Shown in pieces: positions 1 through 64,000 of a DNA stretch of 64,000 nucleotides. Within the stretch, counting starts at the first letter, position 1, and every line of letters begins with the position of its first letter. The notes below the pieces were generated by a model. That model did not search any database, was not told where the DNA came from, and saw only the letters and a program-made list of their open reading frames with translations. The stretch spans positions 124,001-188,000 of the forward strand of contig NZ_JAQQLE010000007.1 of NCBI RefSeq assembly GCF_028548475.1. Direction: 5' to 3'. The translations under genes were made by a program, and so were the position numbers. The stretch is from Vogesella margarita (GTDB taxonomy: Bacteria; Pseudomonadota; Gammaproteobacteria; Burkholderiales; Chromobacteriaceae).

Positions 1-1337
1 GCCTCGGCGAGCTGAGCACGCCGGCGGCCAGCATCAGCGGCAATATCCGCTACCAGCGCACGCAGTACCGTTTCAGCAGCCGGCTGGCGCAGCTACAGCT
101 GAACCAGAACGGCCTGTTTGCCGCCAGCAGCAATAACGACTTCTCGTGGAGCGTCGGCCCGCACTCGCTGAACATGGTGGTGCAGGCACCGCTGAAGCTG
201 GGCCAGTTCAGCCAGCTCAGCATGAGCCCGCTGACACTGTCGGCCCACCTGAAGACGCCGGAACTGCCGCGCGGCCAACTGCGCGCCACGCTACAAGGCG
301 CACTGGAAGGCGACCTCGCCGACAGCCGCCTCAACCTGCGCGTCAGCGGCGATCTGGACGGCGCCAAGCTTGCCTCCACCATCACCCAGTACGGCTTTGT
401 CGCGCCGCGCCACGAGGCGACGCTGTCGATCGGCAAGCTCGACCTCAACCGCTACCTGCCGGAACAGAAGGCGGAGCAGGCGGTGGCGCTGTTCCAGAAC
501 GACAAGCCGTTCCGCCTCGACTGGATGGACTTCATCAATGTGCAGGGCAAGCTGGCCATCGGCGAGCTGGCATTCGGCAATTTCCGCATCAACGGCATTA
601 ACGCCGACGTCGCCGGCACTCCGCAGCAGCTGCAGCTGGACAACCTCACCGCCGACATCTACGAAGGCCACCTCACCGGCCGCGCCACGCTGTTCCGCGA
701 GCGCGTACCGCGCCTGACGCTGCAGCAGGAGCTGACCGGGATGCAGATCCGGCCGCTGATGCTGGACCTGTTCGCCTTCAGCCGCATCGAAGGCAGCGGC
801 AACGGCTGGGTGCAGCTGGAGGCGAAGGGGCAGTCGCTGCAGGCGCTGCGCAACACCCTCAACGGCAAGGTCGCCGCACGACTGGAGCGCGGCGCGCTGA
901 CCGGTATCGACCTCGTTGCCGCGCTGCGCGACCTGCCCGGCGAGAGCGAACGCTGGAGTGGCCCGGTCAGCACCGCACCGGACCAGAAGACCACCTTCTC
1001 CGCCCTGTCGGCACAGTTTGAGCTGCAGGACGGCGTGGCACGCAACCAGGACATGAAGCTGGCGTCGTCGCTGGTCAATGTCCGCGGCAGCGGCAAGTTC
1101 GACCTGACGCAGAGCATCATCGACTACACGCTGGACGTGCAGGCCAACCCCAGCGCCTTCGCCAAGCTGGGCGGCATCAGCATCCCGCTAAAGATCACCG
1201 GCCCGCTGCAGCAGCCGGTGTACTCGCTGGACTTCAACGCCATGGTCAAGGGCAAGAAAACCGAAGGCGAGAAACAGCAGGTGCTGAAGCAGGAACTGGG
1301 CAAGCAGATCACCAGCATCCTGCCGGGCAAGCCGTAG
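1..1337 (+). CDS. AsmA family protein, C-terminal part (5' truncated by window)
   Basis: The frame is open to the left edge, so the true start and N-terminal membrane anchor lie outside; about 444 residues are visible. The visible part has the repetitive beta-rich pattern and the closing block of AsmA-family proteins (residues with GSGKFDLTQSIIDYTLDVQ, then IPLKITGPLQQPVYSLDF near the end). Family members are inner-membrane-anchored periplasmic proteins implicated in phospholipid or outer-membrane homeostasis. The stop at 1335-1337 is followed by an inverted pair of the dispersed 13-mer. Assignment to the family is fairly firm; the exact paralogue (AsmA, YhjG, TamB-like) cannot be told from the tail. 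Confidence 0.8.
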   Translation, partial: LGELSTPAASISGNIRYQRTQYRFSSRLAQLQLNQNGLFAASSNNDFSWSVGPHSLNMVVQAPLKLGQFSQLSMSPLTLSAHLKTPELPRGQLRATLQGALEGDLADSRLNLRVSGDLDGAKLASTITQYGFVAPRHEATLSIGKLDLNRYLPEQKAEQAVALFQNDKPFRLDWMDFINVQGKLAIGELAFGNFRINGINADVAGTPQQLQLDNLTADIYEGHLTGRATLFRERVPRLTLQQELTGMQIRPLMLDLFAFSRIEGSGNGWVQLEAKGQSLQALRNTLNGKVAARLERGALTGIDLVAALRDLPGESERWSGPVSTAPDQKTTFSALSAQFELQDGVARNQDMKLASSLVNVRGSGKFDLTQSIIDYTLDVQANPSAFAKLGGISIPLKITGPLQQPVYSLDFNAMVKGKKTEGEKQQVLKQELGKQITSILPGKP

Positions 1338-1372
1338 CCTCCCCCGGTGCGAACAGCCAATTGCGGCCAACC

Positions 1373-1405
1373 CTGGTATCCAACCCCGGTATCAAGGTTG
1401 GCCGC
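1373..1405. repeat. Inverted pair of uptake-sequence-like 13-mers
   Basis: An imperfect copy (GCGGCCAACCCTG, 1373-1385) faces an exact reverse copy (1393-1405) just after the asmA-like stop. It can fold into a hairpin, but no T-run follows. Confidence 0.7.
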
Positions 1406-1578
1406 AGTGCTTTATGCCGCCGGAAAACGAGGAAACCCGGCTCTCTGTGCTAACAGCATGCACTGCAGGCTGAATACCAGAGACAGTACGCTGCCGGTGG
1501 CAACACGCTGGAATGCTCTTGCGTCCCGCTCACACAGCCGTGCCACATCACACCCCGCGCCGCGCACTCCCCAAAAAC

Positions 1579-1614
1579 ATTGCGGCCAACCTTGACGCCA
1601 AGGTTGGCCGCAAT
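1579..1614. terminator. Perfect inverted pair of the 13-mer (hairpin)
   Basis: Two exact copies (1582-1594 and 1599-1611) form a 16-bp perfect stem with a 4-base loop (acgc), 25 bases beyond the kefB stop. There is no clear T-tract on either side, so termination is inferred from position and from the known use of paired uptake sequences in Neisseria. Confidence 0.6.
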
Positions 1615-1638
1615 CCGGCAACAAGTCCGCACACCACA

Positions 1639-3606
1639 CTAGCCCTGCAGCAGCAGCGCCTCCGCCTGCGCCAGTGCCGCGGGCCGGCCGAGCAGCACCA
1701 GCACGTCGCCTTCCTGCAATTCCGAATCCGCCGCCACGTGGGCGAGACGGACGTTGCGACGGCGGATGCCGCGCACCCCGACGCCGAGACTGTCCAGCTT
1801 CACCCCGCCCAGCGGCATGCCGATGGCGTGAGCACCGGCCACCAGCTGCACGCTGAGCAGGCGCGGCTGGTCGCTGTCGTCGATGCCGTCCAGCTCGTCG
1901 CTGGCGCCGCGGAAGAAGCCGGTGAACAGGCTGTAGCGCTGTTCGCGCACGGTACGGATGCGGCGCAGCACACGGCTCATCGGCACCTCCATCACCATCA
2001 GCGCGTGCGAGGCCAGCATCAGGCTGCCCTCCATCACCTCGGCCACCACCTCGTCGGCGCCGGCCTCGCGCAGGCGGTTGATGTCGGTGTCGTCGATGGT
2101 GCGCACGATCACCGGCAGGTCGCGGCGCACCTCGTGCACCATGTGAATGATGCGCTCCGAGGCGTGGGTGTCGGCAAAGGTGATCACCACCGTCTTGGCG
2201 CGCATCGCGCCGGCCGCCATCAGCACCTCGCGCTTGGCAGCGTCGCCGAACACCACCGGGTCACCCGCCTCACCGGCCTCACGCACCCGCTCCGGGTCCA
2301 TGTCCAGCGCGAAAAAGGAGATGCCCTCCGCCTCCAGCAGCCGCGCCAGCGACTGGCCGCTGCGGCCGTAACCGCAGATGATCACGTGTTCATCCTTGGT
2401 CATGCTCTGTACCAGTATCTGGTGCAGGTCGACCGCCTGCAGCGCCCAGTCCTGCCGGATCAGGCGGCTGCAGATGCGCTCGGCGTGCTGGATCAGGAAC
2501 GGCGCCGCCAGCATCGACAGCACGATAGCCGCCAGTGCCGACTGCTCCACCGGCGACGAGATCAGGCCCAGGTTGCCGGACAGCGCCAGCAGCACGAAGC
2601 CGAACTCGCCGCCCTGCGCCAGCGCCAGCGCGCCCTTCAGGCTGTCCCGCGCGCGCTGGCCGAACAGCCGCGCCAGCAGGAACACCACCGCCAGCTTGAC
2701 CGGCAGCAACAGCAGCAGCATCACGCCGATGTCGCCGGCACGGTCGAGCAGCACGCCGATGTCCAGCTTCATGCCGACGGTGACGAAGAAGAAGCCGAGC
2801 AGGATGTCGCGGAACGGCTTGATGTCCTCCTCCACCTGGAAGCGGTACTCCGTTTCCGAGATCAGCATGCCGGCAACGAAGGCGCCCAGCGCCAAGGACA
2901 AGCCGGCCAGCTGGGTGAGGAAGGCGATGCCCAGCGTCACCAGCAGTACGTTGATGGTGAACAGCTCGCCGGAGCGCTGGCGCGCCACCAAGTGGAACCA
3001 CGGCCGCATCAGGCGCTGGCCGAACACCAGCAGCAGGCTCATCACCGCCACCACCTTGAGCAGCGCGAGGCCCAGATCCATCCACAAGCGGTCAGAGTTG
3101 GCCGCAAACGCCGGCAGCAGGATCAGCAGCGGCACCACCGCCAGGTCCTGGAACAGCAGCACGCCGATCGCCAGCTGGCCGTGCGGCTGCGCCATTTCCA
3201 GGCGCTCCGACAGCAGCTTGCTGACGATGGCCGTCGACGACAGCGCCAGCGCACCGCCGACGGCAAAGCCGGCCAGCGGGCTGCCGGTCAGCCACCACAC
3301 GATGGCACCGATCAGGAACAGGGTCAGCACCACCTGCGCGAGGCCGATGCCGAACACCAGCTGCCTCATCGCCTTCAGCTTGGCCAGCGAGAACTCCAGC
3401 CCGATGGAGAACATCATGAACACGATGCCGATCTCGCCCAGGAACTCGGTCTCCTCACCCAGCGGGATCAGGTTCATCACGCCGGGGCCGGCCATGAAAC
3501 CGACCACCAGGTAACCCAGCATGGGTGGTACGCGCAGACTGCGGCACGCGGTCACCGCCAGCACGGCGACCAGCAATACCAACACGATGGGAGACAGGGA
3601 GTGCAT
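1639..3606 (-). CDS. kefB: CPA2-family K+/H+ antiporter with TrkA (RCK) domains, KefB type
   Basis: Inner-membrane cation:proton antiporter of about 655 residues. The first ~380 residues are about a dozen hydrophobic segments of the Na+/H+ exchanger fold (start MHSLSPIVLVLLVAVLAV). A Rossmann TrkA-N/RCK domain follows (CGYGRSGQSLARLLEAE, near 400), then a TrkA-C domain ending in LQEGDVLVLLGRP. This is the KefB/KefC layout, in which ligand binding to the RCK domain gates K+ efflux. A GTG at 3660 would add 18 hydrophilic residues; I prefer the ATG at 3606 because the membrane segment begins immediately. Substrate (K+ versus Na+) is inferred from family. It is transcribed divergently from kdsD. 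Confidence 0.85.
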   Translation of the reverse strand: MHSLSPIVLVLLVAVLAVTACRSLRVPPMLGYLVVGFMAGPGVMNLIPLGEETEFLGEIGIVFMMFSIGLEFSLAKLKAMRQLVFGIGLAQVVLTLFLIGAIVWWLTGSPLAGFAVGGALALSSTAIVSKLLSERLEMAQPHGQLAIGVLLFQDLAVVPLLILLPAFAANSDRLWMDLGLALLKVVAVMSLLLVFGQRLMRPWFHLVARQRSGELFTINVLLVTLGIAFLTQLAGLSLALGAFVAGMLISETEYRFQVEEDIKPFRDILLGFFFVTVGMKLDIGVLLDRAGDIGVMLLLLLPVKLAVVFLLARLFGQRARDSLKGALALAQGGEFGFVLLALSGNLGLISSPVEQSALAAIVLSMLAAPFLIQHAERICSRLIRQDWALQAVDLHQILVQSMTKDEHVIICGYGRSGQSLARLLEAEGISFFALDMDPERVREAGEAGDPVVFGDAAKREVLMAAGAMRAKTVVITFADTHASERIIHMVHEVRRDLPVIVRTIDDTDINRLREAGADEVVAEVMEGSLMLASHALMVMEVPMSRVLRRIRTVREQRYSLFTGFFRGASDELDGIDDSDQPRLLSVQLVAGAHAIGMPLGGVKLDSLGVGVRGIRRRNVRLAHVAADSELQEGDVLVLLGRPAALAQAEALLLQG

Positions 3607-3689
3607 CGAAAAAACGGCTCCAGAGAAGAGAGTTGAATGGCGCTCAAGCAAAACTTGCACCCGCCAGGCGGTGCCCGGCGATTATAAGC

Positions 3690-3698
3690 TGATATAAT
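3690..3698 (+). promoter_or_regulatory. Extended -10 promoter element upstream of kdsD
   Basis: TGATATAAT matches the extended -10 consensus (TGnTATAAT) exactly. A start site 6-8 bases downstream would fall at about 3704-3706, directly against the kdsD ATG at 3707, which has no Shine-Dalgarno sequence. No -35 hexamer lies at the usual 17-base spacing, as is common for extended -10 promoters. Confidence 0.5.
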
Positions 3699-3706
3699 TG
3701 CGCATT

Positions 3707-4687
3707 ATGAAAAATGACCAAAAACAATCCTGCCTCGCGCTGGCGCGCGAAGTGCTCGCCATCGAAGCCGCCGCCATTACCCGGCTGGCGTCGCGGCTGG
3801 ACGACAGCTTCAGCGCGGCGGTCGAACTGATCCTGGCCTGCGAAGGCCGGGTGGTGGTCAGCGGCATGGGCAAGTCCGGCCACATCGGCAACAAGATCGC
3901 CGCCACGCTAGCCAGCACCGGCACGCCGGCGTTTTTCATGCACCCGGCGGAAGCCGCCCACGGCGACCTCGGCATGCTGACCGAACGCGACATCCTGCTG
4001 GCGCTGTCCAACTCCGGCGAGAGCGACGAGCTGCTGGCGCTGTTGCCGGCGCTGAAGCGCAAGGGCGTGCCGATCATCGCGCTGACCGGGCGCCCGCAAT
4101 CGACGCTGGCGACCGAGGCCAGCATCCACCTTGACGCCGGCGTGGAGAAGGAAGCCTGCCCGCTGGGGCTGGCGCCGACCGCCAGCACCACTGCGGCGCT
4201 GGCGCTCGGCGACGCGCTAGCAGTGGCACTGCTCGACGCACGCGACTTCAAGCCGGAAGACTTTGCGCTGTCGCACCCTGGTGGCAGCCTCGGCCGCAAG
4301 CTGCTGGTTCACATCAGCGACCTGATGCACGGAGGCGACGCGCTGCCGCGGGTCATCAGCGGCAGCAGCCTGAAGGACGCACTCTTGGAGATGACACGCA
4401 AGGGCCTCGGCATGACTGCAGTCTGCGCCAATGACGGCCAGCTGCTCGGCATCTTTACCGACGGCGACCTGCGCCGCACGCTGGACAAGACACTGGACCT
4501 GGCCGGCCTCTGCATCGACGACGTGATGGCGCGCCAGCCGCGTACCATCGAATCGCACCGTCTGGCCACCGAAGCGGCCAACGAAATGGAACACCACAAG
4601 ATCAACGGCCTCTTGGTCACCGACCGCGCCGGCAATCTGGTGGGCGCCCTGAACATGCACGACCTGCTCAAGGCAGGCGTGGTCTGA
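3707..4687 (+). CDS. kdsD: D-arabinose-5-phosphate isomerase
   Basis: Converts D-ribulose 5-phosphate to D-arabinose 5-phosphate, the first step of KDO synthesis for LPS. The 326-residue protein has an N-terminal SIS sugar-isomerase domain (GMGKSGHIGNKIAATLASTG and HPAEAAHGDLGM) and a C-terminal pair of CBS domains (about 205-325). It starts the run kdsD-kdsC-lptC-lptA-lptB. A TTG at 3698 would extend it by three codons but overlaps the -10 element, so the ATG at 3707 is chosen. No ribosome-binding site is visible, suggesting a leaderless or nearly leaderless mRNA. Confidence 0.93.
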   Translation: MKNDQKQSCLALAREVLAIEAAAITRLASRLDDSFSAAVELILACEGRVVVSGMGKSGHIGNKIAATLASTGTPAFFMHPAEAAHGDLGMLTERDILLALSNSGESDELLALLPALKRKGVPIIALTGRPQSTLATEASIHLDAGVEKEACPLGLAPTASTTAALALGDALAVALLDARDFKPEDFALSHPGGSLGRKLLVHISDLMHGGDALPRVISGSSLKDALLEMTRKGLGMTAVCANDGQLLGIFTDGDLRRTLDKTLDLAGLCIDDVMARQPRTIESHRLATEAANEMEHHKINGLLVTDRAGNLVGALNMHDLLKAGVV

Positions 4688-4695
4688 GAGACACC

Positions 4696-5220
4696 ATGCA
4701 AACCATCACCGAACTGGCCAAACGCACGCGACTGCTGATCATGGATGTAGACGGCGTGCTGACCGACGGCCGCATCTTCATCACCGCCAGCGGCGAAGAG
4801 CTGAAAGCGTTCAACACCCTGGACGGCCACGGCCTGCGCATGCTGCAGTCCACCGGCGTGCAGCTGGCGATCATCACCGGCCGCGACGCGCCCGGCGTCG
4901 CCCACCGCGCCCGCGGCCTCGGCATCGACCACTACTACGCCGGCGTGCACGACAAGCGCACCGCCTTTGCCGAGCTGCTGCAGAAGACCGGTATTGACGC
5001 CGCCGACTGCGCCTATATCGGTGACGACGTCATCGACCTGCCGGTGATGAGCCGCGTCGGCCTGGCGGTAGCGGTGCCCGACGCGCCCAGCTTCGTGCGC
5101 CAGCACGCCCACTTCGTCACCGGCTGCGGCGGCGGCCAGGGCGCGGTGCGCGAGCTGTGCGAGCTGATCCTGCAGGCACAGGGCAACTACGACCGCCTGA
5201 TGGCCGGCTACCTGGCATGA
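4696..5220 (+). CDS. kdsC: 3-deoxy-D-manno-octulosonate 8-phosphate phosphatase
   Basis: HAD-family phosphatase that releases inorganic phosphate from KDO-8-phosphate. At 174 residues it has the usual cap-less KdsC length. The nucleophile motif MDVDGVLTDG sits at about residues 16-25 (catalytic Asp17 and Asp19), and the C-terminal HAD motif is YIGDDVIDLPVM. It begins 8 bases after kdsD and overlaps lptC by 4 bases (ATGA), so the genes are translationally coupled. KdsD and KdsC act in one pathway, which makes the call firm. Confidence 0.95.
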   Translation: MQTITELAKRTRLLIMDVDGVLTDGRIFITASGEELKAFNTLDGHGLRMLQSTGVQLAIITGRDAPGVAHRARGLGIDHYYAGVHDKRTAFAELLQKTGIDAADCAYIGDDVIDLPVMSRVGLAVAVPDAPSFVRQHAHFVTGCGGGQGAVRELCELILQAQGNYDRLMAGYLA

Positions 5221-5780
5221 ACCGCGCCGCACGCCTGTTTCCGCTGGGGCTGATGCTGGGCATGGCCCTGCTCTCCTTCTGGCTCAACGTGCTGACCATG
5301 CAGCGCGGCGATGCGCCGGCCAAGCTCGACCTGAGCCGCCCGGAGTACACCATCAAGCAGCTGACGGCGAAGCGCTTCGACGCCCAGGGCCGGCCGCAGC
5401 AGTACATGCAGGCGGCCCAGATGTGGCAACTGCCGCGCAATCCGAATGTCTATCTCAGTCAGCCGCGCATCGAAGTGTTCCAGCTGGGCATCCCCGACTA
5501 CACGGTGACGGCCGCGGCCGGGCGCTACCACAAGCAGCAGAAAACGGCGGACTTCAGCGATAATGTGCGCTGGGAGCGCAAGGCCACCGCTGCCGCCCCG
5601 GGCATCCTGCTGCAGACCTCGGTGCTGCATGTCGACACCGTGGCGCGCAGCGCCAGCAACCACGCTCCGCTGGTGGCCGACTACGGCACCTCGCGACTGA
5701 AAGCGACCGGCTTCATCTACAAGCAGGACAGCGGCCAGCTGAACCTGCTGTCCAACGTAAGGATTACCTATGCGCCATAG
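5217..5780 (+). CDS. lptC: LPS export ABC transporter periplasmic protein LptC
   Basis: Bitopic inner-membrane protein that takes LPS from LptB2FG and passes it to LptA. Of 187 residues, a short N-terminal membrane segment (LFPLGLMLGMALLSFWLNVL) is followed by the periplasmic beta-jellyroll. The start is the ATG in the ATGA overlap with kdsC; the frame is open further upstream but that part is kdsC in another frame. Its 3' end overlaps lptA by 11 bases and contains the lptA Shine-Dalgarno sequence (AAGGATT). Confidence 0.9.
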   Translation: MNRAARLFPLGLMLGMALLSFWLNVLTMQRGDAPAKLDLSRPEYTIKQLTAKRFDAQGRPQQYMQAAQMWQLPRNPNVYLSQPRIEVFQLGIPDYTVTAAAGRYHKQQKTADFSDNVRWERKATAAAPGILLQTSVLHVDTVARSASNHAPLVADYGTSRLKATGFIYKQDSGQLNLLSNVRITYAP

Positions 5781-6275
5781 TGTGCTGATCGCGCTGACCG
5801 GCCTCGTGCTGAGCGCCCCTGTCATGGCCGAAAAGGCAGACAGCGAAAAACCGATCGAACTGTCCGCCGACCGCGGCTCGATGGATCAGAAAAAAGGCGT
5901 GACGGTCTGGGAGGGCAATGTAGTGTTGGTGCAGGGCACGCTGAACCTGAAGGCGCAGCGCGTGACCGTGACCCGCGACGCGCAGGGCAACCAGCAACTG
6001 CAGGCGCAGGGCAGCCCGGTCACCTTCCGCCAGAAGGTCGACGGCAGCAGTGAATACGTCGAAGGCAGCGCCAGCAATGTCAACTACAACACTGCGGCCA
6101 ACCTTGCCACCCTAACCGGCAACGCCCGCGTCAAGCGCGGCCAGGACTCGGTCAGCGGCGCCGTCATCGTCTACAACACCGCCACCGAGACCTACCAGGC
6201 CAGCGGCGGCACCGCCGCCAGCGGCAACGGCGGCCGCGTGACGGTGATCCTGCAGCCCAAGACACAGGGCACGCC

Positions 6276-6279
<4 letters not shown>
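5770..6279 (+). CDS. lptA: LPS transport periplasmic protein LptA
   Basis: Periplasmic bridge component that shuttles LPS across the periplasm. It has 169 residues with a clear signal peptide ([20 protein letters not shown], cleaved before EKAD) and an OstA-like beta-jellyroll ([22 protein letters not shown]). It overlaps lptC upstream and lptB by 4 bases downstream. One exact copy of the dispersed 13-mer lies in the coding sequence at 6094-6106. Confidence 0.93.
6094..6106 (+). repeat. Uptake-sequence-like 13-mer in lptA
   Basis: Exact GCGGCCAACCTTG, read here in frame as Ala-Ala-Asn-Leu. Confidence 0.8.
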
Positions 6280-7004
<725 letters not shown>

Positions 7005-7007
7005 GCC

Positions 7008-8453
7008 ATGAAACAGACCCTCCAGCTCAAGACCAGCCAGCAACTCACGCTCACCCCCCAGCTGCAGCAGTCGATCAAGCTCTTGCAGATGTCGACACTG
7101 GATCTCAGTGCCGAGCTGGAACGCTATCTGCTGGAAAACCCGCTGCTGGAGCGTGCAGACAGCAGCGACGGCCCCGAAGAGTCCGACAGCCCGTTGCCGG
7201 TGCTGGCACCCGCTAGCGACTCGCCGGTGACGGACAGCGGCAGCGAGCCGGAGCGGCCGGAAACGGACAGCAGCCGCGACGACGGCGAGCTACTCGGCGA
7301 CTGGGGCAGCAGCGGGAGCGGCAGTAGCCGCAACGATGACGACGACGAGTTCGACCCCATCCTCAACACCCCGTGCCGGCCGTCGCTGCGCGAACACCTG
7401 ACCGCACAGATGGGCGAGACCCAGCTCAGCCAGCGCGACAAGGCGCTGATGTCGCTGCTGATCGACGAGCTGGACGACGACGGCTACCTGCCGACCTCGC
7501 TGGACGACATCGCCGCCGAACTGCCGCTGGAGCTGGAAGTCGAAGCCGACGAGCTGGAATGCCTGCGCAAGCTGCTGACCCAGTTCGAGCCAACCGGCAT
7601 CGGCAGCCGCAACCTCACCGAATTCCTCAGCCTGCAGCTGCAGCAACACCCGGCACCGGCTGCGGTGCGCCAGCTGGCGCTGGACATGGTGCAGCAGCAC
7701 CTGCCGCTGTTGGGCAGCCGCGACTTCACCAAGCTCAAGAAGCTGCTGGCCATCGACGAGCAGCAGCTGAAAACCGCGCACGCGCTGCTCGCCAGCCTGC
7801 GGCCACGCCCCAGCAGCGGCTTCGACCAGGGCGAGACCCACTACGTCGCACCCGACATCCTGGTGGTGAAACGCCAGCAGCGCTGGGTGGCGCGTCTCAA
7901 CCAGGGCACGCTGCCCAAGCTGCGCGTCAACCAGATGTATGCCGGCATGCTGCAGCAGAAGGGCAGCAGCCACAATCTCGGCGGCCAGCTGCAGGAGGCG
8001 CGCTGGCTGGTGAAAAACATTCAACAACGGTTTGACACCATCCTGAAAGTGGCAGAATCTATCGTTGACAGACAGCAAGCGTTCTTTGAACAAGGTGAAG
8101 TGGCCATGCGCCCGCTCATCCTGCGAGACATCGCGGAAGAACTCGGCCTGCATGAGTCAACCATCTCCCGTGTCACCACGCAGAAATACCTGTTGTGCAG
8201 CCGTGGCTTGTTCGAACTCAAGTATTTCTTTGGCAGTTCGGTCGATACTGACAGTGGTGGCGAATGTTCCGCCACCGCCATCAAGGCACTGATCCGGCAG
8301 ATCATCGATGCGGAAGACCACAACAAACCGCTGTCTGACAGCGCCATTGCCGACAGGCTGGTCGCACAAGGCATACAGGTTGCAAGAAGAACCGTAGCCA
8401 AGTATCGTGAAGCCATGCAGATACCGCCGGTCAGCCAGCGCAAGACTTTTTAG
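7008..8453 (+). CDS. rpoN: RNA polymerase sigma-54 factor
   Basis: Alternative sigma factor for -24/-12 promoters, which needs AAA+ activators such as the NtrC encoded at 53049-54500. Of 481 residues, the glutamine-rich region I is at the N-terminus (LQLKTSQQLTLTPQLQQSIK), followed by an acidic, serine-rich linker (about 45-120), the core-binding domain and the RpoN box ARRTVAKYRE at 459-468. The -24/-12 promoter of glnA at 49661-49674 is a likely target within the window. Confidence 0.97.
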   Translation: MKQTLQLKTSQQLTLTPQLQQSIKLLQMSTLDLSAELERYLLENPLLERADSSDGPEESDSPLPVLAPASDSPVTDSGSEPERPETDSSRDDGELLGDWGSSGSGSSRNDDDDEFDPILNTPCRPSLREHLTAQMGETQLSQRDKALMSLLIDELDDDGYLPTSLDDIAAELPLELEVEADELECLRKLLTQFEPTGIGSRNLTEFLSLQLQQHPAPAAVRQLALDMVQQHLPLLGSRDFTKLKKLLAIDEQQLKTAHALLASLRPRPSSGFDQGETHYVAPDILVVKRQQRWVARLNQGTLPKLRVNQMYAGMLQQKGSSHNLGGQLQEARWLVKNIQQRFDTILKVAESIVDRQQAFFEQGEVAMRPLILRDIAEELGLHESTISRVTTQKYLLCSRGLFELKYFFGSSVDTDSGGECSATAIKALIRQIIDAEDHNKPLSDSAIADRLVAQGIQVARRTVAKYREAMQIPPVSQRKTF

Positions 8454-8515
8454 GTTGTTCATAACAAGATCGCCATGCCCAGTCCGGATATGGCACCAAC
8501 AGAAGGAGTTAGGGT

Positions 8516-8842
8516 ATGAACCTCAAGATTACCGGCCTCCACCTCGAAGTTACCCCAGCGCTTCGTGACTACATCGAAAGCAAACTGGAACGCATCACCC
8601 GCCATGTCGATAACGTGATCGGTGTCAACGTGACACTGTCTGTCGACAAACTGGTACAGAAAGCCGAAGTCAATGTCCACCTGGCAGGCAAGGACATCCA
8701 TGCCGAAGCCACCGAAGCGGACATGTACGCAGCCATCGACCTGCTGACTGACAAACTGGATCGTCAGGTACTGAAATTCAAGGAAAAACAGGTCGAACAT
8801 CGCGCGCCGGTACCGCAAGAGCAAGAGCAAGCATCGCTCTGA
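8516..8842 (+). CDS. hpf: Ribosome hibernation-promoting factor (HPF/RaiA family)
   Basis: Binds the 30S decoding region and promotes inactive ribosome dimers in stationary phase. At 108 residues it is the short form without the long C-terminal dimerisation domain. The beta-alpha-beta fold starts [24 protein letters not shown]. It has a strong Shine-Dalgarno sequence (AAGGAG, 8 bases before the ATG). Its position between rpoN and ptsN is the standard order in gamma- and betaproteobacteria. A strong intrinsic terminator follows. Confidence 0.93.
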
Positions 8843-8862
8843 TCAGGGTTTTCTGAACAAAA

Positions 8863-8904
8863 AACGGATAATGCAAGCACTGCTTGCTTATCCGTTCTTT
8901 TTTT
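8863..8904 (+). terminator. Intrinsic terminator after hpf
   Basis: A long stem (AACGGATAA..GCAAGC paired with GCTTGC..TTATCCGTT), a small loop and seven Ts at 8898-8904. It separates rpoN-hpf from ptsN. Confidence 0.85.
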
Positions 8905-9005
8905 GGCCGCCGCTTTTTCTCCTGACGATCATCCTGCGCTTTCCGCTATGGTATTCCGTGGACTCAGCGTAGAATGGCCCTCGATTTTTTCGGGCAAATG
9001 GCATT

Positions 9006-9470
9006 ATGGGCTTGATCAGTAAAATACTCTCCGTGGACAACGTCATTGCTGACATGGACGTTTCCAGCAAAAAGCGACTCTTCGAACAAGTCGGCCTGAT
9101 GGTCGAAAACAGTCACGCCATCGCGCGCAGCGATGTCTTCGACAGCTTGTTTGCCCGTGAAAAACTCGGCTCCACCGGCCTCGGGCAAGGCGTCGCCATC
9201 CCGCACGGCCGCATCAAGAGCCTGAAGGAAGCCACCGGCATCTTCATCCGCCTGAAGTCGCCGATTCCGTTCGACGCCCCCGACGGCAAGCCGGTTTCGC
9301 TGCTGTTCGTGCTGCTGGTGCCGGAGCAGGCCACCGACATCCACCTGCAGGTACTGTCCGAGCTGGCACAACGCTTCTCCAGCAAGGCGCTGCGCGAGCA
9401 GATGAACAACCCGGCCTGCGACGCGCAGAAGCTGTTCGACCTGATTTCCGATACCCCAGACCATGCCTAA
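9006..9470 (+). CDS. ptsN: PTS IIA-like nitrogen regulatory protein
   Basis: IIA-Ntr, the output protein of the nitrogen phosphotransferase chain. It has 154 residues, with the phosphoacceptor His67 in QGVAIPHGR and the surrounding IIA-fructose-like fold. It overlaps hprK by 8 bases. The sensor-like PTS components (EI-Ntr, NPr) are not in the window. In Betaproteobacteria this gene commonly sits with hprK and rapZ, as here. Confidence 0.94.
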
Positions 9471-10419
9471 TATCAGTGTTCGCCGCCTGTACCAGGACAA
9501 TCAGCACAAGCTCAACCTGAGCTGGGTCGCCGGCCGCTCCGGCTCCGACAACCTGATTTCCAATGACGAACAGCGGCCAACCCAGGCACTGGTCGGTCAC
9601 CTCAACTTCATCCACCCCAACCGGGTCCAGGTACTCGGCCTTGCGGAAGTGGAATACCTGGACAAGCTGGAACAGGCCGCGGCACGCACCGCACTGGACC
9701 AGCTGTTCCACCGCACCATGGCGGTGGTGATCGTCGCCAATGCGCAGCCGGTGCCCAATCTGCTGCGCGACTACTGCCAGAGCCACAATGTGCCGCTGAT
9801 GAGCACGCCGCTGGAAAGCCCGTACCTGATGGACGTGCTGCGCATCTATCTGGCGCGCGCGCTGGCGGTCTCCACCGTAATGCACGGCGTGTTTCTCGAC
9901 GTGCTGGAAATCGGCGTGCTGATCATGGGTGATTCGGCGATGGGCAAGAGCGAGCTGGCGCTGGAGTTGATCTCGCGCGGCCACGGCATGGTCGCCGACG
10001 ACGCGGTCGACCTGTACCGCATCGGCCCGGAAACGCTGGAAGGGCGCTGCCCGGCCCTGCTGCGCGACTTCCTCGAAGTACGCGGCCTCGGCATCCTCAA
10101 TATCCGCACCATTTTCGGCGAAACCGCGGTGCGCCCGAAAAAGGTGCTGAAGCTGATCATCCACCTGATGAAGGCCAACGACCAGGCGATGCAGACGCTG
10201 GACCGCCTTAACATCCAGTCCGAGACGCAGGACATCCTCGGCGTTACCGTGCGCAAGGTGATCCTGCCGGTTGCTGCCGGCCGCAACCTGGCGGTACTGG
10301 TCGAAGCCGCAGTTCGCAACTACATCCTGCAGCTGCGCGGCATCGACAGCACCCGCGAATTCATCGATCGTCACACCAACCTGCTACGGGACCAGGAACA
10401 TGCAGCTGATTCTGATTAG
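9463..10419 (+). CDS. hprK: HPr kinase/phosphorylase
   Basis: Phosphorylates and dephosphorylates a serine in HPr-type proteins. Of 318 residues, the C-terminal catalytic domain carries the P-loop GDSAMGKS at 156-163 and the phosphorylase-associated stretch HGMVADDAV. In Gram-negatives it usually belongs to regulatory rather than sugar-transport PTS circuits, consistent with ptsN next door. It overlaps ptsN (8 bases) and rapZ (20 bases), so the three genes are tightly coupled. Confidence 0.95.
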
Positions 10420-11242
10420 CGGCCTGTCCGGCTCCGGCAAGTCTGTCGCCCTGCGCCTCCTGGAAGACAATGGCTATTACTGCGTCGACAACCTGCCGGC
10501 CACCATGCTCACCGATGTGGTCGCGCTGTACAGCGAACAAGGCTACCAGCAGGTCGCCATCAGCGTCGACACCCGTTCGGCGCCAACGTTGGCCGCATTG
10601 CCGGAGGTGATGGCCAACCTGAAAGCGATGCAGGTCGATGTCCGCCTGATCTATCTGGAAGCCAGCACCGAAGTGCTGGTACAGCGCTTCTCGGAGACGC
10701 GCCGCCGCCACCCGCTGTCCGGCAACGGCCTGACGGTGGAGGAATGCATCCGCCTCGAACGCGAGATGCTGGAGTACATCCCCGAGCTGGGGCACCGCAT
10801 CGACACCAGCCATCTGTCTGCCAATGCGCTGCGCGCCTGGGTCAAACTACTGGTAGACGCAAACAGTGACAGCCTGACCCTGGTGTTCGAATCGTTCGGC
10901 TTCAAGCACGGCCTGCCGCTGGATGCCGACTTCGTGTTCGACGTGCGCTGCCTGCCCAACCCCTACTATGAAGTCGCGTTGCGGCCGCTGACCGGCCAGG
11001 ACGAGGCCATCTGCCGCTTCTTCGAGGGCGAAGCCAGCGTGACACAGATGCTGGCCGACATCCGCCAGTTCCTGCAAAACTGGCTGCCGCGCTTCCGCCA
11101 GGACAACCGCAGCTACGTCACCATCGCCATCGGCTGCACCGGCGGCCAGCACCGCTCGGTCTACCTCGCCGAACAGCTGGCCAAGGCCTTTGCCGGCGAG
11201 CAGGTCCTGCTGCGCCACCGCCAGCTCCCGATCAAAAAATAA
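10400..11242 (+). CDS. rapZ: RNase adapter protein RapZ (P-loop, YvcJ family)
   Basis: Nucleotide-binding adapter; in E. coli it delivers the GlmZ sRNA to RNase E and so controls GlmS. The 280-residue protein begins [15 protein letters not shown] with the P-loop at 8-15, and its conserved C-terminal domain contains [18 protein letters not shown]. The frame is open further upstream, but the ATG at 10400 puts the P-loop in the family's usual place. Whether a GlmZ-like RNA exists here cannot be told. Confidence 0.93.
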
Positions 11243-11249
11243 ACCGGCA

Positions 11250-11612
11250 ATGTTCAAGGCCGGGGACTATCTGGTGCTGCTGGCACTGTGCGCACTGCTA
11301 GTGGTCGCCTTCCTGCAGCTTGGCCGTCACGCCGGCGAGGCCAGCGAAGTCATCGTGCGCCAGAACGGTAGCGAAACCGTCCGCCTGCCGCTGCGCCTGA
11401 ACCGCCTCCATGTCGCCCGCGGCCCGCTGGGACTGACCGAAATCGAAATCCGCGACGGCCAGGCCCGCATCCGCCGCGACCCTAGCCCGCGCCAGTACTG
11501 CGTGCAGCAGGGCTGGCTGCGCCACAGCGGCGACATCGCCGTGTGCCTGCCCAACCGCGTCAGCATCGAGCTGGCCGGCCCGCGCCTAGCCCATGACTCG
11601 CTCGCCTACTGA
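11250..11612 (+). CDS. NusG domain II-containing small membrane-anchored protein
   Basis: A 120-residue protein with one N-terminal hydrophobic helix (YLVLLALCALLVVAFLQL) and a beta-rich extracytoplasmic domain (RLPLRLNRLHVARGPLGLTEIEI.., one Cys in QYCVQQGW) of the kind annotated as NusG domain II. It is not a transcription factor. It overlaps the downstream Gx-transporter gene by 20 bases. This two-gene pair recurs beside extracytoplasmic flavin and quinone redox systems in other bacteria (family knowledge); the exact role is not known to me. Start chosen at the ATG 7 bases after rapZ. Confidence 0.75.
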   Translation: MFKAGDYLVLLALCALLVVAFLQLGRHAGEASEVIVRQNGSETVRLPLRLNRLHVARGPLGLTEIEIRDGQARIRRDPSPRQYCVQQGWLRHSGDIAVCLPNRVSIELAGPRLAHDSLAY

Positions 11613-12120
11613 ACGCACGCTGCAGGCCAGCGCCGACGATCACCGCATCGCCAGCCTGGCCGCACTGGCCATCGCACTTGGCATGGTCGATGCTGCCATC
11701 CCGTCGCCGCTGCCCGGCGTCAAGCCGGGGCTGGCCAACATCATGACCCTGTTCGCGCTGCACACCCTGGGCTGGCGCGCCGCGGTGTGGGTCACGCTGC
11801 TGCGCGTCGTCGGCGCCGGCCTGCTGCTGGGCAGCCTGTTCACCCCCGGTTTCTGGCTCAGCCTTGGCGGCGCACTGGCCAGCCTGCTGCTGCTGGGTGC
11901 CTGCCGTGTGCTGCCGTCCCGCCATTTCAGCCTGGTCAGCCACAGCCTGCTGGCGGCGCAGGCCCATCTGCTGGGACAATTGCTGCTGGTCAGGCTGTTT
12001 CTGATCCCCTACGACAATATACTGTTACTGTTTCCGCCACTGGCACTGACCGCCCTGCTCGGCGGCCTGGCCAACGGACTGATCGCAAGCCATCTGGTAC
12101 AAGCGCATGACAAAGATTGA
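11593..12120 (+). CDS. Gx transporter family protein (heptaprenyl diphosphate synthase component I-like)
   Basis: Polytopic inner-membrane protein of 175 residues with five or six hydrophobic segments and the conserved N-terminal block PSPLPGVKPGLANIMTLFAL. This family is often annotated as heptaprenyl diphosphate synthase component I, but its fold is ECF S-component-like and a transport or membrane-anchoring role is more plausible. It is coupled to the NusG-domain-II gene upstream and overlaps ubiX by 14 bases. Confidence 0.75.
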   Translation: MTRSPTERTLQASADDHRIASLAALAIALGMVDAAIPSPLPGVKPGLANIMTLFALHTLGWRAAVWVTLLRVVGAGLLLGSLFTPGFWLSLGGALASLLLLGACRVLPSRHFSLVSHSLLAAQAHLLGQLLLVRLFLIPYDNILLLFPPLALTALLGGLANGLIASHLVQAHDKD

Positions 12121-12733
12121 CACCGTAACCGTCGCCCTCACCGGTGCCTCCGGCCTGCCCTACGGCCTGCGCCTGATCGAATGCCTGCTCCTCGCCGGCA
12201 AGCGGGTGTGGGTGATGTACTCGCAGGCAGCACAGGTGGTGGCGAAGCAGGAAATGAACCTGACGCTGCCGTCGCGACCAGAGGGCTTCCAGCAGTGGCT
12301 ACAGGAGCGCTACCAGGCTGCCGACGGGCAGCTGGCGGTGTTCGGGCGCGAGGCCTGGTTTGCGCCGCCCGCTTCCGGCTCCAACCCGGCTGACGCGATG
12401 GTGATCTGCCCGTGCTCGATGGGCACCCTCGCCGCGGTCGCGCACGGCATGAGCGACAACCTGATCGAGCGCGCCGCCGACGTGATGCTGAAGGAACAGC
12501 GCAAGCTGGTGCTGGTGCCGCGCGAAGCGCCGTTGTCGGTGATCCACCTCGAAAACATGCTCAGGCTGGCCCGCCTCGGCGTCTGCATCCTGCCGCCGTC
12601 ACCCGGTTTCTACACCCACCCGCAGACTATCGACGACATGGTCGACTTCGTGGTCGCGCGCATCCTCGACCAGCTGGCGGTACCGCACCAGCTGCTGCCG
12701 CGCTGGGGAGAGAGTCACCATGCCGGCGAATGA
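12107..12733 (+). CDS. ubiX: Flavin prenyltransferase UbiX
   Basis: Prenylates FMN to make the cofactor used by UbiD decarboxylases in ubiquinone synthesis. It has 208 residues, beginning VALTGASGLPYGLRLIECLL, with CPCSMGTLAAVAHG in the middle and the conserved LVPREAPLS segment. Overlaps with both the Gx-transporter gene and the NAD(P)HX repair gene indicate one transcript. ubiD is not in the window. Confidence 0.93.
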   Translation: MTKIDTVTVALTGASGLPYGLRLIECLLLAGKRVWVMYSQAAQVVAKQEMNLTLPSRPEGFQQWLQERYQAADGQLAVFGREAWFAPPASGSNPADAMVICPCSMGTLAAVAHGMSDNLIERAADVMLKEQRKLVLVPREAPLSVIHLENMLRLARLGVCILPPSPGFYTHPQTIDDMVDFVVARILDQLAVPHQLLPRWGESHHAGE

Positions 12734-14216
12734 ACGCGCGCTGATCGACGCCGCCGCGCTGCGGCAGTGGGAGCAGCAGGCGGCGCAGGCCGGTCTCGAT
12801 CTGATGGCCCGCGCCGGTGCCGCCATCGCGCAGTGGCTGCGCCAGCACTACCCGCCGCCACGCCGGCTGCTGTTCGCCGCTGGTAGCGGCAACAATGGCG
12901 GTGATGCGCTGATTGCGGCACGGCTGCTGCTGACCGATTACACCGTCGGCGTATGGCAGCCGCAGCCGCCGGCCACCGCCGCCGCGCAGGCGGCAGAACA
13001 GCAGTACCTCGCTGCCGGCGGCCGGCTCGATACGGAGCTGGCGCAGCTACCGCCACCGGCACTGCTGATCGACGGCCTGTTCGGCGCCGGCCTGAACCGG
13101 CCGCTGGATGCCGGCTGGCTGGCGCACATCGCCGCACTGGACGCCCTGCCCTGCCCGCGGGTGGCGCTGGACGTGCCCAGCGGCCTTAACGCCTGGAGCG
13201 GCTGCGTACAGGGCGCCGCCCTCCCCGCCGAGCATACCCTGGCGCTGCTGTGCCACAAGCCGGGGCTGTTCACCGCCGACGGGCGCGACTACAGCGGCAA
13301 CATCGAGCTGCTGCCCCTCGACTGCCCACCGGCACTGGTGCCGGCACCACAGGGCGAACTGCTGGCGGCCAACCTTGCGCCGCTGCGGCGCCGTCACAAC
13401 AGCAACAAGGGCAGCTTCGGTTGCGTCAGCATCATCGGCGGCTGCGCCGGCATGGGCGGCGCAGCGCTGCTCGCCGGTCGTGCCGCGCTGGCACTGGGTG
13501 CCGGCAAGGTGCGCATCCACAGCCTGGATGCACGGCTGGCGCTGGACCCGCTGTGGCCGGAGCTGATGATCGCGCCGCTGGGCAGCAGTAGCCTGGCCGC
13601 CGACGAGGTGGTCGCCATCGGCCCCGGTCTCGGCCAGAGTCCGCAGGCACACCGCATTCTCGCCGGCGTGCTGGCCCATCCCGGTGCGCTGCTGCTCGAC
13701 GCCGACGCCCTCAACCTGCTGGCCGGCGACCAGGCCTTGCAGCAACAGCTGCGCCAGCGCCCGCGCCCGGCTGTCATCACTCCGCATCCGGCCGAGGCGG
13801 CACGCCTGCTCGGCTGCAGCACCGCCACCGTGCAACAGGACCGCCTCGCTGCGGTGCGCCGCCTTGCGGCCAACCTTGGCGTGATCGCCGTACTCAAGGG
13901 CGCCGGTTCGCTGCTCTGCGGCCCCGATGGCTATTACCGGCTATGCACTGGCGGCAACGCGGCGCTGGCCAGTGCCGGCCAGGGCGACATCCTCAGCGGC
14001 AGCATCGCCGCGCTGCTGGCACAGGGTCAGGACGAAACCAGCGCCGCCGGCAACGCGGTGTGGCTGCACGCCAGCGCCGGCGACCGCTATCTGGCCGACG
14101 CCGGCGGCCCGATCGGCCTGCGCGCCAGCAGCACGTTGCCGCTGATGCAAGAGCTGCTCAACCAGCAACTCGCCGCCACTGACCACGACCACCCCCACAG
14201 AAAGCCCCCGTTTTGA
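12720..14216 (+). CDS. nnr: Bifunctional NAD(P)HX epimerase/dehydratase
   Basis: Repairs hydrated NAD(P)H. Of 498 residues, the N-terminal YjeF domain (about 1-210, GSGNNGGDALIAARLL) is the epimerase. The C-terminal ribokinase-like domain (about 225-490, GAGSLLCGPDGYYRLCTGG then AGQGDILSGSIAALL) is the ADP-dependent dehydratase. This fused layout is the usual bacterial one. Two exact copies of the dispersed 13-mer lie inside, both read as Ala-Ala-Asn-Leu. Confidence 0.95.
   Translation: MPANERALIDAAALRQWEQQAAQAGLDLMARAGAAIAQWLRQHYPPPRRLLFAAGSGNNGGDALIAARLLLTDYTVGVWQPQPPATAAAQAAEQQYLAAGGRLDTELAQLPPPALLIDGLFGAGLNRPLDAGWLAHIAALDALPCPRVALDVPSGLNAWSGCVQGAALPAEHTLALLCHKPGLFTADGRDYSGNIELLPLDCPPALVPAPQGELLAANLAPLRRRHNSNKGSFGCVSIIGGCAGMGGAALLAGRAALALGAGKVRIHSLDARLALDPLWPELMIAPLGSSSLAADEVVAIGPGLGQSPQAHRILAGVLAHPGALLLDADALNLLAGDQALQQQLRQRPRPAVITPHPAEAARLLGCSTATVQQDRLAAVRRLAANLGVIAVLKGAGSLLCGPDGYYRLCTGGNAALASAGQGDILSGSIAALLAQGQDETSAAGNAVWLHASAGDRYLADAGGPIGLRASSTLPLMQELLNQQLAATDHDHPHRKPPF
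13365..13377 (+). repeat. Uptake-sequence-like 13-mer in nnr
   Basis: Exact GCGGCCAACCTTG in the linker between the two enzyme domains. Confidence 0.8.
13866..13878 (+). repeat. Uptake-sequence-like 13-mer in nnr (second)
   Basis: Exact GCGGCCAACCTTG, 501 bases after the previous copy and in the same frame. Confidence 0.8.
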
Positions 14217-15112
14217 CCTCGCAACAAAAAGCCTATCTCTACGGCCTTGGTGCCGTGCTCGCCTGGTCCACCGTGGCCACCGTCTTCAAGATCAGCCTGC
14301 AACATCTCAGCCCGGCGCAGCTGGTGCTGTACGCCAGCGCCTTTTCGCTGCTGTCGCTGCTGTCCATCCTCGCCTGGCAGGGCCGCCTCGGCGAACTGCT
14401 GCCGGCGCTGCGCCAGCACTGGCGGCGCTCGCTGCTGCTGGGCGCGGTCAACCCCTTCGTCTACTACCTGATCCTGTTCCAGGCCTACGACCTGCTGCCG
14501 GCACAGGAAGCGCAGGCGATCAACTACACCTGGGCGCTGACCATGACCCTGCTCGCCATCCCGGTGCTGAAGCAGAAACCGCGAGCGCAGGACGCGCTGG
14601 CGGCGCTGGTGTGCTACACCGGCGTGCTGGTGATCGCCACCCGCGGCCAACCTCTGGCACTGGAGTTCAGCAACATGGCCGGTGTCGGCTATGCGCTGGT
14701 CTCCACCGTGCTGTGGGCCGGCTACTGGCTGTGCAATACCCGCGACCGGCGCGAACCGGTGCTGGGGCTAACGCTGAACTTCCTGTTCGCGCTGCCGCTG
14801 GCCGGGCTGTGGTGCCTGTGGCGCGGCGAGCTGGGCGCGGTGGCGTGGCAAGGCATCGCCGGTGCCGCCTATGTCGGCGCACTGGAGATGGGCTTCACCT
14901 TCGTGCTGTGGCTGGCGGCGATGAAGCTGACCAGCAGCACCGCGCGCATCGCCAACCTGATCTTCCTGTCGCCATTGCTGTCACTCGTGCTGATCTACCT
15001 GCTGATCGGCGAACAGATCCTGCCCTCCACCCTCAACGGTCTGGCACTGATTCTGGGCGGCCTGATCCTGCAGAAGATCCCGCTACCGCGTCGCTCAGCA
15101 AGCGGTGGCTGA
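14213..15112 (+). CDS. EamA/DMT-superfamily transporter
   Basis: Inner-membrane protein of 299 residues with ten predicted hydrophobic segments in two EamA repeats (YLYGLGAVLAWSTVATVFKI and GVGYALVSTVLWAGYWLCNT). Family members export amino acids or metabolites; the substrate cannot be read from the sequence. Translation seems to start at a TTG overlapping the nnr stop codon, because the first membrane helix begins nine residues later and no ATG precedes it. It ends the operon before a strong bidirectional terminator. Confidence 0.82.
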   Translation: MTSQQKAYLYGLGAVLAWSTVATVFKISLQHLSPAQLVLYASAFSLLSLLSILAWQGRLGELLPALRQHWRRSLLLGAVNPFVYYLILFQAYDLLPAQEAQAINYTWALTMTLLAIPVLKQKPRAQDALAALVCYTGVLVIATRGQPLALEFSNMAGVGYALVSTVLWAGYWLCNTRDRREPVLGLTLNFLFALPLAGLWCLWRGELGAVAWQGIAGAAYVGALEMGFTFVLWLAAMKLTSSTARIANLIFLSPLLSLVLIYLLIGEQILPSTLNGLALILGGLILQKIPLPRRSASGG

Positions 15113-15140
15113 ATCCCGTCACCGCGCCTCGACGGCAACA

Positions 15141-15166
15141 AAAAAGGCAGCCTGAGCTGCCTTTTT
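15141..15166. terminator. Bidirectional intrinsic terminator, EamA gene / adk
   Basis: AAAAAGGCAGC, loop CTGA, GCTGCCTTTTT. A-run and T-run flank the stem, so it serves both convergent genes. Confidence 0.9.
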
Positions 15167-15189
15167 GCTTGCCTGCGATGCGACCGGAC

Positions 15190-15876
<687 letters not shown>

Positions 15877-16647
15877 TTATCCGGAAAGGTTGGCCGCAAA
15901 GTAGGCGCGCACCCGTGCCAGATCCTCCGGCGTGTCGACGCCGGCAGGTGGCGCCTCGGCCACGCACTCCACGACGATGTCGTATCCGTGCCACAGCATG
16001 CGCAGCTGCTCCAGCGCCTCGAACTGCTCCAGCGGCGCCGGGGCGAGGCTGCCGTAGGTGTGCAGCAGGCTGGCACGGTAGGCGTACATGCCGATGTGGC
16101 GATACACCGGCAGGCCGGGCGGCAGCTGTGTCTTGTCGGCGGCGAAGGCGTCGCGGGCGTAGGGGATCGGCGCACGGCTGAAATACAGCGCCTTGCCGTG
16201 CTGGTCGAGCACCACCTTCACCACATTCGGATTGAACATCTCGGCGGCGTCGTGAATCGCGTGCGCCACGGTGGCCATCGGCACCGCGCGCACCGCCATC
16301 AGCGCGGCCAGGCGGTCGATCAGCGCCGGGTCGATCAGCGGCTCGTCGCCCTGCACATTGACCACGATCGCGTCGTCCGGCAGCGCCAGCAGCGCGGCGA
16401 CCTCGGCCAGACGATCGGTGCCGCTGGGATGGTCGGCGCGTGTCAGCAGCACCTCGACGCCATGCTGGCGGCAGACCGCCTCGATGCGGGCATCGTCGGT
16501 GGCCACGATCACGCGGCTGGCGGCCGATTGCGCGGCGCGCTCGGCGACGCGGACCACCATCGGCTTGCCGCCGATATCCGCCAGCGGTTTTTCCGGCAGG
16601 CGGCTGGAGGCCAGGCGCGCCGGAATCACCACTACGAAACCGTTCAT
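15877..16647 (-). CDS. kdsB: 3-deoxy-manno-octulosonate cytidylyltransferase (CMP-KDO synthetase)
   Basis: Activates KDO with CTP for LPS assembly. It has 256 residues, beginning [20 protein letters not shown] (nucleotide-binding motif) with [10 protein letters not shown] in the middle. It starts within the stop of the Trm112-like gene (ATGA overlap). The last residues are encoded across a near-exact copy of the dispersed repeat (15886-15897). Confidence 0.96.
15886..15897 (-). repeat. Uptake-sequence-like 12-mer at the end of kdsB
   Basis: AAGGTTGGCCGC, reverse orientation, one base short of the 13-mer; encodes the near-terminal Ala-Ala-Asn-Leu of KdsB. Confidence 0.7.
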
Positions 16648-16826
16648 TTCACTTCTTCCTCGGCGGCCAGCTCGCGGGCTTCGCCTTCCAGCATCATCGG
16701 GATGCCGTCACGGATCGGGTAGGCCAGGCGGTCACCCTTGCAGATCAGTTCCTGCGCGCCCTTGTTGTAGACCAGCGGGCCTTTGCACAGCGGGCAAACC
16801 AGGATTTCAAGAAATTTTGCGTCCAT
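16644..16826 (-). CDS. Trm112-like zinc-ribbon protein (YcaR family)
   Basis: A 60-residue protein, [20 protein letters not shown].., with a CPLC zinc-knuckle half and the [16 protein letters not shown] core of the Trm112/UPF0434 family. In eukaryotes and archaea Trm112 activates methyltransferases; the bacterial role is not settled. It sits between lpxK (20-base overlap) and kdsB (4-base overlap), the usual order in proteobacteria. The frame extends upstream, but only the ATG at 16826 gives the family N-terminus. Confidence 0.88.
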
Positions 16827-17823
16827 TTTTTCGTTCCAGTTGGGACAGAATCCACGCGGACAGGTCCGGCTCCAGCCGGGCCGAAACCGGCAGAACCCAT
16901 AGTCTAGCATGATTGATGCACTGCAACTTAACCGCATCCTTGGCGGTGACGATCACCGCGTCGGCATCCTGCGGCAGATCGGCAGCGACGAACTGGTGGT
17001 GGTCGGGAAAGGCGTGCGTGGCCGCCAGTTCCACGCCCAGCTCGCGCAGGGTGCGGAAAAAGCGTTCCGGATGGCCGATGCCGGCCACCGCCACCACACG
17101 CTGGCCGGCAAAGTCGGCGGCACGGCGCGGCGATAGCTGGCCGGCGGCGTGAACAAAATCGCGGGCCTGCAGGTGCTGCCGGAACTGTGGCACCGACGCC
17201 GGCAGGCGCAGCGCGGTGCGCGATTCGCCATTGACCACCAGCGCATCGGCTGCGGCCAACCTTGACACCGGTTCGCGCAGCGGGCCGTTCGGCAGCAGGT
17301 GGCCGTTGCCGACCCCACGCGCACCGTCGAGCACGACGATCTCCAGCGTGCGCGCCAGCGCGTAGTGCTGCAGCCCGTCGTCGCTGAGGATGAAACGGGT
17401 CTGCGGATACAGGTCCAGCAGGTGGCGGCCGGCGGCGACGCGATCGCGCCCCACCACCACCGGCGCGCCGCTGGCGGCCAGCAGCAAGGGCTCGTCGCCG
17501 ACCTCGGCGGCGCTGCTATGCGGTGTCACCAGCGTCGGCTGCCGGTGCGCGCCGCCGTAGCCGCGGCTGATCACGCCCACCGGCACGCCCAGTCGGGCAA
17601 AGTCCTGCAGCAGCGCCAGTGTCAGCGGCGTCTTGCCGACACCGCCGACATTGATGTTGCCGATCACCACCACCGGCACCGGCAATTGCCTGGCCTGGCA
17701 CCAGCCCAGCCGATAGGCCGTGCGCCGCAAGGCCGCCAGCAGCGCAAAAAGCCCTTCCGGCAAGGCCAGAAGGGCTGTCATCCACCACGATGGCTGATAC
17801 CAGTGCCGCTCAAGCCGGGTCAC
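16807..17823 (-). CDS. lpxK: Tetraacyldisaccharide 4'-kinase
   Basis: Phosphorylates the 4' position of the lipid A precursor at the inner membrane. Of 338 residues, an N-terminal membrane-associated segment is followed by the P-loop region [18 protein letters not shown]. It overlaps exbD by 4 bases upstream and trm112 downstream. One exact copy of the dispersed 13-mer (17252-17264) is read as the Lys/Val..Ala-Ala type of insertion in its middle part. Confidence 0.95.
17252..17264 (+). repeat. Uptake-sequence-like 13-mer in lpxK
   Basis: Exact GCGGCCAACCTTG, antisense to lpxK. Confidence 0.8.
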
Positions 17824-18242
17824 GGTGTCCCCTGCTGGGTAGCGAAGGTCAGCTGCAGCAGGCCGGCGAGGCGGGCCGCCTCCATCACCGTCACCACCGC
17901 CTGGTGGCTGGCCTTGGCGTCGGCATTGATCACCACCACCGGCGCCGGGTTCTTGCCGCTGGCCTCGCGCTTCAAGCGCTCGCCGAGCTGCGCCACGTCG
18001 CTGCCGGCCACGGCCTGGCCGTCCACCGCGTAGCTGCCGCTGGCGCTGACGTCGACGCGCAGGCGGCTATCCTTCTGCATTTCCGCCGGTCCGCTGGCCT
18101 GCGGCAGGTTGACTTCGAGTTCGGAAAAACGGGCGTAGGTGGTGGTCACCATCAGGAAGATGAGGATGACCAGCAGCAAGTCGATCAGCGGGATGAAGTT
18201 GATTTCCGGCTCTTCGCGATGACGGTGACGGCGAAAGTTCAT
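17820..18242 (-). CDS. exbD: ExbD/TolR-family biopolymer transport protein
   Basis: A 140-residue protein with one N-terminal membrane helix (INFIPLIDLLLVILIFLMVT, carrying the conserved proton-path Asp) and a periplasmic domain ending KASHQAVVTVMEAARLAGL. With ExbB it converts proton flow into work, either for TonB or for an LPS/lipid-linked process; the position before lpxK is conserved in Betaproteobacteria. 11 bases separate it from exbB. Confidence 0.9.
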   Translation of the reverse strand: MNFRRHRHREEPEINFIPLIDLLLVILIFLMVTTTYARFSELEVNLPQASGPAEMQKDSRLRVDVSASGSYAVDGQAVAGSDVAQLGERLKREASGKNPAPVVVINADAKASHQAVVTVMEAARLAGLLQLTFATQQGTP

Positions 18243-18253
18243 GATCGTCCGCC

Positions 18254-18865
18254 TCAGTCGCCGCGACGCTCGCCGTGCACCGCTTCCAGCAGGTGCACCG
18301 CCTGCGCTTCCATCTCGACCAGCAGGCCGTCGATCTTGGCGCGGAAGTGGCGATAGAAGAACATGCTGGGGATGGCCACGATCAGGCCGAAGGCGGTGTT
18401 GTACAGCGCCGCGGAAATGCCGTGCGCCAATGCGCGCGGGTCGGTGCCGCCCGGCGCCTGGGAGCCGAAGATCTCGATCATGCCGATCACGGTGCCGAGC
18501 AGGCCCAGCAGCGGCGCCATCGCGGCGATGGTGCCCAGCGTGGTCAGGTAGCGCTCCAGCTGGTGCGCCACCACGCGGCCCTCGTCCTCGATCGCCTCTT
18601 TCATCACCTCGCGGCTGTTGCCGAACTGGCGCAGCCCGGCGGCGAACAGCCGGCCCAGCGGCGAATGGTCGCGCAGTTCGGCCACCATGCTCTGGCTCAC
18701 CGCGGCACGGCGATACTCCTGCAGCGTCTGCGACAGCAGGTTTGGCGGTATGATCAGCGCCGCGCGCAGGCTGTAAAATCGTTCCAGGATGATGGTCGAT
18801 GCCACCACCGACGAGAGAATGATGGTCCAGATCGGCCAGCCGGCCGCTTCAATGATTGACCACAC
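18254..18865 (-). CDS. exbB: MotA/TolQ/ExbB proton channel family protein
   Basis: Inner-membrane proton-channel subunit of 203 residues, first helix WSIIEAAGWPIWTIILSSVV and two later helices (TLGTIAAMAPLLGLLGTVIG.. and ALYNTAFGLIVAIPSMFFYR) with the conserved family threonine. I place the start at GTG 18865: a Shine-Dalgarno GAGGA lies 7 bases upstream and the resulting N-terminus matches the family. The longer frame to 18949 adds a Pro/Arg-rich, non-conserved extension. First gene of the operon leading to adk. Confidence 0.88.
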   Translation of the reverse strand: MWSIIEAAGWPIWTIILSSVVASTIILERFYSLRAALIIPPNLLSQTLQEYRRAAVSQSMVAELRDHSPLGRLFAAGLRQFGNSREVMKEAIEDEGRVVAHQLERYLTTLGTIAAMAPLLGLLGTVIGMIEIFGSQAPGGTDPRALAHGISAALYNTAFGLIVAIPSMFFYRHFRAKIDGLLVEMEAQAVHLLEAVHGERRGD

Positions 18866-19228
18866 GGGCAATTCCTCAGGCGTTATCCAAGGCCGAGACT
18901 TTATCGGCTCGGGCTGCCGCCTGCAACCGCCATGCATGGCCGCTGCCATGATGTTGCGCTTTAAACAAAAGCGCTAAGTCGCGAATTTACAAGGGAATTA
19001 CCCGCTCGCCCACAACACCTGTGGATAACTTTGTGGACAAGCCTGCCGCCCGCGCCGCAAAGCCTTGTCCTTGCTGGCCCGGCCTTATGGCAACAATATT
19101 GCCACAAAACATACAAGACACTGATTAATAAAGATTTTTAGTTTATCTATTCATGTACCGGCCCCGTATTAAGATAAACAATCGACGCCAGCCGCTGCCC
19201 CAACCTGCCTGTGGATGACTTGACAAGC
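18866..19228. other. Divergent intergenic region exbB / xseA with DnaA-box-like sites
   Basis: No gene seen. The region is AT-rich toward xseA (about 19105-19165) and contains a perfect DnaA-box sequence plus two near matches. It must hold promoters for both divergent genes, but I cannot pick convincing -35/-10 pairs. Confidence 0.6.
19020..19040. promoter_or_regulatory. Pair of DnaA-box-like sequences
   Basis: TGTGGATAA (19020-19028) is the exact complement of the DnaA box TTATCCACA; TGTGGACAA (19032-19040) differs by one base. A third similar site, TGTGGATGA, is at 19210-19218. Confidence 0.4.
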
Positions 19229-20584
19229 ATGCTTTTCAGCCAACACCAAAACGACGTCATCAGCGTCACCTCGCTCAACCGCATGGCGCGGGATCTGCTT
19301 GAAAGCGGCCTGCCACCGATGTGGATTGCCGGCGAAATTTCCAACCTGACCCTGGCCGCATCCGGCCACGCCTACTTCTCGCTGAAGGACGAACGCGCGC
19401 AAATCCGCTGCGTGATGTTCCGTAACCGTCTGAGCGGGCTGGGATTCCGCCTGCAGGAAGGTATGCAGGTCGAGCTGCGCGGTACGGTGTCGCTGTACGA
19501 GGCACGCGGCGACTACCAGATCAACGTCGACACCATGCGCTCGGCCGGTCTGGGTCGCCTGTACGAGGCCTTCGAGCAGCTGAAGGCGAAACTGGCGGCG
19601 GAAGGATTGTTCGACAATCGCCACAAGAAAACGCTGCCCGCCCACCCCGCCGCCATCGGCATCGTCACTTCGCCGGCCGCCGCCGCGCTGCGCGACGTGG
19701 TCACCACCCTGCGCCGGCGCATGCCCAGCATCCCGCTGATCCTGTACCCGACACCGGTACAGGGCGACACCGCCGCGGCACAGATCGCCGCCGCCATCGA
19801 TGCGGCCAACCTGCGCCAGGAAGTCGAGCTGCTGATCGTCTGCCGCGGCGGCGGCAGCATTGAGGACCTGTGGGCGTTCAACGAGGAAGTGGTCGCCCGC
19901 GCCATCGCCCGCTCCGCACTGCCGGTGATCAGCGGCGTCGGCCACGAGACCGACACCACCATCGCCGACTTCGTCGCCGACCACCGCGCGCCGACCCCGA
20001 CCGCCGCCGCCGAGCTGGCCTCGCCCAGCCGCGAGGCGCTGCAGCAAGGTGTCGACTACGCGCAGCGCCGGCTGGAACGCGCGCTGGGGCGGCTGCTGAC
20101 CGACAAGTCGCAACAGCTGGATTTCCTCGGCCGCCGACTGCAGCATCCCGGCGAGCGGCTACAGCGCCAGCGCCAGCTGTTGCAGGCGCAGCAACAACGT
20201 CTGGCCCGTGCCGGCAGCCAGCTGCTGCAGGCACGGCAGCGGCAGCTGGAGCAGTGCCAGCACCGGCTGCAGCGCACCCGCCCCGACCTCGCCCGCTGGC
20301 AGCAGGTGCTGGCGCGACGCGGCGACCAGCTGCGACAGCTGATACACCAGCACTGGCAGCAGCGGCAACTGGTGCTGGCGCGGCATCAGGCAACACTGGC
20401 CGCAATCAATCCGGAGGCGGTGCTGCAGCGCGGCTACGCCATCGTGCAGCAACAGGACGGCACCGTGGTGCGCTCCGCGGCGCAACTGCGCGCCGGCGAG
20501 CTGCTGCACATCCGGCTGGCCGAAGGCGAAACCACGGCCGTGGTCGGCCAGCAGCAGGGCCGGCAAAGCGAGCTACCGTTCTGA
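19229..20584 (+). CDS. xseA: Exodeoxyribonuclease VII large subunit
   Basis: Catalytic subunit of a single-strand exonuclease that works with XseB (not in this window). About 451 residues: N-terminal OB fold (ISVTSLNRMARDLLESGLPP), nuclease core (IGIVTSPAAAALRDVVTTL and CRGGGSIEDLWAFNEE), then a glutamine/arginine-rich coiled coil (about 275-395) that binds small subunits. The start is uncertain: ATG 19229 is used, but GTG 19211 or TTG 19220 are in frame and none has a clear ribosome-binding site. Confidence 0.92.
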   Translation: MLFSQHQNDVISVTSLNRMARDLLESGLPPMWIAGEISNLTLAASGHAYFSLKDERAQIRCVMFRNRLSGLGFRLQEGMQVELRGTVSLYEARGDYQINVDTMRSAGLGRLYEAFEQLKAKLAAEGLFDNRHKKTLPAHPAAIGIVTSPAAAALRDVVTTLRRRMPSIPLILYPTPVQGDTAAAQIAAAIDAANLRQEVELLIVCRGGGSIEDLWAFNEEVVARAIARSALPVISGVGHETDTTIADFVADHRAPTPTAAAELASPSREALQQGVDYAQRRLERALGRLLTDKSQQLDFLGRRLQHPGERLQRQRQLLQAQQQRLARAGSQLLQARQRQLEQCQHRLQRTRPDLARWQQVLARRGDQLRQLIHQHWQQRQLVLARHQATLAAINPEAVLQRGYAIVQQQDGTVVRSAAQLRAGELLHIRLAEGETTAVVGQQQGRQSELPF

Positions 20585-20678
20585 GAATAGGCATTCCGGA
20601 ACGGGCTGGCGGATGGCTTGACTGCGGGCGCCGTTGCCGCGACGATAGCCTGATTCAAACAGCCGTTTCACCGTCGCC

Positions 20679-21149
20679 ATGAACCATCGTCTCGCCAAGT
20701 TCGTCCTCAATCTGTGGCCACCCTTCCTCGGCGCCGGGGTCAGGGTGCGCCGCATCAGCCCGGACTGGAAGGAAGTCGACGTCCAGCTGCGGCTGGGGCT
20801 GACCAACCGCAACTATGTCGGCGTCCACTTCGGCGGCAGCCTGTACTCGATGACCGACCCGTTCTACATGCTGATGCTGCTGAAAAACCTCGGCAAGGAC
20901 TACATCGTGTGGGACAAGGCCGGCAGCATCGACTATCTCAAACCCGGCCGTGGCGTGGTCTGCGCCCGCTTCCGCCTCGACGACGAGCTGCTGCAGCGCG
21001 TGCGCGACGCCACCGCCAGCGGCGACAAGCATCTGCCTGCGCTGAGCGTCAGCATCTACGACGCCGAGGGGGCTGAAGTGGCGCGCATCAGCAAGACCCT
21101 GTACATCCGCCGCAAGCCGCCGCGCAGTAGTCGCCAGGCTACAGCCTGA
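20679..21149 (+). CDS. DUF4442 domain-containing protein (hotdog-fold, thioesterase-like)
   Basis: A 156-residue protein with NYVGVHFGGSLYSMTDPFYM and DYIVWDKAGSIDYLKPG, the conserved blocks of DUF4442, a hotdog-fold family related to acyl-CoA thioesterases. No substrate can be assigned. It lies alone between xseA and gpmI, with a short hairpin after it. The C-terminal tail is basic and probably disordered. Confidence 0.8.
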   Translation: MNHRLAKFVLNLWPPFLGAGVRVRRISPDWKEVDVQLRLGLTNRNYVGVHFGGSLYSMTDPFYMLMLLKNLGKDYIVWDKAGSIDYLKPGRGVVCARFRLDDELLQRVRDATASGDKHLPALSVSIYDAEGAEVARISKTLYIRRKPPRSSRQATA

Positions 21150-21193
21150 GGCACTGACAGCCAGCGTCCGATGCTTTACTATCTTGATTCCTC

Positions 21194-21226
21194 GCCGTGG
21201 CCGCCTGCTGCCACGGCCTCGGGTTT
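21194..21226 (+). terminator. Possible weak terminator after the DUF4442 gene
   Basis: An 8-bp perfect stem (GCCGTGGC / GCCACGGC) with an 8-base loop, followed after a few bases by TTTT. The T-tract is offset, so termination is uncertain. Confidence 0.4.
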
Positions 21227-21257
21227 TCCTGCACTCACCACAAGATAATTGGACATC

Positions 21258-22784
21258 ATGGCTACTGTTACGCCGGTTTTGCTTCTCATCCTTGACGGTT
21301 TCGGTCACCGCCTCGAAGGCGACGATAATGCCATTCTGGCGGCAAACACCCCGAACTGGGACGCGCTGAAAGCGCGCTACCCCTACAGTACGCTGGACGC
21401 CTCCGAGCACAATGTCGGCCTGCCCTCCGGCCAGTTCGGCAACTCCGAGGTCGGCCACCTCAATATCGGCGCCGGCCGCATCGTGCAGCAGGACATCAGC
21501 CGCATCGACTGCGACGTCGAGGCCGGCACGCTGGCCGCCAACCCGGTACTGGCGCAGGCGATCGCGACCGCCAAGCAGCAGGGCAGCACCCTGCACCTGA
21601 TGGGTCTGCTGTCCGACGGCGGCGTGCACAGCCATGAAAACCACATCCACGCGCTGATCGAAGGCGCGCAGGCGGCCGGCGTTGGCCGCATCGCCCTGCA
21701 CGCCTTCCTCGACGGCCGCGACACGCCGCCGCGCAGCGCCGAGACCTACCTCAGGCGCCTCGACGCGGTGCTGGCACGCTGCCCGAACGCACGCGTCGCC
21801 ACCGTCTGCGGCCGCTACTGGGCAATGGACCGCGACAAGCGCTGGGAGCGCATGGCAGCACCGTACCAGGCACTGGTGGAAGGCGAAGCCGAATACCACG
21901 CCGCCAGCAGCCTTGACGCGCTGGCCGCCGCCTACGCCCGCGACGAGAACGACGAATTCGTCAAGGCCACCATCATCGGCGAGCCGCTGAAAATGCAGGA
22001 CGGCGACGTGGTGGTGTTCATGAACTTCCGCGCCGACCGTGCGCGCCAGCTGACCTCCGCGCTGACCGATCCGGCCTTCGACGGCTTCAGCGCCCGCCAG
22101 CCGAAGTTCGCGCTGTTCACCAGCCTGACCTCCTACGGCGAGGCCTACAGCCACCCGGTCGCCTATGCACCGCAGAAGATCCGCAACGGCCTAGGCGAAT
22201 ACCTGTCCTCGCTCGGCCTGAAACAGCTGCGCATCGCCGAAACCGAGAAATACCCGCACGTCACCTACTTCTTCAACGGTGGCGAGGAACAGGTCTACCC
22301 CGGCGAGGACCGCATCCTGGTGCCGTCGCCGAAAGTGGCCACCTACGACCTGCAGCCGGAAATGAGCGCGCCGGAGGTGACTGACAAGATCGTCGAGGCC
22401 ATCAACAGCCGCCAGTACGCGGCCATCATCTGCAACTACGCCAACTGCGACATGGTCGGCCACACCGGCATCTTCGACGCCGCGGTCAAGGCGGTGGAGA
22501 CGCTGGACACCTGCATCAAGCGCTGTGTCGACGCGATGCAGGCCATCGGCGGCGAAGTGCTGATCTCCGCCGATCACGGCAACTGCGAGCAGATGAACGA
22601 CGAAGTCCACCAGCAGGCGCACACCCAGCACACGCTGGAAAAGGTGCCGCTGCTGTACGTTGGCCGCAACGCCACGCTGCAGGATGGCGGCGCGCTGCGT
22701 GACCTCGCCCCGACCCTGCTGGCGATGATGGGGCTGCCGCAACCGGCCGAGATGACCGGCCACTCGCTGATCGAGTTCCAGTGA
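21258..22784 (+). CDS. gpmI: 2,3-bisphosphoglycerate-independent phosphoglycerate mutase
   Basis: Manganese-dependent glycolytic mutase (3-PGA to 2-PGA). It has 508 residues, the usual length, with the metal site LLLILDGFGHR, the phosphoserine motif SGQFGNSEVGHLNIGAGR, and the second metal site SADHGNCEQM. ATG 21258 gives the normal N-terminus; a TTG nine bases upstream is in frame but unnecessary. It overlaps envC by 4 bases, a conserved gpmI-envC-ctpA order in proteobacteria. Confidence 0.97.
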   Translation: MATVTPVLLLILDGFGHRLEGDDNAILAANTPNWDALKARYPYSTLDASEHNVGLPSGQFGNSEVGHLNIGAGRIVQQDISRIDCDVEAGTLAANPVLAQAIATAKQQGSTLHLMGLLSDGGVHSHENHIHALIEGAQAAGVGRIALHAFLDGRDTPPRSAETYLRRLDAVLARCPNARVATVCGRYWAMDRDKRWERMAAPYQALVEGEAEYHAASSLDALAAAYARDENDEFVKATIIGEPLKMQDGDVVVFMNFRADRARQLTSALTDPAFDGFSARQPKFALFTSLTSYGEAYSHPVAYAPQKIRNGLGEYLSSLGLKQLRIAETEKYPHVTYFFNGGEEQVYPGEDRILVPSPKVATYDLQPEMSAPEVTDKIVEAINSRQYAAIICNYANCDMVGHTGIFDAAVKAVETLDTCIKRCVDAMQAIGGEVLISADHGNCEQMNDEVHQQAHTQHTLEKVPLLYVGRNATLQDGGALRDLAPTLLAMMGLPQPAEMTGHSLIEFQ

Positions 22785-24079
22785 AAGCACGCCTGACGCT
22801 CAGCCTGCTCGCCGCGCTGTACGGCGTGGCGCAGGCCGCCCCGCCGGCGGCCGCGCCACAGCAGAACCTCAACAGCGTGCGCAAGGAAATCAGCACCCTG
22901 CAACAGGACATCGCGCGCAAGGAGGCCGAGCGGCAGCAGACCGCCGGCGAAATCGCCAAGTCCGAGCAGGCGCTGCAGGCTACGCATCAGGTACTGAACG
23001 AGCTGGAAAAGAAACAGGATGCCAGCAGCAGCCAGCTGGACAATCTGCAGGCCGAGCTGCAAACCATCCGCATCAAGGTGGCCGAGACGCGGCAGCGCGT
23101 CGGCCGCCTGCTGGCAGCCGAGTACAAGCGCGGCCAGCAGGACGCGATGGCCATCATGTTCAACACCCAGGACCCGAACCAGAGCGCGCGCGACCTCACC
23201 TACTACACCCACATCCACCGCGCGCAGCAAAGCCTGATCCAGACGCTGCGCGAGCAGGAAATCCAGTTGCAGGCGATGAGCGAGCGCATCGAGGACGAAC
23301 TGGTGCGCCTGGGACGGCTGTCCAGCGCCAAGGTGCAGGAAAAGCGCCAGTTGCAGCAGGCGCGCAACCAGCACAGCCAGCAGGTCAGCCAGCTGGACAG
23401 CTCCATCCGCAACCAGCAGCAGAAACTGCAGCAGCTGAAGGAAGACGAACGCGAGCTGAGCACACTGATCGCCCGCATCAACGCCGACATCCGCCGCCGC
23501 CAGCTTGCCGCCGCCGCCAAGGCCGAACAGGCGAAAAAGGCGCGCGAACAGGCGACAAGGTTGGCCGTAGAGAAACGTCGCCAGCAGGTCGCCGAGGCGA
23601 AGAAACAGGGCAAGCCGCTGCCGGCAGAACCGAAAGCCCCGGCCAGGGTCGAATCGGTGGATGAGGTGGCCGATGCCAGCCTGTCCGGCAATGCCTTCAA
23701 GAGCCTGCAGGGCCGGCTGAAACTGCCGGTCGCCGGCGAGATCGGCGGTCGCTTCGGCGCGCGCCGCGGCGAAGGCGCCAGCTGGAAGGGCATGTTCATC
23801 AAGGTCGCGCCCGGCAGCCCGGTACGCGTGGTCGCCGACGGTACCGTGGTCTATGCCGACTGGCTACGCGGCTTCGGTAATGCGATGATTGTCGAACACG
23901 GCGGCAACTACATGACGGTCTACACCGGTTTTGCCACCATGGTGCGCGGCAACGGCGCCACGGTCCGCGGCGGCGACGTACTTGGCGCCAGCGGCAGCCT
24001 GGAAAGTGGCGAAACCGGGCTTTACTTCGAGCTGCGCTATATGGGCCGGCCGATCAATCCACAGTCCTGGGCACGATAG
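22781..24079 (+). CDS. envC: Murein hydrolase activator EnvC
   Basis: Periplasmic activator of cell-division amidases. It has 432 residues: signal peptide (to about QAAPPA), a long coiled coil rich in Gln, Lys and Glu (about 25-250), a basic linker, and a C-terminal LytM/M23 fold (about 310-430). The peptidase metal ligands appear to be missing: the expected His/Asp block reads GASWKGMFIK and the HxH block reads YTGF. It should therefore activate amidases rather than cut peptidoglycan. It starts at a GTG overlapping the gpmI stop. Confidence 0.92.
   Translation: MKARLTLSLLAALYGVAQAAPPAAAPQQNLNSVRKEISTLQQDIARKEAERQQTAGEIAKSEQALQATHQVLNELEKKQDASSSQLDNLQAELQTIRIKVAETRQRVGRLLAAEYKRGQQDAMAIMFNTQDPNQSARDLTYYTHIHRAQQSLIQTLREQEIQLQAMSERIEDELVRLGRLSSAKVQEKRQLQQARNQHSQQVSQLDSSIRNQQQKLQQLKEDERELSTLIARINADIRRRQLAAAAKAEQAKKAREQATRLAVEKRRQQVAEAKKQGKPLPAEPKAPARVESVDEVADASLSGNAFKSLQGRLKLPVAGEIGGRFGARRGEGASWKGMFIKVAPGSPVRVVADGTVVYADWLRGFGNAMIVEHGGNYMTVYTGFATMVRGNGATVRGGDVLGASGSLESGETGLYFELRYMGRPINPQSWAR
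23566..23577 (-). repeat. Uptake-sequence-like 12-mer in envC
   Basis: CAAGGTTGGCCG, lacking the last base of the 13-mer (T instead of C follows). Confidence 0.6.
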
Positions 24080-24102
24080 CCCGTACGAACGGAACACACA
24101 CC

Positions 24103-25512
24103 ATGAGCTCTCCCCGCTTACGCAAACTTGCCTTGCTGACCACCGGTGCCCTGGTGGGCGGTGCGCTCACCATCAGCATCCAGGCCTTCGCCGACAAGAA
24201 TAACGGCATCCTGCCGCTGAACGAGCTGCGCACCTTTGCCGAGGTATTCGGCCGCATCAAGCAGGACTATGTCGAGCCGGTCGAAGACAAGAAGCTGATC
24301 AACGAGGCGATCAAGGGCATGCTGTCCGGCCTTGACCCGCACTCCGACTACTACGATCCGGAAGAATTCAAGGAATTCCGCGAGGGCACCCAGGGCGAGT
24401 TTGGCGGCCTCGGCATCGAGATCGGCACCGAGGACGGCCTGGTCAAGGTGGTGGCGCCGATCGAGGACACCCCGGCACAGAAGGCCGGCATCAAGAGTGG
24501 CGACCTGATCGTCAAGATCGACGACACCCCGGTGCGCGGCCTGTCGATCAATGACGCGGTGAAAAAGATGCGCGGCGCGCCGGGCAGCAAGGTGACGCTG
24601 ACCATCGCACGCAAGACCGAATCCAAGCCGCTGGTCTTCACCCTCACCCGCGCGGTGATCAAGACCAAGAGCGTGAAGTCGCGCCTGCTGGAGCCGGGCT
24701 TCGGCTACGTCCGTGTCGCCCAGTTCCAGGAACACACCGTCGAGAACTTCGCGCAGGCCCTGACCCAGCTGTACAAGGACAACAAGGCGCCGCTGCAGGG
24801 CATGGTGCTGGACCTGCGTGACGATCCGGGCGGTGTGCTGCACGGTGCCGTCGGCGTATCCGCCGCCTTCCTGCCGCAGGATGCGCTGGTGGTGTACACC
24901 GAGGGCCGCGCCAGCGACTCCAAGATGCGCCTGTACGCCAACCCGCGCGACTACCAGCGTGGCAAGGCGACCAGCGAATACGCCAAGGTGCCGCCGGCGA
25001 TCAAGAACGTGCCGCTGGTGGTGCTGGTCAACGCCGGCTCCGCCTCGGCCTCGGAAATCGTCGCCGGTGCGCTGCAGGATCACAAGCGGGCGCTGATCGT
25101 CGGCACCCAGACCTTCGGCAAGGGCTCGGTACAGTCGGTACTGCCGCTGGCCAATAACGGCGGCATCAAGATGACCACCGCGCGCTACTTCACCCCTAAC
25201 GGCCGCTCGATCCAGGCCAAGGGCATCGTGCCGGACATCGTGGTCGAAGAAGGCAACGAGGCGCTGGCCTCGCTGCGCGTGCGCGAAGCCGATCTGGAAC
25301 GCCACCTGCAGAACCCGAACGATCCGGCCGAAAGCGCCAAACCAGCGGCCAAGCCGGTCGCCAAGCCGGCCGGCAACGGTGACAAGCCGAAGAACGGCGA
25401 CAGCAACGGCAATGGTAACGGCAATGGCGACACCGCCAGCGACGTGCAGCTGAACCAGGCGCTGAACATCCTCAAGGTACAGCAGATCATGCTGAAGAAG
25501 ACCCCGTCCTGA
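24103..25512 (+). CDS. ctpA: Carboxy-terminal processing protease (S41 family)
   Basis: Periplasmic serine protease that trims envelope proteins. The 469-residue protein has an N-terminal signal or anchor (LALLTTGALVGGALTISIQA), a PDZ domain (about 95-175, GLGIEIGTEDGLVKVVAPI) and the S41 core with catalytic Ser in NAGSASASEIVAGAL and Lys in TFGKGSVQSVLPL. The C-terminus has a low-complexity Pro/Lys/Ala then Asn/Gly tract (about 405-445) before a final conserved helix. It sits 23 bases after envC. Confidence 0.94.
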   Translation: MSSPRLRKLALLTTGALVGGALTISIQAFADKNNGILPLNELRTFAEVFGRIKQDYVEPVEDKKLINEAIKGMLSGLDPHSDYYDPEEFKEFREGTQGEFGGLGIEIGTEDGLVKVVAPIEDTPAQKAGIKSGDLIVKIDDTPVRGLSINDAVKKMRGAPGSKVTLTIARKTESKPLVFTLTRAVIKTKSVKSRLLEPGFGYVRVAQFQEHTVENFAQALTQLYKDNKAPLQGMVLDLRDDPGGVLHGAVGVSAAFLPQDALVVYTEGRASDSKMRLYANPRDYQRGKATSEYAKVPPAIKNVPLVVLVNAGSASASEIVAGALQDHKRALIVGTQTFGKGSVQSVLPLANNGGIKMTTARYFTPNGRSIQAKGIVPDIVVEEGNEALASLRVREADLERHLQNPNDPAESAKPAAKPVAKPAGNGDKPKNGDSNGNGNGNGDTASDVQLNQALNILKVQQIMLKKTPS

Positions 25513-25533
25513 GTCTGTCAGCGTGTCGGCGAT

Positions 25534-25564
25534 GGCCGGGTGCCGCAAGGTGCCCGGCCTTTTT
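25534..25564 (+). terminator. Intrinsic terminator after ctpA
   Basis: An 11-bp stem starting GGCCGGG and ending CCCGGCC (two G-T wobbles), GCAA tetraloop, then five Ts. Confidence 0.8.
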
Positions 25565-25587
25565 CATGGCCGTGCCGGATGCGCGTT

Positions 25588-25600
25588 GCGGCCAACCCTG
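25588..25600 (+). repeat. Near copy of the dispersed 13-mer
   Basis: GCGGCCAACCCTG, one mismatch, in the ctpA-argA gap. Confidence 0.5.
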
Positions 25601-25699
25601 GCCGGCCAGCCGCCGGCGCTGGCGGCGGCGGCACTGTCTATAAAGTCATCATTCCTGCTAATCTTGCGTTTTTGTGGCTGTCTACCTGTGGGGCCCATC

Positions 25700-27007
25700 A
25701 TGCTGCACCCTGATTTTGTGCTCGCCTTTCGCGAGGCGGCGCCTTACATCAACGCCTTTCGTGGCAAAACCTTTGTCGTCGCCGTCAATGGCGAGAGCCT
25801 GGCACGCGGCAACCTGTACGGTCTGGCGCAGGACCTGAACCTGCTGGTCAGCCTCGGCGTGCGCATCGTGCTGGTGCACGGCGCGCGGCCGCAGATCGAC
25901 GAACAGCTGCGCCTGCGCGGCATCGAGCGCCACTTCCACCAGGGTCGCCGCGTAACCGACGGCCCGACGCTGGAGGCGGTGAAGTCCGCGGTCGGCGGCC
26001 TGCGCCACGACCTGGAAGCCTTCCTGTCGATGGGGATGCCCAATTCGCCGATGCACGGCGCCCACCTGCGCGTCGCCGGCGGCAACTTCGTCACCGCGCA
26101 GCCATTGGGCGTGATCGACGGCGTCGACATGCAGTACAGCGGCCGCGTGCGCAAGATCGACACCGAGGCCATCAACGAGCGTCTCAATCGCGGCGAGCTG
26201 GTGCTCAGCTCGCTGATCGGCTACTCGCCGACCGGCGAGGCCTTCAACATGACCATGGAAGAAGTGGCCTGCCAGACCGCCATCGAGCTGAAGGCGGAGA
26301 AACTGATCTTCCTGGTGCAGGGCCACGGCCTGGTCGATGCCGACGGCGTGCTGCACAACGCCATCTCCGCCGACCAAGCGGAGGCGATCTACCAGCGCGG
26401 CATCGACAGCGAGGAATGCCGCCTCAGCCTGCCCTACGCCATCCGCGCCACCCGCGAGGGCGTGGTGCGCTCGCACCTGGTCAGCCACGACGACGACGGC
26501 GCGCTGCTGGTGGAGCTGTTCACCGACTTTGGCACCGGCACCATGATCGCGCGCGATTCGCTGGTGAAGATCCGCGAGGCCAGCATCGAGGACGTCGGCG
26601 ACATCCTGGCGCTGATCCGCCCACTGCAGGAACAGGGCATCCTGATCAAGCGCAGCCGCGAACACCTGGAAATGCAGATCCGCAACTACTCGGTGCTGGA
26701 ACACGACGACCGCATCGCCGCCTGCGTCGCGATGCTGCCGTTCCCGGAGGACGGCATGGCCGAGCTGGCCTGCCTCGCGGTCAGCGCCGACCGACGCAAC
26801 AGCGGCTTCGGCGACCTGCTGGTACAGCACGTGGAGCAACGCGCGCGGCTGTACGGCTACAAGGCGCTGTTCATCCTCACCACCCAGACCGCGCACTGGT
26901 TCGCCGAGCGCGGCTTCGTTGCGGCCAACATCGAACAGCTGCCGCAGTCACGCCGCGAGCTGTACAACCACAACCGCCGTTCCAAGGTGCTGATCAAGGC
27001 CTTGTAA
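25700..27007 (+). CDS. argA: Amino-acid N-acetyltransferase (N-acetylglutamate synthase)
   Basis: First step of arginine synthesis. Of 435 residues, the N-terminal amino-acid-kinase-like domain (about 1-285, VRIVLVHGARPQIDEQLRLRG) binds arginine for feedback inhibition, and the C-terminal GNAT domain (about 295-430, LACLAVSADRRNSGFGDLL) is catalytic. This is the two-domain ArgA rather than the short ArgA-S form. The frame extends upstream, but ATG 25700 begins the conserved MLHPDFVLAFREAAPYINAF. Confidence 0.94.
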   Translation: MLHPDFVLAFREAAPYINAFRGKTFVVAVNGESLARGNLYGLAQDLNLLVSLGVRIVLVHGARPQIDEQLRLRGIERHFHQGRRVTDGPTLEAVKSAVGGLRHDLEAFLSMGMPNSPMHGAHLRVAGGNFVTAQPLGVIDGVDMQYSGRVRKIDTEAINERLNRGELVLSSLIGYSPTGEAFNMTMEEVACQTAIELKAEKLIFLVQGHGLVDADGVLHNAISADQAEAIYQRGIDSEECRLSLPYAIRATREGVVRSHLVSHDDDGALLVELFTDFGTGTMIARDSLVKIREASIEDVGDILALIRPLQEQGILIKRSREHLEMQIRNYSVLEHDDRIAACVAMLPFPEDGMAELACLAVSADRRNSGFGDLLVQHVEQRARLYGYKALFILTTQTAHWFAERGFVAANIEQLPQSRRELYNHNRRSKVLIKAL

Positions 27008-27095
27008 ACGGCGGTGGTGGCACAAAGGTTGGTGACCTGTCATCTCTGTGACACAATTAGTCTCTATCGTTTCGACACTTCTCAAGGAATTCACC

Positions 27096-27365
27096 ATGGC
27101 ACAAATGGTCAACTGCGTTAAGCTCGGTCGCGAAGCAGAAGGCATGGACTTCCCGCCGCTGCCCGGCGCACTGGGTCAGCGCATTCTGGAAAACGTCTCC
27201 AAGGAGGCGTGGCAGGGCTGGCTGAAGTACCAGACCATGCTGATCAACGAAAACCGCCTCAGCCTGGCCGACGCCCGCGCCCGCCAGTATCTGGCCGCGC
27301 AGCTGGAAGCCTACTTCTTCGGCCAGGGGGCCGACCAGGTCGCCGGCTTCACGCCGCAGCAGTAA
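27096..27365 (+). CDS. yggX: Probable Fe(2+)-trafficking protein
   Basis: An 89-residue YggX-family protein, implicated in iron handling and protection of Fe-S clusters from oxidation. It begins [21 protein letters not shown] with the conserved Cys7 and contains [22 protein letters not shown] good Shine-Dalgarno sequence (AAGGA) lies 7 bases before ATG 27096; the in-frame GTG at 27048 is not needed. An intrinsic terminator follows. Confidence 0.94.
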
Positions 27366-27376
27366 GCAACGACCGC

Positions 27377-27401
27377 GCCCTCCCCGTGAGGGCTTTTTTT
27401 T
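27377..27401 (+). terminator. Intrinsic terminator after yggX
   Basis: GCCCTC stem, 5-base loop, GAGGGC, then eight Ts. Confidence 0.85.
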
Positions 27402-27419
27402 ACTCCCGCACCAGTACCA

Positions 27420-29486
27420 ATGCATAAAATGCCGACAACACACGAAAACCTGCTTAACCGCGAACTGGCCCTGATCGAGTTCAACCGCCGCGTGATGGCG
27501 CAGGCCGAAGAGGAACGCCTGCCACTGCTGGAGCGCCTGAAATTCCTCTGCATCGTGTCGTCGAACATGGACGAGTTTGCCGAGGTGCGGGTGGCGTGGC
27601 TGAAGGAAGCGGCACAAGTCACTCCGGACCGCATCCTCGCCGACGGCAGCAAGCCGGCGGAGGTGCTGACCCGCCTGTCCGAGGCCGCCCATGCGCTGGT
27701 GCGCGAGCAGTACCGCCTGCTGCGCGAGGAGATCTTCCCGGCGCTGCGTGCCGAAGGCATCATCTTCATGCGCCGCAACGAGTGGGACAGCGAGCAGAAA
27801 GCCTGGATCAGCGACTACTTCTTCCGCGAACTGATGCCGATCCTGACCCCGATCGGGCTGGACCCGTCGCATCCGTTCCCGAAACTGCTCAACAAGAGCC
27901 TGAACTTCATCATCGAGCTGGAAGGCGCCGACGCCTTCGGCCGCGAATCCGGCATCGCCATCGTGCAGGCGCCGCGCATCCTGCCGCGCGTGATCAAGCT
28001 GCCGGCCGCGCTGTGCGGCGGCAACCAGCACAGCTTCGTGTTCCTGTCCTCCATCCTGCACTCGCACGTGCAGGAGCTGTTCCCCGGCATGACGGTGAAG
28101 GGCTGCTACCAGTTCCGCGTTACCCGCGACAGCGACCTCAACGTCGACGACGACGACGTGAAGAACCTGCGTACCGCGCTGCAGGGCGAACTGCGCCAGC
28201 GCCAGTACGGCGACGCGGTACGACTGGAAATCGCCGATACCTGCCCGACGCACATGGAAGAATTCCTGCTGCACACCTTCAACCTGAAGCAGCAGGACAT
28301 CTACCGCGTCGACGGCCCGGTCAACCTGGTGCGCCTGATGCAGGTACCGGACAAGGTTGACCGCCCGGATCTGAAGTTCGCGCCGTTCGTGGCCACGCTG
28401 CCGCCGGTGCTGGCCAAGAAGACACCGCTGTTCGAGGCGATCCGCAAGAACGACATCCTGCTGCACCATCCATTCCAGTCGTTCCAGCCGGTGATCGACA
28501 TGCTGGTCAACGCCGCCACCGATCCGGAGGTGGTGGCGATCAAGATGACGGTGTACCGCACCGGTACCGACTCGGTATTGATGGAATCGCTGATTGCCGC
28601 CGCCCGTGCCGGCAAGCAGGTGACGGTGGTGGTGGAGCTGATGGCGCGCTTCGACGAAGAGGCCAACATCAGCTGGGCGTCGCGACTGGAAGATGCCGGC
28701 GCCCACGTGGTGTACGGCGTGTTCGGCTACAAGGTGCACGCCAAGATGCTGCTGGTGGTACGCCGCGAGGAAGGCCAGCTCAAACGCTACGTGCACCTGG
28801 GTACCGGCAACTACCATCCGCGCACCGCGCGACTGTATACCGACTTCGGCCTGCTGACCTGCAACGAAGACATCGTCAGCGACGTCAATGACCTGTTCGT
28901 GCAGATCACCGGCCTCGGCCGCGCCGGCGAACTGAAGCACCTGTACCAGTCGCCGTTCACGCTGCACAACATGATCATCGGCGCCATCGACCGCGAGATC
29001 GCCCACGCGCAGGCCGGCAAGCCGGCACAGATCATCGCCAAGATGAACGCGCTGCTGGAGCCGCAGGTAATCCAGGCGCTGTACCGCGCCAGCCAGGCCG
29101 GGGTCAAGATCAGCCTCATCATCCGCGGCGTGTGCGCGTTGCGTCCCGGCGTGGAAGGGCTGTCGGAAAACATCACCGTGCGCTCCATCGTCGGCCGCTT
29201 CCTCGAGCACACCCGCGTGTTCTACTTCTACAACGACAAGGCCGAGGACCTGTACATCGCCAGCGCCGACTGGATGGGGCGCAACTTCTTCCGCCGCATC
29301 GAAACCTGCGTGCCTATCCTCGACGTCAAGCTGAAGCGCCGCATCATGAAGGAAGGCCTGCGCATCTACCTCGACGACAACACCAACGCCTGGGAGATGC
29401 AGGCCGACGGCAGCTACCGCCGGCGCATGGCGCGCGGCAAGGGCCGCTGCGCGCAGGAAACCCTGCTGCAGGAATACTGCAGCTGA
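27420..29486 (+). CDS. ppk1: Polyphosphate kinase
   Basis: Makes inorganic polyphosphate from ATP. It has 688 residues, the normal length. It starts in the N-terminal helical domain (LLNRELALIEFNRRVMAQAE). The first catalytic-domain His is in FGYKVHAKMLLVVRREEG, YVHLGTGNYHPRTARLYTD follows, and the second conserved His is in RFLEHTRVFYFYN. It is monocistronic in appearance, between two terminators. Confidence 0.97.
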   Translation: MHKMPTTHENLLNRELALIEFNRRVMAQAEEERLPLLERLKFLCIVSSNMDEFAEVRVAWLKEAAQVTPDRILADGSKPAEVLTRLSEAAHALVREQYRLLREEIFPALRAEGIIFMRRNEWDSEQKAWISDYFFRELMPILTPIGLDPSHPFPKLLNKSLNFIIELEGADAFGRESGIAIVQAPRILPRVIKLPAALCGGNQHSFVFLSSILHSHVQELFPGMTVKGCYQFRVTRDSDLNVDDDDVKNLRTALQGELRQRQYGDAVRLEIADTCPTHMEEFLLHTFNLKQQDIYRVDGPVNLVRLMQVPDKVDRPDLKFAPFVATLPPVLAKKTPLFEAIRKNDILLHHPFQSFQPVIDMLVNAATDPEVVAIKMTVYRTGTDSVLMESLIAAARAGKQVTVVVELMARFDEEANISWASRLEDAGAHVVYGVFGYKVHAKMLLVVRREEGQLKRYVHLGTGNYHPRTARLYTDFGLLTCNEDIVSDVNDLFVQITGLGRAGELKHLYQSPFTLHNMIIGAIDREIAHAQAGKPAQIIAKMNALLEPQVIQALYRASQAGVKISLIIRGVCALRPGVEGLSENITVRSIVGRFLEHTRVFYFYNDKAEDLYIASADWMGRNFFRRIETCVPILDVKLKRRIMKEGLRIYLDDNTNAWEMQADGSYRRRMARGKGRCAQETLLQEYCS

Positions 29487-29501
29487 GCGCCGGCCAGCCA
29501 T

Positions 29502-29514
29502 CAAGGTTGGCCGC
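29502..29514 (-). repeat. Uptake-sequence-like 13-mer after ppk1
   Basis: Exact reverse copy, immediately upstream of the ppk1 terminator stem. Confidence 0.8.
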
Positions 29515-29518
29515 AGAC

Positions 29519-29558
29519 ACGGCGCGAGCGGAACTTCTGCCTCGCGCCGTTTTCTTTG
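29519..29558 (+). terminator. Intrinsic terminator after ppk1
   Basis: ACGGCGCGAG pairs with CTCGCGCCGT (29541-29550) around a 12-base loop, followed by TTTCTTTG. Confidence 0.7.
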
Positions 29559-29586
29559 TTGCACCCCCTTTGTCTTCGGAAACCCC

Positions 29587-30072
29587 ATGGATCTGTCTCT
29601 GCTCTGGTACCTGCTGTCCATCCTGCTGGTGCTGATCGGCCTCGCCGGCACCATCTACCCCGCCCTGCCCGGCCTCGGCCTGCTGGCCGCCGGCTTCCTG
29701 CTGGCCGCCTGGAACGGCAATTTCGTGCACGTCGGCTTCTGGCCGCTGACCACCATCGTGGTACTCGCCGTGATCGGCATGGTGATCGAGAGCGTCGCCA
29801 GCCTGCTCGGCGCCCAGAAAAGCGGCGCCAGTCGCGAGGCACTGATCGGCTCCCTGCTCGGCGGCCTGATCGGGCTGTTCTTCGGCCTGTTCGGTGCCAT
29901 TGCCGGGCCGGTGCTCGGTGCCGTCATCGGCGAGCTGATCGCGCGCCGCAACCTGCCACAGGCCAGTCGCGTCGGCGCCGCCACCTTCCTCGGCTTTCTG
30001 GCCGGCACCGTCGCCAAGATCGCCTGCGCCTTCGCCATGCTCGGCGTGTTCATCCTGGCGCTGCTGTTCTGA
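29587..30072 (+). CDS. DUF456 family membrane protein
   Basis: A 161-residue inner-membrane protein with about four to five hydrophobic segments and glycine-rich stretches (GSLLGGLIGLFFGLFGAIAG) typical of DUF456. Function is unknown in the family. Start at ATG 29587; the gap to ettA contains only a palindrome of the dispersed repeat, so it may be transcribed alone. Confidence 0.8.
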   Translation: MDLSLLWYLLSILLVLIGLAGTIYPALPGLGLLAAGFLLAAWNGNFVHVGFWPLTTIVVLAVIGMVIESVASLLGAQKSGASREALIGSLLGGLIGLFFGLFGAIAGPVLGAVIGELIARRNLPQASRVGAATFLGFLAGTVAKIACAFAMLGVFILALLF

Positions 30073-30078
30073 GCCAGT

Positions 30079-30100
30079 GTGCGGCCAACCTTGGCCGCAC
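30079..30100. repeat. Self-overlapping palindromic copy of the 13-mer
   Basis: An exact copy (30081-30093) overlaps a reverse partial copy so that 10-base arms GTGCGGCCAA / TTGGCCGCAC flank only CC. It lies 7 bases after the DUF456 stop. Confidence 0.7.
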
Positions 30101-30173
30101 GCCGACGCCGAATTTGCTACACTTCTCCGGTTAATCTCCCTATCGCAATCCAGCAGGAATACAAGCACAAGCT

Positions 30174-31841
30174 ATGGCTCAATATGTGATGTCCATGCTC
30201 CGCGTGAGCAAGATCGTTCCCCCGAAACGCCAGATCATCAAGGATATTTCGCTGTCCTTCTTCCCGGGTGCCAAGATCGGCCTGCTCGGTCTCAACGGCG
30301 CCGGCAAGTCCACCGTGCTGCGCATCATGGCCGGTGTCGACAAGGAATACGACGGCGAGGTACAGCATCTGGCCGGCGTCAAGATCGGCTACCTGGAGCA
30401 GGAGCCGAAGCTCGACCCTGACAAGACCGTGCGCGAGGAAGTGGAAAGCGGCATGGGCGACGTGATGGGCGCGCAGAAGCGCCTGGAAGAGGTGTACGCC
30501 GCCTACGCCGAGCCGGACGCCGACTTCGACGCGCTGGCCGAAGAACAGGCCAAGCTGGAAGCCATCATCTCCGCCGGCGCCGGCGACAACATCGAGCTGC
30601 AGCTGGAGCTGGCCGCCGACGCGCTGCGCCTGCCGCCGTGGGACGCCAAGATCGGCCCGTTGTCCGGCGGTGAAAAACGCCGCGTGGCGCTGTGCAAGCT
30701 GCTGCTGTCGCAGCCGGACATGCTGCTCTTGGACGAACCGACCAACCACCTCGATGCCGAATCGGTGGAGTGGCTGGAGCAGTTCCTGGTGCGCTTCCCC
30801 GGCACCGTGGTGGCGGTAACCCACGACCGCTACTTCCTCGACAACGCCGCCGAATGGATCCTGGAACTGGACCGCGGCGAGGGCATCCCGTGGAAGGGCA
30901 ACTACTCCAGCTGGCTGGAACAGAAGGAGGCGCGCCTGGAGCTGGAAAGCAAGCAGGAAGGCGCGCGCATGAAGGCAATGAAGCAGGAACTGGAGTGGGT
31001 ACGCCAGAATCCGAAAGGCCGCCAGGCGAAATCCAAGGCGCGTCTGGCCAAGTTCGAGGAGCTGTCCAGCTTCGAGCACCAGAAGCGCAACGAAACCCAG
31101 GAAATCTTCATCCCGGTGGCAGAGCGCCTGGGCAACGAAGTGATCGAATTCGACGGCGTGTCGAAAGGCTTCGGCGACCGCCTGCTGATCGACAACCTGT
31201 CGTTCAAGGCGCCACCGGGTGCCATCGTCGGCATCATCGGCCCCAACGGTGCCGGTAAATCGACGCTGTTCAAGATGATTGCCGGCAAGGAACAGCCGGA
31301 TGCCGGCACGGTGAAGATCGGCCAGACCGTGCAGATGGCCTTCGTCGAGCAGAGCCGTGAAGGCCTGGAAGGCGACAAGACCGTGTTCGAGGATGTATCC
31401 GGCGGTGCAGACATCCTCACCGTTGGCCGCTTCGAGATGTCCAGCCGCGCGTACCTGGGCCGCTTCAACTTCAAGGGCGGCGACCAGCAGAAGAAGGTGG
31501 GCATGCTGTCCGGCGGCGAACGCGGCCGCCTGCACCTGGCCAAGACCCTGCTCAAGGGCGGCAACGTGCTGCTGCTGGATGAACCGTCCAACGACCTGGA
31601 CGTGGAAACCCTGCGCGCGCTGGAAGACGCGCTGCTGGAATTCGCCGGCACCGTGTTCGTGATCTCCCACGACCGCTGGTTCCTGGACCGTATCGCCACC
31701 CACATCCTGGCGGCGGAAGGCGAATCGCAGTGGACCTTCTTCGACGGCAACTACCAGGAGTACGAGGCCGACAAGAAAAAGCGTCTGGGCGAGGAAGGCG
31801 CGAAGCCGAAGCGCATCCGCTACAAGCCTATCGTGCGCTAA
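30174..31841 (+). CDS. ettA: Energy-dependent translational throttle protein EttA (ABC-F)
   Basis: Ribosome-binding ABC-F ATPase that gates the first peptide bond according to ATP/ADP level. It has 555 residues with two ATPase domains: Walker A GLNGAGKST and GPNGAGKST, signatures LSGGEKRRVALCK and LSGGERGRLHLAK, Walker [21 protein letters not shown] and LLLDEPSNDLD. The linker carries the charged P-site-interacting motif around KSKARLAKFEEL. The near-standard EttA length and C-terminal KPKRIRYKPI tail distinguish it from Uup and YbiT. Confidence 0.95.
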   Translation: MAQYVMSMLRVSKIVPPKRQIIKDISLSFFPGAKIGLLGLNGAGKSTVLRIMAGVDKEYDGEVQHLAGVKIGYLEQEPKLDPDKTVREEVESGMGDVMGAQKRLEEVYAAYAEPDADFDALAEEQAKLEAIISAGAGDNIELQLELAADALRLPPWDAKIGPLSGGEKRRVALCKLLLSQPDMLLLDEPTNHLDAESVEWLEQFLVRFPGTVVAVTHDRYFLDNAAEWILELDRGEGIPWKGNYSSWLEQKEARLELESKQEGARMKAMKQELEWVRQNPKGRQAKSKARLAKFEELSSFEHQKRNETQEIFIPVAERLGNEVIEFDGVSKGFGDRLLIDNLSFKAPPGAIVGIIGPNGAGKSTLFKMIAGKEQPDAGTVKIGQTVQMAFVEQSREGLEGDKTVFEDVSGGADILTVGRFEMSSRAYLGRFNFKGGDQQKKVGMLSGGERGRLHLAKTLLKGGNVLLLDEPSNDLDVETLRALEDALLEFAGTVFVISHDRWFLDRIATHILAAEGESQWTFFDGNYQEYEADKKKRLGEEGAKPKRIRYKPIVR

Positions 31842-31868
31842 GCACGATACCGGCTAGCAACAGTCGCA

Positions 31869-31901
31869 AAAAAGCCCCGCTTGCAACAAGCGGGGCTTTT
31901 T
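31869..31901. terminator. Bidirectional terminator, ettA / repeat-protein gene
   Basis: A 15-bp perfect stem AAAAAGCCCCGCTTG with a 3-base loop and A/T runs on both sides, so it serves both convergent genes. Confidence 0.9.
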
Positions 31902-31912
31902 CTTGTCCTGGC

Positions 31913-32491
31913 TTAACCGACCATATAGGGCGCGTCACCACCCTCGCGACGGGCTACCATGTACGGGGCGTCACCACCTTCGCGACGGGCTACCATGTAC
32001 GGGGCGTCACCACCTTCGCGACGGGCCACCATGTACGGGGCGTCACCACCTTCGCGACGGGCCACCATGTACGGGGCGTCACCACCTTCGCGACGGGCTA
32101 CCATGTACGGGGCGTCACCACCTTCGCGACGGGCCACCATGTACGGGGCGTCACCACCTTCGCGACGGGCTACCATGTACGGGGCGTCACCACCTTCGCG
32201 GCGAGCCACCATGTACGGCGCGTCACCACCTTCGCGGCGAGCCACCATGTACGGGGCGTCACCACCTTCGCGGCGAGCAACCATGTACGGGGCGTCACCA
32301 CCTTCGCGGCGAGCCACCATGTACGGGGCGTCACCACCTTCTCGGCCTGCAATCATGTATGGAGCATCGCCGCCATCACGTTTCGCAGTCATCTCTACAT
32401 CTTGCTGCTGCACAGCAGCAGGGGCAGCGTAAACCGGAGCAACAACACTAGCCAGCACAACAGCGATAGAGGTAATTAGCAGCTTTTTCAT
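31913..32491 (-). CDS. Secreted protein of 13 tandem 12-residue units (REGGDAPYMVAR), function unknown
   Basis: A 192-residue protein that I do not recognise. ATG 32491 is preceded by AAAGGA at the right distance; a TTG at 32497 is in frame. Residues 1-22 form a Sec signal peptide (MKKLLITSIAVVLASVVAPVYA), followed by a short APAAVQQQDVEMTAK spacer. The rest is 13 consecutive units: a divergent first (RDGGDAPYMIAG), eleven identical REGGDAPYMVAR, and a final unit ending in Gly. Arg-Arg occurs at every junction between identical units, which could be protease sites. There is no Cys, no lipobox and no anchor. Possible roles are a multi-copy peptide precursor, a metal- or surface-binding repeat protein, or a stress-secreted polymer. 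No partner gene is adjacent. Confidence 0.85.
   Translation of the reverse strand: MKKLLITSIAVVLASVVAPVYAAPAAVQQQDVEMTAKRDGGDAPYMIAGREGGDAPYMVARREGGDAPYMVARREGGDAPYMVARREGGDAPYMVARREGGDAPYMVARREGGDAPYMVARREGGDAPYMVARREGGDAPYMVARREGGDAPYMVARREGGDAPYMVARREGGDAPYMVARREGGDAPYMVG
31922..32375. repeat. 36-bp tandem repeat array inside the secreted repeat gene
   Basis: 13 contiguous 36-bp units without spacers. The seven junctions nearest the 3' end of the gene use one Arg-Arg codon pair (CGT CGC); the next four use another (CGC CGC with GCT for Ala). Val, Ala and Glu codons also vary, always silently. This points to local duplication and homogenisation. Confidence 0.9.
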
Positions 32492-32815
32492 GATCAATAT
32501 CCTTTTATTTAAATTTGGTCGCTTTGATTATTTCGGCATCTGGTTCGAATAATTTGTATGCTTATTTTATGAGACTGGACACTACAGGCTTCCGGTCAGC
32601 CTGTAGCAGCAATGACCATAGAAGCAATGCTGCAACTATACGACTGGTCTAATTCAATTAATAGAGAAGTAATCTGAATGTCTTGTTCAGATTTTACGAA
32701 CTACTTGCCAGATGCGGCATAAGCCTGCAAGGCTGGTGAGCAGGAAAGAAAACGGACACGCAACGCCCAAACGCCTCAGGCTGTGCCGCACGATGGCCAA
32801 CGTTGGCCGCAACGC

Positions 32816-32846
32816 AAAAAGCCCGTGCACACCGGCACGGGCTTTT
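32816..32846. terminator. Terminator-like hairpin
   Basis: GCCCGTGC / GCACGGGC stem flanked by five As and four Ts, so it could work in either direction. No gene immediately precedes it on either strand. Confidence 0.6.
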
Positions 32847-32853
32847 GACAGAC

Positions 32854-32886
32854 AAAAAAAGGGGGTACGGCCCACCACCGTACCCC
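32854..32886 (-). terminator. Intrinsic terminator on the minus strand with no assigned gene
   Basis: GGGGTACGG / CCGTACCCC perfect 9-bp stem with a 7-base loop; read on the minus strand it is followed by a run of seven Ts. It would end a transcript coming from 32887-33105. Confidence 0.7.
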
Positions 32887-33106
32887 AAACACACACATCA
32901 AGAGGAAAAGCGTCGTTGGCCTAGCGGCACCAAACCATCCCTGATCCGGCTCCTCGCTTGCTCGCCGCAGGCAAACTCAGATCAACCGCACCGCTTGCCG
33001 GCACCGCTCATCTCATACCGAAAGCATAGCCGCTACCCGCAATCGTGCTTTGATGCACGTCAAGCGCGACTCAGTGTGCGCGTCCGCCTAACAAAAGGCA
33101 GAAACG

Positions 33107-33130
33107 AAAAAACCTCCCGTGCGGGAGGTT
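33107..33130 (-). terminator. Intrinsic terminator after the phasin gene
   Basis: AACCTCCC, loop GTGC, GGGAGGTT; six Ts follow on the minus strand. Confidence 0.85.
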
Positions 33131-33157
33131 TCGTTCAAACAGGATGAAGCGTATCGA

Positions 33158-33730
33158 TCAGGCAGAAGCGGACGGTGTCGCCTTGCGGGTACGGCTGACG
33201 GCGGCACTGGCTGCCTTGGCCGAACTCTCGGCCGCTTCGACGCTGGCTTCGGCGAACTCGGAACCGACTTTCTTCGCGGTCTTGGCAGCGCTTTCGAAAG
33301 CGGCGTTGCTGGAGGTCACGATGTTCTTCAGTGCCTGTACCGCAGCGTCGGAACCGGTCGGCGCGTTCTTCGCCAGACGATCGATCACGTCCAGTACGTT
33401 CTTGTTGGTTTCGGCAACCTGCTCTTCCACGAAGGACGTCAGCTCGGTCTGGGCTGCCAGCGTGACATCGTAGACTTCACGCGCGGCGGCGAAGGCCTTG
33501 TCCAGGCTAGGCTGGGTCAGGCTGCTCTGGAATTCGGCCAGCGCCTTCGGGTCCTTGATCGCCGACAGTTGCTTCAGCGTCTGGGCGTTCTCGGCCAGCA
33601 GCTTGCGCGACATTTCCAGCTGCAGGGTAGCCAGGCGCTCGGCGCTGGCCAGCAGGATGCCGGAAAAACGGACGGCTTTGTCGAACTGCGACTGACCGAA
33701 AGCGGAAAACTCTTGTGCAGTAGTAAACAT
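33158..33730 (-). CDS. phaP: Phasin family protein (PHA granule-associated)
   Basis: Coats polyhydroxyalkanoate granules and controls their size. The 190-residue protein is almost wholly helical, alanine-rich and amphipathic, beginning MFTTAQEFSAFGQSQFDKAV (phasin_2/TIGR01841 type), with a C-terminal Ala/Ser-rich tail. ATG 33730 has AAGGA seven bases upstream; the longer open frame to 33805 crosses promoter sequence. The upstream region carries two perfect 12-bp repeats that also resemble the region before the PhaB-like gene at 36954-37694. Confidence 0.9.
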   Translation of the reverse strand: MFTTAQEFSAFGQSQFDKAVRFSGILLASAERLATLQLEMSRKLLAENAQTLKQLSAIKDPKALAEFQSSLTQPSLDKAFAAAREVYDVTLAAQTELTSFVEEQVAETNKNVLDVIDRLAKNAPTGSDAAVQALKNIVTSSNAAFESAAKTAKKVGSEFAEASVEAAESSAKAASAAVSRTRKATPSASA

Positions 33731-34102
33731 GGTTAATCCTTTTCGAAAAATGAAACACTCAGCAGCAATATCGTCTTGAAACTCGTCGTTGCCGCATCGC
33801 AACAAGCTGCATTATTGTGTTGCGCCGCATCAATGTCAACGAATTTGTTGCGCCGCAACATCGCTAAGTCGCTATTTTTACAACAGCAAACACATTCATC
33901 ATGGCGGCTGCGCATTGCAGCAGTGTGTCCGCCCGGTGACAGTCGTGCGCACCGGCGAGCATTGCCAGCCGGTACGGCTCCGACACCTCCGCCACAACGA
34001 TCTTCGGGCACTGGCAATGACGCCAGCCTTTGATTGAAAGGCTCAGGACAAAGCGATACACTCCATCCATAAAATAAATCTATCTATCCGGCGATAAATC
34101 CA
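33731..34102. other. Divergent region phasin / minC with repeated operator-like motif
   Basis: No gene. It holds the phasin promoter region with the TGTTGCGCCGCA repeats and, farther on, nothing recognisable before minC. Confidence 0.6.
33791..33858. promoter_or_regulatory. Repeated TGTTGCGCCGCA elements upstream of the phasin gene
   Basis: Two perfect copies of TGTTGCGCCGCA (33818-33829 and 33846-33857), starts 28 bases apart, and a partial inverted copy at 33791-33804. Their position about 90-130 bases before the phasin start suits a repressor site; PhaR is the candidate by analogy with other PHA regulons. Confidence 0.45.
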
Positions 34103-34813
34103 ATGAGTTCTGCGGCCAACCTTTTCGACATCAAATCCGCCAGTCTTGACCTGCTGGCCATCGTACTGCGCAGCACCGACCTGTCCTCCCTGCAAGATGC
34201 CATCCAGCAACGTTTCAGCAGCCTCGAACCCGAGCCGTTCGTGCTGGACATTGAGCAGCTGCCGGCGCCGGATAGCGACACGCTGGCCCCGGTCTGCGCC
34301 ATGCTGCAGCAGCACGGCCTGCGCATTGCCGCCGTCCGTCACCGCGATGCGCAGTATGCCGCCCTCGCCCACCGCCTCGGCTTGCCCTTCATCAGCGGCA
34401 GCGGTGGCGGCAAGAGCAGCGCGGAAAGCGTCAGCGCCCCGGTAGCGGCGGCACCCGTGGCGGACAGCAGCCTGCCGACGCCGACCATGATCGTCGATCG
34501 CCCGGTGCGCGCCGGTCAACAGATCTACGCCAAGGGCGGCGATCTGGTGGTGCTGGAGATGGTCAGTGCCGGCGCGGAACTCATCGCCGACGGCAGCATC
34601 CACGTCTACGCGCCGCTGCGCGGCCGGGCACTGGCCGGCGCCCGCGGCAATACCGCAGCCCGCATCTTCGTCAAGAGCATGGAGGCCGAGCTGGTTTCCA
34701 TCGCCGGCGTGTACCGCACCATCGAACAGGACTTGCCGCAGAGCATCAAGGGCAAGCCGACCCAGATTTATCTCGAACAAGAGCGCGTGGTCATGATCCC
34801 GCTCGACAAGTAA
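34103..34813 (+). CDS. minC: Septum site-determining protein MinC
   Basis: FtsZ polymerisation inhibitor. It has 236 residues: N-terminal FtsZ-interacting domain ([20 protein letters not shown]), a proline-poor linker, and the C-terminal beta-helix that dimerises and binds MinD ([20 protein letters not shown], then [10 protein letters not shown]). Its fourth to seventh codons overlap a near-exact copy of the dispersed repeat. First gene of minCDE. Confidence 0.95.
34112..34123 (+). repeat. Uptake-sequence-like 12-mer at the start of minC
   Basis: GCGGCCAACCTT, codons 4-7 of minC (Ala-Ala-Asn-Leu). Confidence 0.7.
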
Positions 34814-34842
34814 CCAGCATCGTTATTCCAAGGATCGATATC

Positions 34843-35655
34843 GTGGCAAAAATCATCGTTGTGACCTCCGGCAAGGGTGGTGTCGGCAAAACCACCACCA
34901 GCGCCAGCTTTGCATCCGGCCTCGCCCTGCGCGGCCACAAGACCGCCGTAATCGACTTCGACGTCGGCCTGCGCAACCTGGACCTGATCATGGGCTGCGA
35001 GCGTCGCGTGGTGTATGACCTGATCAACGTGATCAATGGCGAAGCCAGCCTCAACCAGGCGCTGATCAAGGACAAGCACTGCGACAACCTGTACGTGATG
35101 CCGGCGTCGCAGACCCGCGACAAGGACTCGCTCAGCCGCGAAGGCGTGGAAACGGTGCTGAAGAACCTGGACGAGATGGGCTTCGAGTTCATCGTCTGCG
35201 ATTCGCCGGCCGGCATCGAAAAAGGCGCGCTGATGTCGCTGTACTTTGCCGACGAGGCCATCGTGGTCACCAACCCGGAAGTGTCATCGGTACGCGACTC
35301 CGACCGCATTCTCGGCATCCTGTCGTCGAAATCGCGCCGTGCCGAAGAAGGCCGCGAGCCGGTGAAGGAACACCTGCTGATCACCCGCTACTCGCCGGCC
35401 CGCGTCGACAAGGGCGAGATGCTGTCGGTGGACGACGTGAAGGAAATCCTGCGCATTCCGCTGATCGGCGTGATCCCGGAATCGCAGGCCATCCTGCAGG
35501 CGTCCAACTCCGGCACCCCCGCGATCCACATCAAGGGTTCCGACGCCGCCGAGGCTTACGGCGACGTGGTGGCCCGCTTCCTTGGCGAGGACCGTCCGAT
35601 GCGCTTCCTAGAAGCGGAAAAAATCGGGTTCCTGAAACGACTGTTTGGAGGCTAG
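34843..35655 (+). CDS. minD: Septum site-determining protein MinD
   Basis: Membrane-associated ATPase that recruits MinC and oscillates with MinE. It has 270 residues with the deviant Walker [10 protein letters not shown] near residue 10 and a C-terminal amphipathic membrane-targeting helix ([14 protein letters not shown]). Starts at GTG 34843 with AAGGA upstream. It lies 29 bases after minC and 2 bases before minE. Confidence 0.97.
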
Positions 35656-35657
35656 CC

Positions 35658-35918
35658 ATGTCCCTGATCGATATGATTTTTGGCAAACGCCAGAAAACCG
35701 CCTCCATCGCCCGTGAACGCCTGCAGATCATCCTGGCGCACGAGCGCGACGGCAAGACCGGCGCACCGGACTACCTGCCGGCGCTGCAGCGTGAGCTGAT
35801 GGAGGTGATCTCCAAGTACGTGGCGGTGAACCAGGACGACATCAAGGTGCACCTGGAGCGTCAGGACAACTTCGAGGTCCTGGAAGTGAACATCGTCCTG
35901 CCGGAACACCAGCGCTGA
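35658..35918 (+). CDS. minE: Cell division topological specificity factor MinE
   Basis: Stimulates MinD ATPase and drives pole-to-pole oscillation. It has 86 residues: N-terminal membrane/MinD-binding part ([20 protein letters not shown], then [10 protein letters not shown]) and the C-terminal dimer domain. Strong Shine-Dalgarno GGAGG seven bases before the ATG. Confidence 0.97.
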
Positions 35919-35922
35919 CACC

Positions 35923-36852
35923 ATGACTCTGACCGAACTGCGTTATATCGTCGCGGTGGCGCGCGAGCGCCACTTCGGGCGGGCGGCCCAGAGCTGCTTC
36001 GTCAGCCAGCCGACGCTGTCGATCGCGATCAAGAAACTGGAAGACGAGCTGGGGGTCACCCTGTTCGAGCGCGGAGGCCAGGAGGTGAGCGTCACCGAAA
36101 TCGGCGAACGCATCATCGAGCAGTCGCAACGGGTGCTGGAAGAGGCGGAGACGGTGAAGCGCCTGGCCGGCGAGCACCAGAACGAGCTGGCGGGGCCGCT
36201 GAAGCTGGGGGTAATCTTCACAATCAGCCCCTACTTGCTGCCGAAGCTGATCCCGGCGCTGCGCATCCTGGCGCCCGAAATGCCGCTGATCCTGGAAGAG
36301 AACTACACCGCGCGGCTGGCCGAAATGCTCAAGCGCGGCGAAGTCGACGCCATCATCGTCGCCGACCCGTTCGACGAACCGGGCACGGTGGCGGTGCCGC
36401 TGTACGACGAGGAATTCGTCGTTGCCACGCCCAAGGGCCACCCGTGGGAGAAGCGCGACGCAGTGCGTTCGTGCGATCTGGCCAGCGAAAGCGTGCTGCT
36501 GCTGTCGCAGGGCAACTGCTTCCGCGACCACGTGCTGCAGGCCTGCAGCGAGGTCGCCAGCCGCCAGCACCAGAACAACGGCCTGGCCGCGTCGCTGCAG
36601 GGCAGCTCGCTCAACACCATCCGTCACATGGTGGCCAGCGGCATGGGCGTCACCGTGCTGCCGCAGACTTCGGTGTCGCCGGCGGACGAGGGCCTGCTGT
36701 CCATCATTCCGTTTGCCGCACCGGTGCCGCAGCGGCGCGTGCTGCTGGTCACCCGCAAGCAGTTTTTCCGCAAGCAGGCGATCCACACACTGCAGCAGGC
36801 GGTGTTCCGCTCCGGCCTGCCCGGCGTCACCATGCTGGAGCACGAGGCCTGA
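35923..36852 (+). CDS. oxyR: Hydrogen peroxide-inducible regulator OxyR (LysR family)
   Basis: Peroxide sensor and transcription activator, 309 residues. The N-terminal winged HTH is MTLTELRYIVAVARERHFGR. The redox pair falls at Cys199 and Cys208 in SQGNCFRDHVLQACSE, the same numbers and spacing as E. coli OxyR, which separates it from generic LysR proteins. It starts four bases after minE, so it is probably cotranscribed with minCDE; a palindromic terminator follows. Confidence 0.95.
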   Translation: MTLTELRYIVAVARERHFGRAAQSCFVSQPTLSIAIKKLEDELGVTLFERGGQEVSVTEIGERIIEQSQRVLEEAETVKRLAGEHQNELAGPLKLGVIFTISPYLLPKLIPALRILAPEMPLILEENYTARLAEMLKRGEVDAIIVADPFDEPGTVAVPLYDEEFVVATPKGHPWEKRDAVRSCDLASESVLLLSQGNCFRDHVLQACSEVASRQHQNNGLAASLQGSSLNTIRHMVASGMGVTVLPQTSVSPADEGLLSIIPFAAPVPQRRVLLVTRKQFFRKQAIHTLQQAVFRSGLPGVTMLEHEA

Positions 36853-36883
36853 ACCACAGCCCCGTGACGTGGTAATAGGCATG

Positions 36884-36919
36884 AAAAAAGGTTGGCCGCA
36901 ATTGCGGCCAACCTTTTTT
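36884..36919. terminator. Bidirectional terminator built from two copies of the repeat
   Basis: A perfect 36-bp palindrome: six As, AGG-type arm of the 13-mer, its inverse, and six Ts. It lies between convergent oxyR and the PhaB-like gene and serves both. Confidence 0.9.
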
Positions 36920-36953
36920 ACGTGCGACAAGTCGCCGCAGCAGGTGGCTTACA

Positions 36954-37694
36954 TTACAGCGTTAGGCCACCGGTCACTTCGATGGCGGCGCCGTTGATGT
37001 AGCTGGCCTCGTCGGAAGCCAGCCACGCGTACACGTTGGCGATCTCTTCCGGCTGTGCCATGCGCTTCATCGGCACCTTGTCTTCCATCGCCTGAATCAC
37101 CTTTTCCGGCATCGACTTCAGGATCGGGGTGGCCACAAAGCCCGGGCACACCGCGTTGGCGCGAATGCCCTTCTTGCCCAGTTCCTTGGCCCAGGTCTTC
37201 ACGAAACCGATGACGCCGAACTTGGAGGCGGCGTAGTTGGTCTGCCCAAAGTTGCCGTACACGCCCACCACGGACGACGCGTTCAGGATCACACCGGCAC
37301 CCTGCTCGATCATGGTGTCGACCACAGCCTTGGTACAGTTGTAAACGCCCTTCAGGTTGATGTCGATCACCTTGTCGAACTGGTCTTCGCTCATCTTGAT
37401 CAGCTGCGCGTCCATCACGATGCCGGCGTTGTTGACCAGCACGTCGATGCGGCCGAACTGGGCTTTCAGTGCGCCAACCATGTCGGCGATCTGCGCCTTG
37501 TTGGTCACGTCCACCTGATAGCCGACGGCTTCGCCACCCCGCGCTTTCAGCTCTTCCACCACGGCATTGACGGCATCCATATTGATGTCGCAAACCGCTA
37601 CGATGGCACCTTCCTTGATGAATTTCTCTGCAGTAGCCTTACCGATACCACTGGCACCACCGGTGATGATGGAGACTTTCCCTTTCAAGCGCAT
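36954..37694 (-). CDS. SDR-family 3-oxoacyl/acetoacetyl-CoA reductase (PhaB/FabG-like)
   Basis: NAD(P)H-dependent reductase of 246 residues. Cofactor motif TGGASGIG at 11-18, NNAG at 88-91, catalytic Ser141, Tyr154 and Lys158 (NYAASK) with the normal Ser-Tyr spacing of 13. The sequence suits reduction of 3-ketoacyl thioesters, either in fatty acid synthesis (FabG) or for PHA (PhaB). No fab cluster is nearby, and its upstream region shares a motif with the phasin promoter, so a PHA role is favoured by inference. AAAGGA lies before ATG 37694. Confidence 0.85.
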   Translation of the reverse strand: MRLKGKVSIITGGASGIGKATAEKFIKEGAIVAVCDINMDAVNAVVEELKARGGEAVGYQVDVTNKAQIADMVGALKAQFGRIDVLVNNAGIVMDAQLIKMSEDQFDKVIDINLKGVYNCTKAVVDTMIEQGAGVILNASSVVGVYGNFGQTNYAASKFGVIGFVKTWAKELGKKGIRANAVCPGFVATPILKSMPEKVIQAMEDKVPMKRMAQPEEIANVYAWLASDEASYINGAAIEVTGGLTL

Positions 37695-37851
37695 GATTTT
37701 TCCTTTGCTAGGTTGCAGGCAACCCGATTGTCGAACGGATATTCCTCCACCACCGACCTTCGAGATTCAAGTCCCTGTCGTTCTCTGTCTTTTATGTATG
37801 TTATGGCTCGGACATTGCACTGCGGCATCCTGTTTTGCAACGCACAACACC

Positions 37852-37862
37852 TTGCGCTGCAA
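37852..37862. promoter_or_regulatory. TTGCGCTGCAA element upstream of the PhaB-like gene
   Basis: Differs by one base from TTGCGCCGCAA found before the phasin gene (33848-33858). Related half-sites flank it (TTGCACTGCGGCA, TTGCAACGCACAA). Confidence 0.4.
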
Positions 37863-37948
37863 TATAGCGCAAGGCTGTCGCCAACGTAAAGCAATCGCTC
37901 TAAGAAGCTGACGCGGGCGGCAAGGGCTGTTGCGGCCAACCTGCACAC

Positions 37949-37979
37949 AAAAAAACAGGCAGCGTCAGCTGCCTGTTTT
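37949..37979. terminator. Intrinsic terminator after ybiT
   Basis: CAGGCAGC, GTCA loop, GCTGCCTG; seven Ts follow on the minus strand and four on the plus strand. Confidence 0.85.
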
Positions 37980-37997
37980 GTACGGGATTGTCGGGGA

Positions 37998-39629
37998 TTA
38001 CTCCAGGCCCTTGCTGGACAGGTATTCCTCGTAATCGCCGGTGTAGTAGTCGTAACCGCCCTCGCCATCCAGTTCCAGGATCTGGGTGGCCAGCGAGCTG
38101 ACGAACTGGCGGTCGTGCGACACGAAGATCAGTGTGCCCTTGTACTTTTCCAGCGCCATGTTCAAGGCTTCGATCGACTCCATGTCCATGTGGTTGGTCG
38201 GTTCGTCCATGATCATCACGTTCGGCTTCTGCAGCAGCAGCTTGCCGTACAGCATGCGGCCCTTCTCGCCACCGGACAGTACACGCACCGCCTTTTCCAC
38301 ATCGTTGCCGCCGAACAGCAGGCGGCCGAGGGTGCCGCGGATTACCTGCTCGTCGTCACCGTCCTGGCCCCACTCGCGCATCCACTCCGTCAGCGTGCGG
38401 TCGCTGTCGAACTCGGCCTCGTGATCCTGGGCAAAGTAGCCGATCTGCGCCTTTTCCGCCCATTTCACCATGCCGTGATCCGGGGTCAGCCCTTCTGCCA
38501 GTACCGGATCGAAGGCCCCGGCCAGCATTTTCACCAGCGAGGTCTTACCGGCGCCGTTGGGGCCGATGATGGCGAGGCGGGCACCGGCCTCAAGGATGAA
38601 GCTCATGTCCTTGAACAGCACCTTGTTGTCGTAGGCCTTGCTCAGCGACTGCACTTCCACTGCCTGACGGTGCAGCTTGAAGCGTTCGTCCATCTCGAAG
38701 CGGATGAACGGACTCTGGCGGCTGGACGGCTTCACTTCCACCATTTCCGACTTCAGCTTGTCGACCTGCTTCAGGCGCGAAGTCGCCTGGCGTGCCTTGG
38801 ACTTGTTGGCGGAGAAGCGGGCGGCAAATTCCTGCAGTTCCTGGATGCGCTCCTTGGCCTTGGCATTGGAGCTGAGCTGACGTTCACGCGCCTGGGTGGA
38901 CGCCAGCATGTAGTCATCGTAGTTACCCGGGTAGATACGGATGGTGTTGTAGTCCAGATCCGCCATGTGGGTGCAGACCGAGTTCAGGAAGTGACGGTCG
39001 TGCGAGATGATGATCATGGTGGAGTTGCGCTCGTTCAGCACGTGCTCCAGCCAGCGGATGGTGTTGATGTCCAGGTTGTTGGTCGGTTCGTCCAGCAGCA
39101 GGATGTCCGGGTTGGAAAACAGCGCCTGCGCCAGCAGTACGCGCAGTTTCCAGCCCGGCGCCACTTCGCTCATCGGGCCGAAATGCTGCTCGACCGGAAT
39201 GCCCACGCCCATCAGCAGTTCGCCGGCGCGTGCCTCGGCGGTGTAGCCGTCGTACTCGGCAAACTTGGCCTCCAGCTCGGCCGCGTGCATGTAGTCGTCT
39301 TCGGTGGCTTCCAGGTTGGCGTAGATGGCGTCGCGTTCGCTCATCGCCGCCCACATCTCGGTGTGGCCCATCATCACCACATCGATCACGCGCTGGTCTT
39401 CATAGCCGAACTGGTCCTGGCGCAATTTACCCAGGCGCAGGCCGTTCTCGATGGCGACTTCGCCACTGGTTTGCTCGAGGTCTCCCCCGAGAATTTTCAT
39501 GAAAGTCGATTTGCCGGAACCGTTGGCACCGATCAGGCCATAACGGTTGCCTTCACCGAACTTGACGGAAACCTTCTCGAAAAGCGGCTTGGCGCCGAAC
39601 TGCATGGTAATGTTGCTTGTCGTAATCAC
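37998..39629 (-). CDS. ybiT: ABC-F family ATPase YbiT
   Basis: Soluble ribosome-associated ABC-F protein, 543 residues, with two ATPase domains (GANGSGKST and [29 protein letters not shown]). The N-terminus [20 protein letters not shown] and the [18 protein letters not shown] block match YbiT rather than EttA or Uup. ABC-F proteins modulate translation; the specific YbiT role is less well defined than EttA's. It is divergent from dapA. Confidence 0.92.
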
Positions 39630-39799
39630 TCGATCATTCCTCAGCCAGTCACTGCATGTACCGGAAAACCCTGCATTTTACCACAAACCCCCTCTGCAAT
39701 CAGGGCGTTGCGGCCGGTACATCTTTGCTTTCGCAGCTGCTCCGGAATTCCGCTACAATCGAACACCATTTAAACCCTTAACCAGAATAGGCAGATCTT

Positions 39800-40675
39800 A
39801 TGCTTACCGGTAGCCTCGTTGCGCTGGTCACCCCGATGTTCGAGGACGGCCAGGTCGATTTTGAATCGCTGAAACGTCTCGTAGATTTCCACATCGATAA
39901 CGGTACCGACGGCATCGTGGCCGTGGGTACCACTGGCGAATCCGCCACCCTGGGTGTGGAAGAACATATCAAGGTCGTGGCGGCCGTGGCACAACACGCC
40001 GCCGGCCGCATTACCGTCATCGCCGGCACGGGTGGCAACTCCACCAGTGAGGCCATCGAACTGGCCGCCCTCGCCAAGCAGGCCGGCGCCAGCCATTCGC
40101 TGTCGGTCGTGCCCTACTACAACAAACCGACCCAGGAAGGCATCTACCAGCACTTCAGCAAGATCGCCGAAGCGGTGGAACTGCCGGTCATCCTGTACAA
40201 CGTGCCGGGCCGTACCGTCGCCGACATGGGCAACGACACCGTGCTGCGCCTGAGCGAAATCGACAACATCGTCGGTTTGAAGGACGCCACCGGCGACATC
40301 GGCCGCGCCTGCGATCTGATCAAGCGCGTGCCGCAAGGCTTCGGCCTCTACTCCGGCGACGATCCGACCGGCATGGCCTTCATGCTGTGCGGCGGCCATG
40401 GCGTGATCTCGGTCACCTCCAACGTCGCGCCCAAGCTGATGAGTGCCATGTGCCAGGCCGCCATTGCCGGCAACGCCGCCGAAGCGCGCCGCATCAATGA
40501 CAAGCTGCAAGGCCTGCACAAGTTCCTGTTCGCCGAGCCAAACCCGATCCCGGCAAAATGGGCAATGCACCGTCTCGGCCTGATGCCGGCCGGTCTGCGC
40601 CTGCCGCTGACGCCGCTCACCGCAGCCAGCGCGCCACTCGTCGAACAAGCGATGCAACAAGCCGAGGTGCTGTAA
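39800..40675 (+). CDS. dapA: 4-hydroxy-tetrahydrodipicolinate synthase
   Basis: Condenses pyruvate with aspartate semialdehyde, the first committed step of lysine and diaminopimelate synthesis. The 291-residue TIM barrel has Schiff-base Lys161 (VGLKDATGD), Tyr133 (YNVPGRT) and the Thr44/45 pair, at the E. coli positions. It is followed 12 bases later by bamC, the same dapA-bamC order as in E. coli. Confidence 0.97.
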   Translation: MLTGSLVALVTPMFEDGQVDFESLKRLVDFHIDNGTDGIVAVGTTGESATLGVEEHIKVVAAVAQHAAGRITVIAGTGGNSTSEAIELAALAKQAGASHSLSVVPYYNKPTQEGIYQHFSKIAEAVELPVILYNVPGRTVADMGNDTVLRLSEIDNIVGLKDATGDIGRACDLIKRVPQGFGLYSGDDPTGMAFMLCGGHGVISVTSNVAPKLMSAMCQAAIAGNAAEARRINDKLQGLHKFLFAEPNPIPAKWAMHRLGLMPAGLRLPLTPLTAASAPLVEQAMQQAEVL

Positions 40676-40687
40676 GCCGTGAATGCC

Positions 40688-41830
40688 ATGATGAAAAAAG
40701 CCCTGCTCACCGGTGTCGTCTCCTCGGCGCTGATCTCCGGCTGCGCCAGCAGCGGCCCGGATAGCGCCATTGCCTACAAGTCCGATGCCCCGGCAGCCAA
40801 GCGCTCGCTGGAAGTTCCGCCGGACCTGAGCGCACCACAACAGCAAGACCGTTATCCGCTGCCGGTGGTCAACAGCAACGGCAGCAGCACCGCTCCTGCG
40901 GAGATTGCCCTCAACAACAAGGTTGCGGCCAACGCGGTGGTCAGCGCCGACCAGAAAGCCAAGGCGCAGATCGAACGCGCCGGCAGCCAGCGCTGGATCA
41001 GCGTGGAAGGCAAGAACCCGGCACAACTCTGGCCGCTGCTGAAAGCCTTCTGGCAGGATAACGGCTTCGTGATCCAGACCGAGGAACCGGACGTCGGCCT
41101 GATGGAAACCGACTGGGCGGAAAACCGCGCCAAGCTGGGCCGCGACCCGGTGCGCAACCTGCTGGAAAACATCGGCTTGGGCTCGGTACTGTCCACTCCG
41201 GAGCGTGACCGCTTCCGTATCCGCGTCGAACAGTCCGCCACCGGCACCGACGTGTTCTTTACCCATCGCGGCATGTACGAGATCTACATCAACGAAGCGA
41301 AGGATGCCACCCGCTGGCAGCCGCGTCCGGCCGATCCGGAACTGGAAGCCGTGTTCCTGTCGCGCTTCCTGGTCCGCCTCGGCGTGGATGAGGCAACCGT
41401 CGCGCAAAATGCCCGCAAGCTGGAAGCCGCCGCCAATCCGGCTGCCAGCAGCAAGGTTCGCAGCGAAGGCGGCGACATCATTCTTGCCGACAGTTTCGAG
41501 CGCAGCTGGCGCCGCGTCGGCCTGGCGCTGGAACGCCAGGGCCTCGCCATCGTCGACCGCGACCGCTCAATGGGTGTCTACTTTGTCAGCCCGGTGCAGG
41601 ATGAAGCCCTGAAGGCGACCGAGAAAAACAGCGGTGGCATCTGGTCTTCGCTGGCTTTCTGGCAGGACAAGGAAAAGGCGGCCGATTCCGTGCGCGAACA
41701 GTTGCGCATCGAGTTGAAGCCAACCGACCCGGAACAGACCCGGATCTCGATCCGCAACAGCCAGGGCACCCCGCTGTCGGCCAAGCAACTGCAGACACTA
41801 CAGCAGAAACTGCTCAACGAACTGCAGTAA
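40688..41830 (+). CDS. bamC: Outer membrane assembly lipoprotein BamC (NlpB)
   Basis: Lipoprotein accessory of the beta-barrel assembly machine, about 380 residues. Signal peptide MMKKALLTGVVSSALISGC with the lipidated Cys in the lipobox LISGC, an unstructured N-terminal stretch (KRSLEVPPDLSAPQQQDRYP, which binds BamD in E. coli), then two helix-grip domains. A GTG at 40679 or the ATG at 40691 could also be the start; I chose 40688. Terminator directly after. Confidence 0.92.
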   Translation: MMKKALLTGVVSSALISGCASSGPDSAIAYKSDAPAAKRSLEVPPDLSAPQQQDRYPLPVVNSNGSSTAPAEIALNNKVAANAVVSADQKAKAQIERAGSQRWISVEGKNPAQLWPLLKAFWQDNGFVIQTEEPDVGLMETDWAENRAKLGRDPVRNLLENIGLGSVLSTPERDRFRIRVEQSATGTDVFFTHRGMYEIYINEAKDATRWQPRPADPELEAVFLSRFLVRLGVDEATVAQNARKLEAAANPAASSKVRSEGGDIILADSFERSWRRVGLALERQGLAIVDRDRSMGVYFVSPVQDEALKATEKNSGGIWSSLAFWQDKEKAADSVREQLRIELKPTDPEQTRISIRNSQGTPLSAKQLQTLQQKLLNELQ

Positions 41831-41846
41831 GCCTCACCCGGCAAGC

Positions 41847-41873
41847 AAAAAGCCCGCGATCGCGGGCTTTTTT
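41847..41873. terminator. Intrinsic terminator after bamC
   Basis: AAAAAGCCCGCGA mirrored by TCGCGGGCTTTTTT, an almost perfect palindrome. Confidence 0.9.
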
Positions 41874-41909
41874 CATGTTCACCAGCCATCAGGCAGTGGC
41901 GACAGACGT

Positions 41910-41938
41910 AAAAAAACCGGCGCTTGCGCCGGTTTTTC
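41910..41938 (-). terminator. Intrinsic terminator after the small lipoprotein gene
   Basis: CCGGCGC, two-base centre, GCGCCGG, with seven Ts on the minus strand. Confidence 0.85.
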
Positions 41939-41953
41939 TTGCCAACTCAGGAA

Positions 41954-42148
41954 TTACTGAGCAGCGGAAGCAGCTGGAGCGGAAGCGTCAGCAGCGGAAG
42001 CGTCAACTGCAGGAGCGGATGCCTCAACAGCTTCAGGAGCGGAAGCTTCAACAGCAGGAGCGGAAGCTTCAACCGGAGCTTCTTCTTTTTTGCCGCAAGC
42101 GGACAGAGCAACGGCCAGCAGAGCAGCAACGAGGAGCGACTGTTTCAT
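41954..42148 (-). CDS. Small Ala/Ser/Pro/Glu-rich lipoprotein
   Basis: A 64-residue protein with signal peptide MKQSLLVAALLAVALSAC and lipobox LSAC. Mature part starts CGKKEE and is then a low-complexity run of EASAPAV-type units (five or six degenerate repeats). I recognise no domain. ATG 42148 is preceded by AAAGG; the open frame upstream to 42181 is not needed. Its own terminator supports a real, separately expressed gene. It may be an envelope spacer, like other tiny betaproteobacterial lipoproteins; that is inference. Confidence 0.78.
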   Translation of the reverse strand: MKQSLLVAALLAVALSACGKKEEAPVEASAPAVEASAPEAVEASAPAVDASAADASAPAASAAQ

Positions 42149-42411
42149 TTGTAAATACCTTTGAAAGCGAGTGTTGAACAAGACGTTTAAACAACTACTT
42201 TCTCAAGCAAGAAAAGTGTGATGAGGAAGTAGTGCAAATTTAATCAGTGCGCGAATTGTAGCATGAAAAAATTTGCTGAAAAGGGGGTAAACAATAATTT
42301 ATTGCGAATATCCGACATGGTTCTGCGGCAATGCAACAACAGAACAATTTAGAGTCAAAACAATATACGCACCAAGCCCCCCGTCCGCAACATTGTCGAC
42401 AATGTCCTTTT

Positions 42412-43539
42412 TCACTCCGAACCGGCTGGCTGCCACCATCCGGCGAGATAACCCTCTAATAATAAAGGCATCATTGTCGGCGATAGCTGCGACGGAGATA
42501 AACGGCGACGGTTGGCCAACTGTTGCCAGGCCGCGACATCCCCCCCTGCGACCGACAGCGCTTCTCCGTTGCAGTACAGCATGTCATTTGCGTAAAGAAT
42601 CAGTGTTTTCAGATCCAGCACCACCCCTGCCGTGGTCACCGCCGCAACAAACTCGTCCTCGTCCAGCTCCTCATCCCGCGCCTCGTAGAACACGTGTGGC
42701 TTCGGCTCCGTCAGGTAATGGCCGAGAAAATCGGTCACCGTGTGGCGATCCCAACTGATCTGCGACAGGATGCGGCCAACCTGGTTGACCATGCTGTCGT
42801 CCAGCCGCGCCGGCTCCTGCGGCGGACACAGGTCGGGGTCCGCATATCTGCCCTCGATACAAATTCTGTCCTGCAGATAAACCAGGAATTCGGTCGCCAG
42901 CTCCTGGGCAGACGGCGCCCTGAAGCCGATCGAATAAGTCATGCCCGGCTCCAGCGCCACACCGTAGTGGGCGTAGCGTGGTGGCAGGTACAGCATGTCG
43001 CCGTGCTCCAGCACGAACTCCTCTTCCATGCGGAAGTCCTTCAATACCTTGATCGGCGCATCCTCGACAAAGGCCTCGTCTTGCTGCGAGGAGATCTGCC
43101 AGCGCTTGCTGCCGCCGACCTGCAGCAGGAACACGTCGTAGGAATCGAAGTGCGGGCCGACGGTGCCACCTGGCGGGGCATAGCTGATCATCAGGTCATC
43201 CAGCCGCGCATAAGGCATGAAATCGAAACGCCACAGGATGTCGGCAATATGCGGCAGGTGATGGTTGACGTTCTGTACCAGGATGGTCCAGTCGCTTTCC
43301 GGCAGGCGGCGCAGGCGGCCGGGGCGGAACGGTCCGCGCTCCAGCGACCACTTGCCCTGCTTGAACTCGATCAGCCGCGACTCGACATCCTCGCTGCGCG
43401 ACAGCTCGGTCAGCCACGCCAGATCGACCGGTGCGCCGACATCGGTCAGCGCGCCACGGATCAGCAGCGGCTTCTTGTGCCAGTAGTCCTGCAAAAAGGT
43501 TTCGGCGGTCATGCCGCCCAACAGATCAATCGCTTTCAT
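42412..43539 (-). CDS. roxA: Ribosomal protein L16 arginine hydroxylase RoxA (JmjC/cupin)
   Basis: Fe(II)/2-oxoglutarate-dependent oxygenase that hydroxylates an arginine of ribosomal protein L16 in E. coli (YcfD). About 375 residues: iron ligands His130, Asp132 (VGPHFDSYDVFLLQ) and His191 (PPRYAHYG), then a winged-helix C-terminal domain. ATG 43539 gives the family start MKAIDLLGGMTAETFLQDYW; an ATG at 43560 is in frame without a better ribosome site. It is divergent from slyD. Confidence 0.9.
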   Translation of the reverse strand: MKAIDLLGGMTAETFLQDYWHKKPLLIRGALTDVGAPVDLAWLTELSRSEDVESRLIEFKQGKWSLERGPFRPGRLRRLPESDWTILVQNVNHHLPHIADILWRFDFMPYARLDDLMISYAPPGGTVGPHFDSYDVFLLQVGGSKRWQISSQQDEAFVEDAPIKVLKDFRMEEEFVLEHGDMLYLPPRYAHYGVALEPGMTYSIGFRAPSAQELATEFLVYLQDRICIEGRYADPDLCPPQEPARLDDSMVNQVGRILSQISWDRHTVTDFLGHYLTEPKPHVFYEARDEELDEDEFVAAVTTAGVVLDLKTLILYANDMLYCNGEALSVAGGDVAAWQQLANRRRLSPSQLSPTMMPLLLEGYLAGWWQPAGSE

Positions 43540-43667
43540 GTCAGAATCTCGTTGTGCCATCTGGCAATGGTTTACAATAGGGGATGCCGATTATGACCCT
43601 TCATGCCGGCAGCGCCCGGTGCTGGGTCAAACATCGTTATCATTCTTTATCTTTACGGTACCGCCAC

Positions 43668-44147
43668 ATGCAAATCGTCAAAAACTCCGTTGTCACCATC
43701 CACTACGAAATGTACGACGCTGACAACAACCTGCTCGACAAGACGGAAGAGCCGATCGCCTACCTGCATGGCGGCTACGATGGCATTTTCCCGATGGTGG
43801 AAGAGGCGCTGCACGGCAAGAACGTGGGCGAATCCATCACCGTCACCATGACTCCTGACGACGCGTTTGGCGAACCGGAAGAAGAGCTGGTTCGTGTCGA
43901 GCCGCTGGACGTGCTGCCGGAAGAAGTCGAAGTCGGCATGATGTTCGAAGCCGACGATCCGGAAACCGGCGACGTGATCCTGTTCCGCGTCACCGACGTG
44001 GCCGACGGCAAGGCAGTCCTGGACGGCAACCACCCGCTGGCCGGCCTGACCATCCGCTTCGTGGCCACCGTGGCCGAAGTGCGCCCGGCTTCGGAAGAAG
44101 AAGTGACCCACGGTCACGCCCACGGCGAACACGGTCACCACCACTAA
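43668..44147 (+). CDS. slyD: FKBP-type peptidyl-prolyl isomerase SlyD
   Basis: Prolyl isomerase and chaperone with metal binding. It has 159 residues: split FKBP domain with the insert-in-flap chaperone domain (VEPLDVLPEEVEVGMMFEAD) and a short histidine-rich tail (HGHAHGEHGHHH), much shorter than E. coli SlyD's. ATG 43668 is chosen; the in-frame extension to 43584 is not conserved. Strong terminator follows. Confidence 0.93.
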   Translation: MQIVKNSVVTIHYEMYDADNNLLDKTEEPIAYLHGGYDGIFPMVEEALHGKNVGESITVTMTPDDAFGEPEEELVRVEPLDVLPEEVEVGMMFEADDPETGDVILFRVTDVADGKAVLDGNHPLAGLTIRFVATVAEVRPASEEEVTHGHAHGEHGHHH

Positions 44148-44167
44148 GCCGCTGCCGACCGGCACGA

Positions 44168-44193
44168 CAAAACGGGGCTCAGGCCCCGTTTTT
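44168..44193. terminator. Bidirectional terminator, slyD / PAP2 gene
   Basis: AAAACGGGGC, loop TCAG, GCCCCGTTTT between convergent genes. Confidence 0.85.
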
Positions 44194-44904
44194 CTTTGGC
44201 CGCAACAGCTGCAACGCGGCCAGCAATGTCAGCAGGTTGAACAGTACATAGGCCTCGTTCGGCGGTGAGCGCCACAGTTTCCAGCCACTATACAGCAGCA
44301 GCACCAGCGCCAGCGCGCGCAACAGCCCCGGTGTCCACGCCGGCGGCCAGCCCGGCCACTGCCGACGCAAGCCCCCCCACGCGATAGCCCAGCCCAGTGC
44401 GGCGCCGACCAGCACATCCAGCGGCCAGTGCACACCGATGGCGATACGCGACCAGCACACCAGCAGCACCAGCCCCATCAATCCGGCCTGCCACCACCAG
44501 CGCCGCCCCTGTGCCAGCACCCCGGCCAGCAGCGCACCGGCAATGGCGTGGCCAGAGGGAAAGGCGCCGTTGGCCGGCAGCACATCCAGCAAGCGCACGC
44601 TGCCCGCCGGCAACACCAGAAACGGACGCGGCACCGCGAATGCCGCCTTGAGCAGGATGGCGCTGGCGATGCCAAGCAGCACCGCAGCGACCAGCGACGG
44701 GAATAGCGAAGGACGACGCTGCGCCAACAGCAGCAAGGCGGCGATCACCAGCGACCACTCGCCGAACATGCTGAGCAGGCGCCACATGACCGGCGGCAAC
44801 ACTGCGCCGGCGTGGTGCAACTGCAAGAACAGCGTCTGGTTGCCGCCACTCAGCAGCAGCAACAGCGCCAGCAGTGCGCACGCGGCGACAAAGCCACGAC
44901 TCAC
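44179..44904 (-). CDS. PAP2-family membrane phosphatase
   Basis: Inner-membrane phosphatase of 241 residues with six hydrophobic segments and the three PAP2 motifs: KAAFAVPRP, PSGH, and SRIAIGVHWPLDV. Substrates in the family include undecaprenyl diphosphate, phosphatidate and lipid A; the sequence does not decide. It overlaps prmC by 4 bases. Its last codons run into the terminator shared with slyD. Confidence 0.87.
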   Translation of the reverse strand: MSRGFVAACALLALLLLLSGGNQTLFLQLHHAGAVLPPVMWRLLSMFGEWSLVIAALLLLAQRRPSLFPSLVAAVLLGIASAILLKAAFAVPRPFLVLPAGSVRLLDVLPANGAFPSGHAIAGALLAGVLAQGRRWWWQAGLMGLVLLVCWSRIAIGVHWPLDVLVGAALGWAIAWGGLRRQWPGWPPAWTPGLLRALALVLLLYSGWKLWRSPPNEAYVLFNLLTLLAALQLLRPKKNGA

Positions 44905-45719
44905 GCGCGACAGCCCAGCGTCACCCGGTCATTGCCGGCCAGATCCTGCAGTGTGGCCACCTGCTGCAGCCCGGCCGCGCCAAACAGTGCGCGACAGGCC
45001 GCGCCCTGGTCGTAGCCATGCTCCACCAGCAGCCAGCCGCCGGCGGCCAACCTTGCCGGTGCCTGCGCCGCGATCTCGCGCAGGCAATCCAGGCCGTCGT
45101 TGCCGTCGGTCAGCGCCATGCGCGGCTCGAAGCGGACGTCGCCCTCGTCCAGATGGTGGTCCGTCGCGTCGATATACGGCGGATTGCTGACGATGGCATC
45201 GAATACCTCACCGGCCGGCAGCGGCGTGAACCAGCTGCCCAGATGAAAACCGACCGTGGCGCCAAGGTTGGCCGCATTCTGCTGCGCCACCGCCAGCGCC
45301 TCCGCGGACAGGTCCACGGCACTGACTTGCCACTGCGGTGCTTCCAGTGCCAGCGTCACCGCGATGGCACCACTGCCGGTACCGAGATCAACCACCCGCG
45401 CGCGACGGTTGCGGCCAACCTTGTCCAGCGTCGCCTCGACCAGGTGCTCGGTTTCCGGACGCGGAATCAGCACCGCCGGGCTAACGCGGAACGGACGACC
45501 GTAGAACTCGCGCTCGCCCAGCAAGTAGGCTACCGGCTCGCCGGCCAGCCGTCGCTGCGCCAGAGTGGCAAACACCAGCCATTGCTGCTCGGTCAACTCG
45601 TCGGTTGCGAACGACACCAGCTCGGCGTGGCTGAAACCAGTCACCGCCGACAGCAACATCCTCGCCTCCAGGCGGGGCAGTTCGAAATGGCGCAGGGCCT
45701 CGTTGATCATCATCATCAT
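44901..45719 (-). CDS. prmC: Peptide chain release factor N5-glutamine methyltransferase
   Basis: Methylates the GGQ glutamine of RF1 and RF2. It has 272 residues: helical N-domain (NEALRHFELPRLEARMLLSA), SAM site VVDLGTGSGAIAVTLAL and catalytic NPPY (SNPPYIDA). Four consecutive ATG codons (45719, 45716, 45713, 45710) begin the gene 3 bases after mgtE; no Shine-Dalgarno is evident, so translation may depend on mgtE. Three exact copies of the dispersed 13-mer lie within this single gene, the densest case in the window. Confidence 0.94.
   Translation of the reverse strand: MMMMINEALRHFELPRLEARMLLSAVTGFSHAELVSFATDELTEQQWLVFATLAQRRLAGEPVAYLLGEREFYGRPFRVSPAVLIPRPETEHLVEATLDKVGRNRRARVVDLGTGSGAIAVTLALEAPQWQVSAVDLSAEALAVAQQNAANLGATVGFHLGSWFTPLPAGEVFDAIVSNPPYIDATDHHLDEGDVRFEPRMALTDGNDGLDCLREIAAQAPARLAAGGWLLVEHGYDQGAACRALFGAAGLQQVATLQDLAGNDRVTLGCRA
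45043..45055 (+). repeat. Uptake-sequence-like 13-mer in prmC (1)
   Basis: Exact GCGGCCAACCTTG, antisense to prmC. Confidence 0.8.
45263..45275 (-). repeat. Uptake-sequence-like 13-mer in prmC (2)
   Basis: Exact reverse copy; in the prmC sense it encodes Ala-Ala-Asn-Leu-Gly. Confidence 0.8.
45411..45423 (+). repeat. Uptake-sequence-like 13-mer in prmC (3)
   Basis: Exact copy; in the prmC sense it encodes Lys-Val-Gly-Arg-Asn. Confidence 0.8.
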
Positions 45720-45722
45720 CGT

Positions 45723-47165
45723 CTAGAGCAGGAACAGGCTGGCGAGGCCGAGAAAAATGAAGAAACCGCCGGAATCGGTACAGGCGGTGATCAGCACACT
45801 GGAGCCGACCGCCGGATCCTTGCCGAAACGCTCCATCATGGTCGGGATCAGCACCCCCATGGTCGCCGCCAGCATCAGGTTGAGGGTGGTGGCCGCCAGC
45901 ATCACCAGTCCCAGCGAGAAGTTGCCGTACATCAGCCAGGCCAGCAGGCCGAGCATGCCCCCCCACACCAGGCCGTTGATCACGCTGACGCCAAGCTCCT
46001 TGCGCCACAGGCGCTGCGCCTGCCCCGGCTGCAACTGGCCCATCGCCAGCGCGCGCACGATCATGGTGATGGTCTGGTTGCCGGAGTTGCCGCCGATGCC
46101 GGCCACGATGGGCATCAGTGCCGCCAGCGCCACCAGCTTCTCGATCGAGCCCTCGAAGGCACCGATCACGCGGCTGGCAACGAAGGCAGTGCACAAGTTG
46201 ATCGCCAGCCACGACCAGCGGTTTTTCACCGAGTCGATCACCGGGGCAAACAGGTCTTCCTCTTCCTTCAGGCCAGCGAGGTTCAGCGCCTCGGTTTCCG
46301 ACTCCTCGCGGATCACGTCCACCATTTCGTCGACAGTCAGGCGGCCGATCAGCACACCGTGCTCGTCGACCACCGGCGCGGTCACCAGGTCGTAGCGCTC
46401 GAACGCCAGCGCGGCATCGGCGGCGTCCTCGTCGGGATGGAAGCTGACCACCTCGGTCGCCATCACCTCCTCCACCAGCCGCTCCGGATCGCTCACCAGC
46501 AGGCGGCGCACCGGCAACACACCCTTGAGCACGCCGTCTTCGTCGACCACGAAGATCTTGTCGGTCTGGCTCGGCAATTCGTCGAAACGGCGCAGGTAGC
46601 GCAGCACCACTTCGCAGCTGACATCCGGGCGGATCTTGACCAGCTCGTAGTCCATCAGCGCGCCGACCTGTCCCTCTTCATAGGATAGTGCCGATTGCAG
46701 CTGCTGGCGCTCTTCTTCGTCGAGGCCGCCCATCACCTCGTACACCACCTGGCGCGGCAAGTCCGGTGCGAGGTCGGCAAGGTCGTCGGCGTCAAGCTGT
46801 TCGGCGGCGGCCACCAGCTCGTGCTGCTCCATCGACTCGATCAGCGATTCGCGTACCGCGTCGGACACCTCCAGCAGGATTTCGCCTTCATCCTCGCTGT
46901 CGACCAGATCCCACACCAGCAGGCGGTCGTCCAGCGGCAGGGCTTCGAGGATGTAGGCGATATCCGCCGGGTGCAGCGATTCGAGCTTGTGCTCGAGCTC
47001 GACCAGGTTCTGCTTGTGGACGAGCGATTCCACCAGATCATGCTTGGGCATGTCCTGGCGATGTACGAGGTCCTCGACCAGTCGCTGGCGCTCGATGAGG
47101 CGCTGCACTTGGCTGAGGTTATCCTGCAGACGATCGGTTGGTTGTTTTTTGTCGATAACCGTCAT
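45723..47165 (-). CDS. mgtE: Magnesium transporter MgtE
   Basis: Mg2+-gated inner-membrane Mg2+ channel, about 480 residues. N-terminal acidic helical superhelix domain (HPADIAYILEALPLDDRLLV), tandem CBS domains (about 170-290), plug helix, and a C-terminal five-helix membrane domain with PIVAGIGGNSGNQTITMIVR. ATG 47165 has AGGAG six bases upstream, better than the in-frame start at 47201. It is followed within 3 bases by prmC. Confidence 0.95.
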   Translation of the reverse strand: MTVIDKKQPTDRLQDNLSQVQRLIERQRLVEDLVHRQDMPKHDLVESLVHKQNLVELEHKLESLHPADIAYILEALPLDDRLLVWDLVDSEDEGEILLEVSDAVRESLIESMEQHELVAAAEQLDADDLADLAPDLPRQVVYEVMGGLDEEERQQLQSALSYEEGQVGALMDYELVKIRPDVSCEVVLRYLRRFDELPSQTDKIFVVDEDGVLKGVLPVRRLLVSDPERLVEEVMATEVVSFHPDEDAADAALAFERYDLVTAPVVDEHGVLIGRLTVDEMVDVIREESETEALNLAGLKEEEDLFAPVIDSVKNRWSWLAINLCTAFVASRVIGAFEGSIEKLVALAALMPIVAGIGGNSGNQTITMIVRALAMGQLQPGQAQRLWRKELGVSVINGLVWGGMLGLLAWLMYGNFSLGLVMLAATTLNLMLAATMGVLIPTMMERFGKDPAVGSSVLITACTDSGGFFIFLGLASLFLL

Positions 47166-47331
47166 GCACGTCTCCTGCCGCCTGTGGCGGAGTGAGTGCA
47201 ATCCGGTGACAGGCGGGGTTATTGACTAGCCAAAAAGGTAGTGGTGGTTATGAGATAACTGGGTAAGTCCATGCGTTTCAGCTGCGCGTATCGCAGCGAT
47301 CACGAAAGAAGCCGAAATTGTAGCATGCGAA

Positions 47332-47367
47332 TGTGACAGCCAGCCACCGCGGCGGCCGGCTGTCACA
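47332..47367. terminator. Strong hairpin between mtgA and mgtE
   Basis: TGTGACAGCC pairs with GGCTGTCACA around a GC-rich centre, just after the mtgA stop. There is no T-run, so it may stabilise the mRNA end rather than terminate. Confidence 0.4.
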
Positions 47368-47369
47368 CA

Positions 47370-48053
47370 TCAGGGTGCCAGCACCTGCGCCATGCGGCGC
47401 TGGATGATGCGGGTCTTGCGGGCCAGACCCGGCGCATTGCGGTGAGTATCGTAGTAGCGCGGATTGGGCACCATCGCGGCCAGCTTGGCCGCCTGGCCGC
47501 CCGACAGCCGGGCGGCGGAGGTGCGGTAGTAGTGACGCGCGGCGGCCTCGGCACCGAACACGCCGTCGCCCCACTCGATCACGTTGAGGTAGATTTCCAG
47601 GATGCGGCGCTTGTCGAGCACCGCCTCCAGCATCACGGTAATGAAGGCCTCGTCGATCTTGCGCCACGGCGTTTTCTTGCTGGACAGGAACAGGTTCTTC
47701 GCCAGCTGCTGGCTGATGGTGGAGCCGCCGGCGACGATGCGCCCCTGCTTGAGGTTTTTCTCGAACGCGGCCTCGATGCCGTCCCAGTCAAAGCCCTCAT
47801 GGTCGACAAACCTGGCGTCCTCGGCCGCGATCACCGCCCGCTTCAGGTTGCCGGAGATGCGGTCGTAGGCCACCCAGCGATGACGCAACTCGGCATCGGG
47901 ATTATCTTCCTGCAGCCGAGACAGCTGCGCGTCCATGAAGGAACTGCTAGACGGATTGGCATGCCGCCAGTAGACGATATGGCCGAAGATCCACAAATAG
48001 TACAAAAAAAGAGCGGTCAGAACGACCGCTCCGATCTTAAGGAACCAGCGCAT
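47370..48053 (-). CDS. mtgA: Monofunctional biosynthetic peptidoglycan transglycosylase
   Basis: Polymerises lipid II glycan strands. It has 227 residues: one N-terminal membrane helix (IGAVVLTALFLYYLWIFGHI) and a GT51 domain with the catalytic-Glu motif AVIAAEDARFVDHEGFD and GGSTISQQLAKNLFLS. No transpeptidase domain, which distinguishes it from class A PBPs. It follows aroE by three bases, a common order in Betaproteobacteria. Confidence 0.95.
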   Translation of the reverse strand: MRWFLKIGAVVLTALFLYYLWIFGHIVYWRHANPSSSSFMDAQLSRLQEDNPDAELRHRWVAYDRISGNLKRAVIAAEDARFVDHEGFDWDGIEAAFEKNLKQGRIVAGGSTISQQLAKNLFLSSKKTPWRKIDEAFITVMLEAVLDKRRILEIYLNVIEWGDGVFGAEAAARHYYRTSAARLSGGQAAKLAAMVPNPRYYDTHRNAPGLARKTRIIQRRMAQVLAP

Positions 48054-48056
48054 GAC

Positions 48057-48878
48057 TCAGGCCAGGACCTCGCGCAGCATGTTGGTCACCTTGCGCGTAG
48101 CCGGCTGGATGTCGCGCCAGATGCGGAACGACTCCGCCGCCTGCTCCACCAGCATGCCGAGGCCGTCGGCCAGCATGCCGCTATTCTCGGACTGCGCACG
48201 GCGCAGGAACGGGGTCAGGCCACGGCTGTACACCATGTCGTAGGCCAGCGAACGGCCGCTGAAGATGCCGGCCGGAATCGGTGGCAGCTCGTTGGACAGG
48301 CTGGTCGAGGTGCCGTTGATGACGATGTCGAACTGGCGACCCTGCAGTGCGTCGTAGCCGACCGCCTCGATGTCGCCCAGCGCGCGGAACTGGTGCGCCA
48401 GCGATTCGGCCTTGATCACGGTGCGGTTGGCGATGGTCAGCGCCTGCGGCTGCTGCGCCAGCAGCGGCTGCAGCACGCCACGCACCGCGCCACCGGCGCC
48501 CAGCAGCAGCACGCGCTGGCCGGTGATCGGCACGTCTAGGTTGTCAACGATGTCGCGCACCAGGCCGGTGCCGTCAGTATTGTCGCCATAGATCTTGCCG
48601 TCGCGCAGCGTCAGGGTATTGACCGCCTCGGCCAGACGCGCCGCCTCGGTCACCTCGTCGGCAAAGCGGAAGGCGTCGCCCTTGAACGGCAGCGTCACGT
48701 TGAGACCCTTGCCACCATTGGCGAAGAAGGCTCGCACCACCGGCTCGAACTGGCCGAGCTCGGCAAACAGCTTCTCGTAATTCATGTCCTGCCCGGTGGC
48801 CTGGGCAAACTCGGCATGGATGAATGGCGACTGGCTGTGCGATATGGGGTTGCCGATCACGGCGTAACGATCAGTCAT
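48057..48878 (-). CDS. aroE: Shikimate dehydrogenase (NADP+)
   Basis: Reduces 3-dehydroshikimate in aromatic amino acid synthesis. It has 273 residues, starting YAVIGNPISHSQSPFIHAEF with the substrate site, the Lys/Asp pair in NVTLPFKGDAF and GDNTDGTGLV, and the Rossmann motif LLGAGGAVRGVL followed by NRT, the NADP-type signature. Confidence 0.96.
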   Translation of the reverse strand: MTDRYAVIGNPISHSQSPFIHAEFAQATGQDMNYEKLFAELGQFEPVVRAFFANGGKGLNVTLPFKGDAFRFADEVTEAARLAEAVNTLTLRDGKIYGDNTDGTGLVRDIVDNLDVPITGQRVLLLGAGGAVRGVLQPLLAQQPQALTIANRTVIKAESLAHQFRALGDIEAVGYDALQGRQFDIVINGTSTSLSNELPPIPAGIFSGRSLAYDMVYSRGLTPFLRRAQSENSGMLADGLGMLVEQAAESFRIWRDIQPATRKVTNMLREVLA

Positions 48879-48977
48879 GATTTACATCTTTCAGGATAGG
48901 AATAAGGCAAAGCCGGTGGCAGCCGCTCGACCAAAAACACACTTTGCCTTGTCAGGCCGGAAACTGCAAGCCGTGGC

Positions 48978-49427
48978 TCAGCCCTGAATCCACGGCAGGC
49001 CGTGCGCCTTCCAGCCATTGACGCGGCCGCGATGCTGCTCGGCGTCGCGATCGCCCTCGAAACCTTCCAGAATATTGTAAACCTCGGCATAACCTGCCTC
49101 TGCGGCCAACCTTGCCGCCTCGTCCGAGCGCGCGCCGGAACGGCACAGGAACAGCACCGCCCTGTCCTTGCCAACCTGCTGCTGCAGCTGCTCGACAAAG
49201 GCGGCATTCGGCACCATGCCGGGATAGGTGCGCAGCTCGACGCGCACCGCCTCCGGCACCACGCCGACAAACTGCCACTCCGCCGCGCTGCGCACGTCGA
49301 CGATCACCGCCTGCGGCAGCGACTGGCGCACCGCCCATGCCTCCGGCGGCGTCAGCGCGCCGCTGTAGCTCAGTCCCAGTTCACTGCCGCGCGACCGTGC
49401 TGTTGCCAAAATGCTTTCTACTGTCAT
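48978..49427 (-). CDS. Rhodanese-like domain protein
   Basis: A 149-residue single-domain rhodanese with an active-site loop CRSGARS (Cys95), so probably an active sulfurtransferase or sulfur carrier. The open frame continues upstream to 49646, but that extension overlaps the glnA regulatory region and is not conserved-looking; ATG 49427 has AGGAG upstream. An exact copy of the dispersed 13-mer lies inside. Confidence 0.87.
   Translation of the reverse strand: MTVESILATARSRGSELGLSYSGALTPPEAWAVRQSLPQAVIVDVRSAAEWQFVGVVPEAVRVELRTYPGMVPNAAFVEQLQQQVGKDRAVLFLCRSGARSDEAARLAAEAGYAEVYNILEGFEGDRDAEQHRGRVNGWKAHGLPWIQG
49101..49113 (+). repeat. Uptake-sequence-like 13-mer in the rhodanese gene
   Basis: Exact GCGGCCAACCTTG, antisense to the gene. 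Confidence 0.8.
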
Positions 49428-49550
49428 GGGGAGGCTCCTGTGTAACGCGCTAATAAAGGTCAGACCGTTACAGTAATGCAGTGTCCGGCGACTGTCATCA
49501 CGCACCCTGCAGCAAAAGCGTGGTCCAAAAGCGGGCATTCGCCCCGTAAA

Positions 49551-49596
49551 GCACCAGCTTGGTGCGTTTTGCACAATAATGGCACCACAGTCGTGC
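49551..49596. promoter_or_regulatory. Two NtrC-binding dyads upstream of glnA
   Basis: GCAC-CAGCTTG-GTGC (49551-49565) and GCAC-CACAGTC-GTGC (49582-49596) both fit the NtrC half-site spacing GCAC-N7-GTGC. Their centres are 31 bases apart, about three helical turns, placing dimers on one DNA face about 100 bases upstream of the promoter. Confidence 0.8.
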
Positions 49597-49659
49597 AATG
49601 GCGGCGCAGCAGGCGCCGACAAATGTGGCAGAATGGGCATTTCCATGCCCGCTCACGGC

Positions 49660-49675
49660 TGGCACGCTTCATGCT
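49660..49675 (+). promoter_or_regulatory. Sigma-54 (-24/-12) promoter of glnA
   Basis: TGGCACGCTTCATGCT: GG at 49661-49662 and GC at 49673-49674 with exactly 10 bases between, the invariant spacing. The start site would be near 49686, giving a leader of about 60 bases. Confidence 0.85.
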
Positions 49676-49744
49676 TTTACCCCGGTACATAAAATTTGTG
49701 CCATCCAGATTGATGCACTTAGCTAGCTCATTTAGGAGATCACC

Positions 49745-51163
49745 ATGGCGGTTGCAGACGTAGTCAAGCTCATCACCGAAAACGACGTAAAATTTGTCGA
49801 CCTGCGCTTTACCGACACAATGGGTAAAGAACAACACGTGACCATCCCTGCTCACGTGGTGCTGGACGATGCCGATGCCTGGTTCGAAAGCGGCCACGCG
49901 TTCGACGGCTCCTCCATCGCCGGCTGGAAAGGCATCCAGGCCTCCGACATGCTGCTGATGGCTGACCCTGCCACTGCCAAGATCGACCCGTTCTTCGACG
50001 AGCCGACCGTATTCATGTCCTGCGACGTGATCGATCCGGCCGACGGCAAAGGTTACGACCGTTGCCCGCGTTCGGTTGCCAAGCGCGCCGAAGCCTACCT
50101 GAAGGCCTCCGGCATCGGCGACACCGCCTACTTCGGTCCGGAACCGGAATTCTTCATCTTCGACAGCATCACCTGGGGCACCGACATGTCCGGCTGCTTC
50201 GTGAAGATCAAGGCCGAAGAAGCGGCCTGGGCTTCCGCTGAAGAATTCGAAGGCGGCAACACCGGTCACCGTCCGGGCGTGAAGGGCGGCTACTTCCCGG
50301 TTCCGCCGGTTGACTCCTCACAAGACATCCGTTCGGCCATGGTGCTTCTGCTGGAAGAACTGGGCGTACCGGTTGAAGTACACCACCACGAAGTGGCAAC
50401 CGCCGGCCAGAACGAAATCGGCACCAAGTTCAGCACCCTGACCCAGCGTGCCGACTGGACCCAGATCCTGAAGTACGTGGTTCACAACGTGGCCCACAGC
50501 TACGGCAAGACCGCGACCTTCATGCCTAAGCCTATCGTTGGCGACAACGGTTCCGGCATGCACGTGCACCAGTCGATCTGGAAAGACGGCAAGAACCTGT
50601 TCGCCGGTGACGGCTACGCAGGCCTGTCCGACATGGCCCTGTACTACATCGGCGGTATCATCAAGCACGCCAAGGCCCTGAATGCGATCACCAACCCGGG
50701 CACCAACTCCTACAAGCGTCTGGTTCCGCACTACGAAGCACCGGTAAAACTGGCCTACTCCGCCAAAAACCGTTCCGCTTCCATCCGCATCCCGCACGTG
50801 GCCAACCCGAAAGGCCGTCGTATCGAGGCGCGCTTCCCGGATCCGCTGGCCAACCCGTACCTGTGCTTCGCCGCGCTGATGATGGCCGGCCTGGACGGTA
50901 TCCAGAACAAGATCCACCCGGGCGATGCCGCCGACAAGAACCTGTACGACCTGCCGCCGGAAGAAGACAAACTGATCCCGACCGTGTGCGCGTCGCTGGA
51001 TGAAGCGCTGGCCGCACTGGACGCAGACCGCGAGTTCCTGACCCGTGGCGGTGTGTTCTCCAACGAGTGGATCGACGCCTACATCGAGCTGAAGATGAAG
51101 GAAGTGAACCTGACCCGCATGACTACCCACCCGGTAGAATTCGCGATGTACTACTCGCTGTAA
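49745..51163 (+). CDS. glnA: Glutamine synthetase, type I
   Basis: ATP-dependent assimilation of ammonium into glutamine. It has 472 residues, a GSI-beta dodecamer subunit: beta-grasp N-terminus ([20 protein letters not shown]), Asp latch loop [12 protein letters not shown] and metal sites ([23 protein letters not shown]) and the adenylylation Tyr401 in NLYDLPPEE. Strong AGGAGA ribosome site. Regulation is visible: sigma-54 promoter with two NtrC sites, and ntrBC encoded downstream. Confidence 0.98.
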
Positions 51164-51200
51164 ACCTACGCTTGTTCCGGTCCGCGCCGGAACCTGCCGC

Positions 51201-51234
51201 AAAAACCCGCAGCGCCACCGCGCTGCGGGTTTTT
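51201..51234 (+). terminator. Intrinsic terminator after glnA
   Basis: AAAAACCCGCAGCG mirrored by CGCTGCGGGTTTTT around a 6-base loop; separates glnA from ntrBC. Confidence 0.9.
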
Positions 51235-51252
51235 CATTGTGGCGACCGCGAC

Positions 51253-51272
51253 TGCGGCCAACGTTGGCCGCA
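51253..51272. repeat. Palindromic variant of the dispersed repeat
   Basis: Two overlapping partial copies form a 20-base perfect palindrome centred on AACGTT. A similar shorter one is at 32796-32810. Confidence 0.55.
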
Positions 51273-51373
51273 CGCCGTGGCCACCACCACCGGCAATTTA
51301 ATGTATCACCACGCTGACGCGGCGCGCGACTTTCACTATCATCGCCGCTGGTCCGTTTTTCTCTGGTAACGCC

Positions 51374-51841
51374 ATGCTGCGCCCGCTTCTTGCCTCCCTG
51401 CTGCTGTGCAGCGCTGCCTCCGCGGCCAGCGCCGCCACCATCTACAAACACGTCGACAAAGACGGCCACGTCACCTTCACCAACGTGCCGATGCGCGGTG
51501 CGCGCGCGGTGCTGCTGACCCCGGCCAGCGACGAGGCGGCACCGTCCCCTCCCCGTGCCAGCAGCCCGCGTCCGGCAAGCGCCGCCGCGCCGGCCCACAT
51601 TCCGTCGGTCGACAGTGGCACCCAGCGCCAGCGCGATGAGGGACGCCGCCGCATCCTGCAGACCGAGCTCGACAACGAGCAGCGCGCGCTGGGCGAGGCG
51701 CGACAAAACCTGCAGGACGCCAGCAAGAAAGCCGGCACCCCGCCCGCTCAACTGCAGCGCCTGCGCGATGCGGTCACCGACCGCGAACGCAATATCGCGG
51801 CCCTGAAACAGGAACTGGGCAACGCCGGCGGCGGCAACTAG
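51374..51841 (+). CDS. DUF4124 domain-containing secreted protein
   Basis: A 155-residue exported protein: signal peptide (MLRPLLASLLLCSAASAASA), a short DUF4124 domain (IYKHVDKDGHVTFTNVPMRG), a Pro/Ala/Ser linker and a charged C-terminal coiled coil (about 85-150). The family function is unknown. In Betaproteobacteria a DUF4124 gene is often found between glnA and ntrB, as here, so it may be part of the nitrogen regulon (inference). Confidence 0.82.
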   Translation: MLRPLLASLLLCSAASAASAATIYKHVDKDGHVTFTNVPMRGARAVLLTPASDEAAPSPPRASSPRPASAAAPAHIPSVDSGTQRQRDEGRRRILQTELDNEQRALGEARQNLQDASKKAGTPPAQLQRLRDAVTDRERNIAALKQELGNAGGGN

Positions 51842-51952
51842 CACCAAAGCGACACGAACGCACCAAAACAGGGCAAACTACTTCGCATTGCGGTCGCCAG
51901 ACCGCCACCTGCCGGGCTTGTTTCTTGCTAAAGCCGGTACAAGCAATGTGGA

Positions 51953-53026
51953 ATGCCCGCCATGACCTACCAAAACTATCCGCAGCAGTACGCCGGCCTG
52001 GAGTTGCTGGAAACGCCGGTGATGATCGTCGAGCGCAACGGCCAGCTGCTGTTCGCCAATCCGGCCTGCGAAAGCCTGCTCAAGGTTGGCCGCAAGGAGC
52101 TGCAGAAGCACTCGCTGTACGCGCTGTTCCATGACGCGCGTGCGCTGAAGAACGCGGTACAGATGGCGCTGGACCACGCCGGCAGCTATATCGAGCACGA
52201 TCTGGAGCTGGTGCCGGAAGGCGACATCCCGTTGCACATCGGCCTCACCGTGACCCCGATCGACAGCCCGCCACGTCTGGCGCTGGTCGAGCTGCGCCCA
52301 ATCGACCAGCAGCTGCGCATCGCCAACGAAGAGCGGCTGCTCTTGCAGCAACAGGCCAACCGCGAGCTGATCCGCAACCTGGCGCACGAGATCAAGAACC
52401 CGCTGGGCGGCATCCGCGGCGCAGCGCAATTGCTGGAACACGAGATTGCCGACCGCCCGGAGCTGCTGGAGTACACCGAAGTGATCCGCGAGGAGGCACT
52501 GCGGCTGCAGCACCTGGTCGACCGCCTGCTGGCGCCGCACCGCCGCCACGTCGCCAGCGACGTCAACATCCACGAGGTGCTGGAGCGGGTACGCAGCATC
52601 CTGCTGGCCGAATATCCACAGGGGCTGACGGTGCGCCGCGACTACGACGTCAGCCTGCCGATGCTGGCCGCCGACAAGGAGCAGCTGATCCAGGTGGTGC
52701 TCAACATCGCCAAGAACGCGGTGCAGGCGATGAAGGGCAACGGCGAGATCATCCTGCGCACCCGCGTCGCGCGCCAGGTCACCCTCGCCCGCAAGCGCCA
52801 CAACCTGGCACTGAAATTGCAAGTCATCGACAACGGCCCCGGCATTCCCGACGACATCCGCGACCACGTGTTCTACCCGCTAGTCACCGGCCGCGCCGAG
52901 GGCACCGGCCTTGGCCTGACGCTGGCGCAGACCTTCGTGCACCAGCACGGCGGCACCATCGAATTCGAATCCCGTCCGGGCAATACCTGCTTTACGGTAC
53001 TGATGCCGTTCGGCCCGGACCAATAA
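51953..53026 (+). CDS. ntrB: Nitrogen regulation sensor histidine kinase NtrB
   Basis: Cytoplasmic kinase/phosphatase that sets NtrC phosphorylation in response to PII. It has 357 residues: PAS domain (about 15-110), H-box with His145 in NLAHEIKNPLGGIRGAAQLL, and HATPase motifs NAVQAM, DNGPGIPDD and GTGLGLTLAQ. No membrane segments, as expected. ATG 51953 or 51962 may start it. An exact 13-mer lies at 52081-52093. Confidence 0.95.
   Translation: MPAMTYQNYPQQYAGLELLETPVMIVERNGQLLFANPACESLLKVGRKELQKHSLYALFHDARALKNAVQMALDHAGSYIEHDLELVPEGDIPLHIGLTVTPIDSPPRLALVELRPIDQQLRIANEERLLLQQQANRELIRNLAHEIKNPLGGIRGAAQLLEHEIADRPELLEYTEVIREEALRLQHLVDRLLAPHRRHVASDVNIHEVLERVRSILLAEYPQGLTVRRDYDVSLPMLAADKEQLIQVVLNIAKNAVQAMKGNGEIILRTRVARQVTLARKRHNLALKLQVIDNGPGIPDDIRDHVFYPLVTGRAEGTGLGLTLAQTFVHQHGGTIEFESRPGNTCFTVLMPFGPDQ
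52081..52093 (-). repeat. Uptake-sequence-like 13-mer in ntrB
   Basis: Exact reverse copy; encodes Lys-Val-Gly-Arg in the PAS domain. Confidence 0.8.
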
Positions 53027-53048
53027 AACTCCTTCAAGGCGAACAAGC

Positions 53049-54500
53049 ATGACGCAAGCAGTCTGGATCATTGACGACGACAAGGCGATCCGCTGGGTAC
53101 TGGAAAAATCGCTGGCGCGCAGCGGCATCGCCTACCAGAGCTTCTCCAGCGCGGACGACGCGCTCAACGCGCTGTACGACGCCACCCCCAGCGTGATCAT
53201 CAGCGATATCCGCATGCCGGGCACCGACGGCCTGAAATTCCTCGGCAAGGTCAAGCAGGAGCATCCGGCGCTGCCGGTGATCATCATGACCGCGCACTCA
53301 GACCTCGACTCGGCGGTGGCGGCCTTCCAGGGCGGCGCCTTCGAGTACCTGCCCAAGCCCTTCGACGTCGACCAGGCGGTGGCACTTATCGAGCGCGCGC
53401 TGGCGGAGAGCCGCCGCAGCGAGGCAGCCAGCGAGGACGCCGAGGCGATGCCCGCGCTGCTGGGCCAGGCGCCGGCGATGCAGGACGTGTTCCGCGCCAT
53501 CGGCCGCCTGTCGCAGTCCAGCGTCACCGTGCTGATCACCGGCGAATCCGGCACCGGCAAGGAGCGCGTCGCCGAGGCGCTGCACCGCCACTCGGTGCGC
53601 GCCAACAAGCCGTTCATCGCGCTGAACACCGCGGCGATTCCGAAGGACCTGCTGGAGTCGGAGCTGTTCGGCCACGAGAAAGGCGCCTTCACCGGCGCGC
53701 TGGGCACCCGCCGCGGCCGTTTCGAGGAGGCGGAAGGCGGCACGCTGTTCCTCGACGAAATCGGCGACATGCCGACCGAGCTGCAGACGCGGCTGCTGCG
53801 CGTGCTGTCCGACGGCCACTTCTACCGCGTCGGCGGTCACACCCCGATCAAGGCCAATGTGCGCGTGATCGCCGCCACCCACCAGAATCTGGAAGAGCAC
53901 GTCAAGCAGGGCAAATTCCGCGAGGATCTGTTCCACCGCCTGAACGTGATCCGCCTGCGCCTGCCGCCGCTACGCGAGCGCAGCGAAGACATCCCGCTGC
54001 TGGTCCGCCACTTTTTGGCGCGCAGTGCGGCCAACCTTGGCGTCGAGCCGAAGCGGCTGTCCGAGGCGGCAATGGCCCTGGTGCAGCACTACACCTTCCC
54101 CGGCAACGTGCGCCAGCTGGAAAACCTGTGCCAGTGGATCACGGTGATGGCACCGGGGCAGTCGGTGGAGATGCAGGACCTGCCACCGGAATTCCGCCCC
54201 GAGCTGGTCGCCGGCAGTGGCGGCGCCATCGAGCTGCAGCCCACCGCCGACGGCAGCGGCGTACTGCCGACGCTTGCGGGCGACTGGACCATGCTGCTGG
54301 CGCGTGAGGTGGCGCAAAGGTTGGCCGCAGGCGAGACCGGCATCATCGACGACCTCACCGCCCGCTTCGAGAGCACCTGCATCCGGAGCGGCCTCGCCCA
54401 CACCGGCGGGCGCAAGGTGGAGGCGGCCAACCTGCTGGGCTGGGGCCGCAACACGCTGACGCGCAAGATCCAGGAACTGGGGCTGGAACACGGCGAATGA
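53049..54500 (+). CDS. ntrC: Nitrogen regulation response regulator NtrC
   Basis: Sigma-54-dependent activator, 483 residues. Receiver domain with phosphoacceptor Asp53 (VIISDIRMPGTDG), AAA+ domain with Walker A GESGTGKE near 165 and the sigma-54-contacting GAFTGA near 212, and a Fis-type HTH (KVEAANLLGWGRNTLTRKIQ). Its likely targets include the two dyads upstream of glnA. It carries one exact and two near copies of the dispersed repeat, one of them inside the HTH-coding part. Confidence 0.97.
   Translation: MTQAVWIIDDDKAIRWVLEKSLARSGIAYQSFSSADDALNALYDATPSVIISDIRMPGTDGLKFLGKVKQEHPALPVIIMTAHSDLDSAVAAFQGGAFEYLPKPFDVDQAVALIERALAESRRSEAASEDAEAMPALLGQAPAMQDVFRAIGRLSQSSVTVLITGESGTGKERVAEALHRHSVRANKPFIALNTAAIPKDLLESELFGHEKGAFTGALGTRRGRFEEAEGGTLFLDEIGDMPTELQTRLLRVLSDGHFYRVGGHTPIKANVRVIAATHQNLEEHVKQGKFREDLFHRLNVIRLRLPPLRERSEDIPLLVRHFLARSAANLGVEPKRLSEAAMALVQHYTFPGNVRQLENLCQWITVMAPGQSVEMQDLPPEFRPELVAGSGGAIELQPTADGSGVLPTLAGDWTMLLAREVAQRLAAGETGIIDDLTARFESTCIRSGLAHTGGRKVEAANLLGWGRNTLTRKIQELGLEHGE
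54027..54039 (+). repeat. Uptake-sequence-like 13-mer in ntrC
   Basis: Exact GCGGCCAACCTTG, read as Ala-Ala-Asn-Leu-Gly. Confidence 0.8.
54317..54328 (-). repeat. Uptake-sequence-like 12-mer in ntrC
   Basis: AAGGTTGGCCGC, read as Arg-Leu-Ala-Ala. Confidence 0.7.
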
Positions 54501-55009
54501 TCATCCGTGAATGGCAGGCCGGCGACACAGCGGACCCGGAACAACTGGCGGGGCTGCTGCTAAGTTGTGTGCAGGGCGGCGCGTCCATCGGCTTTCTTTC
54601 GTCGCTCCATCACGGCGAAGCCGAGGATTACTGGCAGGCCCTTGCGGCCAAGCTTGGGGTGGAATTGCGCTGCTGGCTGGCCATCAGCGAGGGATGCATC
54701 ATCGGTAGCGTACAGCTTGCACCCTGTGGCAAGGCCAATGGCCGCCACCGTGCCGAAATCCAGAAGCTGATGGTGCACCCGGACGCTCGCGGCCAGGGGG
54801 TGGCAGCGAAACTGATGCAGCAGGCGGAGGCGGCCGCCCAAGCCGATGGCCGGCTGCTGCTGGTACTGGATACCGATGCCGACTCGCTGGCGGCACAACT
54901 CTACCCGCGCTGGGGTTGGCAGCACGCCGGCGACATCCCCGGCTATGCCGCAAGCCCGGATGGCCGTCTGCACGCCACCCGCTATTTCTACAAGCAATTG
55001 ACCAGCTAA
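54497..55009 (+). CDS. GNAT family N-acetyltransferase
   Basis: A 170-residue acetyltransferase with the acetyl-CoA binding segment KLMVHPDARGQGVAAKLMQQ and a C-terminal YPRWGWQHAGDIPGYA block typical of small-molecule GNAT enzymes. Substrate unknown. It overlaps ntrC by 4 bases, so it is probably cotranscribed with the nitrogen regulators. A repeat-derived hairpin follows. Confidence 0.87.
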   Translation: MIIREWQAGDTADPEQLAGLLLSCVQGGASIGFLSSLHHGEAEDYWQALAAKLGVELRCWLAISEGCIIGSVQLAPCGKANGRHRAEIQKLMVHPDARGQGVAAKLMQQAEAAAQADGRLLLVLDTDADSLAAQLYPRWGWQHAGDIPGYAASPDGRLHATRYFYKQLTS

Positions 55010-55025
55010 CACGCCATCGGCAAAA

Positions 55026-55059
55026 ACAATGCGGCCAACCTCAAGGTTGGCCGCATTGT
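55026..55059. terminator. Hairpin of two repeat copies after the GNAT gene
   Basis: A 15-bp perfect stem (ACAATGCGGCCAACC and its inverse, which holds an exact 13-mer at 55042-55054), loop TCAA. It lies between convergent GNAT and usp genes; no strong T-tract. Confidence 0.7.
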
Positions 55060-55080
55060 CATCCAGGGTGCGCCGTCGGC

Positions 55081-55926
55081 TCAGTGGAACATCAGCAGCG
55101 GCACGTGGCAGTGCTTCATCAGCGTGCGGGTGGTGGAGCCAAACAGGCGCTCCTTCCAGCTGTTGTGGCCGAAGGCCCCCATCACCAGCAGCGCGGCACC
55201 GTGGCTGTCGGCGGCGGCGATCAGGGTCTGCGAGTTGGCGCCGCGCGCGGTCAGCGCCACCGGCTCCGCCGGCAGGCCGTGACTGGCGAGATAGGCGGCG
55301 CCCTCGCAGGCCAGACGCTCGGCTTCCTGCGGATCGCTGTGGTTGGCGACCACCTTGCGCGGCAGGTCGTGCGCAAGGCCGAGGAACACGAACTGCTGCA
55401 GCGCGCGCGCAGCGCACGGGCTGCCATCGTAGGCCAGCACCACGCAACGCGGATGTTCGGCCACTACGGTATCGGCCGAGAACAGCAGCATCGGCCGCGC
55501 CGGATTCAGCAGGTAGTTCTCCAGCCAGCGGCTGTCGTGCGGGCGCTCGCTCTCGCCCAGGTGGCTGTCGGTGGAGACCACCAGCAGGTCGTGCCGCGGC
55601 GCGTGCCGGGCCAGCTCGTCTTCCGGATGCCCGTCCTCGGCCAGTACGCTGGCCAGCGAGATGTCCAGTTCGCCGGCCTGCTCGCGGACCTCTTCAAGCA
55701 GGGTGCGGGCGTTCTCCCGCCAGCGCTGCTCCATGCTGGCGTCGCGCGCCACGCGGTAGGCAAACGCCCCCGGTGGCATCGCCTCGCCTTCCAGCAGCGG
55801 GGCGGCGTCGATCAGCGCCAGCGCCGTCAGCGCGCAGCGGTGCTGTTTGGCCAGCTGCAGCGCATAGTCCCGCGCCATCAGCGCACTGTCGCCACTGTCC
55901 AGCACCAGCAGAATATTCTTCATCAT
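55081..55926 (-). CDS. Universal stress protein, tandem UspA type
   Basis: A 281-residue cytoplasmic protein with two Usp-like halves: the first (MMKNILLVLDSGDSALMARD) lacks a full nucleotide motif, the second ends with MGAFGHNSWKERLFGSTTR, close to the ATP-binding G-2x-G-9x-G(S/T) signature. ATG 55926 has AGGA eight bases upstream; the frame is open farther but through the promoter region. It is divergent from a P-type ATPase, an arrangement seen in stress or low-oxygen responsive modules. Confidence 0.85.
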   Translation of the reverse strand: MMKNILLVLDSGDSALMARDYALQLAKQHRCALTALALIDAAPLLEGEAMPPGAFAYRVARDASMEQRWRENARTLLEEVREQAGELDISLASVLAEDGHPEDELARHAPRHDLLVVSTDSHLGESERPHDSRWLENYLLNPARPMLLFSADTVVAEHPRCVVLAYDGSPCAARALQQFVFLGLAHDLPRKVVANHSDPQEAERLACEGAAYLASHGLPAEPVALTARGANSQTLIAAADSHGAALLVMGAFGHNSWKERLFGSTTRTLMKHCHVPLLMFH

Positions 55927-56053
55927 TATCGCATTCCTCTTGTTTCGATACGCCGGCCACGGCCGGCGCGGCAATGCCATTTGCAAGCGGCATGCCCAGT
56001 CGGGCAGATCATCGCATTGACGCCGCCGCCCGTGCAAAGTTTTGCGGCAATCT

Positions 56054-56067
56054 TTGCGATCCGTCAA
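56054..56067. promoter_or_regulatory. Possible FNR/ANR-type site between usp and the P-type ATPase
   Basis: On the minus strand TTGAC-GGAT-CGCAA keeps one good FNR half-site (TTGAC) and one poor one. Position between divergent usp and ATPase genes is suitable, but the match is weak. Confidence 0.2.
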
Positions 56068-56145
56068 AACATGGCCCAGCATGGAAACCATGCACCGGCC
56101 GCGCCACTCTACACTCCGTGCAGTTCACTCAAGGATAGCCCGCCC

Positions 56146-58830
<2,685 letters not shown>

Positions 58831-58844
58831 GCATGTACCACCCT

Positions 58845-58881
58845 GCGGCCAACCTTGCGCGACTGGCACAAGGTTGGCCGC
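58845..58881. terminator. Inverted pair of exact 13-mers between the ATPase and metR
   Basis: Exact copies at 58845-58857 and 58869-58881 face each other with an 11-base loop, between two convergent genes. The right arm nearly touches the metR stop. Confidence 0.7.
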
Positions 58882-58888
58882 AAGCATT

Positions 58889-59815
58889 TCAATCCAGCAC
58901 GCTCAGCCCCGGCAGCGTGGCGAAGCTCTGCTCGCGCACCGTGGCGAGGAAGTCCTGCATATAGGCCAGGCTGGCGTCGTCGTTGCGCAGCGCGGCGTAC
59001 AGCTCGCTATGCAGGCCGGCCTCGCCGATGCGCGCGGCGCTGACGTAGCCGCGCTCCAGATACGGTTTCACCGCCCAGAACGGCAGCGCCGCCACGCCGC
59101 GGCGGCTGGCCACCAGCTGGATGATGGCGATGGTCAGCTCCGAGGTGCGCCGCGCCGGGTTGATGCCGGCCGGCTTCAGCACCTTGCGCACCAGGTCCAG
59201 CATCGCATCCGGCACCGGGTAGCTGATCAGCGTCTCGGCGGCAAAGTCCGCAGCGTGCCACACCTTCTTTGCCGCCAGCGGGTGATCGTGGGCGGCGATG
59301 GCCACCATCTCGTAGGCAAACAGCGGCTGGTGCACCACGCCGGGATGCGCCTCCGCCTCCGACACGATCGCCAGATCGGCGCGCCCGGTCAGCAGCAGCC
59401 CCACCGGATCGGTATGGAAGCCGGACACGATATCCAGCTCCACCGCCGGCCAGTGCTGGCGGAAGCTGTCCATCGCCGGCATCAGCCAGTCGAAGCAGGT
59501 ATGGCACTCCACCGCGATGCGCAGCTCGCCAGCCTCGCCCTCGCGCAGCCGCGCCAGATCACGCTCGGCGGCACTGATGCGGGCCTGCACCTCGCGCGCC
59601 AGCAGCAGCAGGCGCTCACCGGCAGGCGTCAGCCGCAACGGCTGCGTCTTGCGCTCGAACAGGCTGAGGCCGTAGTGCTCCTCCAGCGCCTTGATCTGGT
59701 GCGACAGCGCCGATTGCGTCAGGAACACCCGTTTCGCCGCCTGCGACACGCTGCCGGTGTCGGCCAGCGCCAGCAGCGTCTTCAGGTGGCGTAGTTCCAG
59801 CAGACTCTGGTTCAT
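58889..59815 (-). CDS. metR: LysR-type regulator MetR
   Basis: Homocysteine-responsive activator of methionine genes. It has 308 residues: N-terminal HTH (LLELRHLKTLLALADTGSVS) and an effector-binding domain with the MetR-typical start ELRIAVECHTCFDWLMPAMD. It is divergent from metE with 97 bases between, the classical metR-metE arrangement, and a MetR-like dyad lies in that gap. Confidence 0.95.
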   Translation of the reverse strand: MNQSLLELRHLKTLLALADTGSVSQAAKRVFLTQSALSHQIKALEEHYGLSLFERKTQPLRLTPAGERLLLLAREVQARISAAERDLARLREGEAGELRIAVECHTCFDWLMPAMDSFRQHWPAVELDIVSGFHTDPVGLLLTGRADLAIVSEAEAHPGVVHQPLFAYEMVAIAAHDHPLAAKKVWHAADFAAETLISYPVPDAMLDLVRKVLKPAGINPARRTSELTIAIIQLVASRRGVAALPFWAVKPYLERGYVSAARIGEAGLHSELYAALRNDDASLAYMQDFLATVREQSFATLPGLSVLD

Positions 59816-59845
59816 GAATCAGCCTCATGTGAAGTATCAAAATAA

Positions 59846-59858
59846 TGAATTTGTCTCA
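59846..59858. promoter_or_regulatory. Candidate MetR-binding site
   Basis: TGAA-TTTGT-CTCA, one mismatch from the MetR consensus TGAA-N5-TTCA, near the centre of the metR-metE gap. Confidence 0.45.
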
Positions 59859-59912
59859 TGTTGGTGATTATCGCATGATCAATGCACAAATTTCATAAAG
59901 AAAGACACCAAC

Positions 59913-62198
59913 ATGAGCACCATTCATCTTGCCGGCTTCCCGCGCATCGGCGCCAAACGCGAACTGAAATTCCTGGTCGAGAAGTTCTGGAAAAAAGAGA
60001 TCGACGACGCCGCGCTGCAGGCCGGCGCGCGCGAGCTGCGCCAGAAGCACTGGCTACTGCAAAAAGGCGCCGGCCTCGACATCAGCCCGGTCGGCGACTT
60101 CTCGCTGTACGACCACGTGCTCGACGCGCAGGTACTGGTCGGCGCCATTCCGCGCCGCTTCGGCTTCGATGCGGCCAAGCTTTCCAGCGCGCAGTATTTC
60201 CAGCTGGCACGCGGCAACAGCAGCCAGCACGCCATCGAAATGACCAAGTGGTTCGACAGCAACTACCACTACCTGGTCCCGGAGTGGCACGCCGATACCG
60301 CCTTTGCCGCCAACCCGGCACCGCTGCTGGCGCAGATTGCCGAGGCACAGGCGCTGGGCATCAAGGCCAAGCCGGTGCTGATCGGGCCGCTGACGCTGCT
60401 GTGGCTGGGCAAGTGCAAAGGCGCCTCCTTCGACCGCCTGAGCCTGCTGCCGGCGCTGCTGCAAACCTATCAGGACCTGCTCGCGGCACTGAACGCAGCC
60501 AAGGTGGACTGGGTGCAACTGGACGAGCCCATCCTGGCGCTGGACCTGCCGGCCGAGTGGCTGGCGGCCTTCGCCCCCGCCTACGAACAGCTGGCCGCCA
60601 GCCCGCTCAAGCTGCTGCTGGCCACCTACTTCGGTGATGTCTCCGCCCATGCCGAACGGCTGAAGGCGCTGCCGGTGGCCGGCCTGCACCTGGACCTGGT
60701 ACGCGCGCCGCAACAGCTGGCGGCATTTACTCAGGGTTGGCCGCAAGACAAAATCCTGTCCGCCGGAGTGATCGACGGCCGCAACATCTGGCGCGCCGAC
60801 CTCGACGCGGTGCTGCAACAGGCCGAAGCACTGCACGCGCAGCTGGGCGACAGGCTGTGGCTGGCACCGAGCTGCTCGCTGCTGCACAGCCCGTTCGACC
60901 TGGCACAGGAAATCAAGCTGGACGTGGACCTCAAGAGCTGGCTGGCGTTCGCGGTGCAGAAGCTGAACGAGCTGAAGCTGCTCAAGCGCGGCCTGCAACA
61001 GGGACGCGCCAGTATCGAGAACGAGCTGGCCGCCAGCAACTACGCCCGCGAGCAGCGCCGCAGCAGCCCGCGCATCCACCGTGCCGAGGTCGCGCAAAGG
61101 TTGGCCGCACTGCCGGCGGGCAGCGACCGCCGCGCCAGCCAGTTCGCCCAGCGCGCACCGTTGCAACACGCGTGGCTGAAGCTGCCGCTGCTGCCGACCA
61201 CCACCATCGGCTCCTTCCCGCAGACCAGCGAAATCCGCGCCGCCCGCGCCGCCTTCAAGCGTGGCGAACTCGACGCCGCCAGCTACGAGGCGGCGATGAA
61301 GGCCGAGATCGAACTGGTGATCCGCAAGCAGGAGCAGCTCGACATCGACGTGCTGGTACACGGCGAGGCGGAGCGCAACGACATGGTGGAATACTTCGGC
61401 GAGCAACTGGCCGGCTTCGCCTTCACCGAGTACGGCTGGGTGCAGAGCTACGGCAGCCGCTGCGTGAAGCCGCCCGTCATCTACGGCGACGTGGCGCGGC
61501 CGACGCCGATGACCGTGCGCTGGGCGGTGTACGCGCAAAGCCTGTCGGAGCGTCCGGTGAAGGGCATGCTCACCGGCCCGGTGACCATCCTGCAGTGGAG
61601 TTTCGTGCGTGACGACCTGCCGCGCAGCGCGGTGTGCAAGCAGATCGCACTGGCGATCAACGACGAGGTGCTGGACCTGGAAAACGCCGGCATCAAGGTG
61701 ATCCAGATCGACGAGCCGGCGGTACGCGAGGGGCTGCCGCTCAAGCGCGGCGACTGGGCGGCGTATCTGGCCTGGGCCGGCGAAGCATTCCGCCTGTCCT
61801 GCGCCGGCGTCGACGACAGCACGCAGATCCACACCCACATGTGCTACTCGGAATTCGGCGACATCCTGCCGGCGATCGCTGCGCTGGACGCCGACGTGAT
61901 CACCATCGAGACCTCGCGCTCGGACATGGAATTGCTGCGCGACTTCGGCCACTTCCAGTATCCGAACGAGATCGGGCCGGGCGTGTACGACATCCACAGC
62001 CCGCGCATTCCGACCGAGGCCGAGCTGGAGAAGCTGCTGCTCAAGGCGCTGCAGGTGATCCCGGCCGAGCGGCTGTGGGTGAACCCGGACTGCGGCCTGA
62101 AGACGCGCGGCTGGCCGGAGACCGAGACCGCACTGCAGGCGATGGTGAACGTCACCCGGCGCCTGCGCGCCAGGCTGAACGCCACCGCGCAGGCCTGA
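59913..62198 (+). CDS. metE: Cobalamin-independent methionine synthase
   Basis: Transfers a methyl group from 5-methyltetrahydropteroyltriglutamate to homocysteine. It has 761 residues, the usual two-barrel length. Zinc ligands visible as His642 and Cys644 (HTHMCYSEF) and Cys727 ([13 protein letters not shown]). It carries two repeat copies in coding sequence: a near copy at 60734-60746 (read Gly-Trp-Pro-Gln) and a 12-mer at 61097-61108. No riboswitch is seen in the short leader, so control is probably through MetR. Confidence 0.97.
61097..61108 (-). repeat. Uptake-sequence-like 12-mer in metE
   Basis: AAGGTTGGCCGC, read as Arg-Leu-Ala-Ala in the linker between the two barrels. Confidence 0.7.
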
Positions 62199-62204
62199 CC
62201 GGCG

Positions 62205-63422
62205 TCAGGGCAAGAGCGGCGGCCACACCGGACGGCGCAGGTCCGGCAGGCCGTCGGCAAAGGCCTGCGGCCGCTCGCCCTGCAGCAGCGGCCGCAGGTA
62301 GGCGTCGAACGCCGGCGTCACTGACAGGCCGTCGGCGGCGATGTACTCCGCCGGCAGCGCGCGCTCGCGGTTGGCGACCGCCGCCAGCGGCAGCGGCTGC
62401 ACTTGCCAGTCGACGCCGCTGGCGCCCGGCTGCCGCTGCAAGGCCAGCATCACCCCGCCCTGCCCGGCCAGCGCCGTCGCCACCGCCTGTTGCCCCAGTC
62501 GATACGCCTGCTGCGCGTCCACCGCCGATACCAGATGCCGCGCCGCGCGCTGCAGACAGTCCACCAGCGCCACGTGCACCTTCACCCCCAACTGCTGTTG
62601 CAGCCGTTGCGCCAGCCACATGCCGGCACCGCCGAGATGCTCATGGCCGTACACCGCATCGGCGTGCAGCTGTGCAACGAAACGGCCATCGGCATGGCGC
62701 AGTCCTTCCGACACCGCGATCACGCAGCAGCCACGCTCCGCCAGCCGCTGCCGTACCGCCGCCAGCAGCCGCGCCTCGTCGAACGCCACCTCCGGCAGCA
62801 GCAGCAGCGGCGGCGCCTCACCCGGCAGGGCCGCCAGTGCGCAGGACGCAGTCAGCCAGCCGACGTGGCGGCCCATGGTCTCCATGATGAACACCCGCTG
62901 CTGTGCCATGCTCAGCACATCCAGCGTCACCTCGCGCAGACTGCTGGCCAGATACTTCGCCGCCGACGGGAAGCCGGGGCTGAAATCGGTGCCTTCCAGA
63001 TCGTTGTCTATGGTTTTCGGAATGCCGACCACCTGCAGCGGCAACGCGAAACGCTGGCCCAGCTGCTGCAGCAGCCGCGCCGTCTCCATCGAACCGTTGC
63101 CGCCGTTGAGCAGCACCTGACCGATGTCGAAGTGGCGCAGCACCTCGGCCAGCTGCCGCCAGCCGGCGGCATCGTCCGCGAACGGCGCCAGGATGTCGCG
63201 ACTGCTGCCGAACGCGGCGCCCGGCAGGCTGCCGAGACGGGCGATGTCGGCGGCGCTGGCGGCATCCAGATCCAGAAGCCGCCCGGCACGCAGCCCGACG
63301 AGACCGTCGGCGGCGGCGCACACCGCCACTCCCTGCGCGCGCGCGGCTTCGATCACCCCCTGGGCGGAGCTGTTGAGCACGGCGGTGGGGCCGCCGGACT
63401 GCAGGTAGAGCAGACGGGACAT
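62205..63422 (-). CDS. 6-phosphofructokinase (PfkA superfamily; phosphoryl donor uncertain)
   Basis: Phosphorylates fructose 6-phosphate. It has 405 residues, longer than bacterial ATP-PFKs of about 320. The N-terminal nucleotide loop is LQSGGPTAVLN. The donor-site motif is LNGGNGSMET (107-110 GGNG) and the substrate motif GIPKTIDNDLEGTD has Lys136. Lys in PKTIDND is typical of pyrophosphate enzymes, whereas Gly after GGN is typical of ATP enzymes, so the donor cannot be assigned. Also MGRHVGWLTA, the fructose-6-phosphate site. Confidence 0.88.
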   Translation of the reverse strand: MSRLLYLQSGGPTAVLNSSAQGVIEAARAQGVAVCAAADGLVGLRAGRLLDLDAASAADIARLGSLPGAAFGSSRDILAPFADDAAGWRQLAEVLRHFDIGQVLLNGGNGSMETARLLQQLGQRFALPLQVVGIPKTIDNDLEGTDFSPGFPSAAKYLASSLREVTLDVLSMAQQRVFIMETMGRHVGWLTASCALAALPGEAPPLLLLPEVAFDEARLLAAVRQRLAERGCCVIAVSEGLRHADGRFVAQLHADAVYGHEHLGGAGMWLAQRLQQQLGVKVHVALVDCLQRAARHLVSAVDAQQAYRLGQQAVATALAGQGGVMLALQRQPGASGVDWQVQPLPLAAVANRERALPAEYIAADGLSVTPAFDAYLRPLLQGERPQAFADGLPDLRRPVWPPLLP

Positions 63423-63494
63423 GATGCTTCTCGTGGGTGGCTATAGCCGAATTGTAGCCAGCCCCGCCGCCGCTAGCACCAAGCCGTCGCCGCA

Positions 63495-63550
63495 CAAGGT
63501 TGGCCGCAATAAAAAGGCCGCAAGCCCGGACGGGGTTGCGGCCAACCTTG
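63495..63550. terminator. Inverted pair of exact 13-mers after parE
   Basis: Exact copies at 63495-63507 and 63538-63550 form a 12-13-bp stem; the 30-base interior contains A5 and its own short GGCCGC-type pairing. It lies just downstream of the parE stop, on the minus strand. Confidence 0.65.
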
Positions 63551-63566
63551 GCGATGTACGACCGGC

Positions 63567-64000
63567 TCAGATGTCGGCTTCGACCTCGTTGCCCTTGGCT
63601 TCCATCCAGCTGCGGCGGCTGGATGCCTCGCCCTTGCCCATCAGCTTGACGAACATCGCGCGCGTCTCGGCAAAGGCACCGGCGCGCACCCTCACCCGCG
63701 ACAGGCGGCGGGTATCCGGGTTCATGGTGGTGTCCTTGAGCTGTTCCGGGTTCATCTCGCCCAGACCCTTGAAGCGCGAGATGCTCCACGCGTTTTCCTT
63801 CACCCCCTCGCTGCGCAGGCGGTCGAGGATGGCGGTCATCTCACCTTCGTCCAGCGCGTACAGCTTGCGCGGCGGACGGTTCTTGCCCTGCCCCGGCACG
63901 TCGACGCGGAACAGCGGCGGCTGCGCGATGTAGATGTTGCCGTTGTCGATCAGCCGCGGGAAGTGGCGGAAGAACAGCGTCAGCAGCAGCACCTGGATGT
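63567..64000 (-). CDS. parE: DNA topoisomerase IV subunit B, C-terminal part (truncated by window)
   Basis: The last 144 residues of a type IIA topoisomerase ATPase subunit; the frame is open to the right edge. It contains the end of the TOPRIM domain (HIQVLLLTLFFR) and the C-terminal block ISRFKGLGEMNPEQLKDTTM, finishing EVEADI. The LKDTTMNPDTRRL wording and ending fit ParE better than GyrB, which usually has LWETTMDP. ParE with ParC decatenates chromosomes. Confidence 0.88.
   Translation of the reverse strand, partial: IQVLLLTLFFRHFPRLIDNGNIYIAQPPLFRVDVPGQGKNRPPRKLYALDEGEMTAILDRLRSEGVKENAWSISRFKGLGEMNPEQLKDTTMNPDTRRLSRVRVRAGAFAETRAMFVKLMGKGEASSRRSWMEAKGNEVEADI

Follow-up and report, generated by a model that had tools for sequence, protein, structure and literature searches.

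The dispersed word and its sites in the window

The window (the whole 64,000-nucleotide stretch of Vogesella DNA that was analysed) carries a short word dispersed within and between genes (Table 1). The original prediction of 20 exact copies of the 13-mer GCGGCCAACCTTG on both strands was recounted as exactly 20, with 12 on the plus and eight on the minus strand. Its estimate of a chance expectation far below one also held, with a mean of 0.00 copies in 100 dinucleotide shuffles of the window. The positions given for the copies were correct, except that 49101 was one base off for the 13-mer. The prmC gene (44901-45719; Pfam PrmC_N) holds the three copies ascribed to it.

The word itself is real, but its ends differ from those first proposed. 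The left end is longer, with a T ahead of the 13-mer in 94% of 50 copies in the flank alignment, and the right end is looser. The 14-mer TGCGGCCAACCTTG showed 18 exact matches in the window, with a further 18 at one mismatch and eight at two, in line with the at least 15 near copies that had been claimed. The rigid part of the word is TGCGGCCAAC, which is present in 40 copies within the window. The exact 14-mer was departed from at 22 of these 40 core sites and at 208 of 291 in a 464-kb sample. The consensus of the Vogesella word is yTGCGGCCAACsTTG. No further homology was found beyond the word in the flanks of the copies (flank comparison, the 50 aligned copies and the 464-kb sample), and an Rfam search of the window at gathering scores gave no match.

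Table 1. Sites of the word in the window. "Exact" denotes the 14-mer TGCGGCCAACCTTG and "core" a site of TGCGGCCAAC.
Position	Strand	Feature
1362..1375	+	Core, tail CCTG; left half, inverted pair with 1393-1406
1393..1406	-	Exact; pairs with 1362-1375
1581..1594	+	Exact; intergenic inverted pair, left half
1599..1612	-	Exact; right half, pair with 1581-1594
3093..3106	-	Core, tail TCTG; Na+/H+ exchanger gene
6093..6106	+	Exact; inside gene 5770-6279
10584..10597	-	Core, tail GTTG
13365..13377	+	Exact 13-mer without leading T; YjeF/carbohydrate kinase type gene
13865..13878	+	Exact; same gene as 13365..13377
15885..15898	-	Core, tail CTTT
17251..17264	+	Exact
19801..19814	+	Core, tail CTGC
21677..21690	-	Core, tail GCCG
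22655..22668	-	Core, tail GTAC
25587..25600	+	Core, intergenic
26920..26933	+	Core, tail ATCG
29502..29515	-	Exact, intergenic
30080..30093	+	Exact, intergenic
32798..32811	-	Core, tail GTTG, intergenic
34111..34124	+	Core, tail CTTT; minC
36887..36900	-	Core; inverted pair with 36903-36916, flanking T-runs both sides, terminator-like
36903..36916	+	Core; partner of 36887-36900
37931..37944	+	Core, intergenic
40924..40937	+	Core; NlpB/DapX lipoprotein gene
42771..42784	+	Core, tail CTGG
45043..45055	+	Exact 13-mer without leading T; prmC
45263..45276	-	Exact; prmC
45410..45423	+	Exact; prmC
49101..49114	+	Exact
51253..51272	.	Fused palindrome TGCGGCCAACGTTGGCCGCA formed by two abutting cores
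52081..52094	-	Exact
54026..54039	+	Exact; sigma-54 response-regulator gene
54316..54329	-	Core, tail CTTT; same gene as 54026..54039
55030..55043	+	Core; intergenic inverted pair, left half
55042..55055	-	Exact; right half, pair with 55030-55043
58844..58857	+	Exact; intergenic inverted pair, left half
58869..58882	-	Exact; right half, pair with 58844-58857
60732..60745	-	Core, tail CCTG; cobalamin-independent methionine synthase gene
61096..61109	-	Core, tail CTTT; cobalamin-independent methionine synthase gene
63495..63508	-	Exact; intergenic inverted pair with 63537-63550
63537..63550	+	Exact; partner of 63495-63508

Genome-wide abundance and arrangement

The word was predicted to be spread beyond the window and to exceed the density expected from composition, and both were borne out. 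The whole genome contains 698 exact 13-mers (359 + 339) and 0 copies of the reversed pattern. The form TKCGGCCAACC is present in 670 + 645 copies, three of which are of the TTC form. In the 464-kb sample, 83 exact 14-mers were observed against 0.014 expected under a third-order Markov model. Each variant with one of the ten core bases altered had 0-4 copies in this sample, and tolerance was seen in the tail (G at position 11, 56 copies; C at 12, 18 copies; T at 14, 32 copies).

The 291 core sites of the sample were divided between the strands as 151 plus and 140 minus. The gene calls, made with a small custom script, placed 112 of them in intergenic sequence, compared with 12.0% of bases being non-coding. 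The remaining 179 lay inside genes in both orientations, and all six frames were used. There were 42 close opposed pairs, accounting for at most 84 of the 291 sites, and 15 fused palindromes. The inverted pairs were intergenic in 36 of 42 cases, and 15 of 42 had a T-run of four or more; divergent gaps held one of the 36 intergenic pairs (P 7e-4). The intergenic pairs and the T-runs could be consistent with a word whose main role is in terminating transcription or in binding a regulatory protein. However, this reading is extremely unlikely given the sites within genes and the sites outside close pairs, which are single or otherwise placed. The uptake sequences of the Neisseriaceae are, moreover, described as doubling as terminators too (PMC3630211).

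The evenness of site spacing exceeded all of 2,000 simulations, and site density was lower where GC was lower (rho 0.30 in the genome itself and 0.59 in G059). The single 5-kb bin without a site was the tuf-secE-nusG-ribosomal-protein operon. The poorest stretches of the congener, from which nine proteins were examined, encoded regulators, transporters, a chemoreceptor and a GST. Depletion of the word in foreign DNA was looked for in this way, and no phages or islands were met among the genes examined in the site-poor stretches of either genome.

Spread across the genome with even spacing would also be expected of a chromosome-maintenance word (Chi-like, FtsK-orienting, Ter-organising or a nucleoid-protein site). 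However, no polarity was seen when the strand split was analysed by the sign of GC skew (84:80 and 51:58; 20 stretches of a closed congener). The inverted pairs, the fused palindromes, the intergenic enrichment and the scarcity of pairs in divergent gaps also argue against such a role, and Chi words are shorter than the Vogesella word. A maintenance function is thus very unlikely.

Dialects and conservation

The TGC 14-mer was present in 13/13 Vogesella genomes, with 188-657 copies each, and in 0-4 copies in 48/48 genomes of other Chromobacteriaceae, the family correctly guessed for the host. All of the TGC genomes belong to one genus, the freshwater Vogesella, and the word family has a sister dialect in related genera. 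This TTC dialect differs by one base and reached 105-968 copies in eight genomes of other genera (whole-genome counts), its bearers being Gulbenkiania, Paludibacterium denitrificans and relatives. In k-mers from 20-60 kb samples, the TTC word was visible in G038 and G048 only, and the whole-genome counts added genera g6 and g9 and one g2 genome, indicating that small samples overlook the word. Genus g2 includes both word-bearing and word-free genomes, and g3, g4 or g8 may hold a word at low density. A weak signal of GACCGGTGCG was noted in g8 (8 in 40 kb).

No enrichment was found in other families in an order draw and a class draw. Outside the family, counts of TKCGGCCAACC reached at most 30 in the order draw (G332; control 27) and 13 in the class draw. 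Among the 100 rows listed in a named census, a delta-proteobacterial MAG with inverted pairs was found instead to contain a 141-bp repeat, which looks quite different.

Two close species kept 32/38 and 25/28 sites, and most of the sites lost there were still in place with one or two bases substituted. Conservation in three congeners at greater distance was 22/39 sites, compared with 977/4,132 words of the same composition. Site conservation was not significant in G049, G051 and G060 taken singly, and 0/1 sites were kept in G054.

Dispersed repeats are common and the core contains GGCC, so a mobile repeat relic (REP/MITE type) or a restriction/methylation artefact was weighed together with codon-usage bias. 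The flanks without further homology, the losses by substitution in place and the 141-bp repeat, the sole mobile-like repeat met, all speak against a mobile origin, and the six frames and intergenic use count against a codon-usage effect. The probability of these explanations is close to negligible.

ComP and the competence genes

A ComP-family minor pilin is encoded in the genome (PF16732, E 1.2e-12). ComP chains were the best structural relatives when its profile was compared with the PDB, the fold was matched by VIA-align, and the protein resembles ComP of Neisseria meningitidis and N. subflava (2M3K, 5HZ7, 2NBA) in both sequence and fold. The survey of competence genes covered comP, comEC, comEA, dprA, the secretin and pilins; comP, comEC, comEA and dprA were found, as well as pilins and a secretin gene adjoining comP. 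An electropositive ComP-like pilin had been predicted. While the family member is present, its net charge did not differ between motif-bearing and motif-less species (p 0.35), and charge was rejected as a predictor of motif use.

The ComP tree included 47/61 genomes. Ten genomes with a ComP match were left out of the analysis (G014, G015, G016, G019, G027, G028 and G040-G043), four g4 genomes lacked a clear orthologue, and the tree does not include a second ComP-like row from G045. The 13 TGC ComPs formed one clade (100/99), within the tree the five strict-tail genomes formed one subclade (100/98), and the TTC genomes did not form a single clade (four changes). The ComP clades also track descent. 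Two loop signatures, chosen after the sequences were seen and representing only 1-3 independent contrasts, were absent in 24/24 motif-less ComPs; both were present in 18/21 motif-bearing ComPs and one in the other three. The ComP model places them in the alpha1-beta1 and beta1-beta2 loops, which are described as helping Neisseria ComP to bind DNA (PMC4906244). Motif-less genera have ComP orthologues as well (nine g2 genomes; g3), and the word is therefore not predictable from ComP alone.

The word could be an uptake sequence with another pilin as its reader, either the FimT/GspH-like protein encoded upstream of comP or a minor pilin from the cluster on contig C10. The GspH-like pilin ORF (L110:2171-2743) abuts comP directly upstream, and genes adjacent to comP would give an identical co-phylogeny. 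FimT binds DNA. It is also described as having a role in DNA uptake in other bacteria (PMC8897410). However, the ComP loops that set motif-bearing species apart from motif-less ones lie in loops with which Neisseria ComP binds DNA, and the structural relatives of the profile point to ComP. We consider a different reader unlikely.

Comparison with known systems

Self-recognising uptake words are known chiefly from the Neisseriaceae and Pasteurellaceae (PMC7811141, PMC1939737). Like the DNA uptake sequences (DUS) of the Neisseriaceae, as described in PMC3630211, the Vogesella word is short, non-palindromic and present in very many genic and intergenic copies, with inverted pairs at gene ends, overlapping dyads, dialects that may be one base apart and a ComP-family pilin. 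In contrast to the CTG reported as conserved in all DUS dialects (PMC3630211), neither Vogesella-group dialect has CTG/CAG; the C before the core at 26% of own sites makes an edge CTG, which is not conserved. Six frames are open here, whereas all DUS dialects but one are described as having a stop codon in one frame (PMC3630211). Furthermore, the DNA-contacting DD region, described for Neisseria ComP as bounded by two disulfides with four conserved cysteines (PMC4906244), is absent; four cysteines in the soluble domain were found in 0/47 ComP orthologues.

The Pasteurellaceae uptake signal sequence (USS) is similarly present as many short copies in genomes of naturally competent species (PMC7811141). 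The Pasteurellaceae are described as being without a ComP homologue (PMC4906244). A ComP orthologue is, however, present in Vogesella. The USS shows further likeness to the Vogesella word, and its core is unrelated to it.

According to PMC3630211, Chromobacterium, Laribacter, Pseudogulbenkiania and Lutiella have no obvious DUS. Table S1D of that paper gives over-represented 10-mers for Lutiella nitroferrum 2002 (now Pseudogulbenkiania ferrooxidans) and Pseudogulbenkiania NH8B, and the TTC word may be among them. In a literature search with subscription journals mostly, and bioRxiv wholly, outside its scope, "uptake sequence" was not found with Vogesella and was found with Pseudogulbenkiania in PMC3630211 only; broader searches brought up nothing further among the papers listed. 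No competence experiment in Vogesella was found in the literature searched. Methods for deleting genes are available in V. indigofera, mutants of which were obtained via conjugation (PMC12826045), and the main text of that paper contains no word starting with "competen".

Interpretation

The Markov density, the genome-wide spread and the ComP-family pilin all agree with the distinct uptake dialect proposed originally. We assign a probability of about 0.83 to the word being the Vogesella DNA uptake sequence, bound by the ComP-family minor pilin of the type IV pilus. It very probably acts as a "self" label, with a pilus protein as the reader during DNA uptake. We infer natural competence in these cells, with uptake that depends on the word and ComP as its reader.

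Free DNA bearing the word would be bound on the cell surface by the ComP-family minor pilin, and would pass through the pilus secretin to ComEA and then ComEC. Imported DNA would be loaded by DprA and recombined. The word would fill the genome because only word-bearing DNA enters well, and recombination with the DNA of kin re-seeds it. The one-base step from TGC to TTC would give the sister dialect found in Gulbenkiania, Paludibacterium denitrificans and their relatives, and the dialect difference should curb exchange between genera.

A broader reading, for and against which the odds appear balanced, is that the Chromobacteriaceae have their own uptake language. A ComP without the DD region would read a CTG-free word via the alpha1-beta1 and beta1-beta2 loops, with a switch from TTC to TGC and a remodelled ComP at the base of Vogesella, and with loss of the word where the loops decayed. 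Such losses would include most of the g2 genomes and those of g3; these genera are probably Aquitalea and Chromobacterium. If true, uptake selectivity would predate the Neisseriaceae, and its word could change wholly.

If Vogesella and Gulbenkiania are competent, including the 14-mer in a construct should greatly ease transformation. The system would represent another family of uptake words, belonging to environmental bacteria, with a simpler receptor and two clean dialects separated by a single base. It would allow one to ask which receptor loops read which bases, and would offer a direct route to how uptake words arise, change and vanish.

Abundance and consensus of the word

All 20 exact copies of the 13-mer GCGGCCAACCTTG counted in the window were recovered, 12 on the forward and 8 on the reverse strand, and none occurred in 100 shuffles. 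Confinement to the window, which would have spoken against the original prediction, was not seen: 359 + 339 copies were present across the V. margarita genome (3,329,447 bases, 26 contigs). The reversed control gave 0 copies in the same genome, and the spread of 698 copies is thus a property of the genome. The density also exceeded the Markov background, with 83 exact 14-mers (the 13-mer with a leading T) against 0.014 expected under a third-order model in a 464-kb own-genome sample, made up of the window plus another 20 stretches, each 20 kb long. Genome-wide, TKCGGCCAACC was counted 1,315 times, approximately once per 2.5 kb, with three of these in the TTC form (the one-base sister word of other genera).

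The 13-mer itself was recurrent but incomplete as the word: the alignment of 50 copies (20 from the window and 30 from elsewhere) showed that the true word extends one base to the left (T in 94%) and has a looser right tail. The core TGCGGCCAAC was present at 291 sites in the sample (151 forward, 140 reverse), with a site profile, in percent, of [T44 C26] TGCGGCCAAC [C61 G32] T81 T77 G67 and nearly flat flanks beyond it. Substitutions at the ten core positions of the 14-mer were found in 0 to 4 copies each in the sample; tolerated tail variants were G at position 11 (56 copies), C at 12 (18) and T at 14 (32). Some G-at-11 variants are accounted for by a fused palindrome, TGCGGCCAACGTTGGCCGCA, with 15 occurrences in the sample. 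This palindrome recalls the overlapping dyads reported for Simonsiella and may hint at a dimeric reading of the word. Neither dialect word contains a stop codon in any of the six frames.

Placement and conservation of the sites

Based on our own gene calls in the sample, 112/291 sites (38.5%) were intergenic, compared with 12.0% non-coding bases (binomial P 9 × 10−31). Every one of the six frames was in use among the 179 genic sites (63, 14 and 8 sites on the coding strand; 39, 44 and 11 on the other), in keeping with the several reading frames initially noted. The intergenic inverted pairs were likewise borne out, as 36 of the 42 opposed pairs within 40 bp were intergenic, 16 of them in convergent, 19 in tandem and 1 in divergent gaps (background divergent gaps, 68/286). 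A run of four or more T was present at 15/42 opposed pairs. With close sites merged, the spacing was more even than random (dispersion 0.51 versus 0.89 simulated; 0/2,000 simulations as low), and similarly even in the closed congener G059 (0.61 versus 0.88, P 0.011). There was no replichore polarity at 20 places in G059, with strand counts of 84:80 at positive and 51:58 at negative GC skew.

Sites were preferentially kept between species. In G059 (80% identity), 14/27 sites were kept versus 689/2,996 control words of identical composition, in G050 (V. aquatica) 8/11 versus 268/1,012, and in the Vogesella genome G054 0/1 versus 20/124 (pooled 22/39 versus 977/4,132, P 1.3 × 10−5). Among the closer species, 32/38 were kept in G052 (V. 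indigofera; control 56.4%, P 4 × 10−4), 25/28 in G053 (52.9%, P 7 × 10−5), 19/25 in G049 (V. alkaliphila; 61.3%, P 0.15) and 10/14 in G051 (V. fluminis; 50.8%, P 0.18); the more distant G060 kept 2/4 (18%, P 0.15). These comparisons reuse the same own sites and are non-independent. Lost sites in close species were mostly one or two substitutions away, so that, judging from these alignments, gain and loss seem to proceed by point change rather than insertion.

Distribution of the dialects

The TGC 14-mer was present in 13/13 genomes of Vogesella (Chromobacteriaceae in the NCBI taxonomy), and the other 48 family genomes had 0–4 copies. Five Vogesella genomes carried 601–657 copies and eight carried 188–281. 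The latter group was still core-rich, with TGCGGCCAACC counted 69 times in G050 (160 kb), 40 in G054 (106 kb) and 58 in G059 (120 kb), and a total of 1,520 TKCGGCCAACC in G059; the tail is looser and the core is not depleted.

The TTC dialect, TTCGGCCAACC, first met by k-mers in two other genera, was then counted in all 61 family genomes. Copies numbered 957 in Gulbenkiania mobilis, 968 in Paludibacterium denitrificans, 902 in strain JH1-16, 233 in G036, and 655, 532 and 105 in G046, G048 and G047, respectively. One genome of genus group g2, G010, had 627, and its nine congeners 0–8; group g5 had 38 and 33. Counts elsewhere were low (2–13 in Vogesella, 1–8 in groups g3, g4 and g8), and genomes rich in one dialect therefore showed background or near-background counts of the other. 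The commonest flanks of the TTC core were C before and CTTG after, a pattern most evident in group g10 and in strain JH1-16 and less so elsewhere.

No further family was enriched in an order-wide draw of 399 genomes, 13 of them Chromobacteriaceae (maximum 30 copies of TKCGGCCAACC, control 27), or in a class-wide draw of 143 genomes (maximum 13). Among the matches listed in an inverted-pair scan were several Vogesella species, Gulbenkiania mobilis, Pseudogulbenkiania, Paludibacterium denitrificans, Crenobacter oryzisoli, an Aquitalea MAG and records labelled no further than Neisseriaceae or Beta proteobacterium. A delta-proteobacterial MAG was rejected as a carrier, its match being a different repeat.

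Coordinates of individual features in the window and in other genomes
Location	Feature	Reading
Window 51253-51272	Example of TGCGGCCAACGTTGGCCGCA, two cores back to back; 15 places in the own-genome sample	
Window 31913-32497 (-)	194 aa protein; signal-like N-terminus, then 13 GGDAPYM copies in a 12-residue unit, 11/13 units exactly GGDAPYMVARRE; 36-bp tandem repeat in DNA; no Pfam match	Probably secreted
P. denitrificans (G045) L265:9185-10137	Two ComP-like pilins in tandem, in the genome with 968 TTC words; the second has N where the pilin signal normally has E5 (FTLLN)	
Delta-proteobacterial MAG L135:1215-1355 and L142:856-996	Identical 141-bp repeat with a palindromic TTCGGCCAACC pair inside	Looks like a MITE
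G040 (group g8) L073-L074	Different word in excess, GACCGGTGCG, seen 8 times in 40 kb versus 0.18 expected	May be another dialect or a repeat
G035 (group g5) L067-L068	Several linked 10-mers, 48 copies each within 40 kb, dominating the k-mer count	Probably a CRISPR array

Relation to known uptake sequences and ComP

According to PMC3630211, CTG is conserved in all Neisseriaceae dialects of the DNA uptake sequence (DUS) and required for transformation; CTG is absent from the word described here. ComP, the minor pilin of the type IV pilus that is the DNA receptor in Neisseria, has a four-cysteine DD region as its hallmark there (PMC4906244), whereas the orthologues here had two cysteines in 45/47 cases, three in 2/47 and four in 0/47. 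The word is therefore DUS-like and outside the DUS dialect set, and the candidate receptor, a ComP orthologue, lacks the DD region. PMC3630211 also reports no obvious DUS in Chromobacterium, Laribacter, Pseudogulbenkiania and Lutiella. Whole-genome counts showed no enrichment of either dialect word in g3, which may be Chromobacterium; however, TTC pairs were found, among the matches listed, on contigs named Pseudogulbenkiania, strain 2002 included.

A ComP tree was built from 47 sequences, one per genome, from 47 of 61 genomes, with the extra G045 sequence left out. All 13 TGC genomes fell into a single clade (100/99), within which the five with the strict tail grouped as a subclade (100/98); the TTC genomes were not monophyletic (4 changes). 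All dialect labels required 5 changes versus 20.3 when shuffled. ComP clades also track species descent, and the loops are more telling. Two signatures were picked after inspecting the sequences: N[TVA]Dx[GD] for the beta1-beta2 loop and [YF][KR] for the alpha1-beta1 loop. Both were present in 18/21 ComPs of motif-bearing genomes and one in 3/21, versus either in 0/24 motif-less ComPs (two weak g5 genomes excluded). G010, the sole motif-bearing g2 species, had NTDAG, and its nine congeners NARxD. As the tree offers only 1–3 independent contrasts, the signature counts as a lead rather than as a statistical result. For N. subflava ComP, PMC4906244 places the DNA response in the DD region, in the beta1-beta2 loop and in a small part of the alpha1-beta1 loop. 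The net charge of ComP did not differ between motif-bearing and motif-less groups (P 0.35).

From these genomic patterns we infer an uptake function for the word. The words apparently constitute an undescribed family of uptake sequences that comprises two or more dialects and has ComP as its most likely reader.
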